64,000 bases of DNA from the IMG/VR virus record IMGVR_UViG_3300025616_000004, positions 33,231-97,230 of that record. The stretch is one strand, 5' to 3'. This stretch comes from a virus. Positions 1 through 64,000 of the stretch are shown here, in pieces (the stretch's first letter is position 1; every line of letters starts with the position of its first letter). Under the pieces are notes generated by a model. That model saw only the letters and a list, made by a program, of their open reading frames with translations. It was not told where the DNA came from and made no database searches. The position numbers and the translations under genes were made by a program.

Positions 1-643
1 CAGGTATCTTTTTAGATTCCTTCCTGCCAAAATTAATTTCAAACACTTCTGCTAGAGGTCTATTATTAAGTTTTAATATATTTAGTACTTTGTTCTTACC
101 AACTTTGTAGGGAGTTAATTTTCCAAGTCCCAAGCTACTTAGGTAAGGTAATACTCTAGTTAATACTTTATCCGAGCATCCTAAAGTAACTCCCACATAA
201 TGATCTTCTTTGTTACTATAGTCTATGCTCCCGTCCCCTAAATAGAGTCCAGCTATGTATGCAAATTCTGGAGTAGCCATATCTATTAAAGTATCCTTCA
301 TGTTCTTAAATTTTCTTTTATAGTACTCTTTAAGATTCACTATTTTTGATGTTCTACTGCCTTTATGTATATTTGTTCTAGTTAACACTTGATCTAAACC
401 TGTTAAATCTCCCACTTTTTTCCAAGATGTCTTATCTCCATCCCATGTTAAGACAGGGTGATCTGTCTTGTACTCCTCAACTATGCCTGAATCATATAAC
501 ACTTCAATAGTATCCGAAAAATCCTCTGCATAAATAAAATCCTGTTCTCTCTCAAACCTATCTATTATTTTATCCGTGCTTAATAATGAGTAAGGTCTAA
601 CCAAGCCTCTATTTGTTAAAACAAATGAGTTATCCCCCAAACA
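1..643 (-). mobile_element. Intein in DNA polymerase motif B (N-terminal part), with LAGLIDADG block
   Basis: The polymerase reading frame continues without a stop from KAAKV into CLGDNSFVLTNRGLVRPYSL, an intein A block with Cys1. A B-block-like stretch TDHPVLTWDG follows. AYIAGLYLGDGSID at about 228-264 is the first dodecapeptide of a LAGLIDADG endonuclease. The insertion point is just before the K-x3-NFG-x2-YG helix of motif B, the nucleotide-binding O-helix. The C-terminal splice junction is outside the window, so splicing competence cannot be judged. Confidence 0.85.
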
Positions 644-2314
644 AACTTTTGCTGCTTTTCTCTTCTCTTTATTATAGTTAGCTTCTCCAAATAACTTCTT
701 AGCCATTTCTGTGTGAACATCTAAACCTAATCTGAAAGGTTCTATAAAATTAGGCTCTCCTGATAATATCCCTGCGATCTTTAACTCTTCCCCATTGTAA
801 TCTAATGAGGCAATAAGTTCAGTATCATCTTTAACTCTTATAGCTTTTCGTACATTGATCTCTGGGGAGAATCCTTCTATAATATAAGCATCTTTATTAT
901 TAGTAATGAATTCTTTGACTTCATTACTTCCTGGTTTTCCTAATAGATCAAATCTATAACCTAAAATACCTTCTCTAAAATCATCAGATATTTTTACAGC
1001 ATTATACATGGCTGGTTTGGGTTTGGTCAGATTTTGAATATTCAAATTGATAAAGTAATCATCCTCCAATACCTTAGACTTAGCTCCGCCTCCAGATGCA
1101 AGCCTTCCTGAGGCTGTGCCGAAGAGTTTATAGTTTACCCTACACATCCCTACATCTGGATTCTCATCGGACACTGAGTTGGCATTGGCTAGTTTATGTA
1201 TATAAGTGTTTAAAGCTTTCTCAAGACCGCTTAACTCTATAAGTTCTTTTGCTATGGGATGTTTATCTGATATTGCAAGTAGGGAATCCTTGGAGGTACT
1301 CATCTTACCTCCATCAGTTTTTACTCCTGTATCTATCCCCATACTTTCTAACGCTTTTACTAGTTCGTTAGATTTTGAAGCTATGTTAAAAGGGTATCCT
1401 ACCGCCTTGTAGATAGACATCTCAAGATCTTTTTTTCTTCTTAAAATCTCTTCCTCATATTCTCTCATTATCTTCTTATCGATATAAATAGGAACTGAGG
1501 TATAGTAATTTATAAAAGACTTAACTAAAGCATTGTCCATTTTAAGAATGCTTTCACATCCTTCTGCTCTAAGCATAGGATACAATTTTTTAAACAGTCC
1601 GTAAGTATTTATTGCATCCGAACATGCATACTCAAAGCAATCTGTTGGGTTTATATATTGAAAAGTTTTAGACTTTCCTAATACCTCTTTGAACTTCTGG
1701 GCTCTTCTGCCTAGGAAGAGTTCAGAAGCAGGTTTCAGACCAAATTGACCTGAGGCGTTAGTATCTGAATTATAGGTCAAAACCATAGTATCAAATAAGT
1801 TAATCTTTGACATGTCGTAATCTTCTTTTTTTATCATCATGCTGTCAAAAATAGCATTGTGCATTAAAACAAGCTTGGCGTTGAGCATGGTTTCATATAT
1901 TAAATCTAAGGCTACCTTAGGATCAAGATTGCAATTGTAAGGAGTGTACTCTTCAAGAGTTATCTTCTTCATCTGAGGAAGTCCCGTTTTCTTGTATAAA
2001 ACCTTGTTACCCTCTTTATCTATCTTAGGCACTTCAGTTTCTATCCGACTAACCTCTTCATGTCTTATAGGAACATAGTAACCTTTCCATTCATCAAAAG
2101 AGAATGAAAATCCAACTACCTTGTCCATGCCTAGATCCAATCCAGTCGTTTCGGTATCCACAGCCATTGTCTTACCTTTATTTTCTGAGAGTATCTGATG
2201 TAACTCGAGTACGTTAGTTACGAGGTTAAACTTAGCCTTACTCTCCCAATTCCAATCTAAAGGCACTTGTCCACTAAAGAAGTGAGTATACCCTAGTTTA
2301 TTATCTAATGCCAT
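1..2314 (-). CDS. polA: Family A DNA polymerase with 3'-5' exonuclease domain, interrupted by an intein; 3' end beyond window
   Basis: This is the phage replicative or repair DNA polymerase, a Pol I homologue. The N-terminal exonuclease domain shows AVDTETTGLD (D53, E55). The polymerase domain shows motif A as SLDYNGEELK (D505, in place of the usual DYSQIELR) and the start of motif B as RKAAKV near residue 557. There the frame passes into an intein (Cys558). I translated about 771 residues before the left edge; the rest of the intein and the C-terminal extein lie outside. The ATG overlaps the stop of the primase zinc-domain gene (TAATG), so the two are translationally coupled. It ends a replication operon with DnaB helicase and primase. 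The family assignment is secure; the exact start is supported by the overlap. Confidence 0.93.
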   Translation of the reverse strand, partial: MALDNKLGYTHFFSGQVPLDWNWESKAKFNLVTNVLELHQILSENKGKTMAVDTETTGLDLGMDKVVGFSFSFDEWKGYYVPIRHEEVSRIETEVPKIDKEGNKVLYKKTGLPQMKKITLEEYTPYNCNLDPKVALDLIYETMLNAKLVLMHNAIFDSMMIKKEDYDMSKINLFDTMVLTYNSDTNASGQFGLKPASELFLGRRAQKFKEVLGKSKTFQYINPTDCFEYACSDAINTYGLFKKLYPMLRAEGCESILKMDNALVKSFINYYTSVPIYIDKKIMREYEEEILRRKKDLEMSIYKAVGYPFNIASKSNELVKALESMGIDTGVKTDGGKMSTSKDSLLAISDKHPIAKELIELSGLEKALNTYIHKLANANSVSDENPDVGMCRVNYKLFGTASGRLASGGGAKSKVLEDDYFINLNIQNLTKPKPAMYNAVKISDDFREGILGYRFDLLGKPGSNEVKEFITNNKDAYIIEGFSPEINVRKAIRVKDDTELIASLDYNGEELKIAGILSGEPNFIEPFRLGLDVHTEMAKKLFGEANYNKEKRKAAKVCLGDNSFVLTNRGLVRPYSLLSTDKIIDRFEREQDFIYAEDFSDTIEVLYDSGIVEEYKTDHPVLTWDGDKTSWKKVGDLTGLDQVLTRTNIHKGSRTSKIVNLKEYYKRKFKNMKDTLIDMATPEFAYIAGLYLGDGSIDYSNKEDHYVGVTLGCSDKVLTRVLPYLSSLGLGKLTPYKVGKNKVLNILKLNNRPLAEVFEINFGRKESKKIP

Positions 2315-2796
2315 TATTTAATCTCCTCTCTAACCTCTTTGACCGTATACCCAAAATACAGATCATCTAAAAATGTAGATAAGTCTTCATCACTATCTAC
2401 CCACTTATTATGAATTTCTTTTGAAAAATCATCTATATGTTTATCGAAACTTCCAGTATCTCTGAGTATCTTTAGGATATCTTTTAACTCTTTCTCGGTG
2501 AATTGCATGCCTATGATTTTCAAAGGGTCTTGTCCTTGTATTTTTGTAATGTAGTCATAGGATGTAAATTGTTTATTACAACTCCAACACTGTAATCTAG
2601 TTATTCCATCCTCATCATGGAACCATTTAGCTGCGGGACTATTTTTATTATCATGAAATAAGCAAAAACAAGTACCTAATTTAATATCTATAGGTCTTCC
2701 CGTATGAACATCTGTTAACTCTTCAAAGGGTACCAGCCTTTCTATTAAAGTTTTAAGCTGTCTTTTATCTAATTTACCTATTTCATTATTACACAC
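2314..2796 (-). CDS. Primase zinc-binding (CHC2-type) domain protein
   Basis: The protein has 160 aa. It carries a CHC2-like zinc ribbon: CFCLFHDNKNSP, then about 17 residues later CWSC, as in the N-terminal template-recognition domain of DnaG primases. No TOPRIM or RNA polymerase domain is present. A TOPRIM-containing primase piece is encoded separately at 59678-60376. Translation starts at GTG; the GTG overlaps the TAG stop of the upstream DnaB gene. The gene's own stop overlaps the ATG of the DNA polymerase. The context (helicase, primase domain, polymerase) supports a role in priming at the fork. The zinc-binding call is strong; that it works with the distant TOPRIM protein is inference. 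Confidence 0.8.
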   Translation of the reverse strand: MCNNEIGKLDKRQLKTLIERLVPFEELTDVHTGRPIDIKLGTCFCLFHDNKNSPAAKWFHDEDGITRLQCWSCNKQFTSYDYITKIQGQDPLKIIGMQFTEKELKDILKILRDTGSFDKHIDDFSKEIHNKWVDSDEDLSTFLDDLYFGYTVKEVREEIK

Positions 2797-4256
2797 TAGT
2801 CTTCAAAATCCATACTGCCGAAATCCATATCGTATTCCTCATCTACGTTCTCAGCATCCTGTTCTTCTTCCATAATTTCTTCCGTTGTTTTAGAAGATGC
2901 TGGATTAGTTATTAGTTCTGCCATTGCTTCTGGATTTCCCATCTCTGGGAATTGGCTTTTGGCTACACCTACTGAGAAATACTCAGGTAGTACTATTGTA
3001 TTTATAGGATTCTCAGGAGTGTCTCCATCTCTATTTTTAACTATAAATATGTCAACATTTCCTGCATTTTTCTGAGCTTTTGATGCATACAGTATCAAAG
3101 CTACAGATGCAGACCTTTCTATCTCGTTAGCCTCTGCAAAATAGGTAGTACTTGCTAACTTTTTACCCCCATCCTGCTCACCTTGTTTCTCTAACAATTC
3201 AGTTCCCGCCCTGCTAACCTGACATAACATTAACAAGATAAAATTCATCCGAATACTCAAATCTGTAAAAAACTGAATGTAATGGTTAAGTGCGGAGTAT
3301 TGATCTAGTTTTAATGAAGGAGGAATTCTGTTCTTAAAGAGATTTATATAATCGATAACCACTAGATCTAGTTCTCCACCCATCTCCTCTTTCTTTTTTT
3401 GGATAAATGCCTCTAGGTATGCAGGAGTGCATTCCTCTAAATCTTCACTACCTACAACAGTTATCTGACCCTTAGCATTAGATTTCCAATCCTTAACTGC
3501 CTTTTCTAATTGTATCTCCTGTTTTGGGGTTAGTATTGTTTTCTTTATATGGCTTGCTTTTATATCATAACCTATCTCATGAGCATGTCTAGCAATCAAA
3601 TTATAAAATATCCTCATTGTAGTTACTTCTAAGGTTATATACAGTACCTTTTTGCCTTCTTTTACGGCAGCACGGTAAGCTATAGACAGGGCAAATGTAG
3701 TTTTAAATCTTCCGACAGGTGCTGCTACTACATTTAAGGTTCCGTAGTCTAGCCCCTTAGTATACCTATCCAAGTCAGGTATTCCAAACTTTAAGCCCTT
3801 AGGAGCTAGTTTAGCTGCTGCATATCCAGATATAACGCTGTCTATTGTTATAGGGTTTTTATTTCTACATTTTATGTTTCCTGATACAATATCCTGAACT
3901 GCGTCTAAATCCTGATTATTAATAGCCTCCATTATTTGTTTAAGTTGTTTATGTTTCTTAAGCTGGTTCGTAAGCTGTATAAATATATCAGGGCTATAGG
4001 GCATTTCTGGATCATAAAATTTATTCGGATGTTTGGCTTCTAAGTAAACTGCATCTGGAAACCTGCCTTCTTCTTTATGAAAAGAAATAGCGTCTTCAAA
4101 GATAACCCTCATCCATGTAATAGGCGAAGAATCTAACAAAGTGATAGTTTCTTTTATAGAATCAAGAGAGTGTACTTTATCTAAACTAGATAGAACTAAA
4201 GTAGCTAGTTTAGTAAGCTCTTCTGCATTAAATATTCTATTATCTAAATTACTCAT
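2796..4256 (-). CDS. dnaB: Replicative DnaB-type hexameric DNA helicase
   Basis: The protein has 486 aa. The RecA-like ATPase domain begins near residue 165 (LDRYTKGLDYGTLNVVAAPV). The P-loop APVGRFKTTFAL at 179-190 is slightly off consensus (GRFKT rather than GxGKT). Walker B is LDLVVIDYINL near residue 300, followed by the sensor-like LLMLCQVSRAG. The N-terminal part (1-130) matches the length of the DnaB helical domain but is not obviously conserved. The C-terminus is a long acidic tail (residues 450-486) rich in E and D. It lies directly upstream of the primase zinc-domain gene and polymerase. It should unwind DNA 5'-3' ahead of the fork and contact primase. The family assignment is confident. 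Confidence 0.92.
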   Translation of the reverse strand: MSNLDNRIFNAEELTKLATLVLSSLDKVHSLDSIKETITLLDSSPITWMRVIFEDAISFHKEEGRFPDAVYLEAKHPNKFYDPEMPYSPDIFIQLTNQLKKHKQLKQIMEAINNQDLDAVQDIVSGNIKCRNKNPITIDSVISGYAAAKLAPKGLKFGIPDLDRYTKGLDYGTLNVVAAPVGRFKTTFALSIAYRAAVKEGKKVLYITLEVTTMRIFYNLIARHAHEIGYDIKASHIKKTILTPKQEIQLEKAVKDWKSNAKGQITVVGSEDLEECTPAYLEAFIQKKKEEMGGELDLVVIDYINLFKNRIPPSLKLDQYSALNHYIQFFTDLSIRMNFILLMLCQVSRAGTELLEKQGEQDGGKKLASTTYFAEANEIERSASVALILYASKAQKNAGNVDIFIVKNRDGDTPENPINTIVLPEYFSVGVAKSQFPEMGNPEAMAELITNPASSKTTEEIMEEEQDAENVDEEYDMDFGSMDFED

Positions 4257-4290
4257 ATATTAATATACCCTTATAAATAACTAATAATCA

Positions 4291-4899
4291 TCATGCATCA
4301 TGCACAAACCCATCACCTTGAGTCGAGGTTGTTCTAGTTTCTAAGGATACTTCTTTTGTTTCTAAAGACATATCCTCGTTTCTTACGGTATTTGGACTAT
4401 CCTCGAAAAGATCAATAGCTTTCATAAAAGGGATAGTTCTTACAAAAGGCAAGGCATTTCTTAACTCACAGAGGACTATTGTTTTGTTTCCATTTGCATA
4501 TCTATTATGGAATACTGAAGTCATGTGTTTATCATTTCCCAAATGAGAAGTGTTTAAGTTCACGTAGATAAGTAATAGAGGATGTAGAGGATTTGAAAAA
4601 CCACTTGATATCTCGTATTTCTTAGAAAATAGACCTTCTGCTAATTGCTCGAATGTATATTTCAAAGGTTCTCTACTACAACCTGACCAAAGATTTATAA
4701 TATGCATCCCTGCTTTATTAAGTGTATCGGCGTTTCCGTATATTATAAAATTATCTATCTTAGGGATGGCTTCTTTGAACTTATTAAATTCTTCAAGGGT
4801 TATCTTACCCATAAATTTATCATAAGGCTTTAATATGCCCCTACAACTTTTAATCTTATAATTTTCGGGTGTCTCTCTAAGCTTTCTGTTATTATTCAT
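4291..4899 (-). CDS. Unknown replication-cluster protein, possible helicase-loader-like
   Basis: The protein has 202 aa and sits immediately upstream of the DnaB gene. Part of it resembles the DnaC/DnaI loader fold: FIIYGNADTLNKAGMHIIN occupies the place of a P-loop but lacks GK[TS]. HPLLLIYVNL resembles a Walker B strand. HNRYANGNKTIVLCEL recalls the 'NRY..g..TI' signature of loaders. The missing P-loop lysine means it may not bind ATP. A perfect host-type promoter (4923-4951) lies just upstream, so it may lead its own operon. I do not recognise the family; loader is a position-based and weak-motif inference. Confidence 0.45.
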   Translation of the reverse strand: MNNNRKLRETPENYKIKSCRGILKPYDKFMGKITLEEFNKFKEAIPKIDNFIIYGNADTLNKAGMHIINLWSGCSREPLKYTFEQLAEGLFSKKYEISSGFSNPLHPLLLIYVNLNTSHLGNDKHMTSVFHNRYANGNKTIVLCELRNALPFVRTIPFMKAIDLFEDSPNTVRNEDMSLETKEVSLETRTTSTQGDGFVHDA

Positions 4900-4922
4900 A
4901 TTTACCTTCTCCTATGTAAGGA

Positions 4923-4951
4923 ATTATAACATACGTATCTTAATAAGTCAA
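4923..4951 (-). promoter_or_regulatory. Host-type sigma70 promoter
   Basis: The minus strand reads TTGACT, 17 bp, TATAAT, with TATGT directly before the -10. It lies 24 bp upstream of the gene starting at 4899 and in the gap after the SF2 helicase gene. Confidence 0.85.
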
Positions 4952-4967
4952 GTGCTTTAAGTTATTT

Positions 4968-6482
4968 CTACTCAAATCCTTTGAAAGCTTTCTTACCCTT
5001 AGTTCCAGCATCCCAAAGATTAGCCTTCCTAATTTTGTCCATTAAATTTTTGTTAAAACTTTTGAGGTCGCCTTCTGGGATTTCATCAGCCTCAAGTATC
5101 GTGTTTGTGAGTTGTTTATAGGAGGATACCAGTTCATATTTGTAGGCATCTACTGTTCCTACTAACTTCCCGCCTAGTTCTATTTCAGTTGTTATAAAAT
5201 GTATCTTAAAATTAGGATGCTTGCTAAACAAACGGACTATGCGTCCCCTAGCTTGTAAAAATGCTCCAATTCCTTGAGGTACGTTATAGAAAAATAAGTT
5301 ATTCACGCTCTGCAAATTAAGTGAGGTCGAGCCTGCTGCACTTATCAGTAATACTTTATTGGAAGGGTCGGAGTTAAACCATTCTTTAATCTCACGTCTT
5401 TCCTTTGTACTAACAGTTCCATTTATCTTCCTATGATCTATATTCAACTTATCAAATATCTTAGATAACATGTCCATAGTTTCATGGTAATGTACGTACG
5501 TTAAAAGTCCTGTCTTAAGATAGGGTTTTATAGTTTCTAAGTATAGTTTAATCTTCGACCTATCTTTATCTACAGTATGTTGTAAATCTACTAATCTTGC
5601 TCCGTGTGTTTTAGCATCCTTTGAGTTAAGTAATCCTTCTGAAGCTGTCATGTAGTCATTTGGATTACTTAAAGTACACTTATGGACAAGGTACTCAGTA
5701 TCCTGTTTAGGGTAGTAGTCAAAACATATGGGTTTTATCTTCTCACGCATGAGCTCTAAATTTTTGTACCCTACTATCTCGGGGTACTGTCTTCCAGTTT
5801 TCCAATTTTTAACCATCTTCTCTTCTATAAATGTTGAGGAAAATACTGTTCTATTCTTAAAGATTTTAGAGTCAAGTATCTGAACTTGATAGAATAAATC
5901 AATTAATTTTGACATAATGGGGGTAGCTGTTAAGAATGTTAAATATTTTATAGGTTTTCTTATAGCTACAAAACACTTTGTAAGCATCGCAGTAGGCGTT
6001 TTTAGACGTTGTGATTCATCACAGTAGACTGCTGTGGGATATTTATTCAATCCTTTAAACAACGTCCTCAAATCTAAAGAGGTTAACTTCTCATATTGTA
6101 TGATTGCAACATCTTCCTCAGGATTTGTAAAGAAACCTTCAAGACTCTCGTCACTAGATATTAGAAGAGGCTTAAATGAGCTTCCATCGTCATACTCTAT
6201 TTTACTTTGCATTTCATCATGTAGTTCTAGGCATGATGACTTTGTTCCAAATACAATTGCTTTCTTAACATCTCCCCTATTCAACAAATCTATTGCGGAT
6301 TTTATAAAACAGATTGATTTTCCAGTGCCTGTAGACAAGCTTATCAGGGATGCAGGTCTACTCGTAGAGAAGTTTATAGCGTCCTCTTGATAGTCTCTTA
6401 GTGTGATACTATCTATTAACTTTAACATTCTATTCTCATTCTTTCTAGTATCCCTCTCCACAATGTAGGGTAAATATGCCAT
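4968..6482 (-). CDS. SF2 DEAD/DEAH-box DNA helicase (UvsW/SNF2-like)
   Basis: The protein has 504 aa. Helicase motifs occur in order: Q/I region LRDYQEDAINF followed by LISLSTGTGKSICFI (Walker A); DESQRLKTP (motif II, DESQ); TFLTATPIM (motif III); and the C-terminal lobe with LISAAGSTSLNLQS (motif V) and FLQARGRIVR (motif VI). This two-lobe layout matches phage UvsW-type or SNF2-like helicases, which remodel recombination intermediates or forks. The start overlaps the end of the PNKP-like gene by about 38 nt; an internal ATG at 6428 (MLKLIDSITLRDYQ) is an alternative. The family is certain; the exact substrate is inferred. Confidence 0.88.
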   Translation of the reverse strand: MAYLPYIVERDTRKNENRMLKLIDSITLRDYQEDAINFSTSRPASLISLSTGTGKSICFIKSAIDLLNRGDVKKAIVFGTKSSCLELHDEMQSKIEYDDGSSFKPLLISSDESLEGFFTNPEEDVAIIQYEKLTSLDLRTLFKGLNKYPTAVYCDESQRLKTPTAMLTKCFVAIRKPIKYLTFLTATPIMSKLIDLFYQVQILDSKIFKNRTVFSSTFIEEKMVKNWKTGRQYPEIVGYKNLELMREKIKPICFDYYPKQDTEYLVHKCTLSNPNDYMTASEGLLNSKDAKTHGARLVDLQHTVDKDRSKIKLYLETIKPYLKTGLLTYVHYHETMDMLSKIFDKLNIDHRKINGTVSTKERREIKEWFNSDPSNKVLLISAAGSTSLNLQSVNNLFFYNVPQGIGAFLQARGRIVRLFSKHPNFKIHFITTEIELGGKLVGTVDAYKYELVSSYKQLTNTILEADEIPEGDLKSFNKNLMDKIRKANLWDAGTKGKKAFKGFE

Positions 6483-6882
6483 TCTCTCTGAATAAATTGA
6501 CTACTGAGATCCTATCTTCAATGGCAAAGAGTATGTCGAAGTTTGGGATTATACTTTTTTGAATTAGTTCCAGTTTTATTACACTATCTTCTCGATCGTC
6601 TCCTGTCTTCTTAAGAATGAGTTTGTCATAGTATATTCTATATCTAACTAACCAGTCTTCTGTCTCCTGCCTTGCTGACTCAGGACGGGCTGAAAGTATA
6701 ACTATCCTATGACTAAGCATGAATTTCTCCATGATTTCTAACACAGGTTTATTAGGCACGTCTGTATAGCTGAGATCTATATACTTTTGAAAATTAATAT
6801 CTCTCCATTTAGCACGAGATTTATAGTCACTCAAAGTACCATCAAAGTCTACTATTATACACTTTTCTTTTTTATTTACCAA
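6445..6882 (-). CDS. HAD-superfamily 3' phosphatase, like the phosphatase half of polynucleotide kinase
   Basis: The protein has 145 aa. HAD motif I is IIVDFDGTLSDY; motif II is VILSARPESAR; K and D residues of the later motifs appear in KKTGDDREDS and AIEDRISVVNLF. The pattern 'GDxRxDxxxK' and 'EDR' closely matches the C-terminal 3'-phosphatase domain of T4 Pnkp, here without the kinase half. It would remove 3' phosphates from nucleic acid ends or hydrolyse nucleotides. Translation appears to start at a TTG (6880-6882) preceded by GGGAGG. The gene follows a coiled-coil mini-gene at 6890-7030. Confidence 0.75.
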   Translation of the reverse strand: MVNKKEKCIIVDFDGTLSDYKSRAKWRDINFQKYIDLSYTDVPNKPVLEIMEKFMLSHRIVILSARPESARQETEDWLVRYRIYYDKLILKKTGDDREDSVIKLELIQKSIIPNFDILFAIEDRISVVNLFRENGIFTLHCGEGY

Positions 6883-6889
6883 AGATTGA

Positions 6890-7030
6890 CTACCTCCCTA
6901 CTATCTCCATTATCAACTCTTGTATCTTGTTGAATACTCTCTTTGAATCTTTTTCTTTAAGTCTAAGTTCTTCTTCGAGCATGCTTAATTTCTTTCTTAG
7001 ATAATTAAGCTCTATTCCATCCCTATCCAT
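6890..7030 (-). CDS. Small coiled-coil protein, 46 aa
   Basis: An ATG at 7028-7030 with a GGAG site upstream opens a 46-codon frame ending at TAG 6890-6892. The protein is highly charged and helical, with heptad-like leucines (LNYLRKKLSMLEEELRLKE). It lies tightly between two real genes, and its 3' end supplies the GGGAGG Shine-Dalgarno of the TTG-started phosphatase. Function unknown; a small binding partner is plausible. Confidence 0.6.
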   Translation of the reverse strand: MDRDGIELNYLRKKLSMLEEELRLKEKDSKRVFNKIQELIMEIVGR

Positions 7031-7082
7031 TCCTAAACTCCTGTAACTTAAGTTCAGTCAATCTCCTCAAGACATCTTCATA

Positions 7083-7352
7083 TCATTCAGTTACATTTCT
7101 AGGACTACTAGATGTCATACCTTTAGTGTGCACATCCTTCTTCCCTATTTTAAAACTCTCTTGAATTCGATTGCCTTCTAGGTGCATATATCCGTAAGTA
7201 GTTATTCCACGTTTATAAAATATATAAGTCTTGTACCCATACTCTACCAACCTAATAGGATCCAAATCTCTTATTTTAGTATAATGCTCTAAAAGTACTT
7301 CATTACTTTGAGCTAAACTTCTTTCACCTAAGTTGTTGTTATTGATTTTCAT
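7083..7352 (-). CDS. Hypothetical protein, 89 aa
   Basis: The gene starts with an ATG behind GAAGGAG and overlaps the 3' end of the dNMP kinase gene by 14 nt. The protein is small and mixed alpha/beta, with no motif I recognise. A YGYKTYIFYKRG stretch is aromatic-rich. After the TGA the same frame stays open for 17 more codons but has no start, so I treat it as non-coding. The position inside the nucleotide-metabolism cluster suggests an early function. Confidence 0.6.
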   Translation of the reverse strand: MKINNNNLGERSLAQSNEVLLEHYTKIRDLDPIRLVEYGYKTYIFYKRGITTYGYMHLEGNRIQESFKIGKKDVHTKGMTSSSPRNVTE

Positions 7353-7896
7353 TTGTAATCTCCTTCATTATTCTATCTATCTTACCATAAAAATCTTCAA
7401 TCGTTCCATCATTTATGATAGTGTAGTCCCATGGGTAATCATTTAGTTTGCCTTCTGACTCATGTTCTTCTGTGATTACAGCACTAGGTCTTACTATCTT
7501 TATAAGCTTAAATCCTTTTTCTCTAAAAGTATCTGCTTCGTTTAGGAATCTAACATCCTCACAAATATGATTTATATTTTTATCCAGATTGTTAGTACCT
7601 ATATCCAACCACACTGAATCCCCTATATAAGCCCGCCCCCACTGAGTTCCGATCGTTTGTTGTAGATACCTAGGAGTCTTTCCTATCTCGAGTATAACTG
7701 TTTCTTTTAAATCTCCGTAAACCATTCTCTGAATCATATCTTCGCTATATCCTAGCCCTCTTATGAAAGCCTCTGTCATTTTTTTAAGAGTCTTAGCTAA
7801 TACTATTCTCTTATATCCGTAAAAAGCCATAAGATAGTCTGCCGTAGTAGTTTTCCCAGATTGCATTGAAGGGGAGTATAAACCTATATTAACCAA
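7339..7896 (-). CDS. Deoxynucleoside monophosphate kinase
   Basis: The protein has 185 aa and begins with a P-loop, LYSPSMQSGKTTTADYL (residues 5-21), then YLQQTIGTQWGRAYIGDSVW, the substrate and LID signature seen in phage dNMP kinases. VRFLNEADTFREKGFKLIKI matches the strand and helix before the C-terminal substrate loop. The enzyme phosphorylates dNMPs to supply DNA precursors. Translation starts at TTG (7894-7896) with a perfect AAGGAG seven bases upstream. The gene overlaps the upstream exonuclease gene by 8 nt, so expression is coupled. Confidence 0.85.
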   Translation of the reverse strand: MVNIGLYSPSMQSGKTTTADYLMAFYGYKRIVLAKTLKKMTEAFIRGLGYSEDMIQRMVYGDLKETVILEIGKTPRYLQQTIGTQWGRAYIGDSVWLDIGTNNLDKNINHICEDVRFLNEADTFREKGFKLIKIVRPSAVITEEHESEGKLNDYPWDYTIINDGTIEDFYGKIDRIMKEITNENQ

Positions 7897-8806
7897 TACT
7901 AGTCTCCTTTTTTCTACTTAAATCGTACATGTAGCCTTCTAACTGTGAGAGCTTATAGTAGGATATCAAAGATCTATCTGGATTTTTAATCCGAGTCATG
8001 TTATAACTTAGCTGAAGTTCTGGATTAGAATATTTTTTCAAATCCATAATCAATAAGTTTGTCTCTACTGTATCGATGGCTTCTAGATACTTATCTGCTA
8101 TCTTCTCATTTGGAGTCCCTCTATAAGAATACATTATTTCAGTAAAGTTATCAATAGTCAAATCGTCTTTCCATTTATCCGATATCTCTACTTTAAACTC
8201 AGTTTTTACCCTAGATACGGGTTTAGGTAAATTGTCAGATGAGTCGCCATCCAGTACCCTAAAGGCTAGTAGGGATTGGGTATCAACTCCAAACTTATTT
8301 AAAACATCTATAGGTTTTATTTTCTTAAATCCTTTTTCATACTCTTTCGATACTGTAAAAGTATCACTCAATTGCCAGAAATCACAATCCCCTGAGTGTA
8401 TGATAACTTCCTTAAATGTATCTTTAAATTTATATGCCATGCTTGCAATAAGATCATCAGCCTCCTGTTTATCATTGATAGCAAAATATACTTTAGGTAC
8501 GTTACTTAGTATGTTAATTATCTCCTTATCATTAACATGGACATCTTCCTTCTTAACCCTCCCAGCTTTGTAGTCTTCGTTTAATGTTTTCTTAGTACAC
8601 TTTCCGTCCATGATAAATACTATCTTAGCTTCTGGATATTTCTTAGATACTTTTTCAGTAAATAAGGATAGTCCCAGTATGGAACCTATGTAAACTTTCT
8701 CACCTTCTATGTTAATATGACAAGACGGATGTTTTGAATACCCCCAATGACAACGATTCAGTAGCCAAGAGTAGTCTATAAGTATCAATAAATCTTTATT
8801 CCCCAT
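7889..8806 (-). CDS. FEN/PIN-family 5'-3' exonuclease (T4 RNase H / T5 exonuclease type)
   Basis: The protein has 305 aa. The acidic residues of flap endonucleases appear in order: LLILIDYSWLLNR (D near 12), VFIMDGKCTKKT, DKQEADDLIASMAY, VIIHSGDCDFWQL, and LDGDSSDNLPKP, which begins the helix-hairpin-helix. Such enzymes remove RNA primers and trim flaps during lagging-strand synthesis. The polymerase encoded downstream has only the 3'-5' exonuclease, so this protein supplies the missing 5' nuclease in trans. Its start overlaps the stop of the preceding gene. Confidence 0.9.
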   Translation of the reverse strand: MGNKDLLILIDYSWLLNRCHWGYSKHPSCHINIEGEKVYIGSILGLSLFTEKVSKKYPEAKIVFIMDGKCTKKTLNEDYKAGRVKKEDVHVNDKEIINILSNVPKVYFAINDKQEADDLIASMAYKFKDTFKEVIIHSGDCDFWQLSDTFTVSKEYEKGFKKIKPIDVLNKFGVDTQSLLAFRVLDGDSSDNLPKPVSRVKTEFKVEISDKWKDDLTIDNFTEIMYSYRGTPNEKIADKYLEAIDTVETNLLIMDLKKYSNPELQLSYNMTRIKNPDRSLISYYKLSQLEGYMYDLSRKKETSIG

Positions 8807-9149
8807 CCTTTAAGTCACCCCTTAGATATGTCATGAGAGTCATGGCATTCTCCTTATTTATAAGATAGTAACTCAGGATGGCATTAGTTATCATGAGACT
8901 ATCCTTTCTTTGGATAATACTCGTGAATATTTTAACAACTGTTCTTAAGTTGAACTCTATCATGTTCTTATCAGAATCCCCAAAAAGATTACTGTCATAG
9001 ACTATATCTATAAGACGATCAAACTTTCTAGGATTTAATCTATAATAGCTAGTTCCACTCTCCTTATCTAACAGTCTACCTTGAAATACATCTTCTTGTA
9101 ACAGATATTGAATGTCTTCCTCTTCTAAAATTATCTCTGGGAAAAACAT
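8796..9149 (-). CDS. Hypothetical protein, 117 aa, first gene of the early operon
   Basis: I place the start at ATG 9147-9149, which has AAGGAG at the right spacing. An in-frame extension to 9284 runs through a promoter and a terminator and is rejected. The protein is rich in acidic and hydrophobic residues (EIILEEEDIQYLLQEDVF) and has no motif I recognise. It is the first gene behind the promoter at 9181-9209 and overlaps the exonuclease start by 11 nt. Confidence 0.65.
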   Translation of the reverse strand: MFFPEIILEEEDIQYLLQEDVFQGRLLDKESGTSYYRLNPRKFDRLIDIVYDSNLFGDSDKNMIEFNLRTVVKIFTSIIQRKDSLMITNAILSYYLINKENAMTLMTYLRGDLKDGE

Positions 9150-9180
9150 AGTTATACTCCTTTTACTGTGACATAACAAT

Positions 9181-9209
9181 ATATTATCATACTTAAACCT
9201 TAAAGTCAA
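9181..9209 (-). promoter_or_regulatory. Host-type promoter P3 of the early replication operon
   Basis: TTGACT, 17 bp, TAATAT on the minus strand; TATGA precedes the -10. The predicted start is about 25 nt upstream of ATG 9149. The -35 lies just past the T-run of the terminator at 9219-9245. Confidence 0.65.
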
Positions 9210-9218
9210 TATATAGAG

Positions 9219-9245
9219 AAAAACTCCCCTCGTCAGGAGAGAGTT
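9219..9245 (-). terminator. Intrinsic terminator between promoters P2 and P3
   Basis: The minus strand forms AACTCTCTCC-tgac-GAGGGGAGTT (one mismatch, two wobbles) followed by TTTTT. It would stop transcripts started at P2 (9298-9326). Confidence 0.65.
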
Positions 9246-9291
9246 ATGTAAGTAGAGTTGACTAGGAGACAAAGTACTCGTCAATACCTAT
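9219..9291 (-). ncRNA. Candidate small RNA from promoter P2 (about 70 nt)
   Basis: A perfect consensus promoter would start near 9291 and the transcript would end at the terminator near 9219. No ORF fits. The internal inverted repeat TTGAC...GTCAA could pair. This may instead be a leader acting by attenuation. Inference from flanking signals only. Confidence 0.3.
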
Positions 9292-9297
9292 AGTATC

Positions 9298-9326
9298 ATT
9301 ATAGCATATATTAATTACTATGTCAA
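9298..9326 (-). promoter_or_regulatory. Perfect consensus sigma70 promoter P2
   Basis: TTGACA, 17 bp, TATAAT on the minus strand, with an extended TATGC before the -10. It is flanked on both sides by terminators. Confidence 0.88.
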
Positions 9327-9332
9327 TAGGAT

Positions 9333-9362
9333 AAAAAAAATCCTCCTTATTTAAGGGAGGAT
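9333..9362 (-). terminator. Intrinsic terminator between P1 and P2
   Basis: The minus strand reads ATCCTCCCTTAAATAAGGAGG and closes with AT and eight Ts. It is a textbook hairpin with a U-tract. Confidence 0.85.
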
Positions 9363-9386
9363 ACAAATGACAAATTTTTGAAACAC
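9333..9386 (-). ncRNA. Candidate very short transcript from promoter P1 (about 50 nt)
   Basis: The predicted start of P1 is near 9386 and the terminator ends near 9333, leaving about 50 nt, of which almost half is the terminator hairpin. It could be a decoy, a small RNA or an attenuated leader. Inference only. Confidence 0.25.
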
Positions 9387-9392
9387 ATTATT

Positions 9393-9421
9393 ACTATAAC
9401 ACATGTCTATTATAAAGTCAA
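9393..9421 (-). promoter_or_regulatory. Host-type sigma70 promoter P1
   Basis: TTGACT, 17 bp, TATAGT on the minus strand, directly after the terminator of the late tail operon. Confidence 0.8.
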
Positions 9422-9433
9422 TAGTCTTGCAAT

Positions 9434-9462
9434 AAAAAAAGAGCCTCATTTTCATGAAGCTC
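9434..9462 (-). terminator. Intrinsic terminator at the end of the late tail operon
   Basis: The minus strand forms GAGCTTCAT-gaaa-ATGAGGCTC followed by TTTTTTT, about 25 bp after the stop of the last tail gene (9487). Confidence 0.88.
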
Positions 9463-9486
9463 AAAGAAGGGTGTTGGAGGGAAGTT

Positions 9487-10125
9487 CTAAAAAGTAGGTG
9501 TATTGACTTCTATAAGATATAGTATGTGTGCTTCTTTCTCTGCATCAGTCATATTATAGACCCTAGCTACTAATTCATCTGGAGCTGTCAGTATTGAATT
9601 AGTTAAGTTTATTATAGTACAAGTTAGCACATCAACCGAGTTTGTTAAGAATGTATTAAGTCTTAATATCTCTTCCTCTGTTAATGGTACGAACTCTTGC
9701 ATAAGTGTATCTTTATTTAACACTTGTACATATCTTACATTAGTAGCTATAACATTCCCATCTACATCTTTTAAGTCTTTAGGTATTTTATTCTTTACAA
9801 TAAGCCATTGACCTAGGGTAGTATCCTTTAAATCAGTAGCTATGTTTATAACTTTATTATCTGCTGTATTTATAGGAATTATAAATTCTACAGCCTTATG
9901 TTCTAGTACCCTCTTTGTTAGATAGTCTATCCCTTGCTGTCTTATTGCGGGCATGTCTAAAACACTCTCTACGATCATGCCGTTCTTAAAGGCATAGTTT
10001 TTACCATTATTTGAAATCTCTACTAAATGGTAGAAATCTAAACCTTCAAATTCAGTATCTATCATTCCGAAATAGTTAGCTCCAGTTCTTTTGTCAAGTA
10101 TTCGACATGATCTATTAACATTCAT
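9487..10125 (-). CDS. Hypothetical tail-fibre-linked protein, 212 aa
   Basis: The gene starts at an ATG behind GAGGAG, 18 bp after the large tail fibre gene, and ends just before the late-operon terminator. The protein is mostly beta-rich in its first 140 residues. A helical C-terminal part contains PLTEEEILRLNTFL and MTDAEKEAHILYL. I do not recognise the family. Genes directly downstream of tail fibres often encode fibre chaperones or tip adaptors, so an accessory role is plausible but unproven. Confidence 0.55.
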   Translation of the reverse strand: MNVNRSCRILDKRTGANYFGMIDTEFEGLDFYHLVEISNNGKNYAFKNGMIVESVLDMPAIRQQGIDYLTKRVLEHKAVEFIIPINTADNKVINIATDLKDTTLGQWLIVKNKIPKDLKDVDGNVIATNVRYVQVLNKDTLMQEFVPLTEEEILRLNTFLTNSVDVLTCTIINLTNSILTAPDELVARVYNMTDAEKEAHILYLIEVNTPTF

Positions 10126-10143
10126 ATATATTTTCTCCTCTAT

Positions 10144-13100
10144 TTAATTTTTTCCCCTAGTATCAATCCAACCATAGGTATCATATTCAAAAGTAGCCCA
10201 AGTTTGCCCAGCTGTAGTCTCTTTTCTATGTATTCTAGATGCTGTATCCGTAAATATAGAAATACCACTACTATCTCTACTTCCTACATAATCTCCTCCA
10301 CCGTCTGCTCTTGGGTATATTCCTACAAAATGCTGCGGAGTATTCATAAATGTAGGTTTTACATATATAAGAGCTTCTAATCCATTCCCAGGAGCTCCTC
10401 CTACAATAGAAATGTTCATGAGGGCTTCACAACGAACTCCGTATGGAGTTCCTAGGGGTAAAAGTGTCCAAGATCCAGAAGGAGTTCCAGGAGTTCCTGA
10501 ATAATAATCGGTTCTAGGGTTTAAGTAATAAAACTTGTCCCCCCTCTGTTGAAATTTTACTATTCCACCGTATAAGTCTGTAAGAATACTTCCAACCCTT
10601 CTTTGGTATACAAAGTCTGTAGGCATTATGGGAGATACTGCGTTTTGAGAAAATAATATATCACTAGTACCGTCTAGTTTAGAGATAACATATACATGAT
10701 ACCAAGTGTTTATTGTTTTTACCCCTTCATCCAATCCGCCATTCCCAGTACCTTCTATAAAAAGGCTATCTAATGTTTTAAAAGATGAAGATAAACTTGT
10801 AAATTCGATATTAGCCGTGTCATCATCAGATCTGGCTTTACCTGCGGATATGTCTATCCCTACTCCAGAATCTACGGATAGTTGCATTACATCACCTAAG
10901 CTGAAATTCTCATAGGAGAAGCTCCCTGCGTCCCAACTCTCCCCACCATTAGTAGACCTGTATATCCTATTCGAAGAATTTCCAGCTACTAGAATATCTC
11001 CATTTGTTATTTGGGTTATGCCCGTAGCACTATCCCCTATCAGAATTCCTGTTTGCCATGGAGATACATTCCCTCCATTCCATGTTAGTCCATCGTCGGT
11101 GGACTTGTATACTTTGTGGGAAGTACTTCCCGTAACTAACAAGTTTCCGTTAGTATCCTCAGTTATTCCAAAAATACCTGCCCCAGCAGATACTAATATC
11201 CCAGTAAGCCAAGGATTTCCACTACCTCCACCGCCATTCCATGTTACTCCATTATCTGTAGACATGTATACTTTGTTAGTATGCTCTCCCGTAGCAAATA
11301 TACGTCCCGAAGATATCCCAATTGTTGACTGAACTAAATTACGTATTCCAGCTCCTGTGGATATGACAGTTCCAGTATTCCATGTAGCTCCATTATCTAT
11401 GGACTTATAGACCTTATCATTATTATGGGCTACTGCTAGTATACTTCCATTGCTTAGTTGTATTATTCCGTCTAAAAAGAATCCAGAAGCTACTACAATC
11501 CCAGTATCCCAAGTAACTCCATAGTCTGTAGACTTAAATACCCTATTTGACATTTCATTAGTTGCAAGGAGGTCTCCATTGGCTAACTGAATAACTGACA
11601 TTAGTCCTGTTCCATTGGATACTAAAGAACCACTATCCCAAGTGGATCCATTATCCTCAGACAGGTATATCCTATCAGAACTGTAACCACATACAGCTAC
11701 ATCTCCGTTGGTTAAAACATTAACTGATATTGGGCGAGGATTTACATAAGAAGAAACTCCACTACTCCAGTTGAGTCCGTTATTCCTAGACCTATATACT
11801 TTTTTAGATAATGCTCCTGTAACTACTAAATCTCCATAATCTGTCTGAATTATCCCTATAAGCCCTGCCCCACTAGCCACTAAAACTCCAGAGTCCCATG
11901 TATTCCCGTTGTCTGTAGACGTGTACACTTTATTTGAAGTATATCCGAGTACCCTTATACTTCCATTAGCTGTTTGTATGATGTCGCATATACCTGCTCC
12001 AGAATCAATTAAAGTTCCAATATCCCATGTAGCCCCGTTATCAAACGACTTGTATACTTTACCTGAGTCTTCTCCAGTAACTAGTATACTTCCGTTAGAT
12101 GTTTGGAGTATTCCTCGAATAGAGTTACTTGTAGACTTTTTAAGTAGTGTCCCTCCAGCATATAAGGCTCTATCAATAGGGTCTATCTCGAGACTATCAT
12201 CTCTAAATATGTTAGTGATATCGTTTATGCCATCATAAGTAGCACTCACTACATATTCTATTCCAGAACCTCCTTGCATCTTAACTGTGGAGTGGTCTGG
12301 TATTTGGGATGTAACATCTCCATTTATGCTAAAATTATAGCTATTCGATCCAGAAACTTGCGTGTTTGGAGTTACGGCTATTAAATTTTCTATTAAAACC
12401 CCTGAGTCCCATGTATCTCCTTTATCGATGGATTTATATACTTTATCTGTTACTCTATCAGTTACTAGAATACTTCCATTTACTAACTGAGTAATATCCC
12501 CGATACTAGAGGCATCTGTTATGAGAACTCCCGAGTCCCATGTATCTCCTTTATCGATGGATTTATATACTTTATTAGAAGTATTACCTGTTACAAGTAG
12601 CTCACTACTGGCTAGTTGTACCATGCTATCTAATCCTGATCCATATTCCACTAAAGAGCCAGAATCCCAGTTAAGTCCTTGATCGCTTGATCTATGGATA
12701 CTGTCAGATTGGTATCCTGTAGCTAATATATCTCCAGATGTTCTTACCTGTACTAAGCCTGTAACACTAGCTCCAGTCGCTATAAAAGTTCCAGCATCCC
12801 AATCAGCTCCGTTACTAGGGTATAGGGATCTAAATATTTTATTTCCATTTCCAGAGACTAGTATGTCTCCAGTTATTGTTTTGCATAACCCGTGTAAGCT
12901 AGTACCAACAGGTACGGGTATTGAAGTTCCAGGATCCCAGGTAGTTCCTAGATTTCCCACATCCGTAGATTTATATATTTTACGATCATTCCTCGCTAAA
13001 ACTAGGATAGGACCGTCTTTTGATTGAACTATGTTGGATAATGATGTAGCACTCGGTACTAGTACCCCGTCACCCCATGTTACTCCATTATCCTTAGAAG

Positions 13101-14337
13101 TATAAACTTTTTTAGTTGTATCCCCTGTAGCGAGTATGTATCCGTTAGCTAGTTGAGTTATATTCTGAAGACCCGCCCCAGTTCTTACTAAAACTCCAGG
13201 GTCCCATGTAACTCCATTATCGATGGATCTGTACACTTTATTAGATGTGAATCCTGTGGCTAGTACATCCCCGTTAGTAAGTTGAGTAATTCCCCTTAAT
13301 GAGATAACTACTGAAGGGTCTACTTTTGTACCACTTGTCCAAGTGTATCCCCTATCTGTAGATCTATATATTAACTGTGTGACGTTTCCAGTAGCTAGTA
13401 GGTCCCCATTCATTAACTGAGTTATACTATCTACTGCTGAATTACTTATTTCGGTAGGTATTGGAACTCCGAGGTCCCATGTAGCTCCATTATCAAGGGA
13501 TCTATAAGCTGTATTAGAAGTAGTACCTACAGCTATTATCTCAGTCGCTCCTGAAGAATTACTATTAGATAATGTTAATCCTGACAAGAAAGTTGGGGGT
13601 AGTTTTGCCTCAAGTATACTCCCCAATTGACCTAGATTCACAGCATGCCCGCTTAAAGTACCATCTGGAATAGTTAAATTTCCAGTCATGGTATCTCCAG
13701 CTCTATCAACTTTTGCGTCTAATTGTCCCTTATTCACAGCATGTCCACTTAAAGTACCTTCTGGAATGGTTAAATTTCCAGTCATGGTATCTCCGACTCT
13801 ATTAACTTTACCGTCTAACTGGGGTTGGATAGGTGAAGTTACTCCGTCAAGACACTGGAACTCTTCATTACTTACAGAACCGTTGCCTATGCTGGTAGCA
13901 TCCAGAGTCGACATAGGATTCAGGGTTATATTTACCTCTGTAAGGTTTCCTATCTTAATTATAAATTTTTCTTTAAATTCTATGGTGGTTCCATCGATAG
14001 GTATTGACTTATAAAATTCAGGGTGTTCCGCTACTGCGAACAGACTACCATCTTGAGTAAATATCCCAACTTCTCTTACAGTAAATCCCCCAACGTCACT
14101 TGGAATTATAGTTAGAACATCTAACCAGTTAATCATGTTTGGATCCAGAAAAACATAGTCTATTTCTTTTCTATACACTTCATGATTTAAGGCAGTCTGT
14201 ATAGGATTAGGAGGAGTCTGAAATCCGTTACTATCCCCCCAAGCAAAATACTTCAATGTTATATTGGTACCGTTTGCTAAACTATCTAAAATTAACTGAC
14301 TTCCTAACTCGGTGAGTATGGGTGTATACCTACTCAT
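10144..14337 (-). CDS. Giant tail fibre with phage collar N-terminus and about 18 Asp-box (BNR) repeats
   Basis: The protein has 1397 aa. Residues 1-140 match the phage tail-collar/fibre N-terminus (DUF3751-like: RYTPILTELGSQLILDSLANG ... VGGFTVREVGIFTQDG) that docks on the baseplate. Two short direct repeats follow (GNLTIPEGTLSGHAVNKGQL and its copy). About 18 repeats of roughly 45 residues come next, each with an Asp-box such as YKSIDNGATWD; this is the sialidase/BNR beta-propeller signature. A small beta domain shared with other virion proteins interrupts the series near residue 670. The last 200 residues are unrelated to the repeats and may be the receptor-binding tip. A host glycan-binding role is likely; sialidase activity is not implied because Asp-boxes are structural. 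Confidence 0.88.
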   Translation of the reverse strand: MSRYTPILTELGSQLILDSLANGTNITLKYFAWGDSNGFQTPPNPIQTALNHEVYRKEIDYVFLDPNMINWLDVLTIIPSDVGGFTVREVGIFTQDGSLFAVAEHPEFYKSIPIDGTTIEFKEKFIIKIGNLTEVNITLNPMSTLDATSIGNGSVSNEEFQCLDGVTSPIQPQLDGKVNRVGDTMTGNLTIPEGTLSGHAVNKGQLDAKVDRAGDTMTGNLTIPDGTLSGHAVNLGQLGSILEAKLPPTFLSGLTLSNSNSSGATEIIAVGTTSNTAYRSLDNGATWDLGVPIPTEISNSAVDSITQLMNGDLLATGNVTQLIYRSTDRGYTWTSGTKVDPSVVISLRGITQLTNGDVLATGFTSNKVYRSIDNGVTWDPGVLVRTGAGLQNITQLANGYILATGDTTKKVYTSKDNGVTWGDGVLVPSATSLSNIVQSKDGPILVLARNDRKIYKSTDVGNLGTTWDPGTSIPVPVGTSLHGLCKTITGDILVSGNGNKIFRSLYPSNGADWDAGTFIATGASVTGLVQVRTSGDILATGYQSDSIHRSSDQGLNWDSGSLVEYGSGLDSMVQLASSELLVTGNTSNKVYKSIDKGDTWDSGVLITDASSIGDITQLVNGSILVTDRVTDKVYKSIDKGDTWDSGVLIENLIAVTPNTQVSGSNSYNFSINGDVTSQIPDHSTVKMQGGSGIEYVVSATYDGINDITNIFRDDSLEIDPIDRALYAGGTLLKKSTSNSIRGILQTSNGSILVTGEDSGKVYKSFDNGATWDIGTLIDSGAGICDIIQTANGSIRVLGYTSNKVYTSTDNGNTWDSGVLVASGAGLIGIIQTDYGDLVVTGALSKKVYRSRNNGLNWSSGVSSYVNPRPISVNVLTNGDVAVCGYSSDRIYLSEDNGSTWDSGSLVSNGTGLMSVIQLANGDLLATNEMSNRVFKSTDYGVTWDTGIVVASGFFLDGIIQLSNGSILAVAHNNDKVYKSIDNGATWNTGTVISTGAGIRNLVQSTIGISSGRIFATGEHTNKVYMSTDNGVTWNGGGGSGNPWLTGILVSAGAGIFGITEDTNGNLLVTGSTSHKVYKSTDDGLTWNGGNVSPWQTGILIGDSATGITQITNGDILVAGNSSNRIYRSTNGGESWDAGSFSYENFSLGDVMQLSVDSGVGIDISAGKARSDDDTANIEFTSLSSSFKTLDSLFIEGTGNGGLDEGVKTINTWYHVYVISKLDGTSDILFSQNAVSPIMPTDFVYQRRVGSILTDLYGGIVKFQQRGDKFYYLNPRTDYYSGTPGTPSGSWTLLPLGTPYGVRCEALMNISIVGGAPGNGLEALIYVKPTFMNTPQHFVGIYPRADGGGDYVGSRDSSGISIFTDTASRIHRKETTAGQTWATFEYDTYGWIDTRGKN

Positions 14338-14378
14338 ATCTATATTCCTCCAACTTTATCTTATATTAATTACTGTAA

Positions 14379-15035
14379 TTAAGCCCAATTTTTTTGATTC
14401 CAGTTTCCCTCATTCCATATTAATGTAGATGGAATATCTGTATCTGGTTGTAGTGTTATATATACAGCCTGTTGACTCACTATAGCCCAGTTTAAGAAAA
14501 GATCATCTAATACGAATTGTATTGTTAAATTATTTAGTATGGGGTATACATAGTTCCTGGTGAAATCTATTATCTTATTTATTACTTCAAAACCCCTTAT
14601 ATCATTGGGAGAAAAACTTAATAGGTCTATATTGAATGTATGTTGTTCTCCCATAGGGGACTGCTCCCACCATTCAGATACTTCATAATCCATATTTAGA
14701 AGTCTAAATACAAATTCCATACCTTTTCTAGTTCCTTTATTCATATGAATAAAGTTTAGAAATCCTAGAAAAGTTCTTATAGAGTCCTCATCTGAGTTTA
14801 GAATCTCCGTCATGTGTTGATATCCGAATTCACTTATTATTTCATATACGTCCTCTAAAGGAATATCTTGCATGCTTCTATATTTATTCTTAACAGAGTC
14901 AAACCTAGCTGACATTTTATCAGAGTACGGATAATCAACACTTAAAAGCCAGTCTACGGAATCCGCAAACTGCTTTACAAGTTCTCTTTCCGAGAAACTT
15001 TGTGGTATCCAACGTCTTACTGAATGGTTGAACAT
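14379..15035 (-). CDS. Baseplate protein, P2 gpI-like
   Basis: The protein has 218 aa and lies between the gp6/J-like baseplate wedge gene and the tail fibre gene, the usual place of gpI-type proteins that link wedge to fibre. The N-terminal FNHSVRRWIPQSFSERELVK and FGYQHMTEILNSDEDSIRTF look like the helical part of this family. YEVSEWWEQSPMGEQHTFNI resembles the central beta region. A late-type element sits at 15073-15083. The call rests mainly on gene order and overall features. Confidence 0.65.
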   Translation of the reverse strand: MFNHSVRRWIPQSFSERELVKQFADSVDWLLSVDYPYSDKMSARFDSVKNKYRSMQDIPLEDVYEIISEFGYQHMTEILNSDEDSIRTFLGFLNFIHMNKGTRKGMEFVFRLLNMDYEVSEWWEQSPMGEQHTFNIDLLSFSPNDIRGFEVINKIIDFTRNYVYPILNNLTIQFVLDDLFLNWAIVSQQAVYITLQPDTDIPSTLIWNEGNWNQKNWA

Positions 15036-15072
15036 TCTCTAAATCCCACTACTTCTAACACCCTACATATAA

Positions 15073-15083
15073 TATAATATAAA
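15073..15083 (-). promoter_or_regulatory. Late-type promoter element TTTATATTATA
   Basis: Exact 11-bp match, 38 bp upstream of the start at 15035. Confidence 0.65.
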
Positions 15084-15085
15084 AT

Positions 15086-17194
15086 CTAAGACAGTATTAC
15101 ATTATTCTTTATTTTTATATAATTATTCCAGCCATAATTGAACAAGACTTCATTCTCATCGAAATATTTCCAAAGAATATCTCCGTCTCTAGTTAATGTA
15201 TCTTCAAGGTAGAGTTTTCCATCTATAACACTTGAAGGAATAACTTGACTAACTACCACGTCAGTATTTCCTCCCGAAAAGGTAGAACTGACTACTGTAT
15301 AATATCCATCATTTCCAGTAGACTCTTGAACTTGTATTGTATCGTTAACTAATATATGTTGTGTTTTATCCCCAGCTATTCTAAAAGTATAGTTAGGAAT
15401 GTCTACCCAGATTAATTCGTAGTATTCTATATCCTTAAATACGGGTAGTGATCCAGAAGAGGTTCCTCTAAATCCGACTACTTCATAGGAAAATTCTCCC
15501 TCTAATATAGAGTCCCCAATATTATACATAGTGCTAGGAGTCCAAGCTAAACCACTAGCTATCTTAGACTTACATACCCATATCAATCCGTTATCCTCAG
15601 TAAAGTCTTGGAGTACTGTCGTAAAACTAGGTATTATAGTACCTGAATATTTCTGAATAGCTATACATTCAAACATAAACTCTATAGACGGATCAACTAT
15701 TGAAGTACTTCTAACTAGATCCCCAAGTTTATAACTCCTCGAAGCATACCAAGTAGGTGGATTTTTTCCGTATCTCGGGATACACTGCCACACTAATCCA
15801 TTATCTACTATTAAACTTCCATCAGTATACACCCAAGAAGGTTCTAAAGTATCAGAGTTTCTAATAAAATCATAAGCCATGTACACCTTACTACCTGACA
15901 AAGGAGAAGCTATAAAATCTCCTAACCTATACTTTGTGCTATTTATCCTATTGGTAGCGTGTACGCTTATTCTAGTTCTCTTAACGTATGAAAAATCATC
16001 TATATTCTTTTCAAGAAGTTCTAAATCTATGGAAGGTCTCATGGTCTTTTCATAGGATTCAGTAATACTTGCCACGTCAGCTTCAACATCTATAATATTC
16101 ACAATACTATTTGAGTTTCTTTTTATATCAAAGTCTATCTCTAACTTGAAATGGACGGGTTCCTTTATTATAGGGATAGGAACTCCCATGGCTCTCATGT
16201 TATCTAGTTGACTCACAATGCTAGTTTCTTCGGATGAAGTCATGATAGTATAATCATTCCTTACATAACTAAGATCGACTATGGCAGGTGTGAAATCCCT
16301 ACTATTTGTATCTGAAAAGTTATATCCTAAGTTTTTGAATTCTTTTAAGTAGTCATTTCTAGCTCTTACGAGAACTTGAGTTTCATGACATAAAGGTGCT
16401 TTTATTCTTATACTGTCATTAGGTTCTGGAGTTATGTAAGATAGTACTTTATTTACGGAGGTTATAGTCCCCTTATCAATAATAAGATCGGTTATTTTAT
16501 AAGATACATTTGATAATTCTATATACTCCAGAGTTAAGATGTCGGTAGGTTTATACTTATATACACCCTCTTGGATATAAGCTACATCTACTGCCCCTAA
16601 TGGATTAGATATAGTAAGATACATGTCATTCCACAGGTCTTTAGAGTTTATGGATGACGGAATAACTATATCATTTAATTTTAATCTCACATAGTCACTG
16701 ACATTAGAAGATATAAATCTAAATATTTTTAATCCTTCTGTATCTATTGTAATACTTTCGCTCATTAAGTTGCCGAGATAGACGCTAATAGTGGAAGAAA
16801 CCCCTTTGTTAAGTTGAGTACCTTCTACCGTGACTATTTCATAGTTCTTAACAGTACCTATACTTGTATATGCAGGAATTAGTCCAGTCATATTTGGAGT
16901 TATTACTAACTGAACTACTTCATTTTTACCCCTAGATACTGAATATCCTAAGTTCTGTGCTATCCCTATTAAACTTGTACGATTCTGTGCATACGATAAA
17001 TATACTTCTCTTCTAGCCACCGTGACTAAATAGCTTATGAAACTCCCAAACGTAGAAAGAAGTCTAATAAATATGCTACCTGTTGAGCTGGCATAGAAAT
17101 CTTTCCACTTACCACTATCCGTCTGTGAGTTGAAGTAATTTGTTAAACTTAACTGTACTTGGCTAAATGATAAACTATCTAATTTTAAAGCCAT
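15086..17194 (-). CDS. Baseplate wedge protein, gp6/J-like, with carbohydrate-binding-like modules
   Basis: The protein has 702 aa. The first 400 residues fit the J/gp6 wedge family (DFYASSTGSIFIRLLSTFGS, VTVARREVYLSYAQNRTSL, GYSVSRGKNEVVQLVI). Residues from about 430 to 600 hold repeated modules of the chitin-binding (CBM5/12) type: WYASRSYKLGDLVRS, YSGTIIPSF, WTPSTMYNIGDSI and GTSSGSLPVF. A small beta domain follows near residue 640 (GNDGYYTVVSSTF) that recurs in the sheath and two other virion proteins. The basic wedge function is to hold the tail fibres and drive contraction. The added modules may bind host cell-wall glycans early in adsorption. Confidence 0.82.
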   Translation of the reverse strand: MALKLDSLSFSQVQLSLTNYFNSQTDSGKWKDFYASSTGSIFIRLLSTFGSFISYLVTVARREVYLSYAQNRTSLIGIAQNLGYSVSRGKNEVVQLVITPNMTGLIPAYTSIGTVKNYEIVTVEGTQLNKGVSSTISVYLGNLMSESITIDTEGLKIFRFISSNVSDYVRLKLNDIVIPSSINSKDLWNDMYLTISNPLGAVDVAYIQEGVYKYKPTDILTLEYIELSNVSYKITDLIIDKGTITSVNKVLSYITPEPNDSIRIKAPLCHETQVLVRARNDYLKEFKNLGYNFSDTNSRDFTPAIVDLSYVRNDYTIMTSSEETSIVSQLDNMRAMGVPIPIIKEPVHFKLEIDFDIKRNSNSIVNIIDVEADVASITESYEKTMRPSIDLELLEKNIDDFSYVKRTRISVHATNRINSTKYRLGDFIASPLSGSKVYMAYDFIRNSDTLEPSWVYTDGSLIVDNGLVWQCIPRYGKNPPTWYASRSYKLGDLVRSTSIVDPSIEFMFECIAIQKYSGTIIPSFTTVLQDFTEDNGLIWVCKSKIASGLAWTPSTMYNIGDSILEGEFSYEVVGFRGTSSGSLPVFKDIEYYELIWVDIPNYTFRIAGDKTQHILVNDTIQVQESTGNDGYYTVVSSTFSGGNTDVVVSQVIPSSVIDGKLYLEDTLTRDGDILWKYFDENEVLFNYGWNNYIKIKNNVILS

Positions 17195-17230
17195 TATAAA
17201 ACACCCTATATATTCTACATTCTACCTATA

Positions 17231-17241
17231 TAGAATATAAA
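17231..17241 (-). promoter_or_regulatory. Late-type promoter element, variant TTTATATTCTA
   Basis: One base off the 11-bp consensus, 36 bp upstream of the start at 17194. Confidence 0.5.
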
Positions 17242-17256
17242 ATAAGTGTTTAGCAA

Positions 17257-19104
17257 CTAAATATCCATTTCGAATTTCCAATTACCACTATTATGTATTG
17301 AATAGATACTATTTTCTTCCAATATCTGATCTGCTGTTTTGGTATCTGAATATGACTTTGGAAACATTTTTTTAAGTTTATGTTTCTGATATTTCTCTCT
17401 ACTAACTACTTCCCTACGTTCATTGTAATATTTTAATTGAACTCCAGTATCCCCTATAAATCTAAAACCATTTTTAAAATATACTGAATCTTTATAATTA
17501 GGTGTCCAGTCTCGATCACAATACGTTATTATTTTAGTATAACCTTGCATTTTATATTCATGGATACTACTTTTTAATAATCTTGAAAATCCTCCTACAC
17601 ATGATGAGTTTAAGAGTGTGGCGAACCTAGCTATCTCAATGATTTCCCTACACTTCCTGAAAGATATACAACTTACTAATTTAGAACCCTCGTATAATCC
17701 TAAAGCCAAGTTACTACTTACATCCCCGTGAAGATGATTATTGTTAAAGAAGTCTCTACGTTCTCTAATGCTTACTTCTTTAACTTTAAGTTTACGAGCA
17801 TGATACCTACACTCACATCTCCCCAATGTTGATCTGATCATGCTCTTTATTATATCTTCGTTGTCATGTTCCCATATATGATATAACTTAATCTCTTTCG
17901 CTAGTGAAGACTCCGTTTTTACTTTGTGGTAAGAGCTAGATACCTTAAACTTAGAACTATGGTAGTAACTCCCGTTATACTCAAATCCAATGCCCAACTT
18001 AGGTATTAAAATATCTATCTCTAGGGGATATATAGTCCCCCTATCATTAACTACAGTGTCAATATTTAAAGAATTTATAAATTCTTGTATTTTACTCTGA
18101 GATTCTCCCCTCATCTGAGGAAAACATATTGGACATTTTATATCAGCTTTCATGGCACTTTTAAAAACAGAACCACATACCCTATGCTTTACGCTATATT
18201 TAACCCATTTTAGTTTATTACCTACGTTGTAGAATACGCCTTTATAGCTATCTAATAACGTGTACTCGGATTCCTTCGAATTAAATCTATTTTTAATACT
18301 CTCTAATACGGACTCTTTCTTAAATTTTCTTACTTTACTGGCTATCTTAGAAGATTGCATAGCGTATGGATATCCATATTTAAATATATTTGTACTTCTC
18401 AATTTACTCATGGATTCTTCTGTTTGGAGAGCATGAATACAGCCATATTTCTCTAAATTAGTTTTTCTTATCCTACTTTTTATCAATTCGGATTGGGTAG
18501 CTGATGAAAATCCATACTTATCTAGATTAGTTTTCTTTATTTTATTCTTAATATCTTCTGATTGGAACGGGTTGATTACTCCGTACCTTTCTAAATTAGT
18601 AGACTCTTTTTTAGCTACAGATTCTTTAGACTGAACAGCATACTCAACCCCATATTTATGAATGCAAGTAGCCTTTATCTTATCTTTGACTTTTTCAGAT
18701 TTGGTAGCTGATGAAAATCCATACCTTTCGAGATTAGTATCCTTTATTTTGTCTCTAATCTCTTCGGCTTGTGAGGCATAGTCGGTTCCATATTTCTCTC
18801 TATTGGTAGTTATGCCTTTATCTTTAATCTCTTTAGATTGTAACACATATGGAACTCCATATTTAAGTATATTTGTTTTTACTCTCTGTTCTTTACTCTC
18901 TTCTGCGTTTCTTAAGGAAAACCCAAATTTTAAGAAATACTTTTTAAAAGTTCCCTCACTAATGCCCAGTAACCCTTCCAATACCTTTAATGATTTTCCA
19001 TCTAAGTATTCTAGATATGCAGGTTTCCAACATTCTATACTATCTTTGAGATAAATAAGACCTGTCTTTGATATTATAAAGTTAGTTCCAGTTTTCTTCA
19101 ACAT
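17257..19104 (-). CDS. Vsr-like homing endonuclease with 8 DNA-binding repeats and a GNAT-like C-terminal domain
   Basis: The protein has 616 aa, starting at ATG 19102-19104 behind GGAG. The order is: N-terminal HTH-like region; eight tandem 23-aa repeats of the type TNLEKYGxxxxxQSExIKxK (residues 70-250), likely DNA-contacting modules; a zinc motif (RVCGSVFKS...CPICF); a Vsr/PD-(D/E)XK nuclease core (EIDILIPKLGIGFEYNGSYYH ... LYHIWEHD), as in the I-Bth0305I EDxHD family; and a 190-aa C-terminal domain with VGGFSRLLKSSI, GNAT-like. It sits between two baseplate genes and has its own sigma70 promoter (19131-19159). The mobile-gene call is strong; the GNAT reading is tentative. Confidence 0.85.
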   Translation of the reverse strand: MLKKTGTNFIISKTGLIYLKDSIECWKPAYLEYLDGKSLKVLEGLLGISEGTFKKYFLKFGFSLRNAEESKEQRVKTNILKYGVPYVLQSKEIKDKGITTNREKYGTDYASQAEEIRDKIKDTNLERYGFSSATKSEKVKDKIKATCIHKYGVEYAVQSKESVAKKESTNLERYGVINPFQSEDIKNKIKKTNLDKYGFSSATQSELIKSRIRKTNLEKYGCIHALQTEESMSKLRSTNIFKYGYPYAMQSSKIASKVRKFKKESVLESIKNRFNSKESEYTLLDSYKGVFYNVGNKLKWVKYSVKHRVCGSVFKSAMKADIKCPICFPQMRGESQSKIQEFINSLNIDTVVNDRGTIYPLEIDILIPKLGIGFEYNGSYYHSSKFKVSSSYHKVKTESSLAKEIKLYHIWEHDNEDIIKSMIRSTLGRCECRYHARKLKVKEVSIRERRDFFNNNHLHGDVSSNLALGLYEGSKLVSCISFRKCREIIEIARFATLLNSSCVGGFSRLLKSSIHEYKMQGYTKIITYCDRDWTPNYKDSVYFKNGFRFIGDTGVQLKYYNERREVVSREKYQKHKLKKMFPKSYSDTKTADQILEENSIYSIHNSGNWKFEMDI

Positions 19105-19130
19105 AATTCTCCATACTATTAATAATACAT

Positions 19131-19159
19131 AGTATAACATACTAATAAAGAAAAGTCAA
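19131..19159 (-). promoter_or_regulatory. Host-type promoter of the homing endonuclease gene
   Basis: TTGACT, 17 bp, TATACT on the minus strand, TATGT before the -10, 27 bp upstream of ATG 19104. Confidence 0.82.
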
Positions 19160-19162
19160 TAG

Positions 19163-19519
19163 TTAGATAACTCTATTCACTGAAAAATTACCAGTCATTC
19201 CTTTTATTTGAAAAGCTATCACAGCGTTGTATGAGTTATTATCATAGTCTGGGGTGACTGAGGACTGTGCTAAGTTTAAAGTTACTCGTGGTTCATACGC
19301 ATTAATATTGTTTATTATTGATTGAAACATTAGAAGAGACCCTACGACATCGACTATTTCAAATATATAACTTTCTTCTTTACCCCCAAATTCAGGTAGG
19401 AATGGCATTTCGCCCTTAGTACATGTCATTATATTTGTAACACTTTGCATTATAGAGTCTAGATCCTCCACTATGGGATTGTCATAAGCGTTATTACTAT
19501 TTATATCTGAGTATAACAT
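19163..19519 (-). CDS. Baseplate wedge protein, T4 gp25-like
   Basis: The protein has 118 aa, the usual length of gp25. The core signature is visible: DLDSIMQSVTNIMTCTKGEMPFLPEFGG, then a helical stretch and EPRVTLNLAQSSVTPDYDNN, corresponding to the gp25/VipA-lysozyme-like fold's 'T..GE....P.fG' and 'EPR'. It joins the sheath to the wedge and helps trigger contraction. It lies between spike (gp5-like) and J/gp6-like genes, as in other contractile phages, although a homing endonuclease gene now separates it from the latter. Confidence 0.87.
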   Translation of the reverse strand: MLYSDINSNNAYDNPIVEDLDSIMQSVTNIMTCTKGEMPFLPEFGGKEESYIFEIVDVVGSLLMFQSIINNINAYEPRVTLNLAQSSVTPDYDNNSYNAVIAFQIKGMTGNFSVNRVI

Positions 19520-19534
19520 TCTAATATCCTTTCT

Positions 19535-20236
19535 TTATAGAGGTGCTGATGAGATACCTGCGTGTTCTGGAACGGTATGGGTATGAGTAGCTCCAGATTT
19601 TCCACTTGATAGACAGTCTGGAGTTGTTATTATCCCAGTTACGTTTAGATCTCCAGATATATTCGTAGTCGTTGCAGTTATGTTGAGAGTTGTAGTTATT
19701 AAATCCACCGTTCCGTCTGGATTCATCTTTAAGGTGTTCCCAGAAGCCTGATAGATGTCTATTGTCTCATCTTGGTTCATCTTGACATAGTTTCCTGAGG
19801 GATGTTTAAACTCCCATGTGCCTTTAGTTTTATTCACCTTGAAAATATTACCAGTACTGTCTGTGAATCCATAGGAGTTTGGGTAATCCTCATCAAAAGC
19901 ATCGTTTCTATTCAAAATCGTATTACTTCCACCCTTATAATATCCGAAATATGAGTCAGATGTGGGAAATTCTACGGATACTTCAGTTCCTATTTCAGGC
20001 ACTGCAAATGATGAAGTCTCTATACTATTTCCTAGAAAACTAGCGGGTTGTTGGTTTATCCATGGTAAGTCTTCGTCTAATATGTGATCTTCTCCATAAC
20101 CCCCATACATCTCTTTAACTCTTACAGTAACTCTTCCTATTTTAAGAGGATCATTGTTGTCTATAATAGTTCCAGAGTATGTTATTGGTTTGGTCAAAGT
20201 CGATTCCCTGAGCCATTTTGTTGGATTTGCTAACAT
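19535..20236 (-). CDS. Baseplate central spike protein, gp5/gpV-like
   Basis: The start is ATG 20234-20236, overlapping the TGA of the hub gene (TGATG) with GAGG upstream. The 233-aa protein has an N-terminal OB fold (GTIIDNNDPLKIGRVTVRVK ... LPWINQQPASF) and SYGFTDSTGNIFKVNK. A run of short beta repeats follows (HPSGNYVKMNQDETIDI, ASGNTLKMNPDGTVDL), typical of a trimeric beta-helix spike. The end SGATHTHTVPEHAG carries the HxH-type residues that bind metal at the needle tip. No lysozyme domain is present, unlike T4 gp5. It pierces the outer layer of the host. Confidence 0.85.
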   Translation of the reverse strand: MLANPTKWLRESTLTKPITYSGTIIDNNDPLKIGRVTVRVKEMYGGYGEDHILDEDLPWINQQPASFLGNSIETSSFAVPEIGTEVSVEFPTSDSYFGYYKGGSNTILNRNDAFDEDYPNSYGFTDSTGNIFKVNKTKGTWEFKHPSGNYVKMNQDETIDIYQASGNTLKMNPDGTVDLITTTLNITATTTNISGDLNVTGIITTPDCLSSGKSGATHTHTVPEHAGISSAPL

Positions 20237-22260
20237 CACAATACCTCAATTAGCGTTTTACTAGAAAATAGATCCTTAGTACGATATACGAAATAATTTC
20301 TAAATGTACCGTCTAATTTTAAACTTCTAGTCTTCATTTCTAAATTAGTATATACTTTTCCGTTTATCTTGATGGTGGCTTCGCCTAAGTTTGTAGAATA
20401 TATTAAATAAATATAACCCTTCTTAACTGTTATCATTTTATTCAAGTATCTTCTCTTAGTTTCGTCACTATATAAATTCTTAATATCTAATTCATTTATA
20501 ATATCCTTATCTAAGCATCCCCAATATCTTCTAGACATTGAATTGTCCACTTGTGATACGATTCCAGTAGTCTTTAAGTAAGTAACTGTATCCTTTAATA
20601 TGCCGTCTAGATCTGTATTACCTGTATTAGCATTATCTTCATCTATTAATCCAGAAGAGTACCATGAGAAAACACTGGATGTAAAACTATCTGGGAGCAG
20701 TCCAGTATTTCCTAGATTCGGAATTCTTAATACGCTATTAGTAATATACTCACTAAAATCCCCACTAAGAAGTCTCGTCATTATACTACTGTCTGCTGCT
20801 AATATGACAGTCTCTCCCCGCTCAGACAGGAATGAGAATATTTGCCTAAGTATAGAATCGTTAAGATTAGCTTCTTTTACTGTTTTAAGATAATCTTGTT
20901 TAATCCAAATACCCTGTTCGTCGTAACCGAACATACCCTTAAATACATCAATTAAATTTTGTGCAAGTATTCTCATAGACGGAATATCTAACTTAATACC
21001 TAGGATATCAAAGAAAGCTTTGATATTTGTAATTGCGTCTTGAAGTTTCTGCATGGCATCTGTGTATTCCGTATCCTCAGTTATCATCTGTGGTTGTTGT
21101 GATTCCAGTTCACTCATATAATCTCTAACCTCGTTGAATGATTCCCTGCTAAGTGTTACATGTGTCTTAAGATTTCTACCTGCTCCTATTATCCTGACTA
21201 TTTGAGATATTAAGTACTTACCTGAATATACACTTTCAGTCTCTCCAGATCTATCAAGTTTAGTGGGAAGATAACTAGCTACGTCTAGAACTTGCATAGT
21301 ATCTATAAGCCTATCAGTGTAAGATAGTATCGCCCTAGCCCCTGAGAACAGTGTGAGGAATCCTAAGTTATGTATATAGGAATTCCAATAACTAGTATGT
21401 ACATTTCCATTAGTAATGTAATTTATACTATCTTTAAGTTGAGACGATGACTCTTCTACCATAGCAGTGTTGGCTAACATTGATTTACCTTCAAATGTAA
21501 ATTCATCCTTACTTCCTGAATCCATGTCATATACATTGTTCTTCTTATTCTGAATTAGAAGGCTAACTATTCCAGAGTCATTTATTATTTCTGGATGTCC
21601 TGATGTTTTAACGCTATTGCTTAAATTACTTGATACGTCAGTAAATACCCACTTAGGTTCCTCTGACACTGACTTAGCTATGTCTTTGAATAGAAACTTA
21701 CCATCTTTGGTTATAGCTACTGCTGGAAATGAATCATTGAGTGTAGAATGTAACCACATATCCATAGCAAAATCTCTAGTAGTTTTTTTACATCTTAGCC
21801 ATTTTTGATTACTTGTATCCTTAGTAACATTAGTATCAAATTTAAAATATCTAGAAGTTACTTTACTCAACGCTTCTGTTGCTGAGATATTTTCTCCACT
21901 ATCCCCTTTTATACATTCAGTCCCTGTCTCTTCTAGAAAGGATACCGCATCGTAGACTCCTCCTATGGAAGCTCTCCATGCCCCATGACCAAATTCAACT
22001 ATATTCTTAACTTTTATACGAAAAGGTAGTGTCCTCATATCGTCTCTGCTAGAGCCAAAAGTGATAGACAACACGTTATCTTCCACTAAGTAGTTTCTTA
22101 GATCAGGTATAGCAAACTTAAATATTAAGTCAAAATAGGGTAGCACGCATCCAGCCTCTTCAAATAAAGCAAACTCTGTGAGATCACTATCTTGTATGAA
22201 GTCCTTATATTTTCCTATGGAGACTGAAAATACATATTGTCCCACTATTTCAATTGTCAT
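20236..22260 (-). CDS. Baseplate hub protein, gp27/gpD-like
   Basis: The protein has 674 aa and is encoded immediately before the spike gene, as is standard for hub proteins. The N-terminus YVFSVSIGKYKDFIQDSDLTEFALFEEAG and later NVHTSYWNSYIHNLGFLTLFSGARAIL fit the two-barrel hub layout. GKYLISQIVRIIGAGRNLKTHVTLSRESFN resembles the 'G.y.v......' beta strand of late control D proteins. The hub connects the tube to the spike. The C-terminal 200 residues have no clear counterpart and may form an extra decoration. Assignment rests on gene order plus partial motifs. Confidence 0.72.
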   Translation of the reverse strand: MTIEIVGQYVFSVSIGKYKDFIQDSDLTEFALFEEAGCVLPYFDLIFKFAIPDLRNYLVEDNVLSITFGSSRDDMRTLPFRIKVKNIVEFGHGAWRASIGGVYDAVSFLEETGTECIKGDSGENISATEALSKVTSRYFKFDTNVTKDTSNQKWLRCKKTTRDFAMDMWLHSTLNDSFPAVAITKDGKFLFKDIAKSVSEEPKWVFTDVSSNLSNSVKTSGHPEIINDSGIVSLLIQNKKNNVYDMDSGSKDEFTFEGKSMLANTAMVEESSSQLKDSINYITNGNVHTSYWNSYIHNLGFLTLFSGARAILSYTDRLIDTMQVLDVASYLPTKLDRSGETESVYSGKYLISQIVRIIGAGRNLKTHVTLSRESFNEVRDYMSELESQQPQMITEDTEYTDAMQKLQDAITNIKAFFDILGIKLDIPSMRILAQNLIDVFKGMFGYDEQGIWIKQDYLKTVKEANLNDSILRQIFSFLSERGETVILAADSSIMTRLLSGDFSEYITNSVLRIPNLGNTGLLPDSFTSSVFSWYSSGLIDEDNANTGNTDLDGILKDTVTYLKTTGIVSQVDNSMSRRYWGCLDKDIINELDIKNLYSDETKRRYLNKMITVKKGYIYLIYSTNLGEATIKINGKVYTNLEMKTRSLKLDGTFRNYFVYRTKDLFSSKTLIEVL

Positions 22261-22272
22261 AGTATTCCTCTC

Positions 22273-22614
22273 TTAAGATTTGTTTTCAAATGATCGAAGA
22301 TTAAAAAATAAATTTTCTAAATCCATAACCCCAAAGTATTTTAAAGAAGTTCCTGTAATCAAATCTTCTAAGTCTATTATGTCATTGTACATTAATATTA
22401 AAGACCAGTAATATACATTTTCATATATTTTATACGATATTAGGTCAGGTCTGTATTCTTCAGTACTTATAGTGAAAGTTCCAACTTGGGGGAGTTTTAT
22501 AAAATTCTCTAGAAAGTAGGAGTTTAGTACGTCAAAATTATCTAACTCGAAAGGCATGAACTTACCTAAATCGTATTTCTCGTTACTTATGTAGTCTGAA
22601 TTAACGTAAAACAT
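22273..22614 (-). CDS. Baseplate wedge protein, T4 gp53-like
   Basis: The protein has 113 aa. EEYRPDLISYKIYENVYYWSLILMYN matches the gp53 signature 'YRPDLISYKvYG...lWWvi...N', where the chain binds the wedge and LysM-like tip. It lies between the tape measure region and the hub gene, as expected. It is about half the size of T4 gp53, which has extra domains. Likely a structural wedge component. Confidence 0.78.
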   Translation of the reverse strand: MFYVNSDYISNEKYDLGKFMPFELDNFDVLNSYFLENFIKLPQVGTFTISTEEYRPDLISYKIYENVYYWSLILMYNDIIDLEDLITGTSLKYFGVMDLENLFFNLRSFENKS

Positions 22615-22627
22615 TTACTAACTCCAT

Positions 22628-23293
22628 CTAATCAACTAAAAACATACTTGCAAACTCATCCGCGTATGGAAGTCTTCTTGGCATTACTATAACACTCACT
22701 TTTACCCATAGAGGCTTTCCATTAGTACCCACAGTATCTGAGTATGTTAAAACTGGGTTCTTTAAAATCATATTTATAGCCCTGAACCATTTACCTATGG
22801 TAACTATAACTGTTCCTTTAGTGGGTTGCTGTGTTAGGGAACTACCTCCTGACTCTGCAAGAGCGTTTGGAACAAACCCCCAGTGGTATTTCACTGTACC
22901 TACACTTACTCTTTCTGGAAACGTAGACTCATAAAGACGTAATACTTTTTTCATAGGATTGTCGTCTTTTTTAGTAGCTATTACATAAAATTCAAGTTTA
23001 AATTCGGGTATCCTTGTTGCTATGGGTGTTTGCATAGTATCTAATATATTGAGGACTTGTATATCTCCCCCTAATTGCCCTACTAACTTGTTCAAATTTG
23101 TAGCATAGTCTCTTCCAAATAGCTTATCCGACCACTCTAAGGAGGTATTTACCTCAAAAGGATTTTCAAGATACCCATAGATAACAGAGTCGTTCTTAGC
23201 TGACTTCTCATCTGGAGATTTTCCAGATTCGGGGGGGATTATTAACATAACCCTCAAACTCTCATTATTTATAACTGAATCGTATATATTCAT
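22628..23293 (-). CDS. Baseplate or tail-tube initiation protein (unassigned)
   Basis: The protein has 221 aa, and its start overlaps the stop of the tape measure gene (TAATG). It is beta-rich, with GYLENPFEVNTSLEWSDKLF near the start and WVKVSVIVMPRRLPYADEF at the end. Its position between the tape measure and gp53-like genes suggests a tube-baseplate adaptor of the T4 gp48/gp54 kind. I see no diagnostic motif, so this is inference from order. Confidence 0.5.
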   Translation of the reverse strand: MNIYDSVINNESLRVMLIIPPESGKSPDEKSAKNDSVIYGYLENPFEVNTSLEWSDKLFGRDYATNLNKLVGQLGGDIQVLNILDTMQTPIATRIPEFKLEFYVIATKKDDNPMKKVLRLYESTFPERVSVGTVKYHWGFVPNALAESGGSSLTQQPTKGTVIVTIGKWFRAINMILKNPVLTYSDTVGTNGKPLWVKVSVIVMPRRLPYADEFASMFLVD

Positions 23294-25773
23294 TATCCTA
23301 AAACTCCGTGTACATTATACATATCTACCATTGCATGATCCGACTTTGTTTTTCTTTCAGACTTTTGTCTATCTGGAGGAGCACTCGCTACTACTGGACT
23401 AGGTGCTGGAGCTATTTTAGTTCCCTGTTCTTTTGGCGGTGTTTTAGGGGGGGCTACTATAACATCTGGTCTTGCTTTAGCTACTAATACTTCTTTTTTC
23501 TTAGCATTAGCTACTAACTCTTCATTTTTCTTAACATTCTCATACACTGACTTTGCAATCTGAACGTCAACATGTGCGTTATCGGTTCCCTTATTCTCTA
23601 TACTTACTTCTGAGAATCTTGGATTCTTTAATGCTTTCTCATAAAGACCTTCAAGAGTTTCTCCAGTCTTAGGGACTATATCGAATTTAGAACCAGACTC
23701 ATGACCTTTTCCAGAACCTTTTCCAGTATGCTTACTTGCAGACGTACCCATAGCTCCAGAAAGTGTAAATTTAGCTCCTTGCCCTGCGAATTCATTTAAT
23801 ACTGTGGAGGTTCCTTTTTTACCGTAGGCTATATCTTGACTAAACTGACTAGGACGATACCAAGAACTTTTACCCCCTAAACTTTCAAATTCTTTATTCT
23901 TGTTGAGAGACTTAGCTAATTTACCCCTCTCTATGTCTCCTGAGGTAATGTCCTCTCCCCTAGAATTTTTTCCAAAAGTAGTTCTTTGAGCTTTATCTTC
24001 TGGGTTCGTAGATAAAACTCTCCTATTCCCGTATTGGTCTATTATTTCTTTTCCTCTATGAAATCCAGTTTTGCCTATATCGTATACCTTAGCTCCTACT
24101 TCCGTTCCTAGTTTCTCACCTTCTTTTTTCTTACCTACTAAGCCACCTAGAAATCCACCTACTCCCCCCCCTGCCTCAGTGTAAGTTTCTTTCTTTTTAA
24201 TCGTATTCACGAATTCCTTATCCTTCTTAGCAAGTCCAGCTTGTTCATTAGCATAGTCTATTTTAATTTGTTCAGTTGATTTACCCTCACCTAGAAAAGG
24301 AAAAAGAGTCTTAAGGCTATTTGTAAAAATTTGACCTAAATCTAAGTTAGGACCGTATATTTTTCTATTTTCCTCTTTTATCACATCCCCTAATGTATCA
24401 TTACCCATGCCTCCCAAGATGTTGTTGGTGCCATCTGCCTTGTTATTTTTAACACCTGAATTAAAATCCCACATTTTTTTAACTTGACCAGATTCTAATC
24501 TCTTTTGAAATTCTTTAGATGGCTTTAAAGCTCCAAATAGTTTATCAGATAGTCCTAAAGTCATGGAAGATGTGAAACCTTCCGCAAATTTTGTAGGAAC
24601 ACTTAAAGTTTTATCTAAAACATTCCCCTTACCCCTATTGATTTCCTCAGTAGCTCTTGTAACTCCTTCAATACCAGCTAAACCTAACGCTAGTGGTTTA
24701 GCTACCATGCCTACCCCCTTTAGAACTGTCATTGTCTTAGCTAGAGGTCCTATGGCACTGCCCAAATTCTTAAAGGTAGCCCAACCTGCATTAGCTGTTA
24801 AGGCTGTCATGACAGCCTCAGATATTAAAGGTGCAGATGAAGCTGTTATGGCAGCCACTGGCTTTAGGGGTTCAGGTAGCATCTCTGAAGCACCCACTGC
24901 AAGATTTCTTACAGAAGCTGTAGTGGCTTCCCCAGTTCTTTCAGTAACAAATCGTTGTATTCTTTCTGCAAATCCATGCCCTCCTCCACCTTGATTTCCA
25001 CCTTGATTTCCACCTTGATTTCCACCTTGTCTTTGTTGGTTAGACGTTAAGGAAGTTACCATACCTTGCATAGTAAGGTTAGTAGTATCTAAGGTTCTTC
25101 TCAGTCTCGCAAAAGGAGAGAAAGCTGTGGACTGATTTCGACTATATTCCTCTATAGTATTTGATAATTCTTGATTTAACCTGACCCTATCCTCATCAGA
25201 TATTTTATTGGATCTCAAAACTTCGGATATCAGGGTTTTTAAATCCTCAGATACTGCTATATCTTCCTTAGCATATTCCCTTAAAAAGTCTAATAGATCT
25301 AGTTGATAATTCACACTAGCATCACTACTATTTAATAATGTTTTGAAATTATTGAGGACATCCTTGGTAGGAATGCCAACTTTCTCTTTAGTTTCTCTAA
25401 GAGATTCCTGCATTCCTTCCAAAAATTTAGATAGGTCTACTTTCTCACCCTTAACTAAATTCTTACCCTTTAAATATTTATCTATAACCTTCTCTAACTT
25501 AGAGTCAACCCCGTCCATGAGCTCAAGAAGTTTAAAGAATCCCTTATCATTATATAAGTCTTCTTCTTTCCCCTTCTTAGCTGTAATATTCCCTTTCTCA
25601 TAAGCAGTCCTCAGGAGTTTATACTGAATAGCCATTTCCTTCATAAGTTTTTCCGTGTTTACATTCCTACTTCTGTCTACAGACTCAGAATATTTCATGA
25701 AGTTAGTAAAGTTCTTAGAAAATTCTAAGAATGGGTTTTTAATATTCGGATTTTCAGGTTGACCGTTAGCCAT
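23293..25773 (-). CDS. Tail tape measure-like protein with C-terminal M15-type peptidase domain
   Basis: The protein has 826 aa. The N-terminal 230 residues are helical and charged, typical of a tape measure rod. A four-fold NQGG repeat (about residues 248-263, encoded by a 12-nt repeat near 24985-25030) forms a hinge. Residues about 300-400 are hydrophobic and Ala/Gly-rich and may insert into membranes. Near the C-terminus KGHESGSKFDIVPKTG and NAHVDVQ give the H-x6-D ... HxD zinc pattern of VanY/D-Ala-D-Ala peptidases (M15), with ASKHTGKGSGKGH before it. It could cut peptidoglycan cross-links during injection. The last 60 residues are Pro/Ala/Lys-rich. Confidence 0.75.
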   Translation of the reverse strand: MANGQPENPNIKNPFLEFSKNFTNFMKYSESVDRSRNVNTEKLMKEMAIQYKLLRTAYEKGNITAKKGKEEDLYNDKGFFKLLELMDGVDSKLEKVIDKYLKGKNLVKGEKVDLSKFLEGMQESLRETKEKVGIPTKDVLNNFKTLLNSSDASVNYQLDLLDFLREYAKEDIAVSEDLKTLISEVLRSNKISDEDRVRLNQELSNTIEEYSRNQSTAFSPFARLRRTLDTTNLTMQGMVTSLTSNQQRQGGNQGGNQGGNQGGGGHGFAERIQRFVTERTGEATTASVRNLAVGASEMLPEPLKPVAAITASSAPLISEAVMTALTANAGWATFKNLGSAIGPLAKTMTVLKGVGMVAKPLALGLAGIEGVTRATEEINRGKGNVLDKTLSVPTKFAEGFTSSMTLGLSDKLFGALKPSKEFQKRLESGQVKKMWDFNSGVKNNKADGTNNILGGMGNDTLGDVIKEENRKIYGPNLDLGQIFTNSLKTLFPFLGEGKSTEQIKIDYANEQAGLAKKDKEFVNTIKKKETYTEAGGGVGGFLGGLVGKKKEGEKLGTEVGAKVYDIGKTGFHRGKEIIDQYGNRRVLSTNPEDKAQRTTFGKNSRGEDITSGDIERGKLAKSLNKNKEFESLGGKSSWYRPSQFSQDIAYGKKGTSTVLNEFAGQGAKFTLSGAMGTSASKHTGKGSGKGHESGSKFDIVPKTGETLEGLYEKALKNPRFSEVSIENKGTDNAHVDVQIAKSVYENVKKNEELVANAKKKEVLVAKARPDVIVAPPKTPPKEQGTKIAPAPSPVVASAPPDRQKSERKTKSDHAMVDMYNVHGVLG

Positions 25774-25895
25774 TATCTATTCTCTTCTTTTAGTTTTTTA
25801 ATTAAAGATCCGTAATGTACTCTGACTTCACTATACAGAAGCTCATTAACATGCCAAGCATCTACTACCCCGTTAGTCGCCAAAAGAAATTTCAT
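25773..25895 (-). CDS. Mini-gene coupled on both sides, 40 aa
   Basis: The ATG at 25893-25895 lies inside the end of the previous baseplate gene in another frame. The stop TAA overlaps the ATG of the tape measure gene (TAATG). The protein is hydrophobic at the start and basic at the end (SLIKKLKEENR). T4-type phages often place a small tape measure chaperone here; that role is inferred from position only. Confidence 0.55.
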   Translation of the reverse strand: MKFLLATNGVVDAWHVNELLYSEVRVHYGSLIKKLKEENR

Positions 25896-26607
25896 CTCGT
25901 ATAATGACTTCTTCTCCACGAAAGGGTTTGAGAATCTCTACCTCCGAGGAGTCTGTTATTCTTATAGCATACTCTTGACCACAACCTCTACATGTCACAT
26001 TTATGGGCTTTACTCCATGATATAGAATTCTATTAAGTGTCTCTAACTTATCTACGTCATTCCCCATAGCACTGGATATAATCTCATAGGCTTCCTCGTA
26101 ACTCCTATTGGTTACTGATTTAGCATACACAGCTAGTACGTCTTTATGTAGATCTTTAGATTGTAACTCCATATAGTCTTTTATCGTAATAAATCCAAAA
26201 TGTAATTCTTCTCCACATATCACAGTTTTAGCGGGCATCGCCTTCATCTCAACATCTATATACTTTAACTCTGTTAAATCAAAAACAGTTATGTTGGTTG
26301 TATCACAGTTGGGGCAGTATGATTTTATGTCTAACATGGACACGCCTAGACTAGCTGTCTTTCGTCTCCACCCTAAGTATAAAGCGTCGTAGAAAGTTAA
26401 ATCCTCTACTGGCATACCTATTATTTCAACACCTTCTAACATCATATTATACATAGCTATCTCATCCAGATTTGATTGATTTATCTTTAGAATTTCTCCA
26501 AAAGAAAAAGGATAGTAATGTATGTTAACTCCATCGGGGTATTGCAAGTTTCCCGAAGGTAGCCATTTTTCTTGATATTTAGGTAAATACTTTCTTGAAT
26601 TTTCCAT
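25873..26607 (-). CDS. T4_baseplate family protein (gp26/gp51-like) with zinc ribbon
   Basis: The protein has 244 aa. EKWLPSGNLQYPDGVNIHYYPF near the start matches the 'lPS.G..Y' opening of the T4_baseplate family (gp26 and gp51 hub assembly proteins). DALYLGWRRKTASLG is the helix that follows. Two CxxC knuckles (CPNC near residue 120 and CRGC near residue 215) can form a zinc ribbon. It is upstream of the tape measure gene and probably aids hub assembly. An unusual feature is the well-kept zinc site. Confidence 0.7.
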   Translation of the reverse strand: MENSRKYLPKYQEKWLPSGNLQYPDGVNIHYYPFSFGEILKINQSNLDEIAMYNMMLEGVEIIGMPVEDLTFYDALYLGWRRKTASLGVSMLDIKSYCPNCDTTNITVFDLTELKYIDVEMKAMPAKTVICGEELHFGFITIKDYMELQSKDLHKDVLAVYAKSVTNRSYEEAYEIISSAMGNDVDKLETLNRILYHGVKPINVTCRGCGQEYAIRITDSSEVEILKPFRGEEVIIRDEISFGD

Positions 26608-26630
26608 CCCTTAAACCCCTTTTCCCCCAA

Positions 26631-27176
26631 TTAAACGGTAAAATCCTCCCTAGGATATATATAAACAACATTGAAATTTACATTCAACTCTTTTAATGTA
26701 ATATTGGAACCCATTGTTACTTGACAATCCCCTTCTGGGTATACTTCATAACTCGTCATTAGTGTTATCTTCTTATTTGATGATAGTTTAAATACCGTTA
26801 GCTTCGTGGTATTTTCATCTAAGGTTCTTATAGAAGTTCCCGTGTAAAATATGTCATTTATCCAGTCTTTTATAGATTTCTCGACAATACAATTCTCGTC
26901 ATCATATAAAGATACTGTTAATGTAGGTAACTCTATCCCAATGGGAATATTAAAGTTTCCGTACATGGGTAACTTTACTTGCATAGACTTCATTAATGGG
27001 ATCTTCTCTTGTACTTGATAACAAGGTATGACATTCCCAAGAGCAACATTCCCCGTAAATGGTGATTTTATCCTATCAATAGTTACTAGATAATTAAACC
27101 CTAAACCCCAAGCTACGGAACCTATATCAGATATAGATTGGCCTTTGAGATTATTAGATGTAAAACCGTTTGCCAA
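26631..27176 (-). CDS. Tail-tube-like structural protein
   Basis: The protein has 181 aa and is beta-rich, with GLGFNYLVTIDRIKSP, PTLTVSLYDDENCIVEKSIKDWI and LKELNVNFNVVYIYPRED. The order of strand, 'tltvsl.D', a single helix containing W and a final strand resembles the tube fold shared by gp19 and its baseplate homologues (gp48/gp54). Because a separate tube gene is at 27917, this is likely a baseplate tube adaptor. It has a late element upstream (27206-27216). Fold-level inference. Confidence 0.55.
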   Translation of the reverse strand: MANGFTSNNLKGQSISDIGSVAWGLGFNYLVTIDRIKSPFTGNVALGNVIPCYQVQEKIPLMKSMQVKLPMYGNFNIPIGIELPTLTVSLYDDENCIVEKSIKDWINDIFYTGTSIRTLDENTTKLTVFKLSSNKKITLMTSYEVYPEGDCQVTMGSNITLKELNVNFNVVYIYPREDFTV

Positions 27177-27205
27177 TTTTAAAATCCCTAGTTAGTTACT
27201 CCTAA

Positions 27206-27216
27206 ATATAATATAA
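27206..27216 (-). promoter_or_regulatory. Late-type promoter element TTTATATTATA
   Basis: Exact match, 30 bp upstream of the start at 27176. Confidence 0.7.
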
Positions 27217-27231
27217 AATATCCTATACTCG

Positions 27232-27807
27232 TTAATAAGCACAGGATATTCTTAATAGTGATCTGACCCTAGAGTCGGAGTTGTATCTAGCTCTTACTTC
27301 CATAGTATTTCGGGCTTGTACTATTTCAGTTATAGTACATCCATGGTTGTAGGTTAGAAAGTCTACTCTATACTTGGGAGGTTCTTGGGATTTTCTAAAT
27401 TTTTCTCGAGATAGTTCTAAATCATTTTGATACTTAGCTTCTTTTATCTGCCTCTCTTGGTACTCTATATCTCTTTTTAAAATATCTGATAATCTATCTC
27501 GGTATACTGGAATGTAGTTTTCAGTATTCGGGGATACAGAGTCTACCCAAACTATAAATAATATTATTAATATTACCAAACCTATCTGGAATACTAATGA
27601 TATAATAGACATAAAGACTGTTCCTAAGTTAGTGATTATTTCGTAAAATACGGGGGATTTTATTAATAAACATGTTAAACATAGTACAAATAAAATGGCA
27701 TATGTCATGGGCTTAGTGTATAAAACATATAGTTTTTCTAAGTAATATATATGTTTTGAGGACACTTCTTGCTCTTCCGTATAATATCCATAATCGTAAT
27801 TCAACAT
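27232..27807 (-). CDS. Two-helix membrane protein inside the tail gene cluster
   Basis: The protein has 191 aa. Two hydrophobic helices are clear: MTYAILFVLCLTCLLI (about 34-50) and MSIISLVFQIGLVILIILFI (about 66-86). A long, charged helix follows (RLSDILKRDIEYQERQIKEAK) and then a beta-like tail. No signal cleavage site is evident. I do not recognise the family. It sits between tube and tube-like genes, preceded by a strong hairpin (27846-27876). Options are superinfection control, a lysis accessory or a minor virion protein. Confidence 0.7.
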   Translation of the reverse strand: MLNYDYGYYTEEQEVSSKHIYYLEKLYVLYTKPMTYAILFVLCLTCLLIKSPVFYEIITNLGTVFMSIISLVFQIGLVILIILFIVWVDSVSPNTENYIPVYRDRLSDILKRDIEYQERQIKEAKYQNDLELSREKFRKSQEPPKYRVDFLTYNHGCTITEIVQARNTMEVRARYNSDSRVRSLLRISCAY

Positions 27808-27845
27808 GGGATTATTCCTTATATTTGTTATATTAACACTATACC

Positions 27846-27876
27846 AAGAGACAGACTCTTTTACAAGTCTGTCTCT
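27846..27876 (-). terminator. Strong hairpin between tube and membrane protein genes
   Basis: A perfect 11-bp inverted repeat (AGAGACAGACT and its complement) with an 8-nt loop. There is no U-tract on the minus strand, so it may protect the 3' end of the very abundant tube mRNA or slow transcription rather than terminate it. Confidence 0.5.
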
Positions 27877-27916
27877 CTATTTTATTAAGATATTGTTACC
27901 TTACTAGGTTAGAATG

Positions 27917-28429
27917 TTAATCAAAATAATCAAATCTCAAAGTAATTTCTGGTTTGATAGTCTCATTCGCACTACCATCTGGGTTTCCTATCGTGTGAGT
28001 CTGCATCCAACAATTCACAAGGTTGTATGAAGCCAGATTACCTCCGTCAGCCTTTAACGGGGAAAGTTGTATCTGGCATACGTAATCTTTCTTAGCTTTT
28101 TGACCTTCTTCGTTGGGAGTATTTATGAGAGCTGCCCAAGCTTTTATAAACTTCTGTATAATTGCACTATTATTTTCTATAAAAGTTATAGTTATTGGAT
28201 CATACGTTCTCATGCCAGCTTGATAGACCTTCTTACCATGCATTGTGGTCTCTATCTCTTCTTCGGAAAATTTAGGGTATTCCGAGGAGAGGGCGTATAG
28301 ATTTAAAAGCCCTCCTAGATACTTATCCAGTCCTGCTGGCACCTTAGAGAATACAATTTTCCACTTGTATAGAACTGCGAAATCCTGTATTCCTACTACA
28401 TCTGTAATACTTGGTCTGATATCAGACAT
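27917..28429 (-). CDS. Tail tube protein, gp19-like
   Basis: The protein has 170 aa, the usual size for myovirus tube proteins. VVGIQDFAVLYKWKIVFSKVP, EEIETTMHGKKVYQAGMRTYDPITITFIEN and IKAWAALINTPNEEGQ fit the tube pattern (first strand; 'G...yqaG....d.i.i.f.e'; a helix with W). ETIKPEITLRFDYFD is the final strand. It directly follows the sheath gene and has a GGAG site. It polymerises into the inner tube around the tape measure. Confidence 0.87.
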   Translation of the reverse strand: MSDIRPSITDVVGIQDFAVLYKWKIVFSKVPAGLDKYLGGLLNLYALSSEYPKFSEEEIETTMHGKKVYQAGMRTYDPITITFIENNSAIIQKFIKAWAALINTPNEEGQKAKKDYVCQIQLSPLKADGGNLASYNLVNCWMQTHTIGNPDGSANETIKPEITLRFDYFD

Positions 28430-28451
28430 ATTTTTATCTCCTATAACTAAT

Positions 28452-30242
28452 CTAAGTTGTAATCGTAAATCCAGTTCTTGTTATAATGACGGATAAGGTT
28501 ATAAATTCAGATGTTTTTGTGGGTTGTACATACAAGAATACATTTAATTTATTATTATCTATATCCTCAGCCGTATTATTACTCTCGTCACATACCACAG
28601 TATAAGCATAGACTCCTTTTCTAGATTTTATACCATCCATGTAAGACTCTATTCCAGATCTGACAAGAAGTCTTGTCAGAGTATCATTAAACTCGAATAG
28701 GAAATCTTCTAGGAATACAGAAACTGCTGGTTCTACCGTGACAAGCATTAGTCTTACATTCAATCTATCTAATGCAGAAGGTCTAGATGATAATGTTTTC
28801 TGACCCCATATTGCAATACCCCTTCCATGTAGGAATTTAATTGGGTTTATTCCATTATCATATAATAAGTCAAGTTCTCCCTCTGAGAATCTTCTTTTTA
28901 CGTCTAGTACGTTAAGCATGCCTCTTCTAGTACCTGCTGGAGCATACCATATTTCGTAATTAGAAGCCGTTTCTGCTATAGCTGCTGCTGCATATCCGTC
29001 TGGAGATACGAATATTTTTCTTGAATTAAACCTATCCTGTATCTGAAGATTTGGAGTATATAAAGCTGAATAAGAACTATTTAAGTTTAAATCAGTCTTT
29101 CTATATGCCACTATATCTGTCATATAAGTAGAACTATTTTCTGCTGAATACGGAGTGGATAAACATGATACACAATCTTTTCTACTTTGACATAGAGCAT
29201 CCATAGCCCTTTGATAAGCTACTGTAGTCCAGCCCCCGTCCATTATAATAGTTAGAGGTATTTCATTTTTATTTTGTAGTTTAGATAGTGCTGTTTGCAT
29301 ATGACTATCTGATATCGTTCCACCATCCAAAGCTCCTAGTAGAGATAATGGAGTTGTTTGTTCAATTAATGCTGTATCAGAAGGCACGTCTACGTTATCA
29401 ATAATGTTAATATAGTTAGAAGAAGTTACTATATCCTCTACGTAAATATTTTGACCGTAGCCGTCTTTAGCCCCAACTACTCTTGAACAAATAAATGTTT
29501 CTAGTAAGTCACCTGTTGATTTTTTAAGTACATTTATTTGGAAAGCTCCTTCTTCTTTTACGATGTCTGGGCTTACTGCATAGGTAAATAGGGTTATCTG
29601 AATGTCATTAGCCCATGAACCTTGGTTAGATCCTGTTATCAATAACGCATCTGTAACCTCAAATTCATAATTAGTGGGAGTGACTATTGAATTCCTATTA
29701 ACATGTCCATCTACAGTATCATCCAGTACTTCTTCATTAACTATTATGTCTGTATTTGGGGTATTAAAAGTAGCACTTGCCACAGTGTACACACCGTCGT
29801 TTGCAGTAGATCCTTCTATTTTTATAGAATCCCCTATTTTAAATTTTGCAGAAACGTCTCCCGCAATCGAGAAAAATCCAGTACCTGCTCCTGTATTTAC
29901 GTATGAAATATTCCCCAGATTTACAGATGTTAGACTCGTATTAGAAACTGTTCCCATGATAGCTCCACCATAGGTAGAACCATTGTCAGCTCTAACTACC
30001 CATAACTTATTTGTCTTAGATAGATAAGCCAATGCTGAATAGAATGCCATGTCATACCCTACTTCGACCCTCTCATTAGGAGTAAGATACTTTAGTAAAT
30101 CAGTATCTGATGTCATGAAGAGAGGCTTACCTACTTCTCCTTTAGGAGAACGGACTACAATGCCTCCGTAAACATCTCCCGCAGAAGACGGAACTCTTGT
30201 GGATATATCTATTTCTTTTGTAAAAATGTTTGGAGCTGTCAT
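28452..30242 (-). CDS. Tail sheath protein, gp18-like
   Basis: The protein has 596 aa. The N-terminus APNIFTKEIDISTRVPSSAG is the sheath handshake strand. The C-terminal region shows the conserved core: YAAAAIAETASNYEIWYAPAGTRRG, LYDNGINPIKFLHGRGIAIWGQKTL, LDRLNVRLMLVTVEPAVSVF and a final strand. An inserted small beta domain occurs near residues 115-165 (GDSIKIEGSTANDGVYTVAS), also found in three other virion proteins here. The sheath contracts to drive the tube into the cell. High-confidence family. Confidence 0.93.
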   Translation of the reverse strand: MTAPNIFTKEIDISTRVPSSAGDVYGGIVVRSPKGEVGKPLFMTSDTDLLKYLTPNERVEVGYDMAFYSALAYLSKTNKLWVVRADNGSTYGGAIMGTVSNTSLTSVNLGNISYVNTGAGTGFFSIAGDVSAKFKIGDSIKIEGSTANDGVYTVASATFNTPNTDIIVNEEVLDDTVDGHVNRNSIVTPTNYEFEVTDALLITGSNQGSWANDIQITLFTYAVSPDIVKEEGAFQINVLKKSTGDLLETFICSRVVGAKDGYGQNIYVEDIVTSSNYINIIDNVDVPSDTALIEQTTPLSLLGALDGGTISDSHMQTALSKLQNKNEIPLTIIMDGGWTTVAYQRAMDALCQSRKDCVSCLSTPYSAENSSTYMTDIVAYRKTDLNLNSSYSALYTPNLQIQDRFNSRKIFVSPDGYAAAAIAETASNYEIWYAPAGTRRGMLNVLDVKRRFSEGELDLLYDNGINPIKFLHGRGIAIWGQKTLSSRPSALDRLNVRLMLVTVEPAVSVFLEDFLFEFNDTLTRLLVRSGIESYMDGIKSRKGVYAYTVVCDESNNTAEDIDNNKLNVFLYVQPTKTSEFITLSVIITRTGFTITT

Positions 30243-30264
30243 GTGTATATCTCCTAATTAATAA

Positions 30265-30423
30265 CTAATAACTTACCATTCTTAATTCAGAAGGTAACAC
30301 ACCCTCTATGTCTGATTTTTTAACTACATTAAATTGTTCCCTTGGGCTTACTACCTTGAACTCTCCCTTGTACTTTATGACTACGGGGTAGTCAGCTTTA
30401 GAGATTATTCTTGCTTCGTACAT
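30265..30423 (-). CDS. Small structural-cluster protein, 52 aa
   Basis: An ATG at 30421-30423 follows TTATATTCTCC (GGAG on the coding strand) and ends at TAG 30265-30267. The protein opens MYEARIISKADYPVVIKYKG and looks like a small beta barrel or adaptor. A late element lies at 30454-30464. Two tight intergenic gaps and a good ribosome site support it. Function unknown. Confidence 0.65.
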   Translation of the reverse strand: MYEARIISKADYPVVIKYKGEFKVVSPREQFNVVKKSDIEGVLPSELRMVSY

Positions 30424-30453
30424 TCTTATATTCTCCTCTAAGTTTCATCTATA

Positions 30454-30464
30454 TATAATATAAA
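30454..30464 (-). promoter_or_regulatory. Late-type promoter element TTTATATTATA
   Basis: Exact match, 31 bp upstream of the 52-aa gene; this promoter would also feed sheath and tube. Confidence 0.7.
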
Positions 30465-30474
30465 TCTTAGCAAT

Positions 30475-31434
30475 TTATTCTATGATTATTTCTTCATATG
30501 GGGTTGTCATGTCGGACGCTGTTACATTGGATACGTCAGCTACCGTTTTAGTTTTATAGTGGATGTGTTTTATGATTTTTTTAGGTAATCCGCCTGTCCC
30601 TCCGTTATTTGTCCTAGTTTTATTCATAAGTATCGGATATTGTAAATCCATAGTACTAGTTAAAAAGGTCATCTCTCCCCTATCTAAGGGCTCCAACTTA
30701 TTAAATTCTGAAAAAGCTATATTAGTCAGGTATGCTTTAGCATCTAATTCCCAAACTCCGTTATTCTTAACAGCTGTGCCATCAACCACTGGACTAGGTA
30801 TCGAATTAGAAGTAGTTAATGTAGTGTTTCCTCCAGATATTAATACGTTTGTTATTAAATAGCTTCCATTGTTATTTAATGAGTTAAATATCGACACCGT
30901 ATCCCCAATAGTTACAAAATGATACTCACCTTCAACTTTAAAAGTTTTTAAGATCTGATTAATTTCAGACACACTTCCCATGTCTTGATAAGTTACAGGT
31001 ACTTCATATGTCGTATCGAGGGTGATACTTCTATCATAACTTACCATGAAATATTCTTCAAAAGACATCAAATATTCTGGATCGTTTGAAACCCATACAA
31101 CATTAAAAGTACACTGTACATTTTTAATTGTAAATTCTTCTGCTGTTCCAGTATTCATACTAGTTTTAAATGATTGGAACTGTCTTGATTGCTCAGTTAT
31201 GGGAGACATTATTGACATATTCCACATAGCACATATAAAGGGATCTTCCCTATCCTCATATGATTTATAAGCCATCCTTTTACGAAATCTTTCATCAAAT
31301 TGTAAGACAGCATCAAAGAAGTAATACTTATCTGTTAGTACGTTTTCCTCAGGACTCATTAAATCCATAAAATTAAAATCTGAATACTGTTTTACATCTT
31401 TAAAAAATGAATTTACTATATATTTAAAATACAT
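30475..31434 (-). CDS. Neck or tail-terminator protein with inserted beta domain
   Basis: The protein has 319 aa. The halves read NFMDLMSPEENVLTDKYYFF near the start and FSEFNKLEPLDRGEMTFLTS near the end. Together they look like a single beta-rich fold, split by a small domain at residues 169-225 (IGDTVSIFNSLNNNGSYLIT ... VVDG) that recurs in the sheath. Position just upstream of sheath genes suggests a tail completion or sheath-terminator role (T4 gp3/gp15-like). No direct motif proves it. Confidence 0.55.
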   Translation of the reverse strand: MYFKYIVNSFFKDVKQYSDFNFMDLMSPEENVLTDKYYFFDAVLQFDERFRKRMAYKSYEDREDPFICAMWNMSIMSPITEQSRQFQSFKTSMNTGTAEEFTIKNVQCTFNVVWVSNDPEYLMSFEEYFMVSYDRSITLDTTYEVPVTYQDMGSVSEINQILKTFKVEGEYHFVTIGDTVSIFNSLNNNGSYLITNVLISGGNTTLTTSNSIPSPVVDGTAVKNNGVWELDAKAYLTNIAFSEFNKLEPLDRGEMTFLTSTMDLQYPILMNKTRTNNGGTGGLPKKIIKHIHYKTKTVADVSNVTASDMTTPYEEIIIE

Positions 31435-31449
31435 TTATATACTCTTCCG

Positions 31450-31896
31450 TTAAGTTAAGGGTCTCAACATTTGTTTAACCATTATAGTATTTCCTGCTGC
31501 ATTTGGGGTTTCACAACCCGTTATGACGTAATCAGTCTCAGTTTGGAACGACATTTTAGTGGAGCCGAAATAAGCATCTATCCTAGTTCTAGGTGGGAGA
31601 CGTTGTGCTTCATGTGTTATTATAAAAGGTCTGTCGTCCCCATCCCCAAAGAAGGATTCGAATTGAACCATGTTCCCTCTTAACGCACTACTTTTTATGA
31701 AGTTTACTATTAATACTTGCCTATCTCTCTCATTAGGTATTTTTAAATATTTAGGTTTAGCATGATCGTCAAAAAATCTATCCTCTACTACTGGATGGAA
31801 TATGTCACAAGGTACTCCAAATAAATTTATATACACGTCAAGTATGCCTGGGGTAATAGTCGTGAAGACCTGTAAAAGATCTGTAAGAATACTCAA
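31450..31896 (-). CDS. Putative neck/tail completion protein, 148 aa
   Basis: Translation appears to start at TTG with a perfect AAAGGAGG upstream. The protein begins with an amphipathic segment (ILTDLLQVFTTITPGILDVY) followed by beta strands such as VLIVNFIKSSALRGNMVQF. It lies between head-associated and tail genes, the usual place for connector or completion proteins. I cannot name the family. Confidence 0.55.
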   Translation of the reverse strand: MSILTDLLQVFTTITPGILDVYINLFGVPCDIFHPVVEDRFFDDHAKPKYLKIPNERDRQVLIVNFIKSSALRGNMVQFESFFGDGDDRPFIITHEAQRLPPRTRIDAYFGSTKMSFQTETDYVITGCETPNAAGNTIMVKQMLRPLT

Positions 31897-31922
31897 AGGC
31901 AGCCTCCTTTATTAACAAAAGT

Positions 31923-31949
31923 GGGATAGAGCTATAAATAACCTATCCC
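31923..31949 (-). terminator. Hairpin after the 134-aa gene, weak terminator
   Basis: GGGATAG and its complement CTATCCC form the stem; only ACTTTTG follows on the minus strand. A late element at 31958-31968 lies just upstream in the direction of transcription. Confidence 0.45.
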
Positions 31950-31957
31950 TTAATAAT

Positions 31958-31968
31958 TATAATATAAA
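31958..31968 (-). promoter_or_regulatory. Late-type promoter element TTTATATTATA
   Basis: Exact match, 62 bp upstream of the start at 31896; the hairpin at 31923-31949 lies within the leader. Confidence 0.65.
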
Positions 31969-31978
31969 GATGTGTATA

Positions 31979-32383
31979 TTAATCTTGTTTTTTCTTCCGC
32001 TTTTTCTTTTTTATCATGCTTTTATCTTTGTATCGCATGCTACCACCTCGGGAGTCTACACTTCCATAGGCAACTTTAGGTAATTCTCCCAAATCTCCTA
32101 TGCCACCGTCGAATGAAGCCCCTTCTCCGTCTTCATCTATGTAGTCTTCACATACATGTGCCATGAGTTGAAGAGCTTTTTTTAAATCAGCTATGACTTC
32201 TCTAGTTCTCCTAATAACTTCTATGCTTACTTTATCCCGTTGTACTCTAAGCATGTTCTCTAAGTCCTCAATAGAACCCTCTATAAAAGCCTTTATGTTC
32301 TTCTCAGTAGTTTCATTTTCATTAACTAGACTTCTACCTTCTTGTACAGATTCAATTATCTTCCTTAATCTATTTAACGACAT
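31979..32383 (-). CDS. Small helical head-associated protein, 134 aa
   Basis: The protein starts MSLNRLRKIIESVQEGRSLV, an amphipathic helix ending VQE-G. It continues as charged helices and ends in a Lys/Arg-rich tail (SMIKKKKRKKKQD). The N-terminus resembles capsid-targeting peptides that are cut by T4-type prohead proteases; the basic tail may bind DNA. The gene overlaps or abuts a 28-aa basic gene upstream. Function is inferred. Confidence 0.55.
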   Translation of the reverse strand: MSLNRLRKIIESVQEGRSLVNENETTEKNIKAFIEGSIEDLENMLRVQRDKVSIEVIRRTREVIADLKKALQLMAHVCEDYIDEDGEGASFDGGIGDLGELPKVAYGSVDSRGGSMRYKDKSMIKKKKRKKKQD

Positions 32384-32384
32384 G

Positions 32385-32471
32385 TTATTTACCTTTTTTC
32401 TTAACGGGTTTATTTGGTTTCTTAACTGGAGCTGCTTGTGGTTTTGGTTGTGGTTTTTTAGCTTTAGCCAT
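32385..32471 (-). CDS. Tiny Lys/Pro-rich basic protein, 28 aa
   Basis: ATG at 32469-32471 behind a perfect AGGAGG; stop TAA at 32385-32387. The chain consists almost wholly of K, P, A and Q (starting MAKAKKPQPKPQAAPVKKPN). It may bind DNA or RNA. The strong ribosome site supports expression. Confidence 0.6.
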   Translation of the reverse strand: MAKAKKPQPKPQAAPVKKPNKPVKKKGK

Positions 32472-32494
32472 TCTATTTAACCTCCTTTCTCTAA

Positions 32495-33751
32495 TTAATC
32501 TTCTTTATTGTCTAAGTATACATTTAAAATATAAAATACCTGTTGTTTTAACTCTTCTATGTTATCACCCTTCCTACTTTCCCAGAGGTGGTACAGTCTG
32601 ATATCTGCATCCTTACATAGGCTTGTTTTTAAATCATGATATCCATTTGGTTTAGTGTCTTTAATGTTTAAATTTATGGTATCTGCTTCGTCTACTTCCC
32701 TATGCCAATACCATCCATTATACTCAAAGGCTATTCTCAATTTAGGTATATATAGGTCTATCTCAAAACATCTCCCCGTTACAGGATTCTTTATGAGATT
32801 CCAATTATTTGTCTCTACCTCGAAACCTAACGATATAATATAACTGTGTATATCTATCTCATTTTTTGACCTATTCCCCCTACAACAGTGTGGACATATG
32901 ATACTTTTGGAGAGGGTACTCTTAAATATGTTTCCACATGGGTTATGTTTGAAAGAGTACTCCTTATTACATACATACTTTCCAGATTCTTTCTCAATTC
33001 TTCCAGAGTATTCACTTAGTAAAGTATAGTCGTTTTCTAGTAGATATTCCTCCCATCTTAATAAAGCCCTACCCTTAAGTATATTTGTGTGGGTTTCTAT
33101 TTGTCCACAATAACTTACTCCATACTTTATATTTAAAGTATCTGATATTTGTCTTTTGATAGACTTATTCCTTAAAACACAAGAGACTCCGTATTTTTTA
33201 ATACAAACCTTCTCTATCTTATCTCTAACTTTCCTACACTGGGACGGGTACTCTACACCTCTTCTTTCTAAGTTAGTGTTCCTTATCTTATTTTTTATAT
33301 CTTTGGATTGTAGTATGTGAGTTACCCCATATTTAGACATTATAGTAGCATCTATCTTAATCTTTCGTCTAGTATTCCTTATAGAGGGCTCGACCATGCT
33401 TAAATTAAATCTCTTAAAGATACGACTCAAAGAGCAATAACTTATATCCAAAGTCTTAGCTATGTCCTTTATGGAAAACTCCCCATTTATGTAGGATACA
33501 TGGTAAGGTTTCCATATACTCAGATCTCTCTTATCCATAACCCCAAGATTTGTTTTTATATAATCTTTTCCAATTAGGGGGAACTTTAAATTTCTAAATA
33601 TTCTAATCAATAGACTTCTGCTTATCTTTAGTTGATCTGATAGTTCCTCAGTAGAATTCCCTTTAAGGTATAAAGTATAATAATTCCTCCAGTCCTCTAC
33701 CGACTCCTTATCAAGTATCCCGAAATTAGTTGTCACATATCTATTTTTCAT
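32495..33751 (-). CDS. Vsr-like homing endonuclease
   Basis: The protein has 418 aa. Two HTH-like blocks of the type 'W..Y...Y..G.S..dla..L.IS...l.riFk' occur in the first 120 residues. They are followed by about four KYGV-type DNA-binding repeats, a zinc pair (NPCGNIFKST...CPHCC) and the nuclease core FEIDLYIPKLRIAFEYNG ... RLYHLWESR. No GNAT-like tail is present. The start overlaps the stop region of the upstream gene by 11 nt, so no own promoter is seen. It spreads by cutting alleles that lack it. Confidence 0.85.
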   Translation of the reverse strand: MKNRYVTTNFGILDKESVEDWRNYYTLYLKGNSTEELSDQLKISRSLLIRIFRNLKFPLIGKDYIKTNLGVMDKRDLSIWKPYHVSYINGEFSIKDIAKTLDISYCSLSRIFKRFNLSMVEPSIRNTRRKIKIDATIMSKYGVTHILQSKDIKNKIRNTNLERRGVEYPSQCRKVRDKIEKVCIKKYGVSCVLRNKSIKRQISDTLNIKYGVSYCGQIETHTNILKGRALLRWEEYLLENDYTLLSEYSGRIEKESGKYVCNKEYSFKHNPCGNIFKSTLSKSIICPHCCRGNRSKNEIDIHSYIISLGFEVETNNWNLIKNPVTGRCFEIDLYIPKLRIAFEYNGWYWHREVDEADTINLNIKDTKPNGYHDLKTSLCKDADIRLYHLWESRKGDNIEELKQQVFYILNVYLDNKED

Positions 33752-34676
33752 CAGGTCTGAATTTCTGGTGTAATTTCTCTATAAGTTTTCTAGCTTCTCT
33801 TGAAATCTTAGGATCATCTTTTTCGTTCCAAGTTTCTAAATTGGTTAGTGCACGTATAACCTTTTGATACCCATCTTTTCCTTTAGAATCTACTAGATCC
33901 GTGTAATGCTTGAAAGGCATCTGCCAAAATTTCTTATCCTCTGGAATCTCTAACAGGTCTGCATGTTTTACTTTTATCTTGACTTTCTCTTTCTCATCCA
34001 CAACTAAGGACTCTACTAAATTTTTAATTCTTAATATCTGTGATTTTTCCATCCGTTCATTTTCCTTTTTATAATTAATGTCCTCGGGATATTCTGATAG
34101 CTCATTACTTAACTCATCTTCCATGTGTTGTTCTTCTGACATCTCTCCTTTGTCTTCCTCAGTTAGTTCGTCCCATGTCGTCCCAGCATAATTACTATCC
34201 CCGAAAGGTATTACAAACTTAATCCCCTTATACCTACTATAGTCAGATCTAGCATCTGGTTTAAATATAAAAGTTCTTCTTCTGCCTTGAGGTTCGTAAT
34301 CCACATGCCCATTTCCAGAGTTCATGGCTGACATATATAGAAAGGACATATCATCCTCTCTACCTTTCCCGTATATGAATGAAGGTTGTTCATAGTTACT
34401 AGCTAATTGCTCCAATTTTTTTAAAGGTACTCCCGTAACTAAGAACGAGTTCTCATCTACCCCATTAGAATTACCTTGTAAACTATACATCCTAATGTGC
34501 GGAATTTCTTTTAAATCCCTATACAGTCTTTCGGTTCTTTCATTATTCTCTCTATCAGATAGAAGCCTACCGTCTTTATTTTCAGCTGTTATAATACCTA
34601 TATCCAAGTTTTTACCCGTCTGGCCTCTAAGAATTCTCTCTAAATCTTGAAATACCCTATTATTCAAATTTTTCAT
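33741..34676 (-). CDS. DUF3293-like N-terminal domain protein with helical C-terminus
   Basis: The protein has 311 aa. GIITAENKDGRLLSDRENNER and SFLVTGVPLKKLEQLASNYEQPSFIYG follow the DUF3293 pattern ('ITA.NP...s...N', 'E.sf.v.g......lA..f.Q..i'). The C-terminal 120 residues are helical and lysine-rich. The start MKNLNNRVFQDLERILRGQT is amphipathic. DUF3293 has no firmly assigned function. It is preceded by a terminator joined to a late element. Confidence 0.6.
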   Translation of the reverse strand: MKNLNNRVFQDLERILRGQTGKNLDIGIITAENKDGRLLSDRENNERTERLYRDLKEIPHIRMYSLQGNSNGVDENSFLVTGVPLKKLEQLASNYEQPSFIYGKGREDDMSFLYMSAMNSGNGHVDYEPQGRRRTFIFKPDARSDYSRYKGIKFVIPFGDSNYAGTTWDELTEEDKGEMSEEQHMEDELSNELSEYPEDINYKKENERMEKSQILRIKNLVESLVVDEKEKVKIKVKHADLLEIPEDKKFWQMPFKHYTDLVDSKGKDGYQKVIRALTNLETWNEKDDPKISREARKLIEKLHQKFRPDEK

Positions 34677-34705
34677 ATCTAATGGGTCTCCTGTATATTT
34701 CTAAA

Positions 34706-34716
34706 TATAATATAAA
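34706..34716 (-). promoter_or_regulatory. Late-type promoter element TTTATATTATA, fused to a terminator
   Basis: Exact match, 30 bp upstream of the start at 34676. Its first Ts are also the U-tract of the terminator at 34714-34739. Confidence 0.7.
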
Positions 34717-34739
34717 AAGAGCCCTTTTCAGGACTCTTT
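34714..34739 (-). terminator. Intrinsic terminator after the zinc-ribbon gene
   Basis: The minus strand forms AAAGAGTCC-tgaaaa-GGGCTCTTT followed by TT, running into a late promoter element. Confidence 0.75.
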
Positions 34740-34760
34740 ATCTCTTAAAGTTATGTTTTT

Positions 34761-34964
34761 TTAAAATTCTCTCATTATCTCGCATATCTCAAAGGATATA
34801 CCCTTATCAACGGAGCACTTAGTTTCTTTCTTATTACATACCCCCTCATCGTCTAAGAAAGGACACTTTAAAACTGTTGCAAAAGAAAACTCACACTCTG
34901 GACATACGTCATCTACTACTCCTGTACCTCCACATGACGGACAAAAACTCCCCTCTGAACTCAT
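34761..34964 (-). CDS. Small zinc-ribbon protein, 67 aa
   Basis: The start is ATG 34962-34964 (overlapping the TGA of the upstream gene) with GGAGG upstream. CPSCGGTGVVDDVCPEC is a typical zinc ribbon, followed by CPFLDDEGVCNKKETKC with further cysteines. Two metal sites are possible. It is part of a run of short genes. Likely a small binding or regulatory protein; no family recognised. Confidence 0.65.
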   Translation of the reverse strand: MSSEGSFCPSCGGTGVVDDVCPECEFSFATVLKCPFLDDEGVCNKKETKCSVDKGISFEICEIMREF

Positions 34965-35149
34965 ATTAGCTTCCTCCACTTGTCATCTGTTATTTCGAAA
35001 TCTCTATCTAACTGTTTCTGAGCTTTAATAGAGGACTCCCATGCTTCCTTTAACGTATATATACCCTCTCGTGTTTTAACCCATATATTTGTCTGCCCTA
35101 TAATATCTTTAATCTGTTCTTTTGTATAATCCATATACCCATACCCCAT
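34961..35149 (-). CDS. Hypothetical protein, 62 aa
   Basis: A short, mixed charged frame opening MGYGYMDYTKEQIKDIIGQT. An internal ATG at 35134 is an alternative start. It is coupled to the zinc-ribbon gene by an ATGA overlap. No motif recognised. Confidence 0.5.
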   Translation of the reverse strand: MGYGYMDYTKEQIKDIIGQTNIWVKTREGIYTLKEAWESSIKAQKQLDRDFEITDDKWRKLI

Positions 35150-35152
35150 TTA

Positions 35153-35335
35153 TTAAATAAAAGTGCGTTTTAATTTGCCATCCTCATAGGAAATTGTATA
35201 TAATCTTGGAGATACTCGCATAGACATAACTTTCTGGGTTTCTTCCCTATGTCTTTTCATACTATCTATAGTGATTTGCATCTCATCTAAGTTATTCATG
35301 ATTCTTTTTATTTCTTTTTTAATACTTTCAAACAT
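35153..35335 (-). CDS. Small coiled-coil protein, 60 aa
   Basis: MFESIKKEIKRIMNNLDEMQ opens a helix with heptad-like hydrophobics, then a short beta tail. CAGGA lies upstream of the ATG. Function unknown. Confidence 0.5.
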   Translation of the reverse strand: MFESIKKEIKRIMNNLDEMQITIDSMKRHREETQKVMSMRVSPRLYTISYEDGKLKRTFI

Positions 35336-35350
35336 ATTCTAATTCCTGTA

Positions 35351-35440
35351 TTAACTGCAAAACCCACAACATTTACAACACGTACATGTCTTATCTTTTA
35401 AAGTCCCACATGCAGGACATACATCACCCCTAGAATCCAT
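35351..35440 (-). CDS. Cys-rich miniprotein, 29 aa
   Basis: ATG at 35438-35440 behind AGGAG, stop TAA at 35351-35353. Eight of 29 residues are Cys in the arrangement CPAC ... CTCCKCCGFC, which looks like a tiny zinc knuckle or metallothionein-like peptide. It is squeezed between two other genes with no spare space, supporting it as real. Confidence 0.6.
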   Translation of the reverse strand: MDSRGDVCPACGTLKDKTCTCCKCCGFCS

Positions 35441-35441
35441 A

Positions 35442-36572
35442 TTAACTCCTTATTTCTTTGTCCACTATCCTCTTTAACTCATCCATATTATCTTGTTTTC
35501 TACTCTCCCACAGATGTACTAGTCTAATCCCAACTTTCTGGCATATTGCGGTTTTATTGTCATGATAGCCATCTTTTTTTATAAAGTTACGCCATCTCTT
35601 TTTCTCATCTATAGTAGATTTAGACTCTTCTAGATGGTATATGTACCCATTGTACTCAAAAGCTAACTTAAGTTCTGGAAGGTATATATCAATTTCTAAA
35701 CCCCTTCTTGTGATAGGATTTGATATCAAATCCCTTCTGGAACATTCAACGAGTATTCCCATTTTTTCTATATAATCTCTTATCTCTAATTCTGGCTTTG
35801 ATTTAGGAGATGGACGGCATTTAGGGCATTTTGGAAAATTATCAAAACTATCTTTAAATACATTAGAGCATTTTAAACAATTAAACTCATAAACATGCCA
35901 TCTTATGTAGTTTCCTTGGGTATCCTTATCAAAAACTCCTACATATTCAGATAATAGGTTTAACTCTTGCTCTATTAGTTTCTTATTAGTTATCCTAATC
36001 TGTTCAGATATTTTTAATCTTCGTCTATCCTCCCTCCATGAATCTAACTCAGTTATATGGTATACTCCCTTATTTTTAAAAAGAGTAGCTCTAGCTTTCA
36101 TCTGAACTTCTTTAGTTCCTGAAAGACTCTCCACACCATATTTTCTTAAATTAGATATTTTTGCATGTCTAACTCCTAGGATATTACGTTCAGCGGTGTC
36201 TCTTATCTTAATATCAAATGATTTTAATATCCTAGCTAAAGTTGTAGGAGGTACTCCATACGTCTCTCCGAGAGTTTCAATAGACATGCCTTCTGTATAT
36301 TTGGATATTATAAATTCCCAGTCCGATATGTTAGATTTATCCAGATTACCCATGGTACACGATACTATTTGTTTTCTATTCCCCTTAGGCATCTTAACGA
36401 AGTTATGAAATTTAAAAATCTTATTTAAAAGTTTCATACTGATCCCTATGTACTTAGATAACTTGGCTAGGCTTCTATATTCACAACTGACATATTGATT
36501 GTAGAAACCTAACCATGCAGTTTTATCCGACATAACAAACTTTCCATGATGAGTTTGTATCTCAAAACTCAT
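35442..36572 (-). CDS. Vsr-like homing endonuclease
   Basis: The protein starts at ATG 36570-36572 (MSFEIQTHHGKF), which overlaps the TGA of the upstream SWIM gene (ATGA). It has about 376 aa: HTH-like segments (SLAKLSKYIGISMKLLNKIF, SIETLGETYGVPPTTLARIL), one or two KYGV-type repeats, a zinc site (FNCLKCSNVF ... CPKC) and the nuclease core LEIDIYLPELKLAFEYNG ... RLVHLWESR. The final helix is short. No independent promoter was found; it appears to ride on the SWIM gene's sigma70 promoter. Confidence 0.85.
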   Translation of the reverse strand: MSFEIQTHHGKFVMSDKTAWLGFYNQYVSCEYRSLAKLSKYIGISMKLLNKIFKFHNFVKMPKGNRKQIVSCTMGNLDKSNISDWEFIISKYTEGMSIETLGETYGVPPTTLARILKSFDIKIRDTAERNILGVRHAKISNLRKYGVESLSGTKEVQMKARATLFKNKGVYHITELDSWREDRRRLKISEQIRITNKKLIEQELNLLSEYVGVFDKDTQGNYIRWHVYEFNCLKCSNVFKDSFDNFPKCPKCRPSPKSKPELEIRDYIEKMGILVECSRRDLISNPITRRGLEIDIYLPELKLAFEYNGYIYHLEESKSTIDEKKRWRNFIKKDGYHDNKTAICQKVGIRLVHLWESRKQDNMDELKRIVDKEIRS

Positions 36573-37228
36573 AACGTATACCCACTGGTCTGGAGAAGTT
36601 CTGAAAATCCACAAACATGCTTACATGCTCCTGATATTAATCTTGGATTTTTGGGTTTACGGGTAGTAGTTAGTCTGTGGTAGGGTTTAGACTTACCTCC
36701 AAATTGTAAGCCCTTGATATAGTTAGAGTATGACCAGCAAAAATAATAATCACTACAACTACAACGAATTAAACAAGGTTGGCGTTTCATGTCTATCTTC
36801 CTAACCCAGTAATTGACCCCGTTGTATGTAACTTTAAAATGAGTAGCTGTACTATAGTTAGGTTCTGCATTAGAAACTCCCCCATAGGGTTTAGGAGCTG
36901 GAGTTGATCCGTGTAGAGCTGTTCCCTGAGGAACTACTCGTGTATTATTTATAGGAACTCCCTCTACTGCTACAGGAGCTACCGCCATGGTAGGTTGAAC
37001 TATGATCTCCTCCACTATATCACAATCCATAAATAATATATTCGCAAGGTGGACAGAATTCTCAGTTAGTCCCCAGAATGATCCTGTAAATAAAACTGTC
37101 TTAGTTCCTACGAAAGGGACTATCTGGTTTACTTGTCTTTTTGGAGAACCGCTGTAGTTTCTCCTCCAAGCTCCTCCCTCTAGAGTAGTGCTCGAAATCC
37201 AAAGTTGTTCTAAGGTCATTCTTGCCAT
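36569..37228 (-). CDS. SWIM zinc-finger-like protein
   Basis: The protein has 219 aa. The C-terminal part shows a CxC-xn-CxH pattern: RCSCSDYYFCW, then GACKHVCGF about 50 residues later; this is the SWIM-type zinc finger, often seen in DNA-linked proteins. The middle is Pro/Val/Ala-rich and low in complexity. The N-terminus includes WRRNYSGSPKRQVNQIVPF. A strong GGGAGG site precedes the ATG. A host-type promoter within a perfect inverted repeat (37259-37307) lies upstream, so this gene is probably expressed early, unlike its structural neighbours. Confidence 0.65.
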   Translation of the reverse strand: MARMTLEQLWISSTTLEGGAWRRNYSGSPKRQVNQIVPFVGTKTVLFTGSFWGLTENSVHLANILFMDCDIVEEIIVQPTMAVAPVAVEGVPINNTRVVPQGTALHGSTPAPKPYGGVSNAEPNYSTATHFKVTYNGVNYWVRKIDMKRQPCLIRCSCSDYYFCWSYSNYIKGLQFGGKSKPYHRLTTTRKPKNPRLISGACKHVCGFSELLQTSGYTL

Positions 37229-37258
37229 TATAAAATTTTCCCTCCCATTGCTTATTTC

Positions 37259-37307
37259 ATGATAACATAAATCTAAAGAATAGTCAACCTCAATTCTTTA
37301 GATTTAT
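37259..37307 (-). promoter_or_regulatory. Sigma70 promoter embedded in a perfect 15-bp inverted repeat
   Basis: TTGACT (37282-37287), 17 bp, TATCAT (37259-37264) on the minus strand. The arms 37267-37281 and 37293-37307 are perfect complements with an 11-bp loop containing the -35. There is no U-tract. It may be an operator or a cruciform-prone switch. Confidence 0.65.
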
Positions 37308-37324
37308 TAAAGTCTATTTAGTTT

Positions 37325-37966
37325 CTATCTTAATAAATCTTCTGAAGAAATATCTCCCTGTAATAATTTTCTTTTAGATAGTTTAACTTTTTTGATGACA
37401 TCATGATTCTTAGTGATATTTACAAAATAAGAATCATTATCTTCATTTGTTACTTCAAGGGCACATCCTCTTTTGGATAAACCACTTCTTAATTTACTTA
37501 ACATATACTGGGGAGTACTTGACCCTATATCATCTATAAGCATGGCTGCCTGAGGACTAAAACCTATTACAGCACTCTCTACGAGTTCTTTTAGTTTAAC
37601 TATTCTAGATTCATTTGTCTTGATTGCATCCTTCATGTTAGTGCTCCTACATTTCTCACAAGTTCTTTTATTTGTATCCTTATTTATATTACCACAATCC
37701 TTACATTTCCAAATAGGTTGAGATGTTTCTTCTTTAGGTGTACTTGGAGCTGAAACGGTTGGAACTTTTCTACCTGTAATGACTGGTTTAGAGTTTCCAT
37801 AGGAGTCATACATTTCTTTTTTACTTGAATATGCAACAGCTTCGGCTTGCTTGAGAGCTTCTTCCTTGGTTTCAGGGGAGCTTGAACCGATTTTCCCTGT
37901 TTTTCCCCACGAGTCCATGAGTTCCTTAATTATTTCTGATCTACTCTTGCGTTTATCAATTGGCAT
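37325..37966 (-). CDS. RanBP2-type zinc finger protein, 213 aa
   Basis: Residues 85-110 hold WKCKDCGNINKDTNKRTCEKC, a RanBP2-type 'W.C..C...N......C..C' zinc finger. The first 80 residues are Ser/Lys-rich and look disordered. The C-terminal 85 residues are a compact alpha/beta part ending in KRKLLQGDISSEDLLR. In phages such fingers bind RNA or protein. Position in the head-associated block suggests a virion-linked or late role. Function unproven. Confidence 0.6.
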   Translation of the reverse strand: MPIDKRKSRSEIIKELMDSWGKTGKIGSSSPETKEEALKQAEAVAYSSKKEMYDSYGNSKPVITGRKVPTVSAPSTPKEETSQPIWKCKDCGNINKDTNKRTCEKCRSTNMKDAIKTNESRIVKLKELVESAVIGFSPQAAMLIDDIGSSTPQYMLSKLRSGLSKRGCALEVTNEDNDSYFVNITKNHDVIKKVKLSKRKLLQGDISSEDLLR

Positions 37967-37980
37967 TCTAATATCTCTCC

Positions 37981-38601
37981 CTATTCTTCATTCAATCCAT
38001 AGTATTCTAATAAAATATTTATTGCTGCATCTGAACTCTCTTCATCTGTTATTCCTTTGAAAGCATTCATGGGTAACACGTAAATAATTGGATTTCTTTT
38101 ACTATCTTTGAAAGGGATAACTGAGCTTCCTTTAAATAATATAAAATAAAATAATCCTGTCTTAGTTCTTTTACCTACAAACTTAACTCCGTATCCAAAT
38201 TTTTGAAATGAAGGGTATACAAATCTTTTTATAGTACTCAACTCTGATGAAGGTATCCTGTCCTTATTTAGGTTTATATCATACCCATAACTACCCGCTT
38301 GATATTTAGCATATACATCATTATAGAAATAATAATTATTAGTATTAACTCTATTTAAGTCGGCATTCTCTCCCTTAAATATCTTATTAAAATGATCTGA
38401 AAGTTCGGTATTAACAGTATTTCCTAGTATGTCCGAAGCTCCCGCTAATATGGGAAGACCTGATGCTCTCGCTAGACCTGTCACCACATTTCCAGCTACT
38501 TTAGCTAGACCTGTTCCAGCTGCTCTTCCTAGTGCATTACCTACGTCTCCTGCCGATATTTCATTCAGTATATTACAGAGTTTATTTATACGTTTTATCA
38601 T
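37981..38601 (-). CDS. Head-associated protein with Gly/Ala-rich amphipathic segment
   Basis: The protein has 206 aa. It starts MIKRINKLCNILNEISAGD, a short helix ending in an E-x-x boundary, like capsid-targeting peptides. A Gly/Ala-rich membrane-active-looking stretch follows (ALGRAAGTGLAKVAGNVVTG). The remainder is beta-rich and basic. Its ATG overlaps the TGA of the metallopeptidase gene. An internal head protein ejected with DNA is one reading. No family recognised. Confidence 0.5.
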   Translation of the reverse strand: MIKRINKLCNILNEISAGDVGNALGRAAGTGLAKVAGNVVTGLARASGLPILAGASDILGNTVNTELSDHFNKIFKGENADLNRVNTNNYYFYNDVYAKYQAGSYGYDINLNKDRIPSSELSTIKRFVYPSFQKFGYGVKFVGKRTKTGLFYFILFKGSSVIPFKDSKRNPIIYVLPMNAFKGITDEESSDAAINILLEYYGLNEE

Positions 38602-39653
38602 TTAGTACCTTCATATCTTTCATCGATTAACTTAGTAAGCTTTGGGTATTTTTTATGAAGTAGTTCTAATACTACCCTATCTTTATTCTCATCATATATA
38701 TCAGATACCTTATTGGTGAGTTCATCAAAAAGTAGGTAATCAAGATTCTTTCTTACCATGGTTTTATACAGAAGTGTTTTAATCGAACCTGTACTTTGAG
38801 ATATCATCGATTCAAAACCTCCCTCATTCCACGTACAAGCTCTCTCAACTTCCCTTTTTAATATGAAATCTTCTTTAAGAGCTAATTCAATCTCTCTTTT
38901 CCTATTCTCATAATATGTATATAATTTCTCATTCATTTTTCTTTTTATCTCAGAACTCGAATATTTTATGAATTTTCTATAACTGGGTGAGAACACTTTT
39001 ACAAATTCTTCAAAGATATCAAAAGTTTTAAAATAATTAAGTTTTTCTGAATAAAGAATACTTTCTAATTCATCGTCTATCTCATGAAAAGTTTGTTGTA
39101 TTCTTGCACTAACTTCAACAGGTTGATCTGCATATTCAGTGTAGGAGACTTCTTCTCCATCTAGGGGACTTACGTATTCTTTACCTTTGGCATCTGGAAT
39201 GGTATACTCACTTATTTCATCTATAAAATGAGTATATTCATGTATGAAAGTGGATACTTTTAGTCTATTAAAATCCTTTCTAACAGCTTCGAGTAGTCTA
39301 ATTCTATTAACCTTGTTCCATGTTATTTGATCAAAGTTGTAATTAGGTATAGTCATAATTATTAAGGAATTATCTGGATCAAACGCTGCCTGTTGAGGAT
39401 GTTCAGCTATGTCAGAACCTCCAATATACCTTAGGGTAAATCCTACTTTTATTTTATTCCCTAAATCGTCAGTATACTCTTGGTATAGGCATGGATATTT
39501 ATTATTTAGCTTCCAGTCTTCATAAAAATTTCTATGTATTACATCTACTCTAACTTGTTCCCAGAGTTCAAGGGCTGACTTTCTTACATCTTTATTATAA
39601 TGGTAATCTTCATCTATTGCAAGACAACATAGTTCTTTTATCTTATTAATCAC
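38598..39653 (-). CDS. Putative zinc metallopeptidase (HExxH)
   Basis: The protein has 351 aa. FIHEYTHFIDEISEY contains the HExxH zinc motif, with a possible third ligand in the acidic residues that follow. The N-terminus is MINKIKELCCLAIDEDYHYN and starts from GTG, which overlaps the upstream stop. The rest is helical. It lies in a coupled trio with a membrane protein and a Gly-rich protein. A peptidase packaged in the virion and cutting host protein after injection is a tempting but unproven role. Confidence 0.65.
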   Translation of the reverse strand: MINKIKELCCLAIDEDYHYNKDVRKSALELWEQVRVDVIHRNFYEDWKLNNKYPCLYQEYTDDLGNKIKVGFTLRYIGGSDIAEHPQQAAFDPDNSLIIMTIPNYNFDQITWNKVNRIRLLEAVRKDFNRLKVSTFIHEYTHFIDEISEYTIPDAKGKEYVSPLDGEEVSYTEYADQPVEVSARIQQTFHEIDDELESILYSEKLNYFKTFDIFEEFVKVFSPSYRKFIKYSSSEIKRKMNEKLYTYYENRKREIELALKEDFILKREVERACTWNEGGFESMISQSTGSIKTLLYKTMVRKNLDYLLFDELTNKVSDIYDENKDRVVLELLHKKYPKLTKLIDERYEGTK

Positions 39654-40297
39654 TTATCCAACTCTCCTAATATAATATTTATTGTCTCGAATATTTTAAT
39701 AACTCTTTCATTATCTATACTAGCTTTGTAATGCTTACATCTAACTATATTATCTTTAAATTCTGTTAAGTGTAGTTCTAATTCTATCAGTTTATTACAT
39801 AGTTCTTGATTATTAGAATGTTGAAGTATTGCAGGAGCCTGAGAAGTTCTTATTTCTTTAATATCCTCTTTGATCTCTTCGTAATATCTTATAAACTTAT
39901 CTGTTGTAACTTCTCTTTCGTTATCAAAGTCTAGAAAGTTAATCTCTTTTATCAACTCTTCAATACTTAAACTAATATTCTTAGTTTTTTTATAGGATAG
40001 GTTCTTATTTATACTAACGTAGTTGAATATAACGCAGAAATTTATCAATATCTTCATTAGATATTCTTTTAGAAGTTGATTATGCATCTTCCTTACCTTA
40101 TTCCATTGTCTATTCTTTTGCCTACTCATAAATTTATCCACTACAAAGTACCCTATAATCAATTCTAAGAAAAATTGTCCCCATCCAGCTATGAAGTTAG
40201 GTAAAAAATCTGAAATTCCCCTAGAGAATCCATAACCTGTTATAGATATACCTAAGATTAAACAAAATATAGCTGATATTATAATCTCTAAGTTCAC
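39650..40297 (-). CDS. Membrane protein with coiled cytoplasmic tail, 215 aa
   Basis: Translation starts at GTG. Two hydrophobic segments lie near the N-terminus (IIISAIFCLILGISITGYGF and NFIAGWGQFFLELIIGYFVV), followed by a 150-residue charged helical region. A late-type element variant is upstream (40328-40338), and the stop overlaps the metallopeptidase start. No family recognised. Possible roles are exclusion of other phages or a minor virion protein. Confidence 0.6.
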   Translation of the reverse strand: MNLEIIISAIFCLILGISITGYGFSRGISDFLPNFIAGWGQFFLELIIGYFVVDKFMSRQKNRQWNKVRKMHNQLLKEYLMKILINFCVIFNYVSINKNLSYKKTKNISLSIEELIKEINFLDFDNEREVTTDKFIRYYEEIKEDIKEIRTSQAPAILQHSNNQELCNKLIELELHLTEFKDNIVRCKHYKASIDNERVIKIFETINIILGELDK

Positions 40298-40327
40298 TTT
40301 TAGAATTTCCCTAGGACTACTTACATT

Positions 40328-40338
40328 TAAAATATAAA
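40328..40338 (-). promoter_or_regulatory. Late-type promoter element, variant TTTATATTTTA
   Basis: One base off the consensus, 31 bp upstream of the start at 40297. Confidence 0.55.
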
Positions 40339-40342
40339 AGAA

Positions 40343-41092
40343 TTAAATCCTATTTCTGTTGATGAGATATTCAGACATGTCTTCTATAACCTTTACTTTA
40401 TCCTTTATAACTAAACCCAATCCTATAAATATTTCTTTTATGTGAGTCTTGTCCAACTTTAGATGAGTCTGCAGATAGTTTAAAGACTTTCCCTCTACAA
40501 TGTACATGTCATGTGCCCATTTCCAATCATCAATATCCTTTTTATCCAACCAACCCTTAGAGGTATACACTCCGTTCTCAATGACCTTAAAGTTGAAGTA
40601 TCCAAATTGTTTCTTAACAGCCTTATGACAAACATTTAGTATCTTCCCGAGACTTCTGAAAGTGCTCCCCTCGTTAAAGTACATGTTATAATAAGGTTCC
40701 CAATCTTCTTTGCTATGGAGCACTCCTAATGCAGTCTTGAAGTGTTCTGCTCCAGAACCTAGTCTACTCTCTGCCGTGGGGCGTATATTATACAATACAG
40801 ATTTAGTTATACCTTCGTCCATGTGATACTGTTCCCTATCAAGGAGTCTTTTTTTAAATTCTTTTACATCTTCACTAGGTGCTACATGTTCAATAACTTC
40901 CCACTTAAAGTTTTCTTTCCCATGCTTGTTATAAGCATTTTGAAGATAATCGTTACAGTGTTTGTTATTCTCTAAATCCTTAAAGTGCTCATGTTTTCTT
41001 TTTCTTAATCTAGAAGAACTTCCTACATAGTATTTATTATCTATTAGATTGGTTATTCTGTATATTCCTGACTCCTTATTTTTATTTAACAT
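40343..41092 (-). CDS. GIY-YIG homing endonuclease
   Basis: The start is ATG 41090-41092 behind AAGGAG. The 249-aa protein begins with GIYRITNLIDNKYYVGSS, the GIY-YIG signature, then RLRKRKHEHFKDL and AYNKHGKENFKWEVIE, the catalytic module of about 95 residues. Two HTH-like DNA-binding blocks follow (STFRSLGKILNVCHKAVKKQF, SLNYLQTHLKLDKTHIKEIF). It inserts between a structural gene and the membrane protein gene. It has a late-type element at 41150-41160 rather than a sigma70 promoter. Confidence 0.87.
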   Translation of the reverse strand: MLNKNKESGIYRITNLIDNKYYVGSSSRLRKRKHEHFKDLENNKHCNDYLQNAYNKHGKENFKWEVIEHVAPSEDVKEFKKRLLDREQYHMDEGITKSVLYNIRPTAESRLGSGAEHFKTALGVLHSKEDWEPYYNMYFNEGSTFRSLGKILNVCHKAVKKQFGYFNFKVIENGVYTSKGWLDKKDIDDWKWAHDMYIVEGKSLNYLQTHLKLDKTHIKEIFIGLGLVIKDKVKVIEDMSEYLINRNRI

Positions 41093-41149
41093 ATCCTCTC
41101 CTTTATATAACTCTAACACATACTACATTTATTATCTAGTGTATCTAAT

Positions 41150-41160
41150 TATAATATAAA
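41150..41160 (-). promoter_or_regulatory. Late-type promoter element TTTATATTATA
   Basis: Exact match, 58 bp upstream of the GIY-YIG gene start. It may originally have served the membrane protein/metallopeptidase trio before insertion. Confidence 0.6.
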
Positions 41161-41192
41161 GAAATGTTAAAATAAATGTCCGATAAAAGTCG

Positions 41193-42071
41193 TCAAAATC
41201 CCCACTGCCACCAAAAACTGTTACTCTTCAAATATTCTGTTAAATTATCTTCTAGCTGCCTTGCCCTCTCTAGCACTGTATCAGACTGTAAAGAAAATGG
41301 AATCCCTGTAGTAGGGTCTAAAGTTGCAGCATATTTTAGGCTTCCTAGAGAATTTAAGAAATCTGCCGTAAACCAAGTTATAAAAGCTAAGTCATGTTCT
41401 TCTAAATCTAAGCATGCTATTCTTTTATTCACATAGGTAGGGGTTATATTTCCCTCAGCTAGATCTGTAAGGTATATATAAACTTTCTTAGTAGTTAAGT
41501 CTAATGTTCCAGTTCCCATGCTTCCTGAAAGTGTTGCCGTATTCCCTAACCTCGAAATCTCCACCATCTCTGTTGGAGGAATAGTACCGTCTACATGAGT
41601 TTTTGTAAGTTTGAAACTGCCCTTTTTGTATGAAGCTTTTATGTAGAAATCTATCTCGTCTTCATCATCCATAGTGTATTGAGGCTCGTCTGTTATAGGA
41701 ACATGTCCCATTTTGTATTCTCTTCCATAAGATACTACGAAAGGGGAATTGAATAGACTTCTTAATACTCTTGTATTTCTATCGAACGACCAGAGGTTTC
41801 TTTTGATAGACGGGGAAATTCTATCCCAGTTATCGTATATTTTATAACGTAGTGCGTACACAGAGAGGGCATCTTTTATATGTATTCCGTCTGAGGTTAC
41901 TACATAGTTGGCATTCTCTCTTATAGGTCTTTTATTTTGTAACTTCTTAGCCACCCTTATGAAAAGCTTTTCTAATTTATCATCATCCAGTTTTAAAGCT
42001 GCTGCTGGGATTAGTAATTGACCTGTTTCGATAAGTATGTTTTCAAGTGCGTTCTCGAAGAGAAGTACCAT
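41193..42071 (-). CDS. Structural protein of the head-neck block, 292 aa
   Basis: The protein starts MVLLFENALENILIETGQLL and has a helical frame with a beta-rich insert around residues 120-200 (SRLGNTATLSGSMGTGTLDL). The end has DLAFITWFTADFLNSLGSLK, resembling the helix of T4 gp13-type neck proteins. Position between capsid and neck genes agrees. A late element lies upstream (42129-42139). Neck identity is tentative. Confidence 0.5.
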   Translation of the reverse strand: MVLLFENALENILIETGQLLIPAAALKLDDDKLEKLFIRVAKKLQNKRPIRENANYVVTSDGIHIKDALSVYALRYKIYDNWDRISPSIKRNLWSFDRNTRVLRSLFNSPFVVSYGREYKMGHVPITDEPQYTMDDEDEIDFYIKASYKKGSFKLTKTHVDGTIPPTEMVEISRLGNTATLSGSMGTGTLDLTTKKVYIYLTDLAEGNITPTYVNKRIACLDLEEHDLAFITWFTADFLNSLGSLKYAATLDPTTGIPFSLQSDTVLERARQLEDNLTEYLKSNSFWWQWGF

Positions 42072-42128
42072 TTATATATCTCCTATATATTAAATTTATA
42101 CTTATAACTCCTAGGGAGTTCGTATACT

Positions 42129-42139
42129 TAAAATATAAA
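42129..42139 (-). promoter_or_regulatory. Late-type promoter element, variant TTTATATTTTA, fused to a terminator
   Basis: One base off the consensus, 58 bp upstream of the start at 42071; overlaps the T-run of the terminator at 42137-42166. Confidence 0.6.
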
Positions 42140-42166
42140 AAAAGACTGCTCTATTTAAGAACAGTC
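42137..42166 (-). terminator. Intrinsic terminator after the 197-aa gene
   Basis: GACTGTTC-ttaaata-GAGCAGTC followed by TTTTTTT on the minus strand, with one G-U pair. Confidence 0.85.
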
Positions 42167-42194
42167 TCGATATTATTTAGTTTTTATCCTTGTC

Positions 42195-42788
42195 CTACCC
42201 TATTAACTTCTCTGCTATACTTTTGAATCCTGCTCTGGAGCTATACTGGACTGATACTGAATCCGCTATTTTCTTAATTATCTCTAGTTTCTTTTCATCT
42301 GTTATCTTAAAAGACGTAACTATATTCTGGATAGCTATTTTATTTATGATCAATATTTTTTGAAGAGGTTCTGACTTTATAAGAGGTACCTCTTTAATAA
42401 TAGAGTCATACAGCTCTTCAATCCTCTTCTCATCATCAACTATAGGAGAGATTATAGAGTTTAACATGCGTCTTATTTTATCTTTAGTTACGTCTATAGG
42501 GATACCTGTTCCGTTACTTACAAGGGTTAGTAGTCTGGTTAGATCGTTTACGGCTTTATCCATGACATCTTTAATATCTTTTTCAAGTTTAGATTGTTTC
42601 TCTTCAATATGGGCTGCTATATCGTCTACAAGCTCAAGCTTACCATCATATACTAATACTAGTTGCTGTATCTCTGGTAGGAAGAAGTTATCTAGTACTT
42701 CATAATGTCCGTAAGGTAATAGATCTACTACATGTGTTGCGAAAGCTAACTTTATAGCTGTGTTTGTTTTGTTTACTAAATAAAGCAT
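42195..42788 (-). CDS. Hypothetical protein, 197 aa, helical
   Basis: The ATG has AAGGAG. A short N-terminal beta region (NKTNTAIKLAFATHVVDLLP) resembles small virion adaptor or decoration folds. A long helical part follows (IEEKQSKLEKDIKDVMDKAV). The gene closes the cassette that starts with early-type genes and is followed by a terminator. I do not recognise it. Confidence 0.5.
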   Translation of the reverse strand: MLYLVNKTNTAIKLAFATHVVDLLPYGHYEVLDNFFLPEIQQLVLVYDGKLELVDDIAAHIEEKQSKLEKDIKDVMDKAVNDLTRLLTLVSNGTGIPIDVTKDKIRRMLNSIISPIVDDEKRIEELYDSIIKEVPLIKSEPLQKILIINKIAIQNIVTSFKITDEKKLEIIKKIADSVSVQYSSRAGFKSIAEKLIG

Positions 42789-42813
42789 TAAAATCTCCTT
42801 ATTACACTATATA

Positions 42814-43044
42814 TTACTTCTCTTGATCTTTCTCTATAACTTCTTTGGCTGTATTCATGCCTCCCCTTAGAATATGATCAAGTATACTATCTATACTCTT
42901 ATTAGTTTTACGACTTAACTCTCTTATATATGCAACGTAATTCTTAGGAATCTCTATCTTAAGTAAAACAGTTCCCTGTCTCCTTACTAGTTTCCTATCT
43001 CTCTTAGATTTCTTCCAAGTCTTTTTTCCGTTATTCTTTTTCAT
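42814..43044 (-). CDS. Ribbon-helix-helix-like DNA-binding protein, 76 aa
   Basis: The 25-residue N-terminus is very basic (KKSKRDRKLVRRQG). TVLLKIEIPKNYVAYIRELS followed by KSIDSILDHILRGG fits the strand-helix-helix of CopG/MetJ-type repressors. It has its own host-type promoter (43074-43102), so it is likely early and may regulate other phage or host promoters. Family assignment is moderate. Confidence 0.65.
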   Translation of the reverse strand: MKKNNGKKTWKKSKRDRKLVRRQGTVLLKIEIPKNYVAYIRELSRKTNKSIDSILDHILRGGMNTAKEVIEKDQEK

Positions 43045-43073
43045 ATCTTAATATCCTTTATTACCTCTATATA

Positions 43074-43102
43074 AGTATAGCATACCTCATATCAAATTGC
43101 AA
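43074..43102 (-). promoter_or_regulatory. Host-type promoter, copy A of a duplicated module
   Basis: TTGCAA, 17 bp with TATGC at its end, TATACT on the minus strand, upstream of the RHH gene. Nearly identical to 43772-43800. Confidence 0.75.
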
Positions 43103-43171
43103 GTGCCCATGAATACAATTCAATCTCGATTAAGTTTGGACTTTCTTGTTGTAAATAATCTTAATCTGAGT

Positions 43172-43741
43172 TTATTCTATTACTTCTACTAATTTAACTT
43201 TTCCTAAAATTAAACTGTGTTCTTTTGGTTTAGTAACCCAATCCCTATACGAGTTTAAAAAAGTTTCTTGTTGATGTTCATATTTTAATTTAATTTTTCC
43301 TATTTTTATAGACGGAGTCTCTTCGATAATATCTGACCAACCCCAAACTCCTGCTATTTTACCTCCACCGTTCTTATTTTCTACAAAGAATTGTTGTTCA
43401 GAACTACAATGCAACGAACATATACTTATTTTATTGGGAATAAAGGAGTTCTCCTTACATAATACTAAAATATCAGTTAAGAGTTCCAGTATTCTATTCC
43501 GAGCCAATACTTTTAAATCATCCAGACATTCTATTTTTACGCCAAATTTTTCTGAGTAGTGAGAATTAGCAAAGTCAGGTTTTTCTTCAAAATATCTATC
43601 TCTTTTCTCTACATAGTATGCAGAATATGCCTTATCTACATAATTGTACATTTTTTCAGATATAAGAATATGATCCTTAAATATTTGTATACTATCATTT
43701 TTTATATAATTGACAGTTGTCTTATTTTTGCATTTGGTCAT
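43172..43741 (-). CDS. Hypothetical early protein, 189 aa
   Basis: The ATG has AGGAGA. The N-terminal half is helical and charged (YNYVDKAYSAYYVEKRDRYF is typical); the C-terminal half has beta strands (SIKIGKIKLKYEHQQETFLN). It has a dedicated sigma70 promoter at 43772-43800. No motif recognised. Its early promoter and location among mobile genes suggest host takeover or counter-defence, which is only inference. Confidence 0.55.
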   Translation of the reverse strand: MTKCKNKTTVNYIKNDSIQIFKDHILISEKMYNYVDKAYSAYYVEKRDRYFEEKPDFANSHYSEKFGVKIECLDDLKVLARNRILELLTDILVLCKENSFIPNKISICSLHCSSEQQFFVENKNGGGKIAGVWGWSDIIEETPSIKIGKIKLKYEHQQETFLNSYRDWVTKPKEHSLILGKVKLVEVIE

Positions 43742-43771
43742 TATCTGGTTCTCCTGTATTGCCTTTATATA

Positions 43772-43800
43772 AGTATAGCATACTTCGTATTAAATTGCAA
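43772..43800 (-). promoter_or_regulatory. Host-type promoter, copy B of a duplicated module
   Basis: TTGCAA, 17 bp with TATGC, TATACT on the minus strand. The stretch around it matches 43074-43102 with few changes. Confidence 0.75.
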
Positions 43801-43804
43801 GTGT

Positions 43805-44038
43805 CTATATTAAAGTATCCATATTTGAGTTTACAAACTCTTCAAATAGTGGGTGATTAACTAATCTAATTTTCATATTATCAGAAGATCTTGCTATAGA
43901 TTTAATTAGTTCTAGTCCAAACTCACATTTGTTATCAAAAGCAGTTTCGAGAATAGTTGTAAATTGAACATCATTTGATTCAGATACTCGAGATACCAAT
44001 TCAGATATTGTTGTTTCTTGAAGTTTAGTTAAAGCCAT
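43805..44038 (-). CDS. Hypothetical early protein, 77 aa, helical
   Basis: MALTKLQETTISELVSRVSE opens a fully helical small protein, which resembles stacked alpha repeats (LELIKSIARSS). The promoter at 44086-44114 precedes it. No family recognised. Confidence 0.55.
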   Translation of the reverse strand: MALTKLQETTISELVSRVSESNDVQFTTILETAFDNKCEFGLELIKSIARSSDNMKIRLVNHPLFEEFVNSNMDTLI

Positions 44039-44085
44039 GGTGAACCTTCTTTCTTTATTTCTTTAAAATTAAACCTTACCTAATT

Positions 44086-44114
44086 AGAATAGCACGACAA
44101 AAAGATTAAGTCAA
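44086..44114 (-). promoter_or_regulatory. Host-type promoter of the 77-aa gene
   Basis: TTGACT, 17 bp, TATTCT on the minus strand; the -35 lies at the end of the terminator stem 44099-44134. Confidence 0.65.
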
Positions 44115-44134
44115 TACATAGGCTTAATCTTTTT
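44099..44134 (-). terminator. Bidirectional-looking intrinsic terminator
   Basis: A perfect 12-bp inverted repeat, AAAAAGATTAAG and its complement, with a 12-nt loop and T-runs on both strands. It follows the homing endonuclease stop at 44150. Confidence 0.8.
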
Positions 44135-44149
44135 AATATTTCGTTACAT

Positions 44150-45739
44150 TTAATATATGTCCAAAGTGAATTTTATTGTTCCAGAATCATGTAATGGGAA
44201 TATCTTATTAAGAGCTAATATTTGCTGTTCTGTTAAAAGAGGATCAAATGTTTCAGGAAACAGCTTCTCTAGCTTATATTTCATATACTTCTGCCTATTA
44301 GACACATGGTTATTTCTACTATTCAGGTATCTAAGAGAGCCTACATTATAGCATATAAACTTAAATCCATTCTTGTAATAAACAGAGTCTTCGTAATTTG
44401 GACACCAATCCCTATACCCAAAGGTAGTTATTACTTTCACATTAATACGATTAACTTTAATATACTTAATACTGTTTTTCAACAGCTTGCTGAATCCTCC
44501 GACAATAGAAGTATCCCTCATGTTACAGTACCTAACTAATTCAATACTATCTCCTTTTACTACAAAAGACATAGAGCTTATTAAACTGTCTCCAGAACTA
44601 TATAATCCAAGTGTAAAGGTACTTGGACAATATCCGTATAAGTGATTATACTTATAGAAAGATTTTTGATCCTCAACAGGTACTTCTCTAACTTCTAGAT
44701 TTCTAGCATATACTCTAAGGTTATTCAGTCCTAGTATATTTCTTATTCTACTTTTAACTATATCCTTATCCATGTATTCCCATATATGATATAACTGGAT
44801 GTTATTAGCTAGACATACCTCCGTTTTATTTTTATGATATCCAGAGTCCATAAACTGACCTGAGTGGTAAGTGTTACTATTATACTCAAACCCTATATTA
44901 AGCTTAGATATTAGTATGTCTATCTCTTTAAACTTACTAGTATCTCCATTATCATGGTGTAATCGATACTTTTCAGTATTAAACCCTAATTCATCTATAA
45001 AATACGAGTAGTCTTTTTCTGGAACAGATATGTTGGCATAGCAAATAGGACATCTTATCTTCCTATCCAGAGAGTCTTGGAATACTCCCCCACATCTTCT
45101 ATGTTTGAAATTGTATATCTTATAACTCTGAACAATTCCACCCTCTTGTACCCTAGTTCCAGTGTAATCGTCTAGTATTTCATATTCTTCTGAATTAAAC
45201 CTAGGACTTGTATCTAGGATAACTCTTGCTAGGTGTGAATTTCTTATTTTTTCCCGTACCTCCATGCTCTTAGAGGGTATACCTGAACCGTATTTGATAC
45301 TACTAGACTCTACTACGGTATTCTTAACCTGATCCCCAGTCTTAGGAGCATATTTATGAAAAGTAAAAGCTCTTCTTAATTGTTTTCTTGATATCTCTAA
45401 GTACTCAGATAGTCTTGTCTCTGAGTAGTTTTGAGTTGTGTACATGTTATATACTCCATCCCAAAACGAAGTATCTAATAGCATGTACTTAATTCCACTA
45501 GTGCTTTCTATAAAATCTTTCTTTAGCTTGCCTGTTCTTGATTCAGCTGACTTTAATATTAAAAACCCATGCTCTTTAAATATAGAACTTAACATTCTAA
45601 TATCCATGCCTAGCTCTTTGGATAACTTAACAGTACTTCCGAGTATCAAATACTCATCATACTTAGATGACCAGAAATTCTTATCATCTCTTTCTATATC
45701 CCCTACTAAAGTTTTAATAATATTTTTAAGCTTAGCCAT
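44150..45739 (-). CDS. Vsr-like homing endonuclease with GNAT-like C-terminal domain
   Basis: The start is ATG 45737-45739 (MAKLKNIIKTLVGD) with AAGGAG; a longer in-frame extension runs into the promoter and is rejected. The 529-aa protein has two HTH-like blocks, one KYG-type repeat, a zinc site (HRRCGGVFQDS ... CPICY) and the nuclease core KEIDILISKLNIGFEYNSNT ... LYHIWEYMD. The C-terminal 190 residues have VGGFSKLLKNSIKYI and FGYRDWCPNYEDSVYYKNGF, the same domain as in the endonuclease at 17257. It has its own sigma70 promoter. Confidence 0.85.
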   Translation of the reverse strand: MAKLKNIIKTLVGDIERDDKNFWSSKYDEYLILGSTVKLSKELGMDIRMLSSIFKEHGFLILKSAESRTGKLKKDFIESTSGIKYMLLDTSFWDGVYNMYTTQNYSETRLSEYLEISRKQLRRAFTFHKYAPKTGDQVKNTVVESSSIKYGSGIPSKSMEVREKIRNSHLARVILDTSPRFNSEEYEILDDYTGTRVQEGGIVQSYKIYNFKHRRCGGVFQDSLDRKIRCPICYANISVPEKDYSYFIDELGFNTEKYRLHHDNGDTSKFKEIDILISKLNIGFEYNSNTYHSGQFMDSGYHKNKTEVCLANNIQLYHIWEYMDKDIVKSRIRNILGLNNLRVYARNLEVREVPVEDQKSFYKYNHLYGYCPSTFTLGLYSSGDSLISSMSFVVKGDSIELVRYCNMRDTSIVGGFSKLLKNSIKYIKVNRINVKVITTFGYRDWCPNYEDSVYYKNGFKFICYNVGSLRYLNSRNNHVSNRQKYMKYKLEKLFPETFDPLLTEQQILALNKIFPLHDSGTIKFTLDIY

Positions 45740-45759
45740 GTAAATCTCCTTATATGTTA

Positions 45760-45788
45760 AGTATAGCATACATACATGAATAATGCAA
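45760..45788 (-). promoter_or_regulatory. Host-type promoter of the homing endonuclease at 44150
   Basis: TTGCAT, 17 bp with TATGC, TATACT on the minus strand, 21 bp upstream of the ATG. Confidence 0.75.
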
Positions 45789-45802
45789 GTTTATGTAAAT
45801 AA

Positions 45803-46642
45803 TTAGTTACCTTTAAGATATTGATTCGAAGGTTTTTTATACTCAAAGAGATGTTTGTTATCTTGATATAGATTGTACTTTCTATCAAGATATAAAGTTG
45901 AGTTGTCATACAGATAACTCAATATTTTACTGACATCTTTCTTTGATCTATACTGAAAGGTTGAATAGAATTCGTAATGTTTAAGTTTAGTACTAGTCAA
46001 CCCTAATAGAGACTCCGTGTAATCTTTAATCTGCACTGAGAACTGTTTAGTAGCTATAAATCCACAACCTAGTGAGTCCTGCCTATCCATGTAATAAACT
46101 GTTCCATCTCCGTCAAAGAGTCCTCTGAGATAATGTCTTTTTAATTCATCAGATAGATTGTCAAACGTGAAATTATAATCATCTTTATGGGTCTTATCTG
46201 GAACTACTCCTAGTTTTATTAAATCTTCACATAGCGAAACATTCGTTAAGTGAAAGTATTCCTTACCTTGGTAAAGTTTTAGGCTTGCATTGAATATTTT
46301 ATTTATTTTTTCAAGATGTGATCTGTCTGAAGGTTTTAATCCTATTGTTAATCTTGAATGTATCTTGTTATTAGACACACTCCCATCAGCCACTATGAAT
46401 CCTAACCAGTATGCTTTTTCTTCCATGTTTATGTTCTTGAAGAAATCTACGTTCGTGTATCTTAGGCTGTTAACACTTCTATTTCTTTGACCCTCTGCTA
46501 GTGTCCTAAGTACAATGCCATTCTTTTTTAATATTCTAGCTATTTGATTACAGGATAATCCTGCTCTTCTACCTATAACATGGCAACCTAGCATGTCTTC
46601 TATGTATAGTCTTATTATTTCTTCTACTTCTATTTTCATCAT
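45803..46642 (-). CDS. LAGLIDADG homing endonuclease, probably translated from a leaderless mRNA
   Basis: The 279-aa protein has an N-terminal HTH (CHVIGRRAGLSCNQIARILK) and two LAGLIDADG blocks: YWLGFIVADGSVSNN near residue 75 and HYLRGLFDGDGTVYY near residue 175, both with the catalytic Asp. I place the start at the ATGATG at 46637-46642, because the -10 of a perfect promoter ends only 6 nt upstream. The longer frame to 46684 would include the promoter. It follows the capsid gene's terminator and is mobile; it cuts the neighbouring allele lacking it. Confidence 0.85.
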   Translation of the reverse strand: MMKIEVEEIIRLYIEDMLGCHVIGRRAGLSCNQIARILKKNGIVLRTLAEGQRNRSVNSLRYTNVDFFKNINMEEKAYWLGFIVADGSVSNNKIHSRLTIGLKPSDRSHLEKINKIFNASLKLYQGKEYFHLTNVSLCEDLIKLGVVPDKTHKDDYNFTFDNLSDELKRHYLRGLFDGDGTVYYMDRQDSLGCGFIATKQFSVQIKDYTESLLGLTSTKLKHYEFYSTFQYRSKKDVSKILSYLYDNSTLYLDRKYNLYQDNKHLFEYKKPSNQYLKGN

Positions 46643-46648
46643 AAACAT

Positions 46649-46677
46649 ATTATAGCATATATGGAAGGACATGTCAA
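46649..46677 (-). promoter_or_regulatory. Perfect consensus sigma70 promoter of the LAGLIDADG gene
   Basis: TTGACA, 17 bp with TATGC, TATAAT on the minus strand. The predicted start coincides with the ATG. Confidence 0.88.
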
Positions 46678-46686
46678 CACTCAAAT

Positions 46687-46716
46687 AAAAAGAAGAGGGT
46701 ATTAACCCTCTTCTTT
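46687..46716 (-). terminator. Intrinsic terminator of the major capsid gene
   Basis: AAAGAAGAGGGT-taat-ACCCTCTTCTTT with TT after it on the minus strand; 12-bp perfect stem. Confidence 0.9.
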
Positions 46717-46740
46717 ACTAACTATTAGACTTTGAAATCG

Positions 46741-48156
46741 TTATACTAAGCCACCTATCTCTATCTTAGTGATAAAGCGATTGACGACGACTCTCATAGC
46801 CGACCATACAGCCGCAAATGCCTGATGCTTCATTACATTGTTAAGGACTGGTAAAGAGCCATTAACAACAAGAGGCATGTATGGGCAATATACTGCGGGT
46901 GCGTCGAAATTTCCTGTTCCCTTGTAAATGCAATAAACATCACTGTCTCCAACTACGTCGATTGCTCTGATAACAGGTGTGTTTTTGTTGTACATACCAT
47001 ACAAAGTAGGTCCAGAAGATGCGAATCCTATTTTCTCGAATACTCCACCTAATTGGTCGAATAGTTGAGAAGCTTTAGCTCCACATACAATAGCAGTAAC
47101 TTGACCTCTACCGGCTGCTCTGTAGATTTTAGACTCAGCTTCAGAGATTCTGTTTCTAAATGCCATTTTGTGTTCTACTTCGGAGATGCCAGCGTCATGT
47201 GCAGAGTTCCATACGATAGGAGTACCAAAAGAAGCAGCAGCCATTCTTGAGATAAGAGTATTACCTAATTCAGCGTTTATCTCTTGAGTTAGGTCATTGA
47301 TCATCTCAGTTTCGCCTTCTTTTCCAAAGGTTTTCTTTAATTCGTACATTTTCATCATACCCATTTCGGATCTGATAGCAAACAACTCGGCTCTTACATC
47401 TGTAGAATCGTACCCAGATTGTACAGTTGGGAGGTTGCCACTTTCTTCAAAGTCTGTTGCAAATTCAGCTGATGCTGTTTCAGTACCGTCAATTACTGGA
47501 ATGAATTCTACTGTGCAAAGACCTGTTGAATAGTTGATGATACCTGTTGCAAGAGCTCCGCCTGATGGAACTAAATTACCCTCGCCGTCATCTATCAATT
47601 TCTGAGTCGGATATTTAGAAAGTTTGATAGTTACTTGTCTTTCTCTAACAGGAGCGGGAGTTAAGTTGAAGTTGTAAATTTGTTGTCCTGCATTAAGTAA
47701 GCCTAAGTTTTGAACAACATGCTCTCCTGCGAAACCTACTGCTTGAACTTCTGGAGCTTCTGTTGCGTTTCTTAAGATTTGACCAGTTGTAACAGTACCT
47801 CTAGTTGTTCTAGCTTTGATTTGTTTGAAATATACTAAACCTTGTTGAGAGGGGATAGGTTGAACTGATGATAAAAGAGGTATAATTGATGCTGCATAGT
47901 TAGCTGTGATAACATCGTAAGCATATTTAGGAAGTTGTCCTAAATCTCGTATAGTACCAATTTCGTTTACCATTCTCTTGTATTGTTCAAACTGTCTAAA
48001 TTGTTTTCCCAAAATTACAACGTCAGTATTTGAAATAGGTCTGACTTTTGCAAGAGGGGAATCCTCCAACGCATCAAAATAAGGTTTGTATTGAGGAACT
48101 TTTAGAAAGGCATCCGCCAACCTGTATCCTTTGTCTTCAGATTTGTTACTTCTCAT
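46741..48156 (-). CDS. Major capsid protein, gp23-like
   Basis: The protein has 471 aa. It follows the protease-scaffold gene and precedes a strong terminator, as expected for the most abundant late protein. YAASIIPLLSSVQPIPSQQG and LVYFKQIKART match the gp23 'SVQPM..P.GLvf..' region. The C-terminus FAAVWSAMRVVVNRFITKIE is the last helix. The gene's codon use is visibly less AT-biased than that of its neighbours, as often seen for highly expressed capsid genes. A proteolytic cut of the N-terminal 60-70 residues is expected by analogy with gp23. Confidence 0.92.
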   Translation of the reverse strand: MRSNKSEDKGYRLADAFLKVPQYKPYFDALEDSPLAKVRPISNTDVVILGKQFRQFEQYKRMVNEIGTIRDLGQLPKYAYDVITANYAASIIPLLSSVQPIPSQQGLVYFKQIKARTTRGTVTTGQILRNATEAPEVQAVGFAGEHVVQNLGLLNAGQQIYNFNLTPAPVRERQVTIKLSKYPTQKLIDDGEGNLVPSGGALATGIINYSTGLCTVEFIPVIDGTETASAEFATDFEESGNLPTVQSGYDSTDVRAELFAIRSEMGMMKMYELKKTFGKEGETEMINDLTQEINAELGNTLISRMAAASFGTPIVWNSAHDAGISEVEHKMAFRNRISEAESKIYRAAGRGQVTAIVCGAKASQLFDQLGGVFEKIGFASSGPTLYGMYNKNTPVIRAIDVVGDSDVYCIYKGTGNFDAPAVYCPYMPLVVNGSLPVLNNVMKHQAFAAVWSAMRVVVNRFITKIEIGGLV

Positions 48157-48221
48157 CTGTAAATTCTCTCCTGTGTTTCTTCTCTAGTACGTATTTACAT
48201 ATTGTTAAATAATTGTCTATT

Positions 48222-48232
48222 TATAATATAAA
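48222..48232 (-). promoter_or_regulatory. Late-type promoter element TTTATATTATA
   Basis: Exact match, 66 bp upstream of the major capsid gene. Confidence 0.7.
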
Positions 48233-48237
48233 GATTA

Positions 48238-49632
48238 CTATTTATTACCTCTCATATGACTTCTGAACATCTCACTAATTAAGGATGTTTCTTTTAATCT
48301 TGAAGGTTTTGACTCAGTTATTATTTCTTTTCTAGGAGCTGTCTTCTCTTCCTTGATAACTGCTTTATTTGTTTTGTTTACTTCCTCCAATATTCTAGTT
48401 GTTTCTTTTTCTCCTATAGTTTCTAGTAAAGTTTTTACGTATTCGGCAGGTGTCCTGTATGCTTTAGATATTCTCATTACTGAATCATCTAACTTCTCTT
48501 GTTTGTTTTTTTCAAGCATTGCTTTGGATAAACTTACTATCTCTGTTATTTCTTCTAAAGTTCCAAGTTTAGCGTACTCTTCGAGTAACTCTTCTACCAT
48601 TGGGATAGTTTCATCTAAGTCTGCCACTGAACCAAATTTTTTGTATTCTCTGGCTTCTTTGATAGATTTAGATATTTGTTCAGGCTTTCCTAATTTAGAG
48701 TAAGCTTCTAAAAGATTAGTAGATTCGTCAATGCTCTCTTTAATCTCTTTAGCTTCTCCTATAAGTTTGTAAGCTTCCAAATCCTCCTTAATAACGCTGA
48801 ATTCTTTTGTAGACTCAGTTATGTTTTTAATCTCTTCCTTAGCTTTACTTAATTCCTCTTGAATAGATTCTAACACTAGAACTTTTGCATTCAAATCTGC
48901 ATTTTTAGATTCTAGTACTGCAAAATCCTCTCTTAACTTAGTATAAGCTTCATTTACAGATGCTTTTTCTTTGTTCATGTACTCTAATAGTTCTTTTCCT
49001 AATTCCATGTTTTCGGTCTCCATTTTTTCTTTAATCTTGCTAACACTCTCTAATAATGCTGGGTTAGTTTCTAAGAAACCTGGATTTATTACGAAATCAA
49101 AGGTTTCTAGACAATAACCATTTTCATCTACAATAGGCATTCCGTTATATTCTTCGTCTTGTTTATAATCTCCTGAAGCTCTTGACGATGTTTTTATCTT
49201 ACACCCAGCTTTCATAAGCATGTATAGGTTTTTTCCAGCAGGAGTTCCTAATATTAAAGCTTGACCCATTCCCATTCCAGTATCTTCAGCAATCCATAGA
49301 TTAGTAACTATGTGGGATACTCTTCCCTCAGATATGTCCTCCTCATTAACTTCCCTATCATAGTGTCCGATAGTTCCCATAAGTAGTCGGCTACTCATTC
49401 GTTCCCCAAAACCAGGTTGTTGTAGTACTGATTCCCAAAATGTCTTAGGATAGTATCTTTCATTACGAGAGACTCCATTAGGTACAAAGAATACTCCTTC
49501 AACTAGAGCAAGTATATTCTTACCGTCCACTACTGACTTCTGTTGACCTTCATTTAGATAATCTTCTTTTAGACTCCATTTATTATCAGGTACGTCCCAT
49601 AAGGCATTTATCATTTTTTTAGGTTGAGCCAT
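48238..49632 (-). CDS. Prohead protease fused to scaffold
   Basis: The protein has 464 aa. Residues 1-205 are a gp21-type serine protease: EGVFFVPNGVSRNERYYPKT, GTIGHYDR (His90), IKTSSRASGDY (Ser150) and TFDFVINPGFLETNPALL. From about residue 205 on, the chain is a long coiled coil (LLEYMNKEKASVNEAYTKLR onward) ending in KPSRLKETSLISEMF, like internal scaffold proteins. In T4 these are two genes (21 and 22). Here one chain may act as scaffold and then cut itself and the capsid proteins. Strong assignment for the protease; scaffold from the coiled coil and position. Confidence 0.88.
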   Translation of the reverse strand: MAQPKKMINALWDVPDNKWSLKEDYLNEGQQKSVVDGKNILALVEGVFFVPNGVSRNERYYPKTFWESVLQQPGFGERMSSRLLMGTIGHYDREVNEEDISEGRVSHIVTNLWIAEDTGMGMGQALILGTPAGKNLYMLMKAGCKIKTSSRASGDYKQDEEYNGMPIVDENGYCLETFDFVINPGFLETNPALLESVSKIKEKMETENMELGKELLEYMNKEKASVNEAYTKLREDFAVLESKNADLNAKVLVLESIQEELSKAKEEIKNITESTKEFSVIKEDLEAYKLIGEAKEIKESIDESTNLLEAYSKLGKPEQISKSIKEAREYKKFGSVADLDETIPMVEELLEEYAKLGTLEEITEIVSLSKAMLEKNKQEKLDDSVMRISKAYRTPAEYVKTLLETIGEKETTRILEEVNKTNKAVIKEEKTAPRKEIITESKPSRLKETSLISEMFRSHMRGNK

Positions 49633-49635
49633 TGT

Positions 49636-50334
49636 TTATACTCCGAATCTGATTACTTTAATGTAGGTTACTAAGTGTGAAGTTTCTTTCACTCTCCATG
49701 AGGATAGTTTGTAAAGATTTAAAACTCGGGTATTGTGAGGTTCTAAACTTTTTAAATCATCCACAAACTCCTTGAAAGCTTCGTTATCTTTTAATGTTGA
49801 TAATACTAATTGTTCTATGTCCTTATCTTCACCTAATGCTTTTTTGTCTACTACTATCTTAATTGTTATTGTGCCCTTTTCATCATTAGGTATTATCTCC
49901 CAACCAAATGGGGTTGTCTTTCTGAGTTCATATCTATGATGATTCAGTGCAAGTCCTACAAAGTCACTCTCTATATCTATGTCTCCAGTATCTAATCTTT
50001 CAACTATTTTTAAGTCTCTAACTCTCATAGATTGTCTTCTTTTAAGATTAGCACTCGGAGTCCTTGAGTGAACCCTAGCTTTTATTAGATTAGCATCTCT
50101 TTTAGGGTCTTTAACTTGATGTCTGAGGTCTTTATAATCCGTATTTCTAGTGGTAACTACCTTTCCACCTCTTACATTTTTATCAAAAAGTTTTTCTTCC
50201 AGATTTTCTTCGTCATCCTCATCGTCTTCGGAATATCTTTTCTTCTCGATATGTCTATCAGCTACTAGCTCTAGAGCTACCCCTCCGCCTTCACTGACAA
50301 GATATTCCATCAACCTTTTTATATTTTTAATCAT
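49636..50334 (-). CDS. Head-associated protein with capsid-targeting-like N-terminus, 232 aa
   Basis: The start MIKNIKRLMEYLVSEGGGVA is a short amphipathic helix followed by VSE-GGG, like T4-type capsid-targeting peptides cut at [LI]xE. An acidic stretch (YSEDDEDDEENLEEK) follows, then a basic middle and a mixed C-terminal domain. It lies between core protein and protease-scaffold genes, which fits a prohead core component. No family recognised. Confidence 0.55.
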   Translation of the reverse strand: MIKNIKRLMEYLVSEGGGVALELVADRHIEKKRYSEDDEDDEENLEEKLFDKNVRGGKVVTTRNTDYKDLRHQVKDPKRDANLIKARVHSRTPSANLKRRQSMRVRDLKIVERLDTGDIDIESDFVGLALNHHRYELRKTTPFGWEIIPNDEKGTITIKIVVDKKALGEDKDIEQLVLSTLKDNEAFKEFVDDLKSLEPHNTRVLNLYKLSSWRVKETSHLVTYIKVIRFGV

Positions 50335-50343
50335 TATAACTAC

Positions 50344-51018
50344 CTAATCTAAAAGATCACTCATCCCTACATCGAGAAAGTCTAATCTTGACTCATGCAT
50401 GCTACTAAACTCTTCTTTGTCGTGGAGGTTATACTTGGAATTGTATGCGTTTTCCATAATAGCCGAGCCTACATTTAAGAAGTCATCCATGACAGATTCA
50501 TTTTGGTCTTCGTCTTCATAATTATCTTCGTACTCTTCTTCAGACTCTTCGCCTTCTTCAGACTCATTGTCCTCTCTATACTCGTCTTCACCCTCTTCGT
50601 ACTCGTCTTCACCCTCTTCGTACTCGTCTTCGTCGCCATAGTCTAAATCTTCTACGAATTGAGACAAAGTATCTAAGTCTATTTCATTCTCAACTACCAT
50701 TTTTAGAAAGCCTGCGATAGAGTTTTGAGTTTCTTCGTCCACAGCGTTAAAATTAGATTTTAATACATGTAGACCATGTATGTCATCAGCTTCTCCGTCA
50801 CCGTCAAGGTCAATGCCTTCCTCATCTTCGTCTTCATACTCTTCTGTATCCTCATTATCCGAGTCTGCGTAGTCGTCTAAGTCTTCATCGTCTTCTTTGT
50901 ATCTATCTTCATCTTCTACTACGTCTTCGATATCAAGTTTTTCTTCTTTTTTAGACTTCTCGGGTTTGTAATTTCCAACAGATGCTCTAAGTTCTTCTAA
51001 TAATCTCTTGTTGTCCAT
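50344..51018 (-). CDS. Highly acidic prohead core protein (gp67-like)
   Basis: The start is ATG 51016-51018 (MDNKRLLEELRASVG) with GGAGAGG. More than a third of the 224 residues are D or E, with tandem EDEYEEG units encoded by a 21-nt repeat (50577-50640). An EF-hand-like loop DLDGDGEADDIH lies near residue 80. T4 gp67 is a small, very acidic core protein in the same place (after portal). The C-terminus ends DVGMSDLLD. It probably helps core assembly; calcium binding is possible. Confidence 0.6.
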   Translation of the reverse strand: MDNKRLLEELRASVGNYKPEKSKKEEKLDIEDVVEDEDRYKEDDEDLDDYADSDNEDTEEYEDEDEEGIDLDGDGEADDIHGLHVLKSNFNAVDEETQNSIAGFLKMVVENEIDLDTLSQFVEDLDYGDEDEYEEGEDEYEEGEDEYREDNESEEGEESEEEYEDNYEDEDQNESVMDDFLNVGSAIMENAYNSKYNLHDKEEFSSMHESRLDFLDVGMSDLLD

Positions 51019-51078
51019 GTTTAACCTCTCCAAATTTATAATGTATGCTAACTTATAGTTATGAATAAAATCTCTAAT

Positions 51079-51089
51079 TATAATATAAA
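51079..51089 (-). promoter_or_regulatory. Late-type promoter element TTTATATTATA
   Basis: Exact match, 61 bp upstream of the acidic core gene. Confidence 0.7.
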
Positions 51090-51094
51090 CATAG

Positions 51095-51134
51095 GGATAG
51101 CTTACTCTATCATTTTTGAAAGAATAAGCTATCC
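51095..51134 (-). terminator. Hairpin between portal and core genes
   Basis: Perfect 10-bp arms GGATAGCTTA and complement, 20-nt loop. No U-tract; it sits just before a late element, so it may end or process the portal transcript. Confidence 0.45.
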
Positions 51135-51160
51135 TTTAACTCTTTTGAAGTAACTCTAAA

Positions 51161-51223
51161 TTAAATTGACCAATAGTTTACCACTCGAGGTATAATAGTT
51201 GGCGGTACCTCAGTTCCTAAGAT
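51161..51223 (-). pseudogene. Orphan C-terminal fragment of an Asp-box tail protein
   Basis: Directly after the portal stop, a 20-codon open stretch ends VPPTIIPRVVNYWSI plus stop. The same C-terminus closes the tail protein at 63785. At DNA level, 51168-51205 and 63792-63829 match at 36 of 38 positions. No start codon precedes the fragment, and a stop separates it from the portal frame. It looks like a remnant of a tail fibre gene end. Confidence 0.65.
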
Positions 51224-51230
51224 TTATTTA

Positions 51231-53006
51231 CTAGAATACGTCCCCAATACTTACCTCAGCCCCTCCTTTTGGGGCTGTTGCTGCTGGTTGAGTAGGTGTT
51301 TGTGGAGTTACTGGTGTTGTAGGTTGTTTAGGTGTAGTCATAGGAGGGGTTGACGGTGGAGTTGCTGACCCAGTTGATAAATTACTTCCCGATACTGAAG
51401 TTCCTCCTACTGGTTTTCTTGTTGTGGTCGGAGGGGGTGCTTCTCCCCCCTTAGGCATGTTAAATGATTTTCCTTTATCCTTATTATAAAGTTTTAAAGC
51501 TCCTTCTATGTGAGGGAATGATGACGTAAACATGTTAAAGATACCTATTATCTTATCATTATCCACTTCTACTTGGAATTGATCGGATGCAGATACTTCC
51601 CCTAGTAGGTTAAAACAATCCCTTAGAGCTGTCATTGTGGCTACCATTACATCTATATCATCTAGTATATCTAGGTTTGTAACAGACTTAAACTTAACTT
51701 TAATATTGTTCTTAATAGGGAAGTGATTTCCAGTATGTATTAAATGTTTGTATATTAAATTCTTAATTCCTTCCCCAAAGCTAGTTTGAATTCCTACTAA
51801 TTTTCTAGCATATGCGGAATAAACTTTTAACATGTCAGTTTTTCCTAAAAGTTGATCTCCGTACGATAAATAGAACGAAGGAACTCCCATAGACATGGCT
51901 ATTCCTTTTCGTATATCATTTATTCTATTATTCAAGTCTGAATTATCATAATCAAACCTTATCTGGGTGATAGCTCCTTTACCGTCAGCATGATTTGGGA
52001 TTACTTTTATCCTTGAAGCTGATTGCAGTGAGTCGGCTACTGACATATTGTCGGTATAAGTTGCTTCTGTATTTATATCATTCAAATAGTTTTCATACTT
52101 ATCTATAATATCTGTAATATATTGGTTATCTGTATCCGCTGGTATATCAACGGAGACTAAAATTGGAGCCATAACTCTCTTGAGTTCCATGGCAAGACTT
52201 GTAGTCTCCAATGTTTGTAATTTTTTAATTGAAGTAAGTACTGGGTATATTACAGACTTACCCATTCGAATACTCTTAGGTAAATTCTGAATATCGTCTG
52301 GAAGTTCTACTTTAACTCTTATCTTACTACCATCTAATACGAAGTGAGATAACTCATGACAGTCCAATAATTCAAATTTACCGATTTTAGGGTTATGTCT
52401 CATGAAACTACTGAGTTCCCTGCCTTTATAAAGTCCCATACAGTTCTCAGTATCACAATCATCTATTATTTCAACAATTCCTTGACCTTGTACCACCTTA
52501 GTCCTTAAAAAATATTCTCCTTCTAGCATCCAATCAGGTACTATATCTCTTGCGAGTCCAGCTATGTCATGTTTCTTGCAAAATTTATCTATTTCTTTCT
52601 GAACTCTTTCATCTATTCTTGAATCTTTTCCAGAGTCTCCACAATACTCTACAGATAGGAAGCTATCATCAGATATGCTACTAAAAGCGTCATTAACTAA
52701 ATTAGCTAAGAGAGCTTGAACAAGTTCACTCTCGTTAGTTTTTCTTAACTGTTGGATTAGGGTTCCTCTATTCTCTAAAGTAGTAGATAATTGTCTTAAA
52801 ATTTGACCTAAAGCATTCTGTCTTGAAAAAGTACTGCCATTACTCCCCCACCCTCCCCCAGTACCATAAGCATTTGTTATATCAAAAACTTTAGTACTAT
52901 CTGCAGGGATGTCGTAGTGTGACGTCATTCCTTTAAAAAATGACATGGTGTTATTATATCCAGCTTGATTTAAACTAGAGTCGAAACCTCCGCCAGTAAA
53001 ACTCAT
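51231..53006 (-). CDS. Portal protein, gp20-like
   Basis: The protein has 591 aa and is encoded right after the large terminase. Central conserved segments include FCKKHDIAGLARDIVPDWMLEG, TTSLAMELKRVMAPILVSVD and RKGIAMSMGVPSFYLSYGDQLLG, which match the gp20-type portal core (wing, stem and clip region). The C-terminal 80 residues are Pro/Thr/Gly-rich and look disordered (PPTTTRKPVGGTSVSG...). It forms the dodecameric channel and binds terminase. It starts at an ATG behind GGAGG, close to a late element. Confidence 0.9.
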   Translation of the reverse strand: MSFTGGGFDSSLNQAGYNNTMSFFKGMTSHYDIPADSTKVFDITNAYGTGGGWGSNGSTFSRQNALGQILRQLSTTLENRGTLIQQLRKTNESELVQALLANLVNDAFSSISDDSFLSVEYCGDSGKDSRIDERVQKEIDKFCKKHDIAGLARDIVPDWMLEGEYFLRTKVVQGQGIVEIIDDCDTENCMGLYKGRELSSFMRHNPKIGKFELLDCHELSHFVLDGSKIRVKVELPDDIQNLPKSIRMGKSVIYPVLTSIKKLQTLETTSLAMELKRVMAPILVSVDIPADTDNQYITDIIDKYENYLNDINTEATYTDNMSVADSLQSASRIKVIPNHADGKGAITQIRFDYDNSDLNNRINDIRKGIAMSMGVPSFYLSYGDQLLGKTDMLKVYSAYARKLVGIQTSFGEGIKNLIYKHLIHTGNHFPIKNNIKVKFKSVTNLDILDDIDVMVATMTALRDCFNLLGEVSASDQFQVEVDNDKIIGIFNMFTSSFPHIEGALKLYNKDKGKSFNMPKGGEAPPPTTTRKPVGGTSVSGSNLSTGSATPPSTPPMTTPKQPTTPVTPQTPTQPAATAPKGGAEVSIGDVF

Positions 53007-53031
53007 ACATTATCCTCCATATACCCTCGTA

Positions 53032-53042
53032 TATAATATAAA
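53032..53042 (-). promoter_or_regulatory. Late-type promoter element TTTATATTATA
   Basis: Exact match, 26 bp upstream of the portal gene. Confidence 0.7.
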
Positions 53043-53043
53043 T

Positions 53044-56000
53044 TTAGAAGCCTAAAGTCTTATTAAAACCTTCTCTCTTTTGTTTATTTTGAGCTTCTTT
53101 CATCAAATTTCCTATATGTCCTTGTATCTGAGGAGGACCTTCATTTTTACTTACTATTCCTTCATAAACATTCTGAAGATTCATGTACTCACAAGAATTT
53201 AAGCAAGACCAAACACCTCCCGTAACCGAGTCACTTAAATCTTTTGAATTGTGTACAAATATTCCATTATCCAACGCAAAATTATTCGTGGATGGGACAG
53301 TTATATCGTAGACATCTTCGGTTACGTCTAGTTCTATTACGGATACTCTGACTACTTTATGATTATACTCTGGAAGTATGTCTAACTTACCCAACCTTAC
53401 TAAGTAGTTAGTTAACTTTTTAGGAGAAAGACCAGTAACCCTAAGTATTTCTTCTAAGGGCATGCCTCTAAGTTTTTCTGAGTTTATTTGAAAGGTACTC
53501 GAGTCTATTCTCTTAGCCCACGATTTTACATAACCTCCTGCAACATGCATAGCATGTTGATAGCTAAGGATATACTCTTTCCATGGCTCTTTTCTCTGTT
53601 TAGCTAGTTCGTCAAAATATTCTTTCTGACCATCTCTCATCGTCTGTTGTTGATATTCCCAAACTTCTGCTTTTCTAGCTTTCCCTTCACTACTTTTCCA
53701 GTATATTTCATTTAGTTTTTTACCTGCAATCTTATTCCTAGCTATGATATTTTCATTAGTTAATCTCATATTTAAAATGTCTTGTCTATATTTATCAGTT
53801 TTCATGTACTCTTGCCTATCCAATTTAATTTTAAGTCTGTCATCTCTCCTCTTTGAGTTATCTGGATTAGCCCAATAGTTCTTTTTAAAAGAAGCTACTC
53901 TCTTATCCGTGTGGAGTCTCCCTAGTCCACTCAGAAAGGCATGTCTTCTAGTGTGATCTGATATGCTCATTATTTCTAAATTTTCTGGAGAATTATCACT
54001 TGGTTTGAAATTCCTATGATGTACTACTTCGTCCTTAGCTAAGGTATGCTGATAGTGATAGGATGCTACTAATCTATGGATAAAATTGTATCTTCCTGTT
54101 TTATTATTCTTAATTTGAAAATACCTACCTACGCCTCCACTCCTATATTTGTAATTTTGCTCTTTAATGTATATAGGCATTAGAGAATCCTTAGGTTCTA
54201 AGTATTGAGCTTGTTTATAAGATCCATCCCTCATCATAAATAAATGCTCAGGGGTGCATCTTATAGGATCTCTCTCATCATCTAGGCAGACTTCTACTAG
54301 ACAGGAGACTTCTTTTGTCTTATGAGCGTTATATGCCTTGGCTGGAACGATAGTTCCATCAGGCAGGCATCCATATACCCAAAACTCATTAGAAGTTCCT
54401 AAATCAGATAACTCTTTAAAACTCTTCGAGGTTCCATCTAATAGTTTTATTTGAGTATCTCCCGTGAAACAGCTGTTTGCGAGGTGATCTACTTTTTTAG
54501 TGAGCTCTCTAAGACCCAAAAGTTCTTTTATTAGAAACTCATTTTTAACTCCAATTATTTTATTATTATTTACCAACTCTTTTAAAGCGTAATATGGATC
54601 TTTAGTTCTATCTACTGATAAATATGCTGTAGTAGTTCCGTGCAATCTTAAGAATTGTCTCATTACATCTCCTTGGAACATATCTGAGCTTACTACCTTT
54701 ATAGGGTATCCTAACTTCTTTAATAAAAATATAAAGTCCATTACTTTGTATATGTTAATCTCTTCCCCTTTACGGGCTTCTATAGCTACTGCAAAATCAA
54801 CATAAAACATTCTTTCTTTTCTTTTAAAGCTTGGCATGTTTATATCAGTTTTATAAAGATCAAAGTCTTCTAGAGTACTGTATACCGCAGATATTCCAAA
54901 TTTATCCTTTTTTGTCGCAGCATCTAAGTGTATAAATCTATAACATTGTGGATTTAGGGGTTTCTTGAAGTAATCTAGGCTTGTAACATAATTTTCTAAC
55001 TTATCTAATGGATCATTAAAAGACATGCTTATGACATCACTCTTAAATCTATTAGGGTTTACGAATAGACTTACTAACTGCTTCTTAGATTTGAATAGGG
55101 ATATGTCAGCTCTTATTCTTCTTCCTGCAATATCCCTTACAGCTCTGGATATGTTTAAATCAAATTCCCTATAGTATTCCATAGGTACTTCTATTGCCAA
55201 AGCCTTTATATCCTCAGGTACTTTATCCTCTTCACGAATAATGCATGGTTCTTTTTTATCGTCTCCTAAGAATACCTTAAATTTATCCCCTAAGTAGTCC
55301 CCCTTGACTTCCCACAGACTTATGTTGTCGAAATATATACCATACTGATTACTTTGCATCTCTTCTATGGCAGTATTTAGATAGTCTTGTTCGTCTATTG
55401 GGGAACTTACCATCCATAGAACTCCTGGTATGAACTCCCCTAAGTGTATAAATCTTGATTTCTTTCTTCCAGTAAATCCCATGTGTAAATCTTTTACTTT
55501 TGCTATGGCATCTTTACCTTGAAAAAAGGATACCTCATCCATGAGACCGCAGAAAGTCAATTTTCCTATCAAGTGGTCCATTTTTGAACCTGTATGTACT
55601 GTTATGTTGTCTCCTATATGGATTCCCTCCTCAGATACTGAGGATCTAGCTTTTGGAGTTGCTTTTACATCCTTGAAAAATGGAGAAGTGTTTATCATGC
55701 CCAACAGTTTTCCAAAAGCTACTGAAGTCCCTTGAGCATGGGTAGGGGCTATTAATGCAAACGAAAATTTATCGGTTCCCTTTGTTATGGAGTAAAATTC
55801 ATATGGATTTTTAAGGCATAGTAGCTTATACATCTCATAAACCATAGATATTATAGCACATGTTGTGTTATGAGTTACTGTAAAATCTCCTAATAGGTAT
55901 AAATGATTACAGTCCAGAGTAAACCCATAGTAATCCCCCTCCCCTAGAAAATTTAATGTAAAGTCGGTTTCTAATAGGCCGTCTCTAGTTGATATACTGT

Positions 56001-57015
56001 CCATCCTAAAGTCTGAGGGTACTCTGGAGAAATCTCCAGATATGTCTACGTAGTACCCTGTAGATGTAAAATAAGTATCCTTTTCCAATTTAGCTGAAAA
56101 GCCTAGGGATCTACTCAAATATACTATATCTTCTGCTAATACTAAGTTTTTAACTGTAACTGATAGAATATCTTGATCTGGATATCTGAGATCTAATTCT
56201 GAGGAATCTAAGATACCCGCTAAAAGTTTCAATCTATTCTCTTCTGAATTGACTAAGTACTCTTTAGGTATTGAACTATCCCCTGATGTTACTGATTTAT
56301 ATATATGATAGGATGTTGGAAACTCTTCTGGATTATACATAAGAGTGTCCTCTGAGGATTCCGATCCTAACCAACGACCGTAAGTATATGCACCTATAGT
56401 TAAGGGCTCTTCTGAATAGTGGACAGCTTTTCTGTACAATTTATTGACTGTTTTAAAGTTATCGTCTTTTTCTAAGTACTCTGATACCGAGATATTGGTT
56501 ATACTGCCATGATATCTATCTTTTAAACTAAGAATATGAGATTTATTGCAAGTAAAGGAATCCCCATTATCAGAAGGGACGACTTCGTACATATCCTCTC
56601 GACCTCTGGCTAATGAAAGAACTCTTCTAGGTGTGGAGTCGTCTCCCATTAATAAGTCCCCTATTTTAACACTCTCTACTCTCTTGATAGAGCCGTCGAA
56701 CATTAAAATACGAGTTCCTTTTCCTAAGCACTTACCCACCCCTATTGCGGTGGATAGGGCTATCTCATTATACATATTTAAGCAAGGGTGGGGATGTATC
56801 TGTTTTAATAAATCTATCCACAGGGGATAGATATTATCACCCAAGGAGTTTCCTAAATAGTATGGGTCTCTTATAAAAGTTTCTATATCCACGGGCTTGG
56901 TCTTGTAACAATTAGTTGTCAACTCGTAGATGACTTCTCCCATCTCGTATACAGATAGGTCAGGGTCGCTTGTTAGTATTTCGCTTACATAGTCAAGAGT
57001 ATCATGATAGCTCAT
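53044..57015 (-). CDS. Large terminase subunit (gp17-like) with two inteins
   Basis: The frame is continuous from 57015 (ATG; GTG at 57024 is an upstream alternative). After removal of inteins of 288 and 408 aa the protein has about 630 aa, close to T4 gp17. Residue numbers below count from 57024. ATPase: Walker A GVGK (95-98) joined to TT (387) after splicing, Walker B LTFCGLMDE (D496, E497). Nuclease: RFIHLDAATKKDKFG (D701), VVSSDMFQGD (D781) and the final motif SKDLSDSVTGG (D1262), which becomes contiguous with HLANS after splicing. It powers DNA packaging. The adjacent upstream gene is the small subunit. The enzyme is inactive until both inteins leave. Confidence 0.95.
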   Translation of the reverse strand: MSYHDTLDYVSEILTSDPDLSVYEMGEVIYELTTNCYKTKPVDIETFIRDPYYLGNSLGDNIYPLWIDLLKQIHPHPCLNMYNEIALSTAIGVGKCLGKGTRILMFDGSIKRVESVKIGDLLMGDDSTPRRVLSLARGREDMYEVVPSDNGDSFTCNKSHILSLKDRYHGSITNISVSEYLEKDDNFKTVNKLYRKAVHYSEEPLTIGAYTYGRWLGSESSEDTLMYNPEEFPTSYHIYKSVTSGDSSIPKEYLVNSEENRLKLLAGILDSSELDLRYPDQDILSVTVKNLVLAEDIVYLSRSLGFSAKLEKDTYFTSTGYYVDISGDFSRVPSDFRMDSISTRDGLLETDFTLNFLGEGDYYGFTLDCNHLYLLGDFTVTHNTTCAIISMVYEMYKLLCLKNPYEFYSITKGTDKFSFALIAPTHAQGTSVAFGKLLGMINTSPFFKDVKATPKARSSVSEEGIHIGDNITVHTGSKMDHLIGKLTFCGLMDEVSFFQGKDAIAKVKDLHMGFTGRKKSRFIHLGEFIPGVLWMVSSPIDEQDYLNTAIEEMQSNQYGIYFDNISLWEVKGDYLGDKFKVFLGDDKKEPCIIREEDKVPEDIKALAIEVPMEYYREFDLNISRAVRDIAGRRIRADISLFKSKKQLVSLFVNPNRFKSDVISMSFNDPLDKLENYVTSLDYFKKPLNPQCYRFIHLDAATKKDKFGISAVYSTLEDFDLYKTDINMPSFKRKERMFYVDFAVAIEARKGEEINIYKVMDFIFLLKKLGYPIKVVSSDMFQGDVMRQFLRLHGTTTAYLSVDRTKDPYYALKELVNNNKIIGVKNEFLIKELLGLRELTKKVDHLANSCFTGDTQIKLLDGTSKSFKELSDLGTSNEFWVYGCLPDGTIVPAKAYNAHKTKEVSCLVEVCLDDERDPIRCTPEHLFMMRDGSYKQAQYLEPKDSLMPIYIKEQNYKYRSGGVGRYFQIKNNKTGRYNFIHRLVASYHYQHTLAKDEVVHHRNFKPSDNSPENLEIMSISDHTRRHAFLSGLGRLHTDKRVASFKKNYWANPDNSKRRDDRLKIKLDRQEYMKTDKYRQDILNMRLTNENIIARNKIAGKKLNEIYWKSSEGKARKAEVWEYQQQTMRDGQKEYFDELAKQRKEPWKEYILSYQHAMHVAGGYVKSWAKRIDSSTFQINSEKLRGMPLEEILRVTGLSPKKLTNYLVRLGKLDILPEYNHKVVRVSVIELDVTEDVYDITVPSTNNFALDNGIFVHNSKDLSDSVTGGVWSCLNSCEYMNLQNVYEGIVSKNEGPPQIQGHIGNLMKEAQNKQKREGFNKTLGF
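53248..54471 (-). mobile_element. Intein 2 of the large terminase, with HNH endonuclease
   Basis: Starts at Cys852 (CFTGDTQIKLLDGTSKSFKE, block A) and ends GIFVHN (N1259), followed by Ser. Block B is RCTPEHLFMM; block F is VYDITVPSTNNFALDNG. An HNH core lies at about 998-1028: DEVVHHRNFKPSDNSPENLE. It interrupts the last catalytic motif of the nuclease domain. All splicing residues appear intact and the endonuclease looks active. Confidence 0.92.
55867..56730 (-). mobile_element. Intein 1 of the large terminase, in the Walker A lysine, with degenerate LAGLIDADG
   Basis: Starts at Cys99 (CLGKGTRILMFDGSIKRVES) directly after GVGK and ends LLGDFTVTHN (N386), followed by Thr. Block B is TCNKSHILSL. 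The two endonuclease motifs are YTYGRWLGSESSE and LKLLAGILDSSE; both lost the catalytic Asp (DG replaced by SE). Splicing residues are intact; the nuclease is probably dead. Confidence 0.92.
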
Positions 57016-57481
57016 TATCTCCACTTACTCCGTCTTCTTCTCGTTTAATTTGAGTCTGGGCTTCTTTAGCTCTAGCTCTTATTTCGTTAACCACTCTACG
57101 AATTCTAGTATCTTGAGGCATGCCTCCCTGAGTTTCTTCTTTTTGTTTTTCAAAATAAGTTCTAAGTAATTCATTCTTTGTCGCAGACTCATAAAGTTTA
57201 GCGTAAAAAGACAAGGATACATTCTTGTCTTTTAACATTATCTCATAAAACTTAAAAAAATCTTTTACGTCTAGTCCGAATATAAATTCATCTGAGAATG
57301 CAAGTTTCTCTAATTTCTTTATTATCCTATTACACTTCTTAAGATGTTTAAACTCCCCAGCTACCAAATCCATGAACTTATCTGGAGATATACTCTGGGA
57401 AGTTAATTTTCTTTTCCTATCAGATGATATTTGTACTTGATTTATAAGTATTTTTCCATCTTCTTCTGGAGCATTTGACAT
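57002..57481 (-). CDS. Small terminase subunit (position-based)
   Basis: The start is ATG 57479-57481 with GGGAGG five bases upstream; a TTG at 57493 is rejected. The 159-aa protein is helical, with an HTH-like middle (SPDKFMDLVAGEFKHLKKCN) and a helical oligomerisation part (FFKFYEIMLKDKNVSLSFYA), ending acidic. It overlaps the large terminase gene by 14 nt. Size, helical content and gene order fit gp16-type small subunits, which recognise viral DNA. Confidence 0.7.
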   Translation of the reverse strand: MSNAPEEDGKILINQVQISSDRKRKLTSQSISPDKFMDLVAGEFKHLKKCNRIIKKLEKLAFSDEFIFGLDVKDFFKFYEIMLKDKNVSLSFYAKLYESATKNELLRTYFEKQKEETQGGMPQDTRIRRVVNEIRARAKEAQTQIKREEDGVSGDNELS

Positions 57482-57503
57482 GTTACCTCCCAACCTTCTA
57501 AAT

Positions 57504-57514
57504 TATAATATAAA
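57504..57514 (-). promoter_or_regulatory. Late-type promoter element TTTATATTATA
   Basis: Exact match, 23 bp upstream of the small terminase gene. Confidence 0.7.
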
Positions 57515-57525
57515 GAAACAGTAGG

Positions 57526-57873
57526 TCATATTTCGAAAGTAAATGAGTCATCGTCGATCTGGTCTAACATGGCTTTGTAGATCTCCAAATCTTTTTGTTT
57601 TGTTATAACCTTATCTGGATTTCTGGTCAATTTAGTATATATGTCATCAGCGTTCGTAAATAATTTTAAAAGTCTGTCTGATTTAGGAATACTTATTTTC
57701 TTACCACTTAGCATGAAAAATATGTAAAAGGTATCTTCTTTGTATTTTTTATAAAACTGATACAAATAAGATATGTCTATATTTAATGATTTTGATAAGT
57801 AGAATAGTACACAAGTACTTCTATTTATAGGTATATTTAGAGTAGTTGACTTGACTGTTTCCATATATTCCAT
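57526..57873 (-). CDS. Small protein coupled to the sigma factor gene, 115 aa
   Basis: The start overlaps the end of the sigma-like gene by 37 nt, with AAGAGG upstream. The protein is helical and basic (FKK-type stretch YQFYKKYKEDTFYIFFMLSG). In T4 the late coactivator gp33 has a similar size (112 aa) and works with gp55. The tight coupling to a sigma-like gene makes a coactivator role worth testing, but no sequence motif supports it directly. Confidence 0.5.
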   Translation of the reverse strand: MEYMETVKSTTLNIPINRSTCVLFYLSKSLNIDISYLYQFYKKYKEDTFYIFFMLSGKKISIPKSDRLLKLFTNADDIYTKLTRNPDKVITKQKDLEIYKAMLDQIDDDSFTFEI

Positions 57874-58550
57874 AGTAAATCCCTCTTCACTGCTTCTATC
57901 TTATGTATGTTATTAAAATCTTTATTGCTAAGCTCTTTCATATTTGAGTATACATTCAATAGGTCACAATAATACTCTACTTCATCTAACTCATTCTCAC
58001 ATTTAAGGCTAGTACAGTACTCCTCTACATTACCTAAGTCTTCATCTTCCTCATCTGAGGACTCGTCTGGAGATGAATAGGATGACCTCTGTAACTCTTC
58101 CCTATCTATGTATTCAAAATTTAAACTGATAGGGTCTGGGTGGTTCTGGAGTTTATAGTTAACCTTGGTAGTGTAGTTTCTTACTACGGCTCTTATAAAA
58201 GTGCCTAGATTTCCTTTAAGGGGATCATAATTCTTAGTAACTTTTTCATATATATCTATAAAACAATCATTTATATTATCTTCCCCGAACTGGTTTTGCC
58301 ATAAAAACTTATTAAGTAAACTTTTTACATAGGCTATTGCCTGATCGTAAAATACTTTATCATACAATTTACCTGCTTCGTAGATATCTTGTAATTTTTT
58401 ATAATTACCATAAAGTTTCGGGGTAACTCCAGTTTTTCTACTTGCCTTAGCCTTCTTTCGGGCTTCCGATCTTTTATAGGAAGCCACTGATTTTCTATAA
58501 GCTTCATTATCGAAGAGATCGGGCTCATTTCCTAATCTAATAACATTCAT
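57837..58550 (-). CDS. Sigma70-like transcription factor (probable late sigma, gp55-like)
   Basis: The protein has 237 aa. Residues about 85-135 follow sigma region 2: NINDCFIDIYEKVTKNYDPL, then KGNLGTFIRAVVRNYTTKVN. This is the core-binding and -10-reading block ('DivQevFl.l...fDp.kGsf.twl..i.rN'). A basic N-terminus (RSEARKKAKASRK) and an acidic stretch (SSDEEDEDLG) surround it. No clear region 4 is seen, as in T4 gp55, which lacks a -35 reader. It lies upstream of the terminase genes. It would redirect host RNA polymerase to the TTTATATTATA elements. Confidence 0.78.
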   Translation of the reverse strand: MNVIRLGNEPDLFDNEAYRKSVASYKRSEARKKAKASRKTGVTPKLYGNYKKLQDIYEAGKLYDKVFYDQAIAYVKSLLNKFLWQNQFGEDNINDCFIDIYEKVTKNYDPLKGNLGTFIRAVVRNYTTKVNYKLQNHPDPISLNFEYIDREELQRSSYSSPDESSDEEDEDLGNVEEYCTSLKCENELDEVEYYCDLLNVYSNMKELSNKDFNNIHKIEAVKRDLLWNIWKQSSQLL

Positions 58551-58562
58551 AATGGAAAACCC

Positions 58563-58730
58563 CTAATCATTCAAATTAAAATTCCTACCTTCTATAACTT
58601 GTCCATCCTTAAGATTCATTTTCTTAGTAGAACCAGAGTTTTCGACTGGAGAGGTTAACTTCTTGCAAGCACACTCCTTACCACATCTACAACACTTACT
58701 CTTATCACAAGAGCATCTCTCATCTTTCAT
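58563..58730 (-). CDS. Cys-rich (metallothionein-like) miniprotein, 55 aa
   Basis: ATG at 58728-58730, GGAG upstream, TAG stop at 58563-58565. The first 24 residues hold seven Cys (CSC, CC, C-x2-C... , CAC: KDERCSCDKSKCCRCGKEC), followed by a Ser/Lys-rich tail without Cys. It resembles a metallothionein or zinc-binding peptide and is encoded just upstream of the sigma gene. Function unknown. Confidence 0.6.
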   Translation of the reverse strand: MKDERCSCDKSKCCRCGKECACKKLTSPVENSGSTKKMNLKDGQVIEGRNFNLND

Positions 58731-58740
58731 AACTAATCTC

Positions 58741-59703
58741 CTAATATACTTCTATAAAATCTTGAACATATGTAATAACAGGTAATTTATTGGTAAACTT
58801 TAAAATACTAAATAGAATATCTCTCTTGAATTTAACTTTTGAAGAGTAACTTGTTAGTGTATTTATAAAGGATACTAGTATCTCGGAGAGTTCAGACATG
58901 TTATCTATATTTAGTTCCTCTTTGTCTATGTACTTTCTAACTTTCTTAGAGATACTTCTATTTAAAGTCTTATCTTTTTCGAATAGGAGTAGAGATTCTA
59001 TACATGATGTTGAGTCTGTTGTAATTCCTTCAAGAGTGCCTATTAGAGTATCAAGATTAGTCTTCTTAATGGCTTCAAGTATATCTTGGAGGTAACGGTT
59101 ATTGACTGTTTCAGGGAGTTCCTTAGCTTTAAGCTTAATTTGAGTATCTGGAATAATTAACTCTATCGGTAGTCCGTCTTCATTTAATTCAGAGGTTGCT
59201 TTGTAGAATCCTGCATTTATGATCATAGGTTTTGAGAATAAGACGGGGTAATCTATGAACAAACCTAGGTAACTTTTACCCTCTATTAGTTTATCAACAT
59301 CATCAAACTTTTCTGAAAACATAAAATATCTAATGTATCCAGATTTTAAGTCCTCTTCCAAGAACATCCAATCCTCGTTAATATTTGATCTATCAATGGA
59401 GTCTAGTATAGAAGTCCTATCTCCTAAAGATACATATTCAACTATATCATTGCGGACTAGGAGTATTAAATCCTTATTACAAGTCATAGAGTTTTTTTGA
59501 TTTACTAAAAGCTCCATTCTAGTCTCGTCAGGTTGTTTTAAGAAATATGTTTCGGGTATTTTCAATGCTTTTAAAAATGAAGACACTCCCGCATTTGTCA
59601 TTTTGTAAGGGTAGTACTTTTCAAAAAACATGTCCAAGTCTTGTAAAGCTAAGATATAGACATCTCCTTTTAAAAAGTCATTTTTTAATAATTCCACAGC
59701 CAT
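58741..59703 (-). CDS. Hypothetical protein, 320 aa, DUF932-like features
   Basis: The protein lies between TOPRIM primase and sigma genes; its ATG overlaps the primase gene by 26 nt. SFLKALKIPETYFLKQPDET resembles the N-terminal 'L.iP..y' part of DUF932-type plasmid and phage proteins. The centre is beta-rich and the C-terminus (from residue 190) helical. DUF932 proteins are linked to DNA replication or repair islands but lack a defined activity. Tentative. Confidence 0.45.
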   Translation of the reverse strand: MAVELLKNDFLKGDVYILALQDLDMFFEKYYPYKMTNAGVSSFLKALKIPETYFLKQPDETRMELLVNQKNSMTCNKDLILLVRNDIVEYVSLGDRTSILDSIDRSNINEDWMFLEEDLKSGYIRYFMFSEKFDDVDKLIEGKSYLGLFIDYPVLFSKPMIINAGFYKATSELNEDGLPIELIIPDTQIKLKAKELPETVNNRYLQDILEAIKKTNLDTLIGTLEGITTDSTSCIESLLLFEKDKTLNRSISKKVRKYIDKEELNIDNMSELSEILVSFINTLTSYSSKVKFKRDILFSILKFTNKLPVITYVQDFIEVY

Positions 59704-60376
59704 CTCCCCCTAACAATTTTAATGAAGAATCTAGTATACTCAGATAGTCTAACTCTCCATAACTATTCTCTAAATACTCAGCACAATCTTTATGATTAGG
59801 TTTTACTATTCTACATGATATGCCGTTCTCGTCCAAACTCTTGGAGTCCAATTTTGACATCCTTAAGCCCGTCTCATCATTATCATATGATAGTATTACC
59901 TTATTTGTCATTCTTTTCAGGATTTCCATGTTCGCTGTCGAAATACTAGAAGTGTTCAGGGATAGTACATACTTATAGTGTTGTTTTAGGTATATTGCAT
60001 CCTTGACCCCCTCACATAGAACTATTGGATATTCTGATTGATAGTCCTTAAAGTCCTCCCATCCGAACAGTGGGGAAGGTTTTTTAGGTTCGAAGATAAT
60101 TCTATATTCCTTAAATGAAACGCCTCTGAGTATAAACCCTACTATCTTCTGAGTACACGTAGCTATTGGAATCATTAGAAATTCTGGATGTCTTTCCGTA
60201 AAGGGATATAGTTCCTTCCTAGGATATATTTCCTCGAGTCTGAGTTGAGTATTAACAAGGGTTACTTGTAACCTTCCTGTCTTTAAAGAGAATGTTCTAA
60301 AGTTTATGTCAGAATCTCTACGTATCTTGGATATAGGAATAGACTTTAAGTATAATTTTATAAAATCTTTTAGCAT
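59678..60376 (-). CDS. TOPRIM-domain primase (catalytic part)
   Basis: I place the start at ATG 60374-60376, behind GAGAGGG; the frame stays open upstream to 60475 (GTG) but that part lies in the structured leader. The 232-aa protein carries the TOPRIM motifs PIVLCEGVKDAIYLKQ (E) and VILSYDNDETGL (DND), like DnaG. The N-terminal part (LKSIPISKIRRDSDINFR) fits the RNA polymerase-like primase domain. No zinc domain is present; a stand-alone CHC2 domain is at 2314-2796. It probably lays RNA primers. TOPRIM call strong, primase role likely. Confidence 0.82.
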   Translation of the reverse strand: MLKDFIKLYLKSIPISKIRRDSDINFRTFSLKTGRLQVTLVNTQLRLEEIYPRKELYPFTERHPEFLMIPIATCTQKIVGFILRGVSFKEYRIIFEPKKPSPLFGWEDFKDYQSEYPIVLCEGVKDAIYLKQHYKYVLSLNTSSISTANMEILKRMTNKVILSYDNDETGLRMSKLDSKSLDENGISCRIVKPNHKDCAEYLENSYGELDYLSILDSSLKLLGGDGCGIIKK

Positions 60377-60534
60377 CCTAAACCCTCTCTCAGATATCTT
60401 TTGAATTTGGAGGTAATCAGACTTAATCTTCTCGTTTCCAACGCCTCTAGTGAGACGGCTTCTCGTACTTGGCACTGACTACTTGACTTGACACCCATTC
60501 GGGGAATGTTCTCCCTTAAATCAGGGAGTGTTGA

Positions 60535-60597
60535 ACTAACATTTATACTACGATAAATATTATTACAACTATTATGGTTATTATTATTAGTATTACT
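60535..60597. repeat. 63-bp direct repeat, copy B
   Basis: Identical to 61100-61162 over 63 bp. Contains the small palindrome ATTTAT-cgtagt-ATAAAT and TTA-rich tract. It lies inside the gene-free leader of the primase gene, 565 bp from copy A. Confidence 0.92.
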
Positions 60598-60960
60598 AGT
60601 TTTCAGCTTCATATTCATATTCATATTAATTTCAAATTTATAACTTGAGGGTAGCGTTATGCCCCATCTTACTATGTACTTGCACCGATAGTAATTCCTT
60701 CTCAGGGGACACATTCTCAAGAGTCGCCTCGTCATATCCCCACCTATGTGGTATTCTTAGGAGGATTTTTCAGTCTTTTTTAAGGACTAGGGTCTCCGTC
60801 CAGTAGTCGTGAGTCAAGTCCATTGGAGAAGGGGACTATTCTGACTGACGAGCCTTTATAGGAGTGGGAATTTAAAAGCATCCCTCGCTAAGTTGATTTC
60901 ACCCTGCTTTGCGTTAACTTGAATTACTTTAAGAAGTTCGTCAACAATTTAAAGTAACCT
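60598..60960 (-). ncRNA. Candidate structured RNA or long 5' leader
   Basis: This stretch has no supportable ORF, is richer in G+C than its surroundings, and starts just after a strong promoter (predicted start near 60960). Visible helices on the minus strand: GTTACTTTAA pairing with TTAAAGTAAT; AAGTT with AACTT; GGGAT with ATTCC; AGTCC with GGACT; a long-range CTCGTCA with TGACGAG; and GGAG with CTCC around AGTC/GACT. A small hairpin CTCCCT-gattta-AGGGAG follows at about 60510-60528. It resembles a large regulatory RNA or a decayed intron. The 121-aa frame across it looks non-coding. Confidence 0.45.
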
Positions 60961-60966
60961 ATATTC

Positions 60967-60995
60967 AGTATAGCATACTATTTACCCATTGTCAA
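60967..60995 (-). promoter_or_regulatory. Strong sigma70 promoter for the structured leader and primase
   Basis: TTGACA, 17 bp with TATGC, TATACT on the minus strand, about 590 bp upstream of the primase start. Confidence 0.85.
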
Positions 60996-61099
60996 GGCCT
61001 ATTCATATTTTTATTTAAAGTTTCTAGGTATTCCCCCATGTTAATATATATATAATAAGAAAGACTAGTATATACATGGGTATTCGTTTTTTCTAGGGT

Positions 61100-61162
61100 A
61101 CTAACATTTATACTACGATAAATATTATTACAACTATTATGGTTATTATTATTAGTATTACT
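61100..61162. repeat. 63-bp direct repeat, copy A
   Basis: Identical to 60535-60597. It begins 7 bp after the stop of the 139-aa gene at 61170. Between copy A and the promoter lies an AT-rich stretch with CCCATGT/ACATGGG inverted repeats (about 61034-61080). Confidence 0.92.
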
Positions 61163-61169
61163 GTGGAAA

Positions 61170-61586
61170 CTAGAGAGTAACTTTGAAATAAGGAGTTTGA
61201 TAAACCCCTAAATCACCGTGTAGGTGTAACTTGTAGTTACCTCTATTGCTTAATCTCTTAACGAGATAATTACTGACATTATTATCTTTTAACTCTTTAA
61301 ATAAATCAGTTACAAACTCTGATTCTAAAATATCATCCAAAGATACTGATTTTTTAATACTACTTACTTTAAAAATCAGGGATATGGAATTCCCACTTCT
61401 GTCAAAATCAAAACATGTCCTGTATACTTTTTTAAATGTCTTATCTTTTTTAAATCTCTCTAACACCCTGATAATATCATGAATATCTATACTCTTTTTT
61501 AAAGGTTCTTCCGATTCTATAGTCTCGACACCTTCTGAGTAATCTTCTAGGATAGTTAATATGTTTTTCAAGTCTTTAAGAGTCAT
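61170..61586 (-). CDS. Hypothetical protein, 138 aa
   Basis: The start is ATG 61584-61586 with AAAGGTG; an upstream GTG adds two codons. Helical first half (LKDLKNILTILEDYSEGVET), beta second half (SISLIFKVSSIKKSVSLDDI). No motif recognised. A terminator lies upstream (61607-61646), so the transcription start for this gene is unclear; no late or sigma70 element was seen directly before it. Confidence 0.5.
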   Translation of the reverse strand: MTLKDLKNILTILEDYSEGVETIESEEPLKKSIDIHDIIRVLERFKKDKTFKKVYRTCFDFDRSGNSISLIFKVSSIKKSVSLDDILESEFVTDLFKELKDNNVSNYLVKRLSNRGNYKLHLHGDLGVYQTPYFKVTL

Positions 61587-61606
61587 CCACACACCTTTAG
61601 TTCTAT

Positions 61607-61646
61607 AAAAAAGAAACCCTCTTTAAACCCTTAGGCGGAAAGAGGG
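61607..61646 (-). terminator. Intrinsic terminator after the 178-aa gene
   Basis: CCCTCTTT paired with AAAGAGGG around a 14-nt loop, followed by TTTCTTTTTT on the minus strand. Confidence 0.88.
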
Positions 61647-61672
61647 CAGTAATAGTAACAGTGAATTTTGTA

Positions 61673-62209
61673 TTAAAGTTTTACATCTGTATTATCTGCT
61701 TTAGGAGCTTTCATTACTTTAGATTTAGAAGTTTCAGCAGCATCCTTACCCTTATCTCCTTTTTCAGGAGTTCTGGTAAGTGATTTTTGGAAAAGGTTAA
61801 TAAACTCTTCCACAGCTGGATCAAGTTTCCCACCTTGAAACTTCTTGATCATGTTTAAAGCCGTGTTAGCACCTTCAACTTTACCAGCATCTCCTAATAA
61901 AGTCTCAATACCTGCAAGAACGAATATACTTTCGTTCTTATTAATCTTTTTAGGAGCTTCTTTCTTAGCTTCAAATTTAGATACGTTACATTTAGGTTTA
62001 AAGTCCATGCCTTTTTTAGCGGTAGGTGTCCCCTGTTTATCATCTATATTAGTTTTTTTGATAGGATTCTTTTTAAGAACTTTCTTCTTATCAGTATCTA
62101 CCTCTTTCTTATTATCTGGATGTTCTTTAGACTCCCTAAGTTTGTCTTCTCTTAAATTAGCTTGAGTCTTAATCTTCTGCAACTTGTCCATGAATTCATG
62201 AGTATTCAT
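61673..62209 (-). CDS. Lysine-rich late protein, 178 aa
   Basis: The ATG follows AAAGGTAA. The N-terminal 85 residues are very basic and look disordered (KKEVDTDKKKVLKKNPIKKT). A compact helical part follows (ESIFVLAGIETLLGDAGKVE), then a flexible Lys/Thr-rich tail. It lies just before a terminator. A DNA-binding internal head or core protein is plausible; the N-terminus MNTHEFMDKLQKIKTQANLR is amphipathic. No family recognised. Confidence 0.5.
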   Translation of the reverse strand: MNTHEFMDKLQKIKTQANLREDKLRESKEHPDNKKEVDTDKKKVLKKNPIKKTNIDDKQGTPTAKKGMDFKPKCNVSKFEAKKEAPKKINKNESIFVLAGIETLLGDAGKVEGANTALNMIKKFQGGKLDPAVEEFINLFQKSLTRTPEKGDKGKDAAETSKSKVMKAPKADNTDVKL

Positions 62210-62227
62210 ACTATTACCTTTCTTTTG

Positions 62228-62461
62228 TTAATAATCAAAACTAGTGTCTTTATCTACAAGCATTCTTTTTACTTCTTGGAACAAGTCTCTGCTCCTAATG
62301 ACATCTAATGCATCCTCTAGAGTAATTGTCCTAGGTTCATGTTTAGTCCTTACCCAGTCTATAAGCTCTTGTTTGTTTATAGGACTTCCTGCGATATTGA
62401 TAGTATCCTTACTCTCAAGAAGTTGGGTACATAGATCTTTTATAGCTTGAATTTTTTTCAT
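62228..62461 (-). CDS. Small helical late protein, 77 aa, possible internal head protein
   Basis: MKKIQAIKDLCTQLLESKDT is an amphipathic helix ending LLE-S, which fits a T4-type capsid-targeting peptide with an LxE cut site. The rest is helical (LEDALDVIRSRDLFQEVKRM). A late element lies at 62490-62500. Function inferred only. Confidence 0.5.
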   Translation of the reverse strand: MKKIQAIKDLCTQLLESKDTINIAGSPINKQELIDWVRTKHEPRTITLEDALDVIRSRDLFQEVKRMLVDKDTSFDY

Positions 62462-62489
62462 AGTCCTCTTATCCGTAAAGTAATCTAAT

Positions 62490-62500
62490 TATAATATAAA
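62490..62500 (-). promoter_or_regulatory. Late-type promoter element TTTATATTATA
   Basis: Exact match, 29 bp upstream of the start at 62461. Confidence 0.7.
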
Positions 62501-62503
62501 AAA

Positions 62504-62674
62504 TTACTCTCCTCCATCGTCTCCATCCTCTGAATCATCGTCATCACTATAACTATACATGGGGAATAGACTTCTCCCTAAACTCTTCTCCCTATTAGTT
62601 TTCTTTCTAGCCTTTTTCTTCTTCTTTTTTTCACCTAGGAATGTTTCACAATATCTATCTACCAGCTCACTCAT
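62504..62674 (-). CDS. Small basic-acidic protein, 56 aa
   Basis: ATG at 62672-62674 overlaps the TGA of the upstream nuclease-like gene, with AAGGAG upstream; TAA stop at 62504-62506. The chain is a Lys/Arg-rich middle (GEKKKKKKARKKTNREK) followed by an Asp/Glu/Gly-rich end (SDDDDSEDGDDGGE). Charge-split proteins of this kind can bind nucleic acid and self-regulate. Function unknown. Confidence 0.6.
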   Translation of the reverse strand: MSELVDRYCETFLGEKKKKKKARKKTNREKSLGRSLFPMYSYSDDDDSEDGDDGGE

Positions 62675-63456
62675 ATATCAAACTCCTTCTTATATCTTAT
62701 TGTCTTACTCACAATCTTATCAAACTTTTTATTATGATAACTACTACACTCTATACATTTGTTCACAATACTATCTTCTACTAAATCATATACTGTCTGA
62801 GTATACCTTTTTCTATTCTCAGATACTTCCTTAAACTCTTGAACTCTCTTCTCAAGTAATCTAGTTTTGTATACTAAGTTACTTTTACAAGAAGGACATC
62901 TTTTAGCATAGGATATCTTGAGTCTTCTTTCTAATTTACTCACTACTTCATCAAGAGTTACCTTACCTATAATATAAGACATTAGAGCATCTTTAGAATT
63001 AAACTTACAACTTAACTTTTTACTCGACAGTAACTCTTGAAAATCTTCTTTTTTAAGGTTTCTCATAAGACTGTTAAGTCTCATCTTCTTATCAAGTCCA
63101 GAAGCTTCTCGAACTACCCTAAAGTTGACCAAATCATCTACAATGATAACCCCGACTCGTGTCAATTTATACTTATTTAGTATTTCCCAAGTTTCCTTCT
63201 CATGTTTACGGTGTATTATCAAGTGAACGTAGTCAAAAAATTTTAAATATGATTTTAATTGACTTATAAGTCTACCAGTAGTATCTTGACTCCCTTTAAT
63301 CTCATAACCATGGAAGATCCCCTCACGAAATAATGCAAAGTCTACTCGACTTGTTCCGTTGATATCATATTCGTTAAGGAATATACCCTCGTTGAAGAAT
63401 TCCTTGTTTTCTAATATGTACTTGAAGCGAATATCTACATCATTTATCTTAACCAT
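62671..63456 (-). CDS. PD-(D/E)XK-like (sce7726-type) protein with zinc ribbon, 261 aa
   Basis: RVDFALFREGIFHGYEIKGS followed by GRLISQLKSYLKFFDYVHLI matches the sce7726-type restriction-endonuclease-like core (D-x-n-ExK, then QL..Y). A helical middle and a C-terminal zinc ribbon (KRCPSCKSNLVYK and later NKCIECSSYHNKKF) follow. It may be a nuclease for DNA processing or host degradation. It is in a tightly coupled small operon with the basic 84-aa gene upstream. Confidence 0.68.
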   Translation of the reverse strand: MVKINDVDIRFKYILENKEFFNEGIFLNEYDINGTSRVDFALFREGIFHGYEIKGSQDTTGRLISQLKSYLKFFDYVHLIIHRKHEKETWEILNKYKLTRVGVIIVDDLVNFRVVREASGLDKKMRLNSLMRNLKKEDFQELLSSKKLSCKFNSKDALMSYIIGKVTLDEVVSKLERRLKISYAKRCPSCKSNLVYKTRLLEKRVQEFKEVSENRKRYTQTVYDLVEDSIVNKCIECSSYHNKKFDKIVSKTIRYKKEFDI

Positions 63457-63710
63457 CAGTCTATCTTATCTTTAGTATAGTCACTCTTAACCCTACTCTT
63501 TATTTTATCAAAGGAACTCTTACCTAGAGCGACCATGAGAGCGTCCTGAACCCCTTTTAAATAGTACTTATTCTTATCAGACCTCTTATCCCTATAATCG
63601 TAGAAAGATTTTCTATACAGACTAACAGATGCCTTATCTAAAGAATCCTTAGTAGGTTTGTTTCTAACATTAATATCTTCTAATATTTTATTCAGTTTTT
63701 CAATACTCAT
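63456..63710 (-). CDS. Small basic helical protein, 84 aa
   Basis: Start ATG 63708-63710 behind AGGAGAT; an upstream in-frame ATG at 63728 lies in the late element and is rejected. The chain is helical and basic (SLDKASVSLYRKSFYDYRDK). The TGA overlaps the next ATG. No motif recognised. Confidence 0.55.
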   Translation of the reverse strand: MSIEKLNKILEDINVRNKPTKDSLDKASVSLYRKSFYDYRDKRSDKNKYYLKGVQDALMVALGKSSFDKIKSRVKSDYTKDKID

Positions 63711-63727
63711 ACTAGATCTCCTATACA

Positions 63728-63738
63728 TAAAATATAAA
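63728..63738 (-). promoter_or_regulatory. Late-type promoter element, variant TTTATATTTTA, fused to a terminator
   Basis: One base off the consensus, 18 bp upstream of the start at 63710; overlaps the T-run of the terminator at 63736-63766. Confidence 0.6.
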
Positions 63739-63766
63739 AAGAGAAGCTGTTTAGACTTCTCTTTTT
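63736..63766 (-). terminator. Intrinsic terminator after the second Asp-box gene
   Basis: AAAAAGAGAAG and complement CTTCTCTTTTT around a 9-nt loop, perfect 11-bp stem. Confidence 0.85.
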
Positions 63767-63784
63767 ATACTAGGTATTAATTAT

Positions 63785-64000
63785 TAGATAGACCAATAGT
63801 TTACCACTCGAGGTATTATAGTTGGAGGTCGGTATACATTAGCTATTCCGTACAACGCATTACTAACAGTAACTCCTGCGTCAAATGTTACACCATTATT
63901 TATGGATTTATAGACTTTACCACTTATTTGGTTAGTTGCTAAAACAGAGCCATTAACTGTTTGACATACTGCGTACGCCCCATATGCAATAGTTGCTCCA
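63785..64000 (-). CDS. C-terminal end of a second Asp-box (BNR) tail protein; 5' part beyond window
   Basis: The frame is open from the right edge to TAA 63785-63787 (about 71 residues). It contains an Asp-box variant KVYKSINNGVTFDAG and the phrase VCQTVNGSVLATNQISG, which match the repeat unit of the 1397-aa fibre. It ends PPTIIPRVVNYWSI. The last 15 codons are duplicated behind the portal gene (51161-51223). A sister or alternative tail fibre is likely. Confidence 0.8.

Follow-up and report, generated by a model that had tools for sequence, protein, structure and literature searches.

A -10-only DNA element as a probable late promoter in an uncultured lineage of T4-like phages

In phage T4, the gp55 late promoter consists of TATAAATA or a close variant at positions -13 to -6. 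The T4 late promoters depend on gp55 and carry no -35 element (PMC2988020). T4-like phages can shift this late consensus, as in Aeh1, whose late promoters read CTAAATA (PMC1524935). In the staphylococcal Kayvirus vB_SauM-515A1 (Herelleviridae), promoters derived from RNA-seq place late genes behind the box TGTTATATTA without a -35 element, and transcription starts 6 bp past the box at a G-enriched position (PMC7698491). The early genes of this phage are transcribed from extended -10 sigma-70 promoters with a 17-bp spacer, and the phage encodes a sigma factor but no RNA polymerase (PMC7698491).

The window analysed here, a stretch of 64,000 bp, corresponds to positions 33,231 to 97,230 of a 97,230-bp IMG/VR virus contig. 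Its G+C content is about 34%, almost all genes lie on the minus strand, and this coding strand is A-rich. The major capsid protein matched Pfam Gp23 (E = 6e-20) and the portal protein matched Pfam Portal_T4 (E = 8e-9); tail sheath, tail tube, baseplate wedge, baseplate hub, head maturation protease, and tail-fibre genes are also encoded. A megablast search with a 12-kb stretch matched none of 50,697 phage records, and the nearest isolate capsid proteins, those of the Rhizobium phages of the Kleczkowskaviridae, were 37% identical. By these gene and protein comparisons, the virus is a divergent T4-type myovirus without a close isolate. Its relatives were a near-identical 170-kb contig (G001) and two contigs of 158 kb (G003) and 190 kb (G004) with a capsid identity of 74%; G001 and G004 were read over the whole contig. 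Among the tail genes, a 1,397-amino-acid tail-fibre ORF (10144-14337, minus strand) has a conserved phage fibre N terminus, past which it carries many VYKSxDNGxTWDxG repeats that appear BNR-like by eye.

The original prediction described an 11-bp sequence, TTTATATTATA, with 11 exact and four one-base-variant copies, all on the coding strand. Every one of these copies was found on the minus strand, at the coordinates given except for one that begins at 27207 and not at 27206. When all sites with at most one mismatch were counted, the window contained 29, of which 11 were exact and 18 carried one mismatch, compared with a chance expectation of 13.9 +/- 3.9; a count of 29 was reached in none of 100 shuffles. 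The restriction to the coding strand held for the exact copies (11 of 11) but not for the one-mismatch sites, 12 of which were on the coding strand and 6 on the opposite strand. The one-mismatch copies missing from the earlier list lie mostly inside genes, as only intergenic variants had been listed. Over the 97,230-bp contig, exact TTTATATTATA occurred 12 times on the coding strand and never on the opposite strand, and 11 of the 12 copies were intergenic although intergenic DNA makes up 8% of the contig. The coding-to-opposite counts of exact copies were 22:1 in G001, 22:2 in G003, and 22:2 in G004, and TTTATATTATA was the top intergenic 11-mer in both G001 and G004. Strand bias alone is weak evidence because nearly all genes share one strand; the element itself is T-rich, whereas the coding strand is A-rich. 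No description of TTTATATTATA as a phage promoter was found in the papers searched.

With mechanically called gene starts, the element ended 17 to 65 bp before the start codon, compared with the 18 to 66 bp claimed. A number of the copies, which lie on the minus strand, precede virion genes. In the tail region, exact copies at 15073-15083, 27207-27217, and 30454-30464 precede a phrog_48 tail gene (14379-15035), a tail-tube-like gene (26631-27176), and a small ORF (30265-30423) followed by the tail sheath gene (28452-30242), respectively, and the variant TTTATATTCTA at 17231-17241 precedes the baseplate wedge gene (15086-17194). In the head region, exact copies are located at 48222-48232 before the major capsid gene (46741-48156), at 51079-51089 before a gene for an acidic protein (50344-51018) and the head maturation protease gene (48238-49632), and at 53032-53042 before the portal gene (51231-53006); the copies before the capsid and portal genes are kept in G004. 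A further exact copy at 57504-57514 precedes 57002-57481, a probable small terminase gene by position, and the intein-bearing ORF 53044-57024. This second ORF, the large terminase by position (minus strand), apparently contains two inteins, one of the Hom_end_hint/Hom_end type at about residues 99 to 390 and one of the Intein_splicing/HNH_3 type at about residues 860 to 1260.

The description of the element as lying upstream of structural genes does not apply to all copies. An exact copy at 41150-41160 precedes an endonuclease-like ORF (40343), and several copies precede genes of no assigned function: exact ones at 31958-31968 (gene 31450-31896), 34706-34716 (33741-34676), and 62490-62500 (62228-62461), and copies of the variant TTTATATTTTA at 40328-40338 (39650-40297), 42129-42139 (41193-42071), and 63728-63738 (63456-63710). 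All of these copies before genes of no assigned function, except the one at 63728, are kept in G004, and one exact copy had no clear gene nearby. At 34706, 42129, 63728, and 27207 on the minus strand, a terminator-like hairpin runs straight into the T-run of the element, so that a single T-tract may serve as both terminator and promoter. An enrichment of such fusions was rejected; clear cases exist, but they were not more frequent than at other intergenic T-runs. In line with the proposal for the replication genes, the replication block (window positions 1 to about 14,300) contained zero intergenic copies, and G001 carried none between 52.5 and 84.6 kb.

The 11-mer proved to be only a part of the element. 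A weight matrix was seeded with the exact copies, iterated, and learned separately in G001 and G004, and both lineages yielded the consensus TTTATATTWTAWnTAGR. Hits above the threshold were distributed 36:0 between the coding and antisense strands in G001 and 34:4 in G004. Each matrix scans its own training genome, which makes the core partly circular; no such circularity affects the antisense count, the flank, or the ortholog comparison. The TAG at +13, which played no part in choosing the exact copies, was present in 10 of 21 copies in G001 and 16 of 21 in G004, where about 2% would be expected. The upstream columns all remained at or below about 0.6 bit, consistent with the earlier statement that no -35 partner is visible, and the element does not conform to the host sigma-70 pattern of TTGACA at 17 bp from TATAAT. 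G001 and G004 share 86 reciprocal-best ortholog pairs; the element was upstream of 18 and 20 of these genes, respectively, and of both orthologs in 14 pairs (hypergeometric P = 1.9e-8). Among the 14 are the pairs for the capsid protein (74% identity), the portal protein (52%), and a tail protein (57%), and the spacing between element and gene is often unequal within a kept pair. Selection appears to maintain the element before the same genes in both genomes.

A second promoter class was exposed by intergenic word counts, in which TTGACT and TATGCTATACT mark sigma-70 promoters with an extended -10 element. Their consensus is TTGACA-17-TATGnTATAmT, which provides a -35 signal in the same genome. 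In the window, the extended -10 elements begin at 4923, 9298, 19131, 43074, 43772, 44345, 45760, 46649, and 60967. They are situated in the replication block (4923-4933 and 9298-9308, minus strand), among or before endonuclease-like ORFs that lie amid structural genes, and in front of the operon 60475-57526. The last of these, at 60967-60995 on the minus strand, heads the operon that extends from a Toprim gene to a candidate sigma factor gene; it reads TTGACA-17-TATACT with an extended -10 element in the window and in G001, and TTGACA-17-TATAAT, also with an extended -10 element, in G004. Gene type largely separates the two promoter classes across the genome. Many homing-endonuclease-like ORFs, recognized by eye, are interspersed with the structural genes (42814-46684, 17257-19140, 32495-33751, 35442-36614, and 40343-41119, minus strand), and several of them are preceded not by the late element but by a sigma-70 extended -10 promoter of their own. 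Up to about 490 nucleotides (60476-60966, minus strand) separate the sigma-70 promoter from the Toprim ORF and contain one short ORF only. An Rfam search of this untranslated stretch gave no match, and the stretch may be a leader or a structured RNA.

The candidate late sigma factor is a protein of 237 amino acids (57837-58550, minus strand) with a sigma-70 region 2 at about residues 66 to 150. It matched PHROG 1740, annotated as RNA polymerase sigma factor (1.1e-4), and for the protein and its homologues nearly all NCBIfam matches were to sigma-70-family models (best, 2.5e-4). Pfam Sigma70_r2 matched the same residues weakly, and in a six-frame search of G001 the sigma gene gave the sole Sigma70_r2 signal (E = 0.005). 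Each of these matches is individually weak, with the best at 1e-4. Homologues in G003 and G004 were 57 to 59% identical. No match to region 4 was found in the protein, which agrees with a promoter that has no -35 element. An AlphaFold model of the candidate was not usable (pLDDT 41) because there were too few homologues. The end of the sigma gene is overlapped by the gene for a conserved 115-amino-acid protein (57526-57873, minus strand), just past which the late element at 57504 and then the packaging genes follow. This protein had no family or fold match, and its model (mean pLDDT 75) showed no significant match in the PDB. That it acts as a co-factor of the sigma factor is speculative. T4 gp33 is of similar size, with 112 amino acids (PMC2988020), but an identification of the 115-amino-acid protein as gp33 was not supported by the model.

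Like the T4 system of gp55, gp33, and gp45, the element is a -10-only signal without a -35 element and stands before the head and tail genes of a phage of the gp23/gp20 type. The T4 late consensus itself is not used here, since TATAAATA showed no intergenic strand bias, and neither did CTAAATA; to this extent the original prediction that the element differs from the T4 late signal was borne out. An hhalign comparison of the candidate sigma factor with T4 gp55 was not significant, and a tblastn search for a gp55 homologue gave zero matches among phage records; a very distant homology is possible. There is likewise no established gp33 here. The gp45 clamp profile PF02916 had no match in G001 or G004, in a search whose control matched in one genome only and below the cut-off. 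In Aeh1 the consensus shift is small and a true gp55 is present, whereas the element and sigma factor described here are much further off.

There is also a likeness to Kayvirus in promoter structure. Both systems have a long -10 box with the core TTATATTA, no -35 element, structural genes downstream, and a sigma factor encoded by the phage, here a candidate, and in both the early class consists of extended -10 sigma-70 promoters with a 17-bp spacer. When the shared core is placed in register, the Kayvirus start falls within the conserved TAG, on its A or its G. The boxes nevertheless differ, being TGTTATATTA there and TTTATATTWTA here; TGTTATATTA was essentially absent, with one coding-strand copy in G001 and none in G004, and the core TTATATTA alone is present. 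The Kayvirus sigma factor belongs to PHROG 1025, and the candidate was rejected as its homologue, as no similarity was detected. Taken with these systems, the claim of a distinct late promoter class is well supported as far as a late promoter without a -35 element and unlike that of T4 is concerned, but phage sigma factors that read -10-only late promoters are known already, and Kayvirus shares TTATATTA. The strategy is a known one with a new signal sequence, and "distinct class" is too strong. It is a doubtful, though conceivable, idea that the sigma factor 57837-58550 and its 115-amino-acid neighbour form a split late sigma factor that arose independently of gp55/gp33 and the Kayvirus sigma factor and converged on the -10-only logic and on the TTATATTA core shared with Kayvirus.

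The reading of TTTATATTWTAWnTAGR as a late promoter is well supported by its strand and position, the downstream TAG, the conservation between orthologs, and the separate sigma-70 class on early-type genes; we infer the late timing and the start sites. That the element arose by chance in an AT-rich genome is hardly credible: the G+C content of about 34% and the one-mismatch copies on both strands would suit such an origin, but the observed count was not reached by shuffling, the exact copies in the contig are all on the coding strand, TATAAATA has no comparable intergenic bias, and both the flank and the placement before orthologs are conserved. It is also very improbable that the element works at the RNA level, as a signal in the leader that serves translation or processing, even though it is strand specific and lies 17 to 65 nucleotides before start codons. 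Several copies begin within the U-tract that follows a terminator-like hairpin, a place at which transcription would have to start anew, the core of T and A only with its fixed downstream TAG has no G-rich or structured part, and the element resembles mapped -10-only late promoters.

It is unlikely that the element is a late promoter with a reader other than 57837-58550; such a reader could be a phage RNA polymerase that escaped recognition, an activator from the phage that cooperates with host sigma-70, or an alternative sigma factor of the host. The sigma assignment depends on weak profile matches, the contigs are possibly incomplete, and the search for a single-subunit phage RNA polymerase gave no match with a control that was also silent, all of which leave room for another reader. 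Against it, no multi-subunit phage RNA polymerase was found although the controls were positive, a -10-only element suits a sigma factor without region 4, and both lineages keep the sigma gene beside the packaging genes under a sigma-70 promoter. We favor, with a probability of roughly 0.78, the reading that TTTATATTWTAWnTAGR is a -10-only late promoter of this phage lineage, which would be read via the phage sigma factor 57837-58550 in a cascade on the host polymerase. In this cascade, host RNA polymerase with a sigma-70-type factor would use the TTGACA-17-TATGnTATAmT promoters of the replication block and the sigma operon, and the phage sigma factor would then bind the host core polymerase. 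The co-occurrence of the candidate and the element suggests that the factor binds it; it would recognise and melt TTATATTWTA as a substitute for a -10 box, with no -35 element needed. Transcripts would begin a few bases further on, probably with the purine of TAGR, and just before the late operons, among them those for capsid, portal, terminase, and tail.

With regard to other viruses, a scan of viral contigs with an 18-base pattern showed, among the matches listed, that contigs with multiple copies on the same strand belonged mostly to the two known lineages. A recurrent pattern match in other phages, which have a 35% identical sheath homologue, was rejected, since it was inside a coding sequence where it was read on the sheath strand, and the late region of phage Va2, read by eye, contained no comparable element. 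In G001, late elements also precede genes for an ART-PolyVal ADP-ribosyltransferase, two amidoligase-domain proteins, a patatin-like protein, and a tail-protein-like product, a placement that points to late synthesis of these products and possibly to their packaging. The ADP-ribosyltransferase (ART-PolyVal, in several stretches), amidoligase, and patatin-like genes of this contig are located at L028:13448-14929, L028:16438-18375, L029:3418-5943, and L029:6532-7455.

Altogether, the two promoter classes allow transcription to be mapped in silico for an uncultured lineage of T4-like phages without a close isolate. The element would sort genes into late ones, for the virion, packaging, and possibly packaged enzymes, and early ones, and it flags genes of no assigned function as likely late products. 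The candidate adds a phage sigma factor with no detectable relation to gp55 or the Kayvirus sigma factor, apparently paired with a -10-only promoter, and thereby opens a test of what a sigma factor without a recognisable region 4 needs for initiation.

Follow-up and report, generated by a model that had tools for sequence, protein, structure and literature searches.

Two inteins interrupt a predicted phage terminase large subunit gene, one in each catalytic domain

The gene described here very probably encodes the terminase large subunit (TerL) of a T4-like phage and has taken up two unrelated homing inteins in separate invasions; both would excise, presumably constitutively. It lies in a 64,000-nucleotide stretch of DNA (hereafter the window) taken from a virus record in IMG/VR that is 97,230 bases long. 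Intein 1 splits Walker A as GVGK/TT and intein 2 splits nuclease motif III as KVDHLANS/SKDLSD (a slash marks an insertion point or splice junction throughout).

Layout of the gene and identity of its product

An earlier note on this DNA had read a single TerL frame with two inteins, C99-N386 and C852-N1259, one in each catalytic domain at Walker A and at the last nuclease motif. Coordinates and boundary residues proved correct throughout, and both junctions were confirmed, with relatives lacking the inteins contiguous at these points. The 630-aa product proposed in that note was likewise obtained when both inteins were removed computationally and the exteins joined, but the spliced product may be 627 aa, because the ATG found in frame at codon 4 (57015..57013), which is common to the relatives, may be the true start. 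The features are as follows.

51231..53006, minus strand: T4-type portal gene (gp20-like) adjoining TerL, supporting the TerL identity
53044..57024, minus strand: ORF of the TerL precursor, opening with GTG and running for 1326 codons before the stop; in-frame ATG at 57015..57013 conserved in relatives
56731..57024, minus strand: N-extein, aa 1-98, ending GVGK, with Walker A Lys98 at 56731-56733
55867..56730, minus strand: intein 1, aa 99-386 (288 aa), at the P-loop site K/T; PI-SceI-like Hint plus degenerate LAGLIDADG
56536..56553, minus strand: intein 1 block B, TCNKSH (TCNESH in the relative L006)
56359..56379, minus strand: intein 1 degenerate LAGLIDADG motif 1, GRWLGSE, with PI-SceI D218 replaced by Ser
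56197..56223, minus strand: intein 1 degenerate LAGLIDADG motif 2, LAGILDSSE, with PI-SceI D326 replaced by Ser
54472..55866, minus strand: middle extein, aa 387-851, with the remaining ATPase motifs and nuclease motifs I and II
55525-55545, minus strand: Walker B, LMDEVSF, in the middle extein
54904-54936, minus strand: nuclease motif I, FIHLDAATKKD, in the middle extein
54667-54690, minus strand: nuclease motif II, SSDMFQGD, in the middle extein
53248..54471, minus strand: intein 2, aa 852-1259 (408 aa), at the nuclease motif III site; Hint plus HNH
54244..54261, minus strand: intein 2 block B, RCTPEH (TxxH)
53977..54024, minus strand: intein 2 HNH motif, VHHRNFKPSDNSPENL, intact (profile match plus motif reading)
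53047..53247, minus strand: C-extein, aa 1260-1326, opening with SKDLSD (nuclease motif III, 53230-53247)

From its fold, motifs, neighbours and annotated relatives, the ORF product is identified as a phage TerL, with a Walker A/B ATPase and an RNase H-type nuclease in a terminase fold. An alignment that included annotated TerLs from Rhizobium, Yersinia, Vibrio, Maribacter, Cobetia and other phages showed that the exteins retain the Gly and Lys of Walker A as well as the acidic positions of the nuclease. Across 42 relatives G95, K98, E209, D414, D496, D569 and D572 were invariant; in the numbering of the intein-free relative L010, D414 belongs to motif I, D496 to motif II and D569/D572 to motif III, which places the intein 2 point between an invariant Asp-His (561-562) and D569. 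An AlphaFold2 model of L010, built from an alignment (pLDDT 82; single-sequence prediction of an intein-free relative reached a pLDDT of only 31), matched the terminases of HK97 (E 3.3e-16), D6E and Sf6, as well as the nuclease domain of G20c. On direct membership in the T4 gp17 family, sequence profiles gave less: the PHROG match to L010 was weak, Pfam yielded no terminase family match for TerL, and a profile of 10 TerLs found no sequence match in the PDB. The neighbourhood holds, besides the portal, an S77 prohead protease and a gp23-like capsid protein.

Elsewhere in the window, two apparent free-standing homing endonucleases, one of HNH type (44150-45769) and one of LAGLIDADG type (45803-46684), lie directly downstream of the gp23-like capsid gene, and a 1397-aa tail-collar fibre with BNR/Asp-box repeats occupies 10144-14337. 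A further HNH_3 ORF is found at contig positions 9226-9360.

State and distribution of the two inteins

Both inserts were recognised as inteins in database comparisons. Residues 99-178 of intein 1 matched Hom_end_hint in Pfam (PF05203, 2.7e-23), and PDB chains of PI-SceI matched this intein as well. For intein 2, Pfam returned Intein_splicing (1.3e-13) and HNH_3 (1.3e-5, scoring 25.2 bits against a cut-off of 24.8), and NCBIfam returned intein_Nterm and intein_Cterm, with TIGR01445 and TIGR01443 above cut-off. The residues expected of class 1 inteins are present in intein 1 (C99, block B TCNKSH, HN386 and +1 T387) and in intein 2 (C852, block B TPEH, HN1259 and +1 S1260). Base composition did not mark the inserts as foreign, their GC being 0.36 and 0.35 versus 0.34 in the middle extein.

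The endonuclease of intein 1 has decayed. PI-SceI D218 and D326, the catalytic Asp residues of its two LAGLIDADG motifs, both correspond to Ser in the window intein and to Asp in the homologous intein of L006. In the comparison with L006 and PI-SceI, intein 1 is also some 56 residues shorter, and relative to L006 its splicing regions are 71% and 67% identical while its endonuclease region is 43% identical. Because Asp was replaced by Ser twice and about 56 residues are gone while the splicing regions are kept, intein 1 is a late-stage element that has probably lost the ability to home by itself. In intein 2 the HH..N...N residues, common to the homologue in L064, are retained; its HNH endonuclease is apparently intact, and this intein may therefore still be mobile. 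Relatives of intein 1 sit mostly outside TerL, commonly at P-loops with the junction GK/T or GK/S (among the matches listed, 4 of 79 were in TerL and 55 of 79 followed GK), and a scan of bacterial genomes gave no intein 2 relative.

Scanning IMG/VR with the joined exteins recovered nine loci, among them empty, half-empty and identical alleles. Four relatives (L003, L004, L005 and L010), 58-60% identical to the window TerL, had no intein at either site, and a partial locus (L009) was intein-free at site 1, so that the inteins are precisely absent, with contiguous exteins, from five relatives at site 1 and four at site 2. The uninterrupted junctions read GVGKTTIAIAS at site 1 and KKIDHISNNSKDIADSV at site 2. 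Each insert also occurs singly, the P-loop intein in L006 (44% identical to window intein 1) and an intein 2 homologue at the same motif III site in L064. The exteins of L006 share 99.3% and 98.0% nucleotide identity with those of the intein-free L005 and L003 in this sister group, and because 98-99% identical exteins differ in the presence of the intein, the P-loop intein is gained and lost on a short time scale.

The double-intein gene is known from metagenomic assembly only, and it could in principle be an artefact of sequencing or assembly, or else a pseudogene filled with junk. Such an origin is hardly credible, given that a separately assembled 170 kb contig (L008) carries the gene nucleotide-identical over 3981 bases within 14.5 kb that match the window with 1 mismatch and 1 gap, that another assembly (L002) is identical over the portion it covers, that the frame stays open through 1326 codons with intein profiles and splice residues intact, and that other contigs hold homologous inteins at the same sites. 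The identical gene in other assemblies means that the window gene is not an assembly error, and together with the homologues it rules out sequencing error at the junctions, a concern raised in the earlier note.

The distribution of the motif III intein was surveyed with intein 2 and its flanks as an IMG/VR query, which returned 80 loci, 76 of them with TerL matches. The intein is therefore present in about 76 IMG/VR TerL loci, and the motif III junctions inspected read K[VIF]DHPxxG/C...FVHN/SKD or near-variants; this conserved nuclease-site family is far commoner in phage TerLs than one would expect from the few TerLs with two inteins in the literature. After 95% clustering, 11 of the 47 scorable clusters (23%), the window lineage included, carried a P-loop intein too, and L122, judged by eye, is one more such case outside the 11/47. 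Among control TerLs with an empty motif III the P-loop was occupied in 2 of 48 clusters (Fisher p 0.007, or 0.10 at 60% clustering, with relatedness uncorrected). Because shared ancestry and intein-rich lineages are uncorrected and the test and control sets were drawn with different queries, this excess, which could point to something beyond separate invasions, is suggestive only.

Other arrangements were seen during the survey. Among L149, L150, L151 and L166, and L171 and L182, inteins occur at nuclease motif II (QC...HN/S, following the Asp of that motif) and at Walker B (junction LDE/C...HN/TNFPP), often with a motif III intein also present. In L118, L119 and L120 the TerL lies in several same-frame pieces between stop codons, which may mean stop-codon recoding. 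A single contig, L265 (IMGVR_UViG_3300033067_001561, G001:C1:25000-34500), on which the reading rests, holds in ORF 1238-6220 a 1660-aa TerL with apparently five inteins (135, 355, 136, 134 and 294 aa): two in the P-loop three extein residues apart (GIG/../SGK/../SYIS) and the others after motif I, within motif II (DGFQ/SADM) and at motif III. Its predicted spliced product of 606 aa scored 433 bits as a TerL versus 182 for the best precursor piece, and the phrase "five inteins" led to no open-access paper whose title or abstract seemed to describe such a TerL.

Splicing and the control of packaging

Under the reading that we favour, the two inteins were acquired independently and look like selfish mobile DNA: a PI-SceI-type element would have entered between the Walker A Lys and Thr and kept its splicing domain while its endonuclease died, and an unrelated element with an apparently intact HNH endonuclease would have entered immediately ahead of Ser-Lys-Asp in nuclease motif III. 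After translation, class 1 splicing of both (through Cys1, the block B His, the terminal His-Asn and the +1 Thr or Ser) would yield a motor of 627-630 aa with the ligated junctions GVGKTTCAI and DHLANSSKDLSD. Because each insert interrupts a conserved catalytic motif, a working motor should need both splicing events; the dependence of packaging on two such events, asserted in the earlier note, is almost certainly sound, judging from the insert positions.

It might be supposed that the degenerate, shortened intein 1 no longer splices, leaving the phage defective or the motor partly active. We regard this as very unlikely, as the splicing blocks are kept at 71% and 67% identity to L006, Cys1, block B, HN and the +1 Thr are all in place, and the population was assembled several times.

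The earlier note went on to suggest a timing brake, in which conditional splicing, responding to time, redox, DNA or a cofactor, would delay the ATPase and nuclease until late infection. Such regulation fits the location of both insertions within catalytic motifs, the mildly enriched co-occurrence of P-loop and motif III inteins, and the upkeep of the intein 1 splicing blocks after endonuclease loss, and the authors of the Mic1 study made the same suggestion (PMC7156551). However, conserved motifs are the usual targets of homing inteins (PMC5050341), and splicing would be retained anyway, since an unspliced TerL would be dead. Moreover, the 58-60% identical relatives do without the nuclease-site intein and mostly without the P-loop intein, and TerLs with 98-99% identical exteins differ in whether the latter is there. 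The brake does not follow, because homing elements target conserved motifs anyway, sister phages manage without and there is no sign that splicing is conditional, and we judge it unlikely. Improbable, too, is a broader version in which TerL is a hot spot for inteins across phages, with two to five of its catalytic motifs (P-loop, Walker B and motifs I-III) recurrently occupied together, and the combined splicing has been recruited in some lineages to gate packaging. Constitutive splicing of both inteins is our default assumption. The natural pairs with and without an intein provide material for testing the idea of inteins as control switches. For annotation, any environmental phage TerL gene coding for over 1000 aa should be examined for several inteins.

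Comparison with known systems

The double-intein TerL layout is not new and recurs in other phages, one of them published in 2020. That case, the TerL of Microcystis phage Mic1, has inteins in its ATPase and nuclease domains, for which "fine control" of packaging was proposed (PMC7156551). Like the window gene, the Mic1 TerL (MN013189) has one intein per catalytic domain, a +1 Thr for the ATPase intein and a homing endonuclease domain in one intein. However, its insertion points, as we read the junctions, differ from those of the window at both sites (TG/TPKG in the coupling motif and QQDHL/CDAL, the latter a few residues downstream of the window's motif III point), and its inteins are only remotely similar. 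A two-intein TerL in three in-frame pieces is also described for the crAss-like Delta-group sequence OBYQ01000140 (PMC7886860), which, unlike the window gene, uses TAG recoding.

Individual insertion points have precedents as well. Mycobacteriophage TerL1-a inteins lie at the same P-loop point as window intein 1, between the invariant Lys and Thr, and the insertion sites of mycobacteriophage terminases given in the accessible text are all in the ATPase domain, unlike that of intein 2 (PMC5050341). TerLs of phiLo, Yersinia and Vibrio phages were considered as further intein carriers because tblastn matches ran past residue 851, but these TerLs are uninterrupted. Streptococcus phage vB_SagM-GXN1 (PQ819873) carries an intein at the window's motif III point (KVDHPPNS/C...VVHN/SKDISDS), whereas in the ATPase domain Walker B is the occupied site (VSHN/CALMDEIEF), as against the P-loop in the window gene; its TerL is unannotated in the record, and the motif III intein extends over two frames (frameshift or sequencing error). 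Finally, the intein of Klebsiella phage JD001 (TGGGK/CLGKGT...FTVTHN/T) is a P-loop member of the intein 1 family, about 36% identical, whose host gene is a helicase, whereas that of window intein 1 is TerL.
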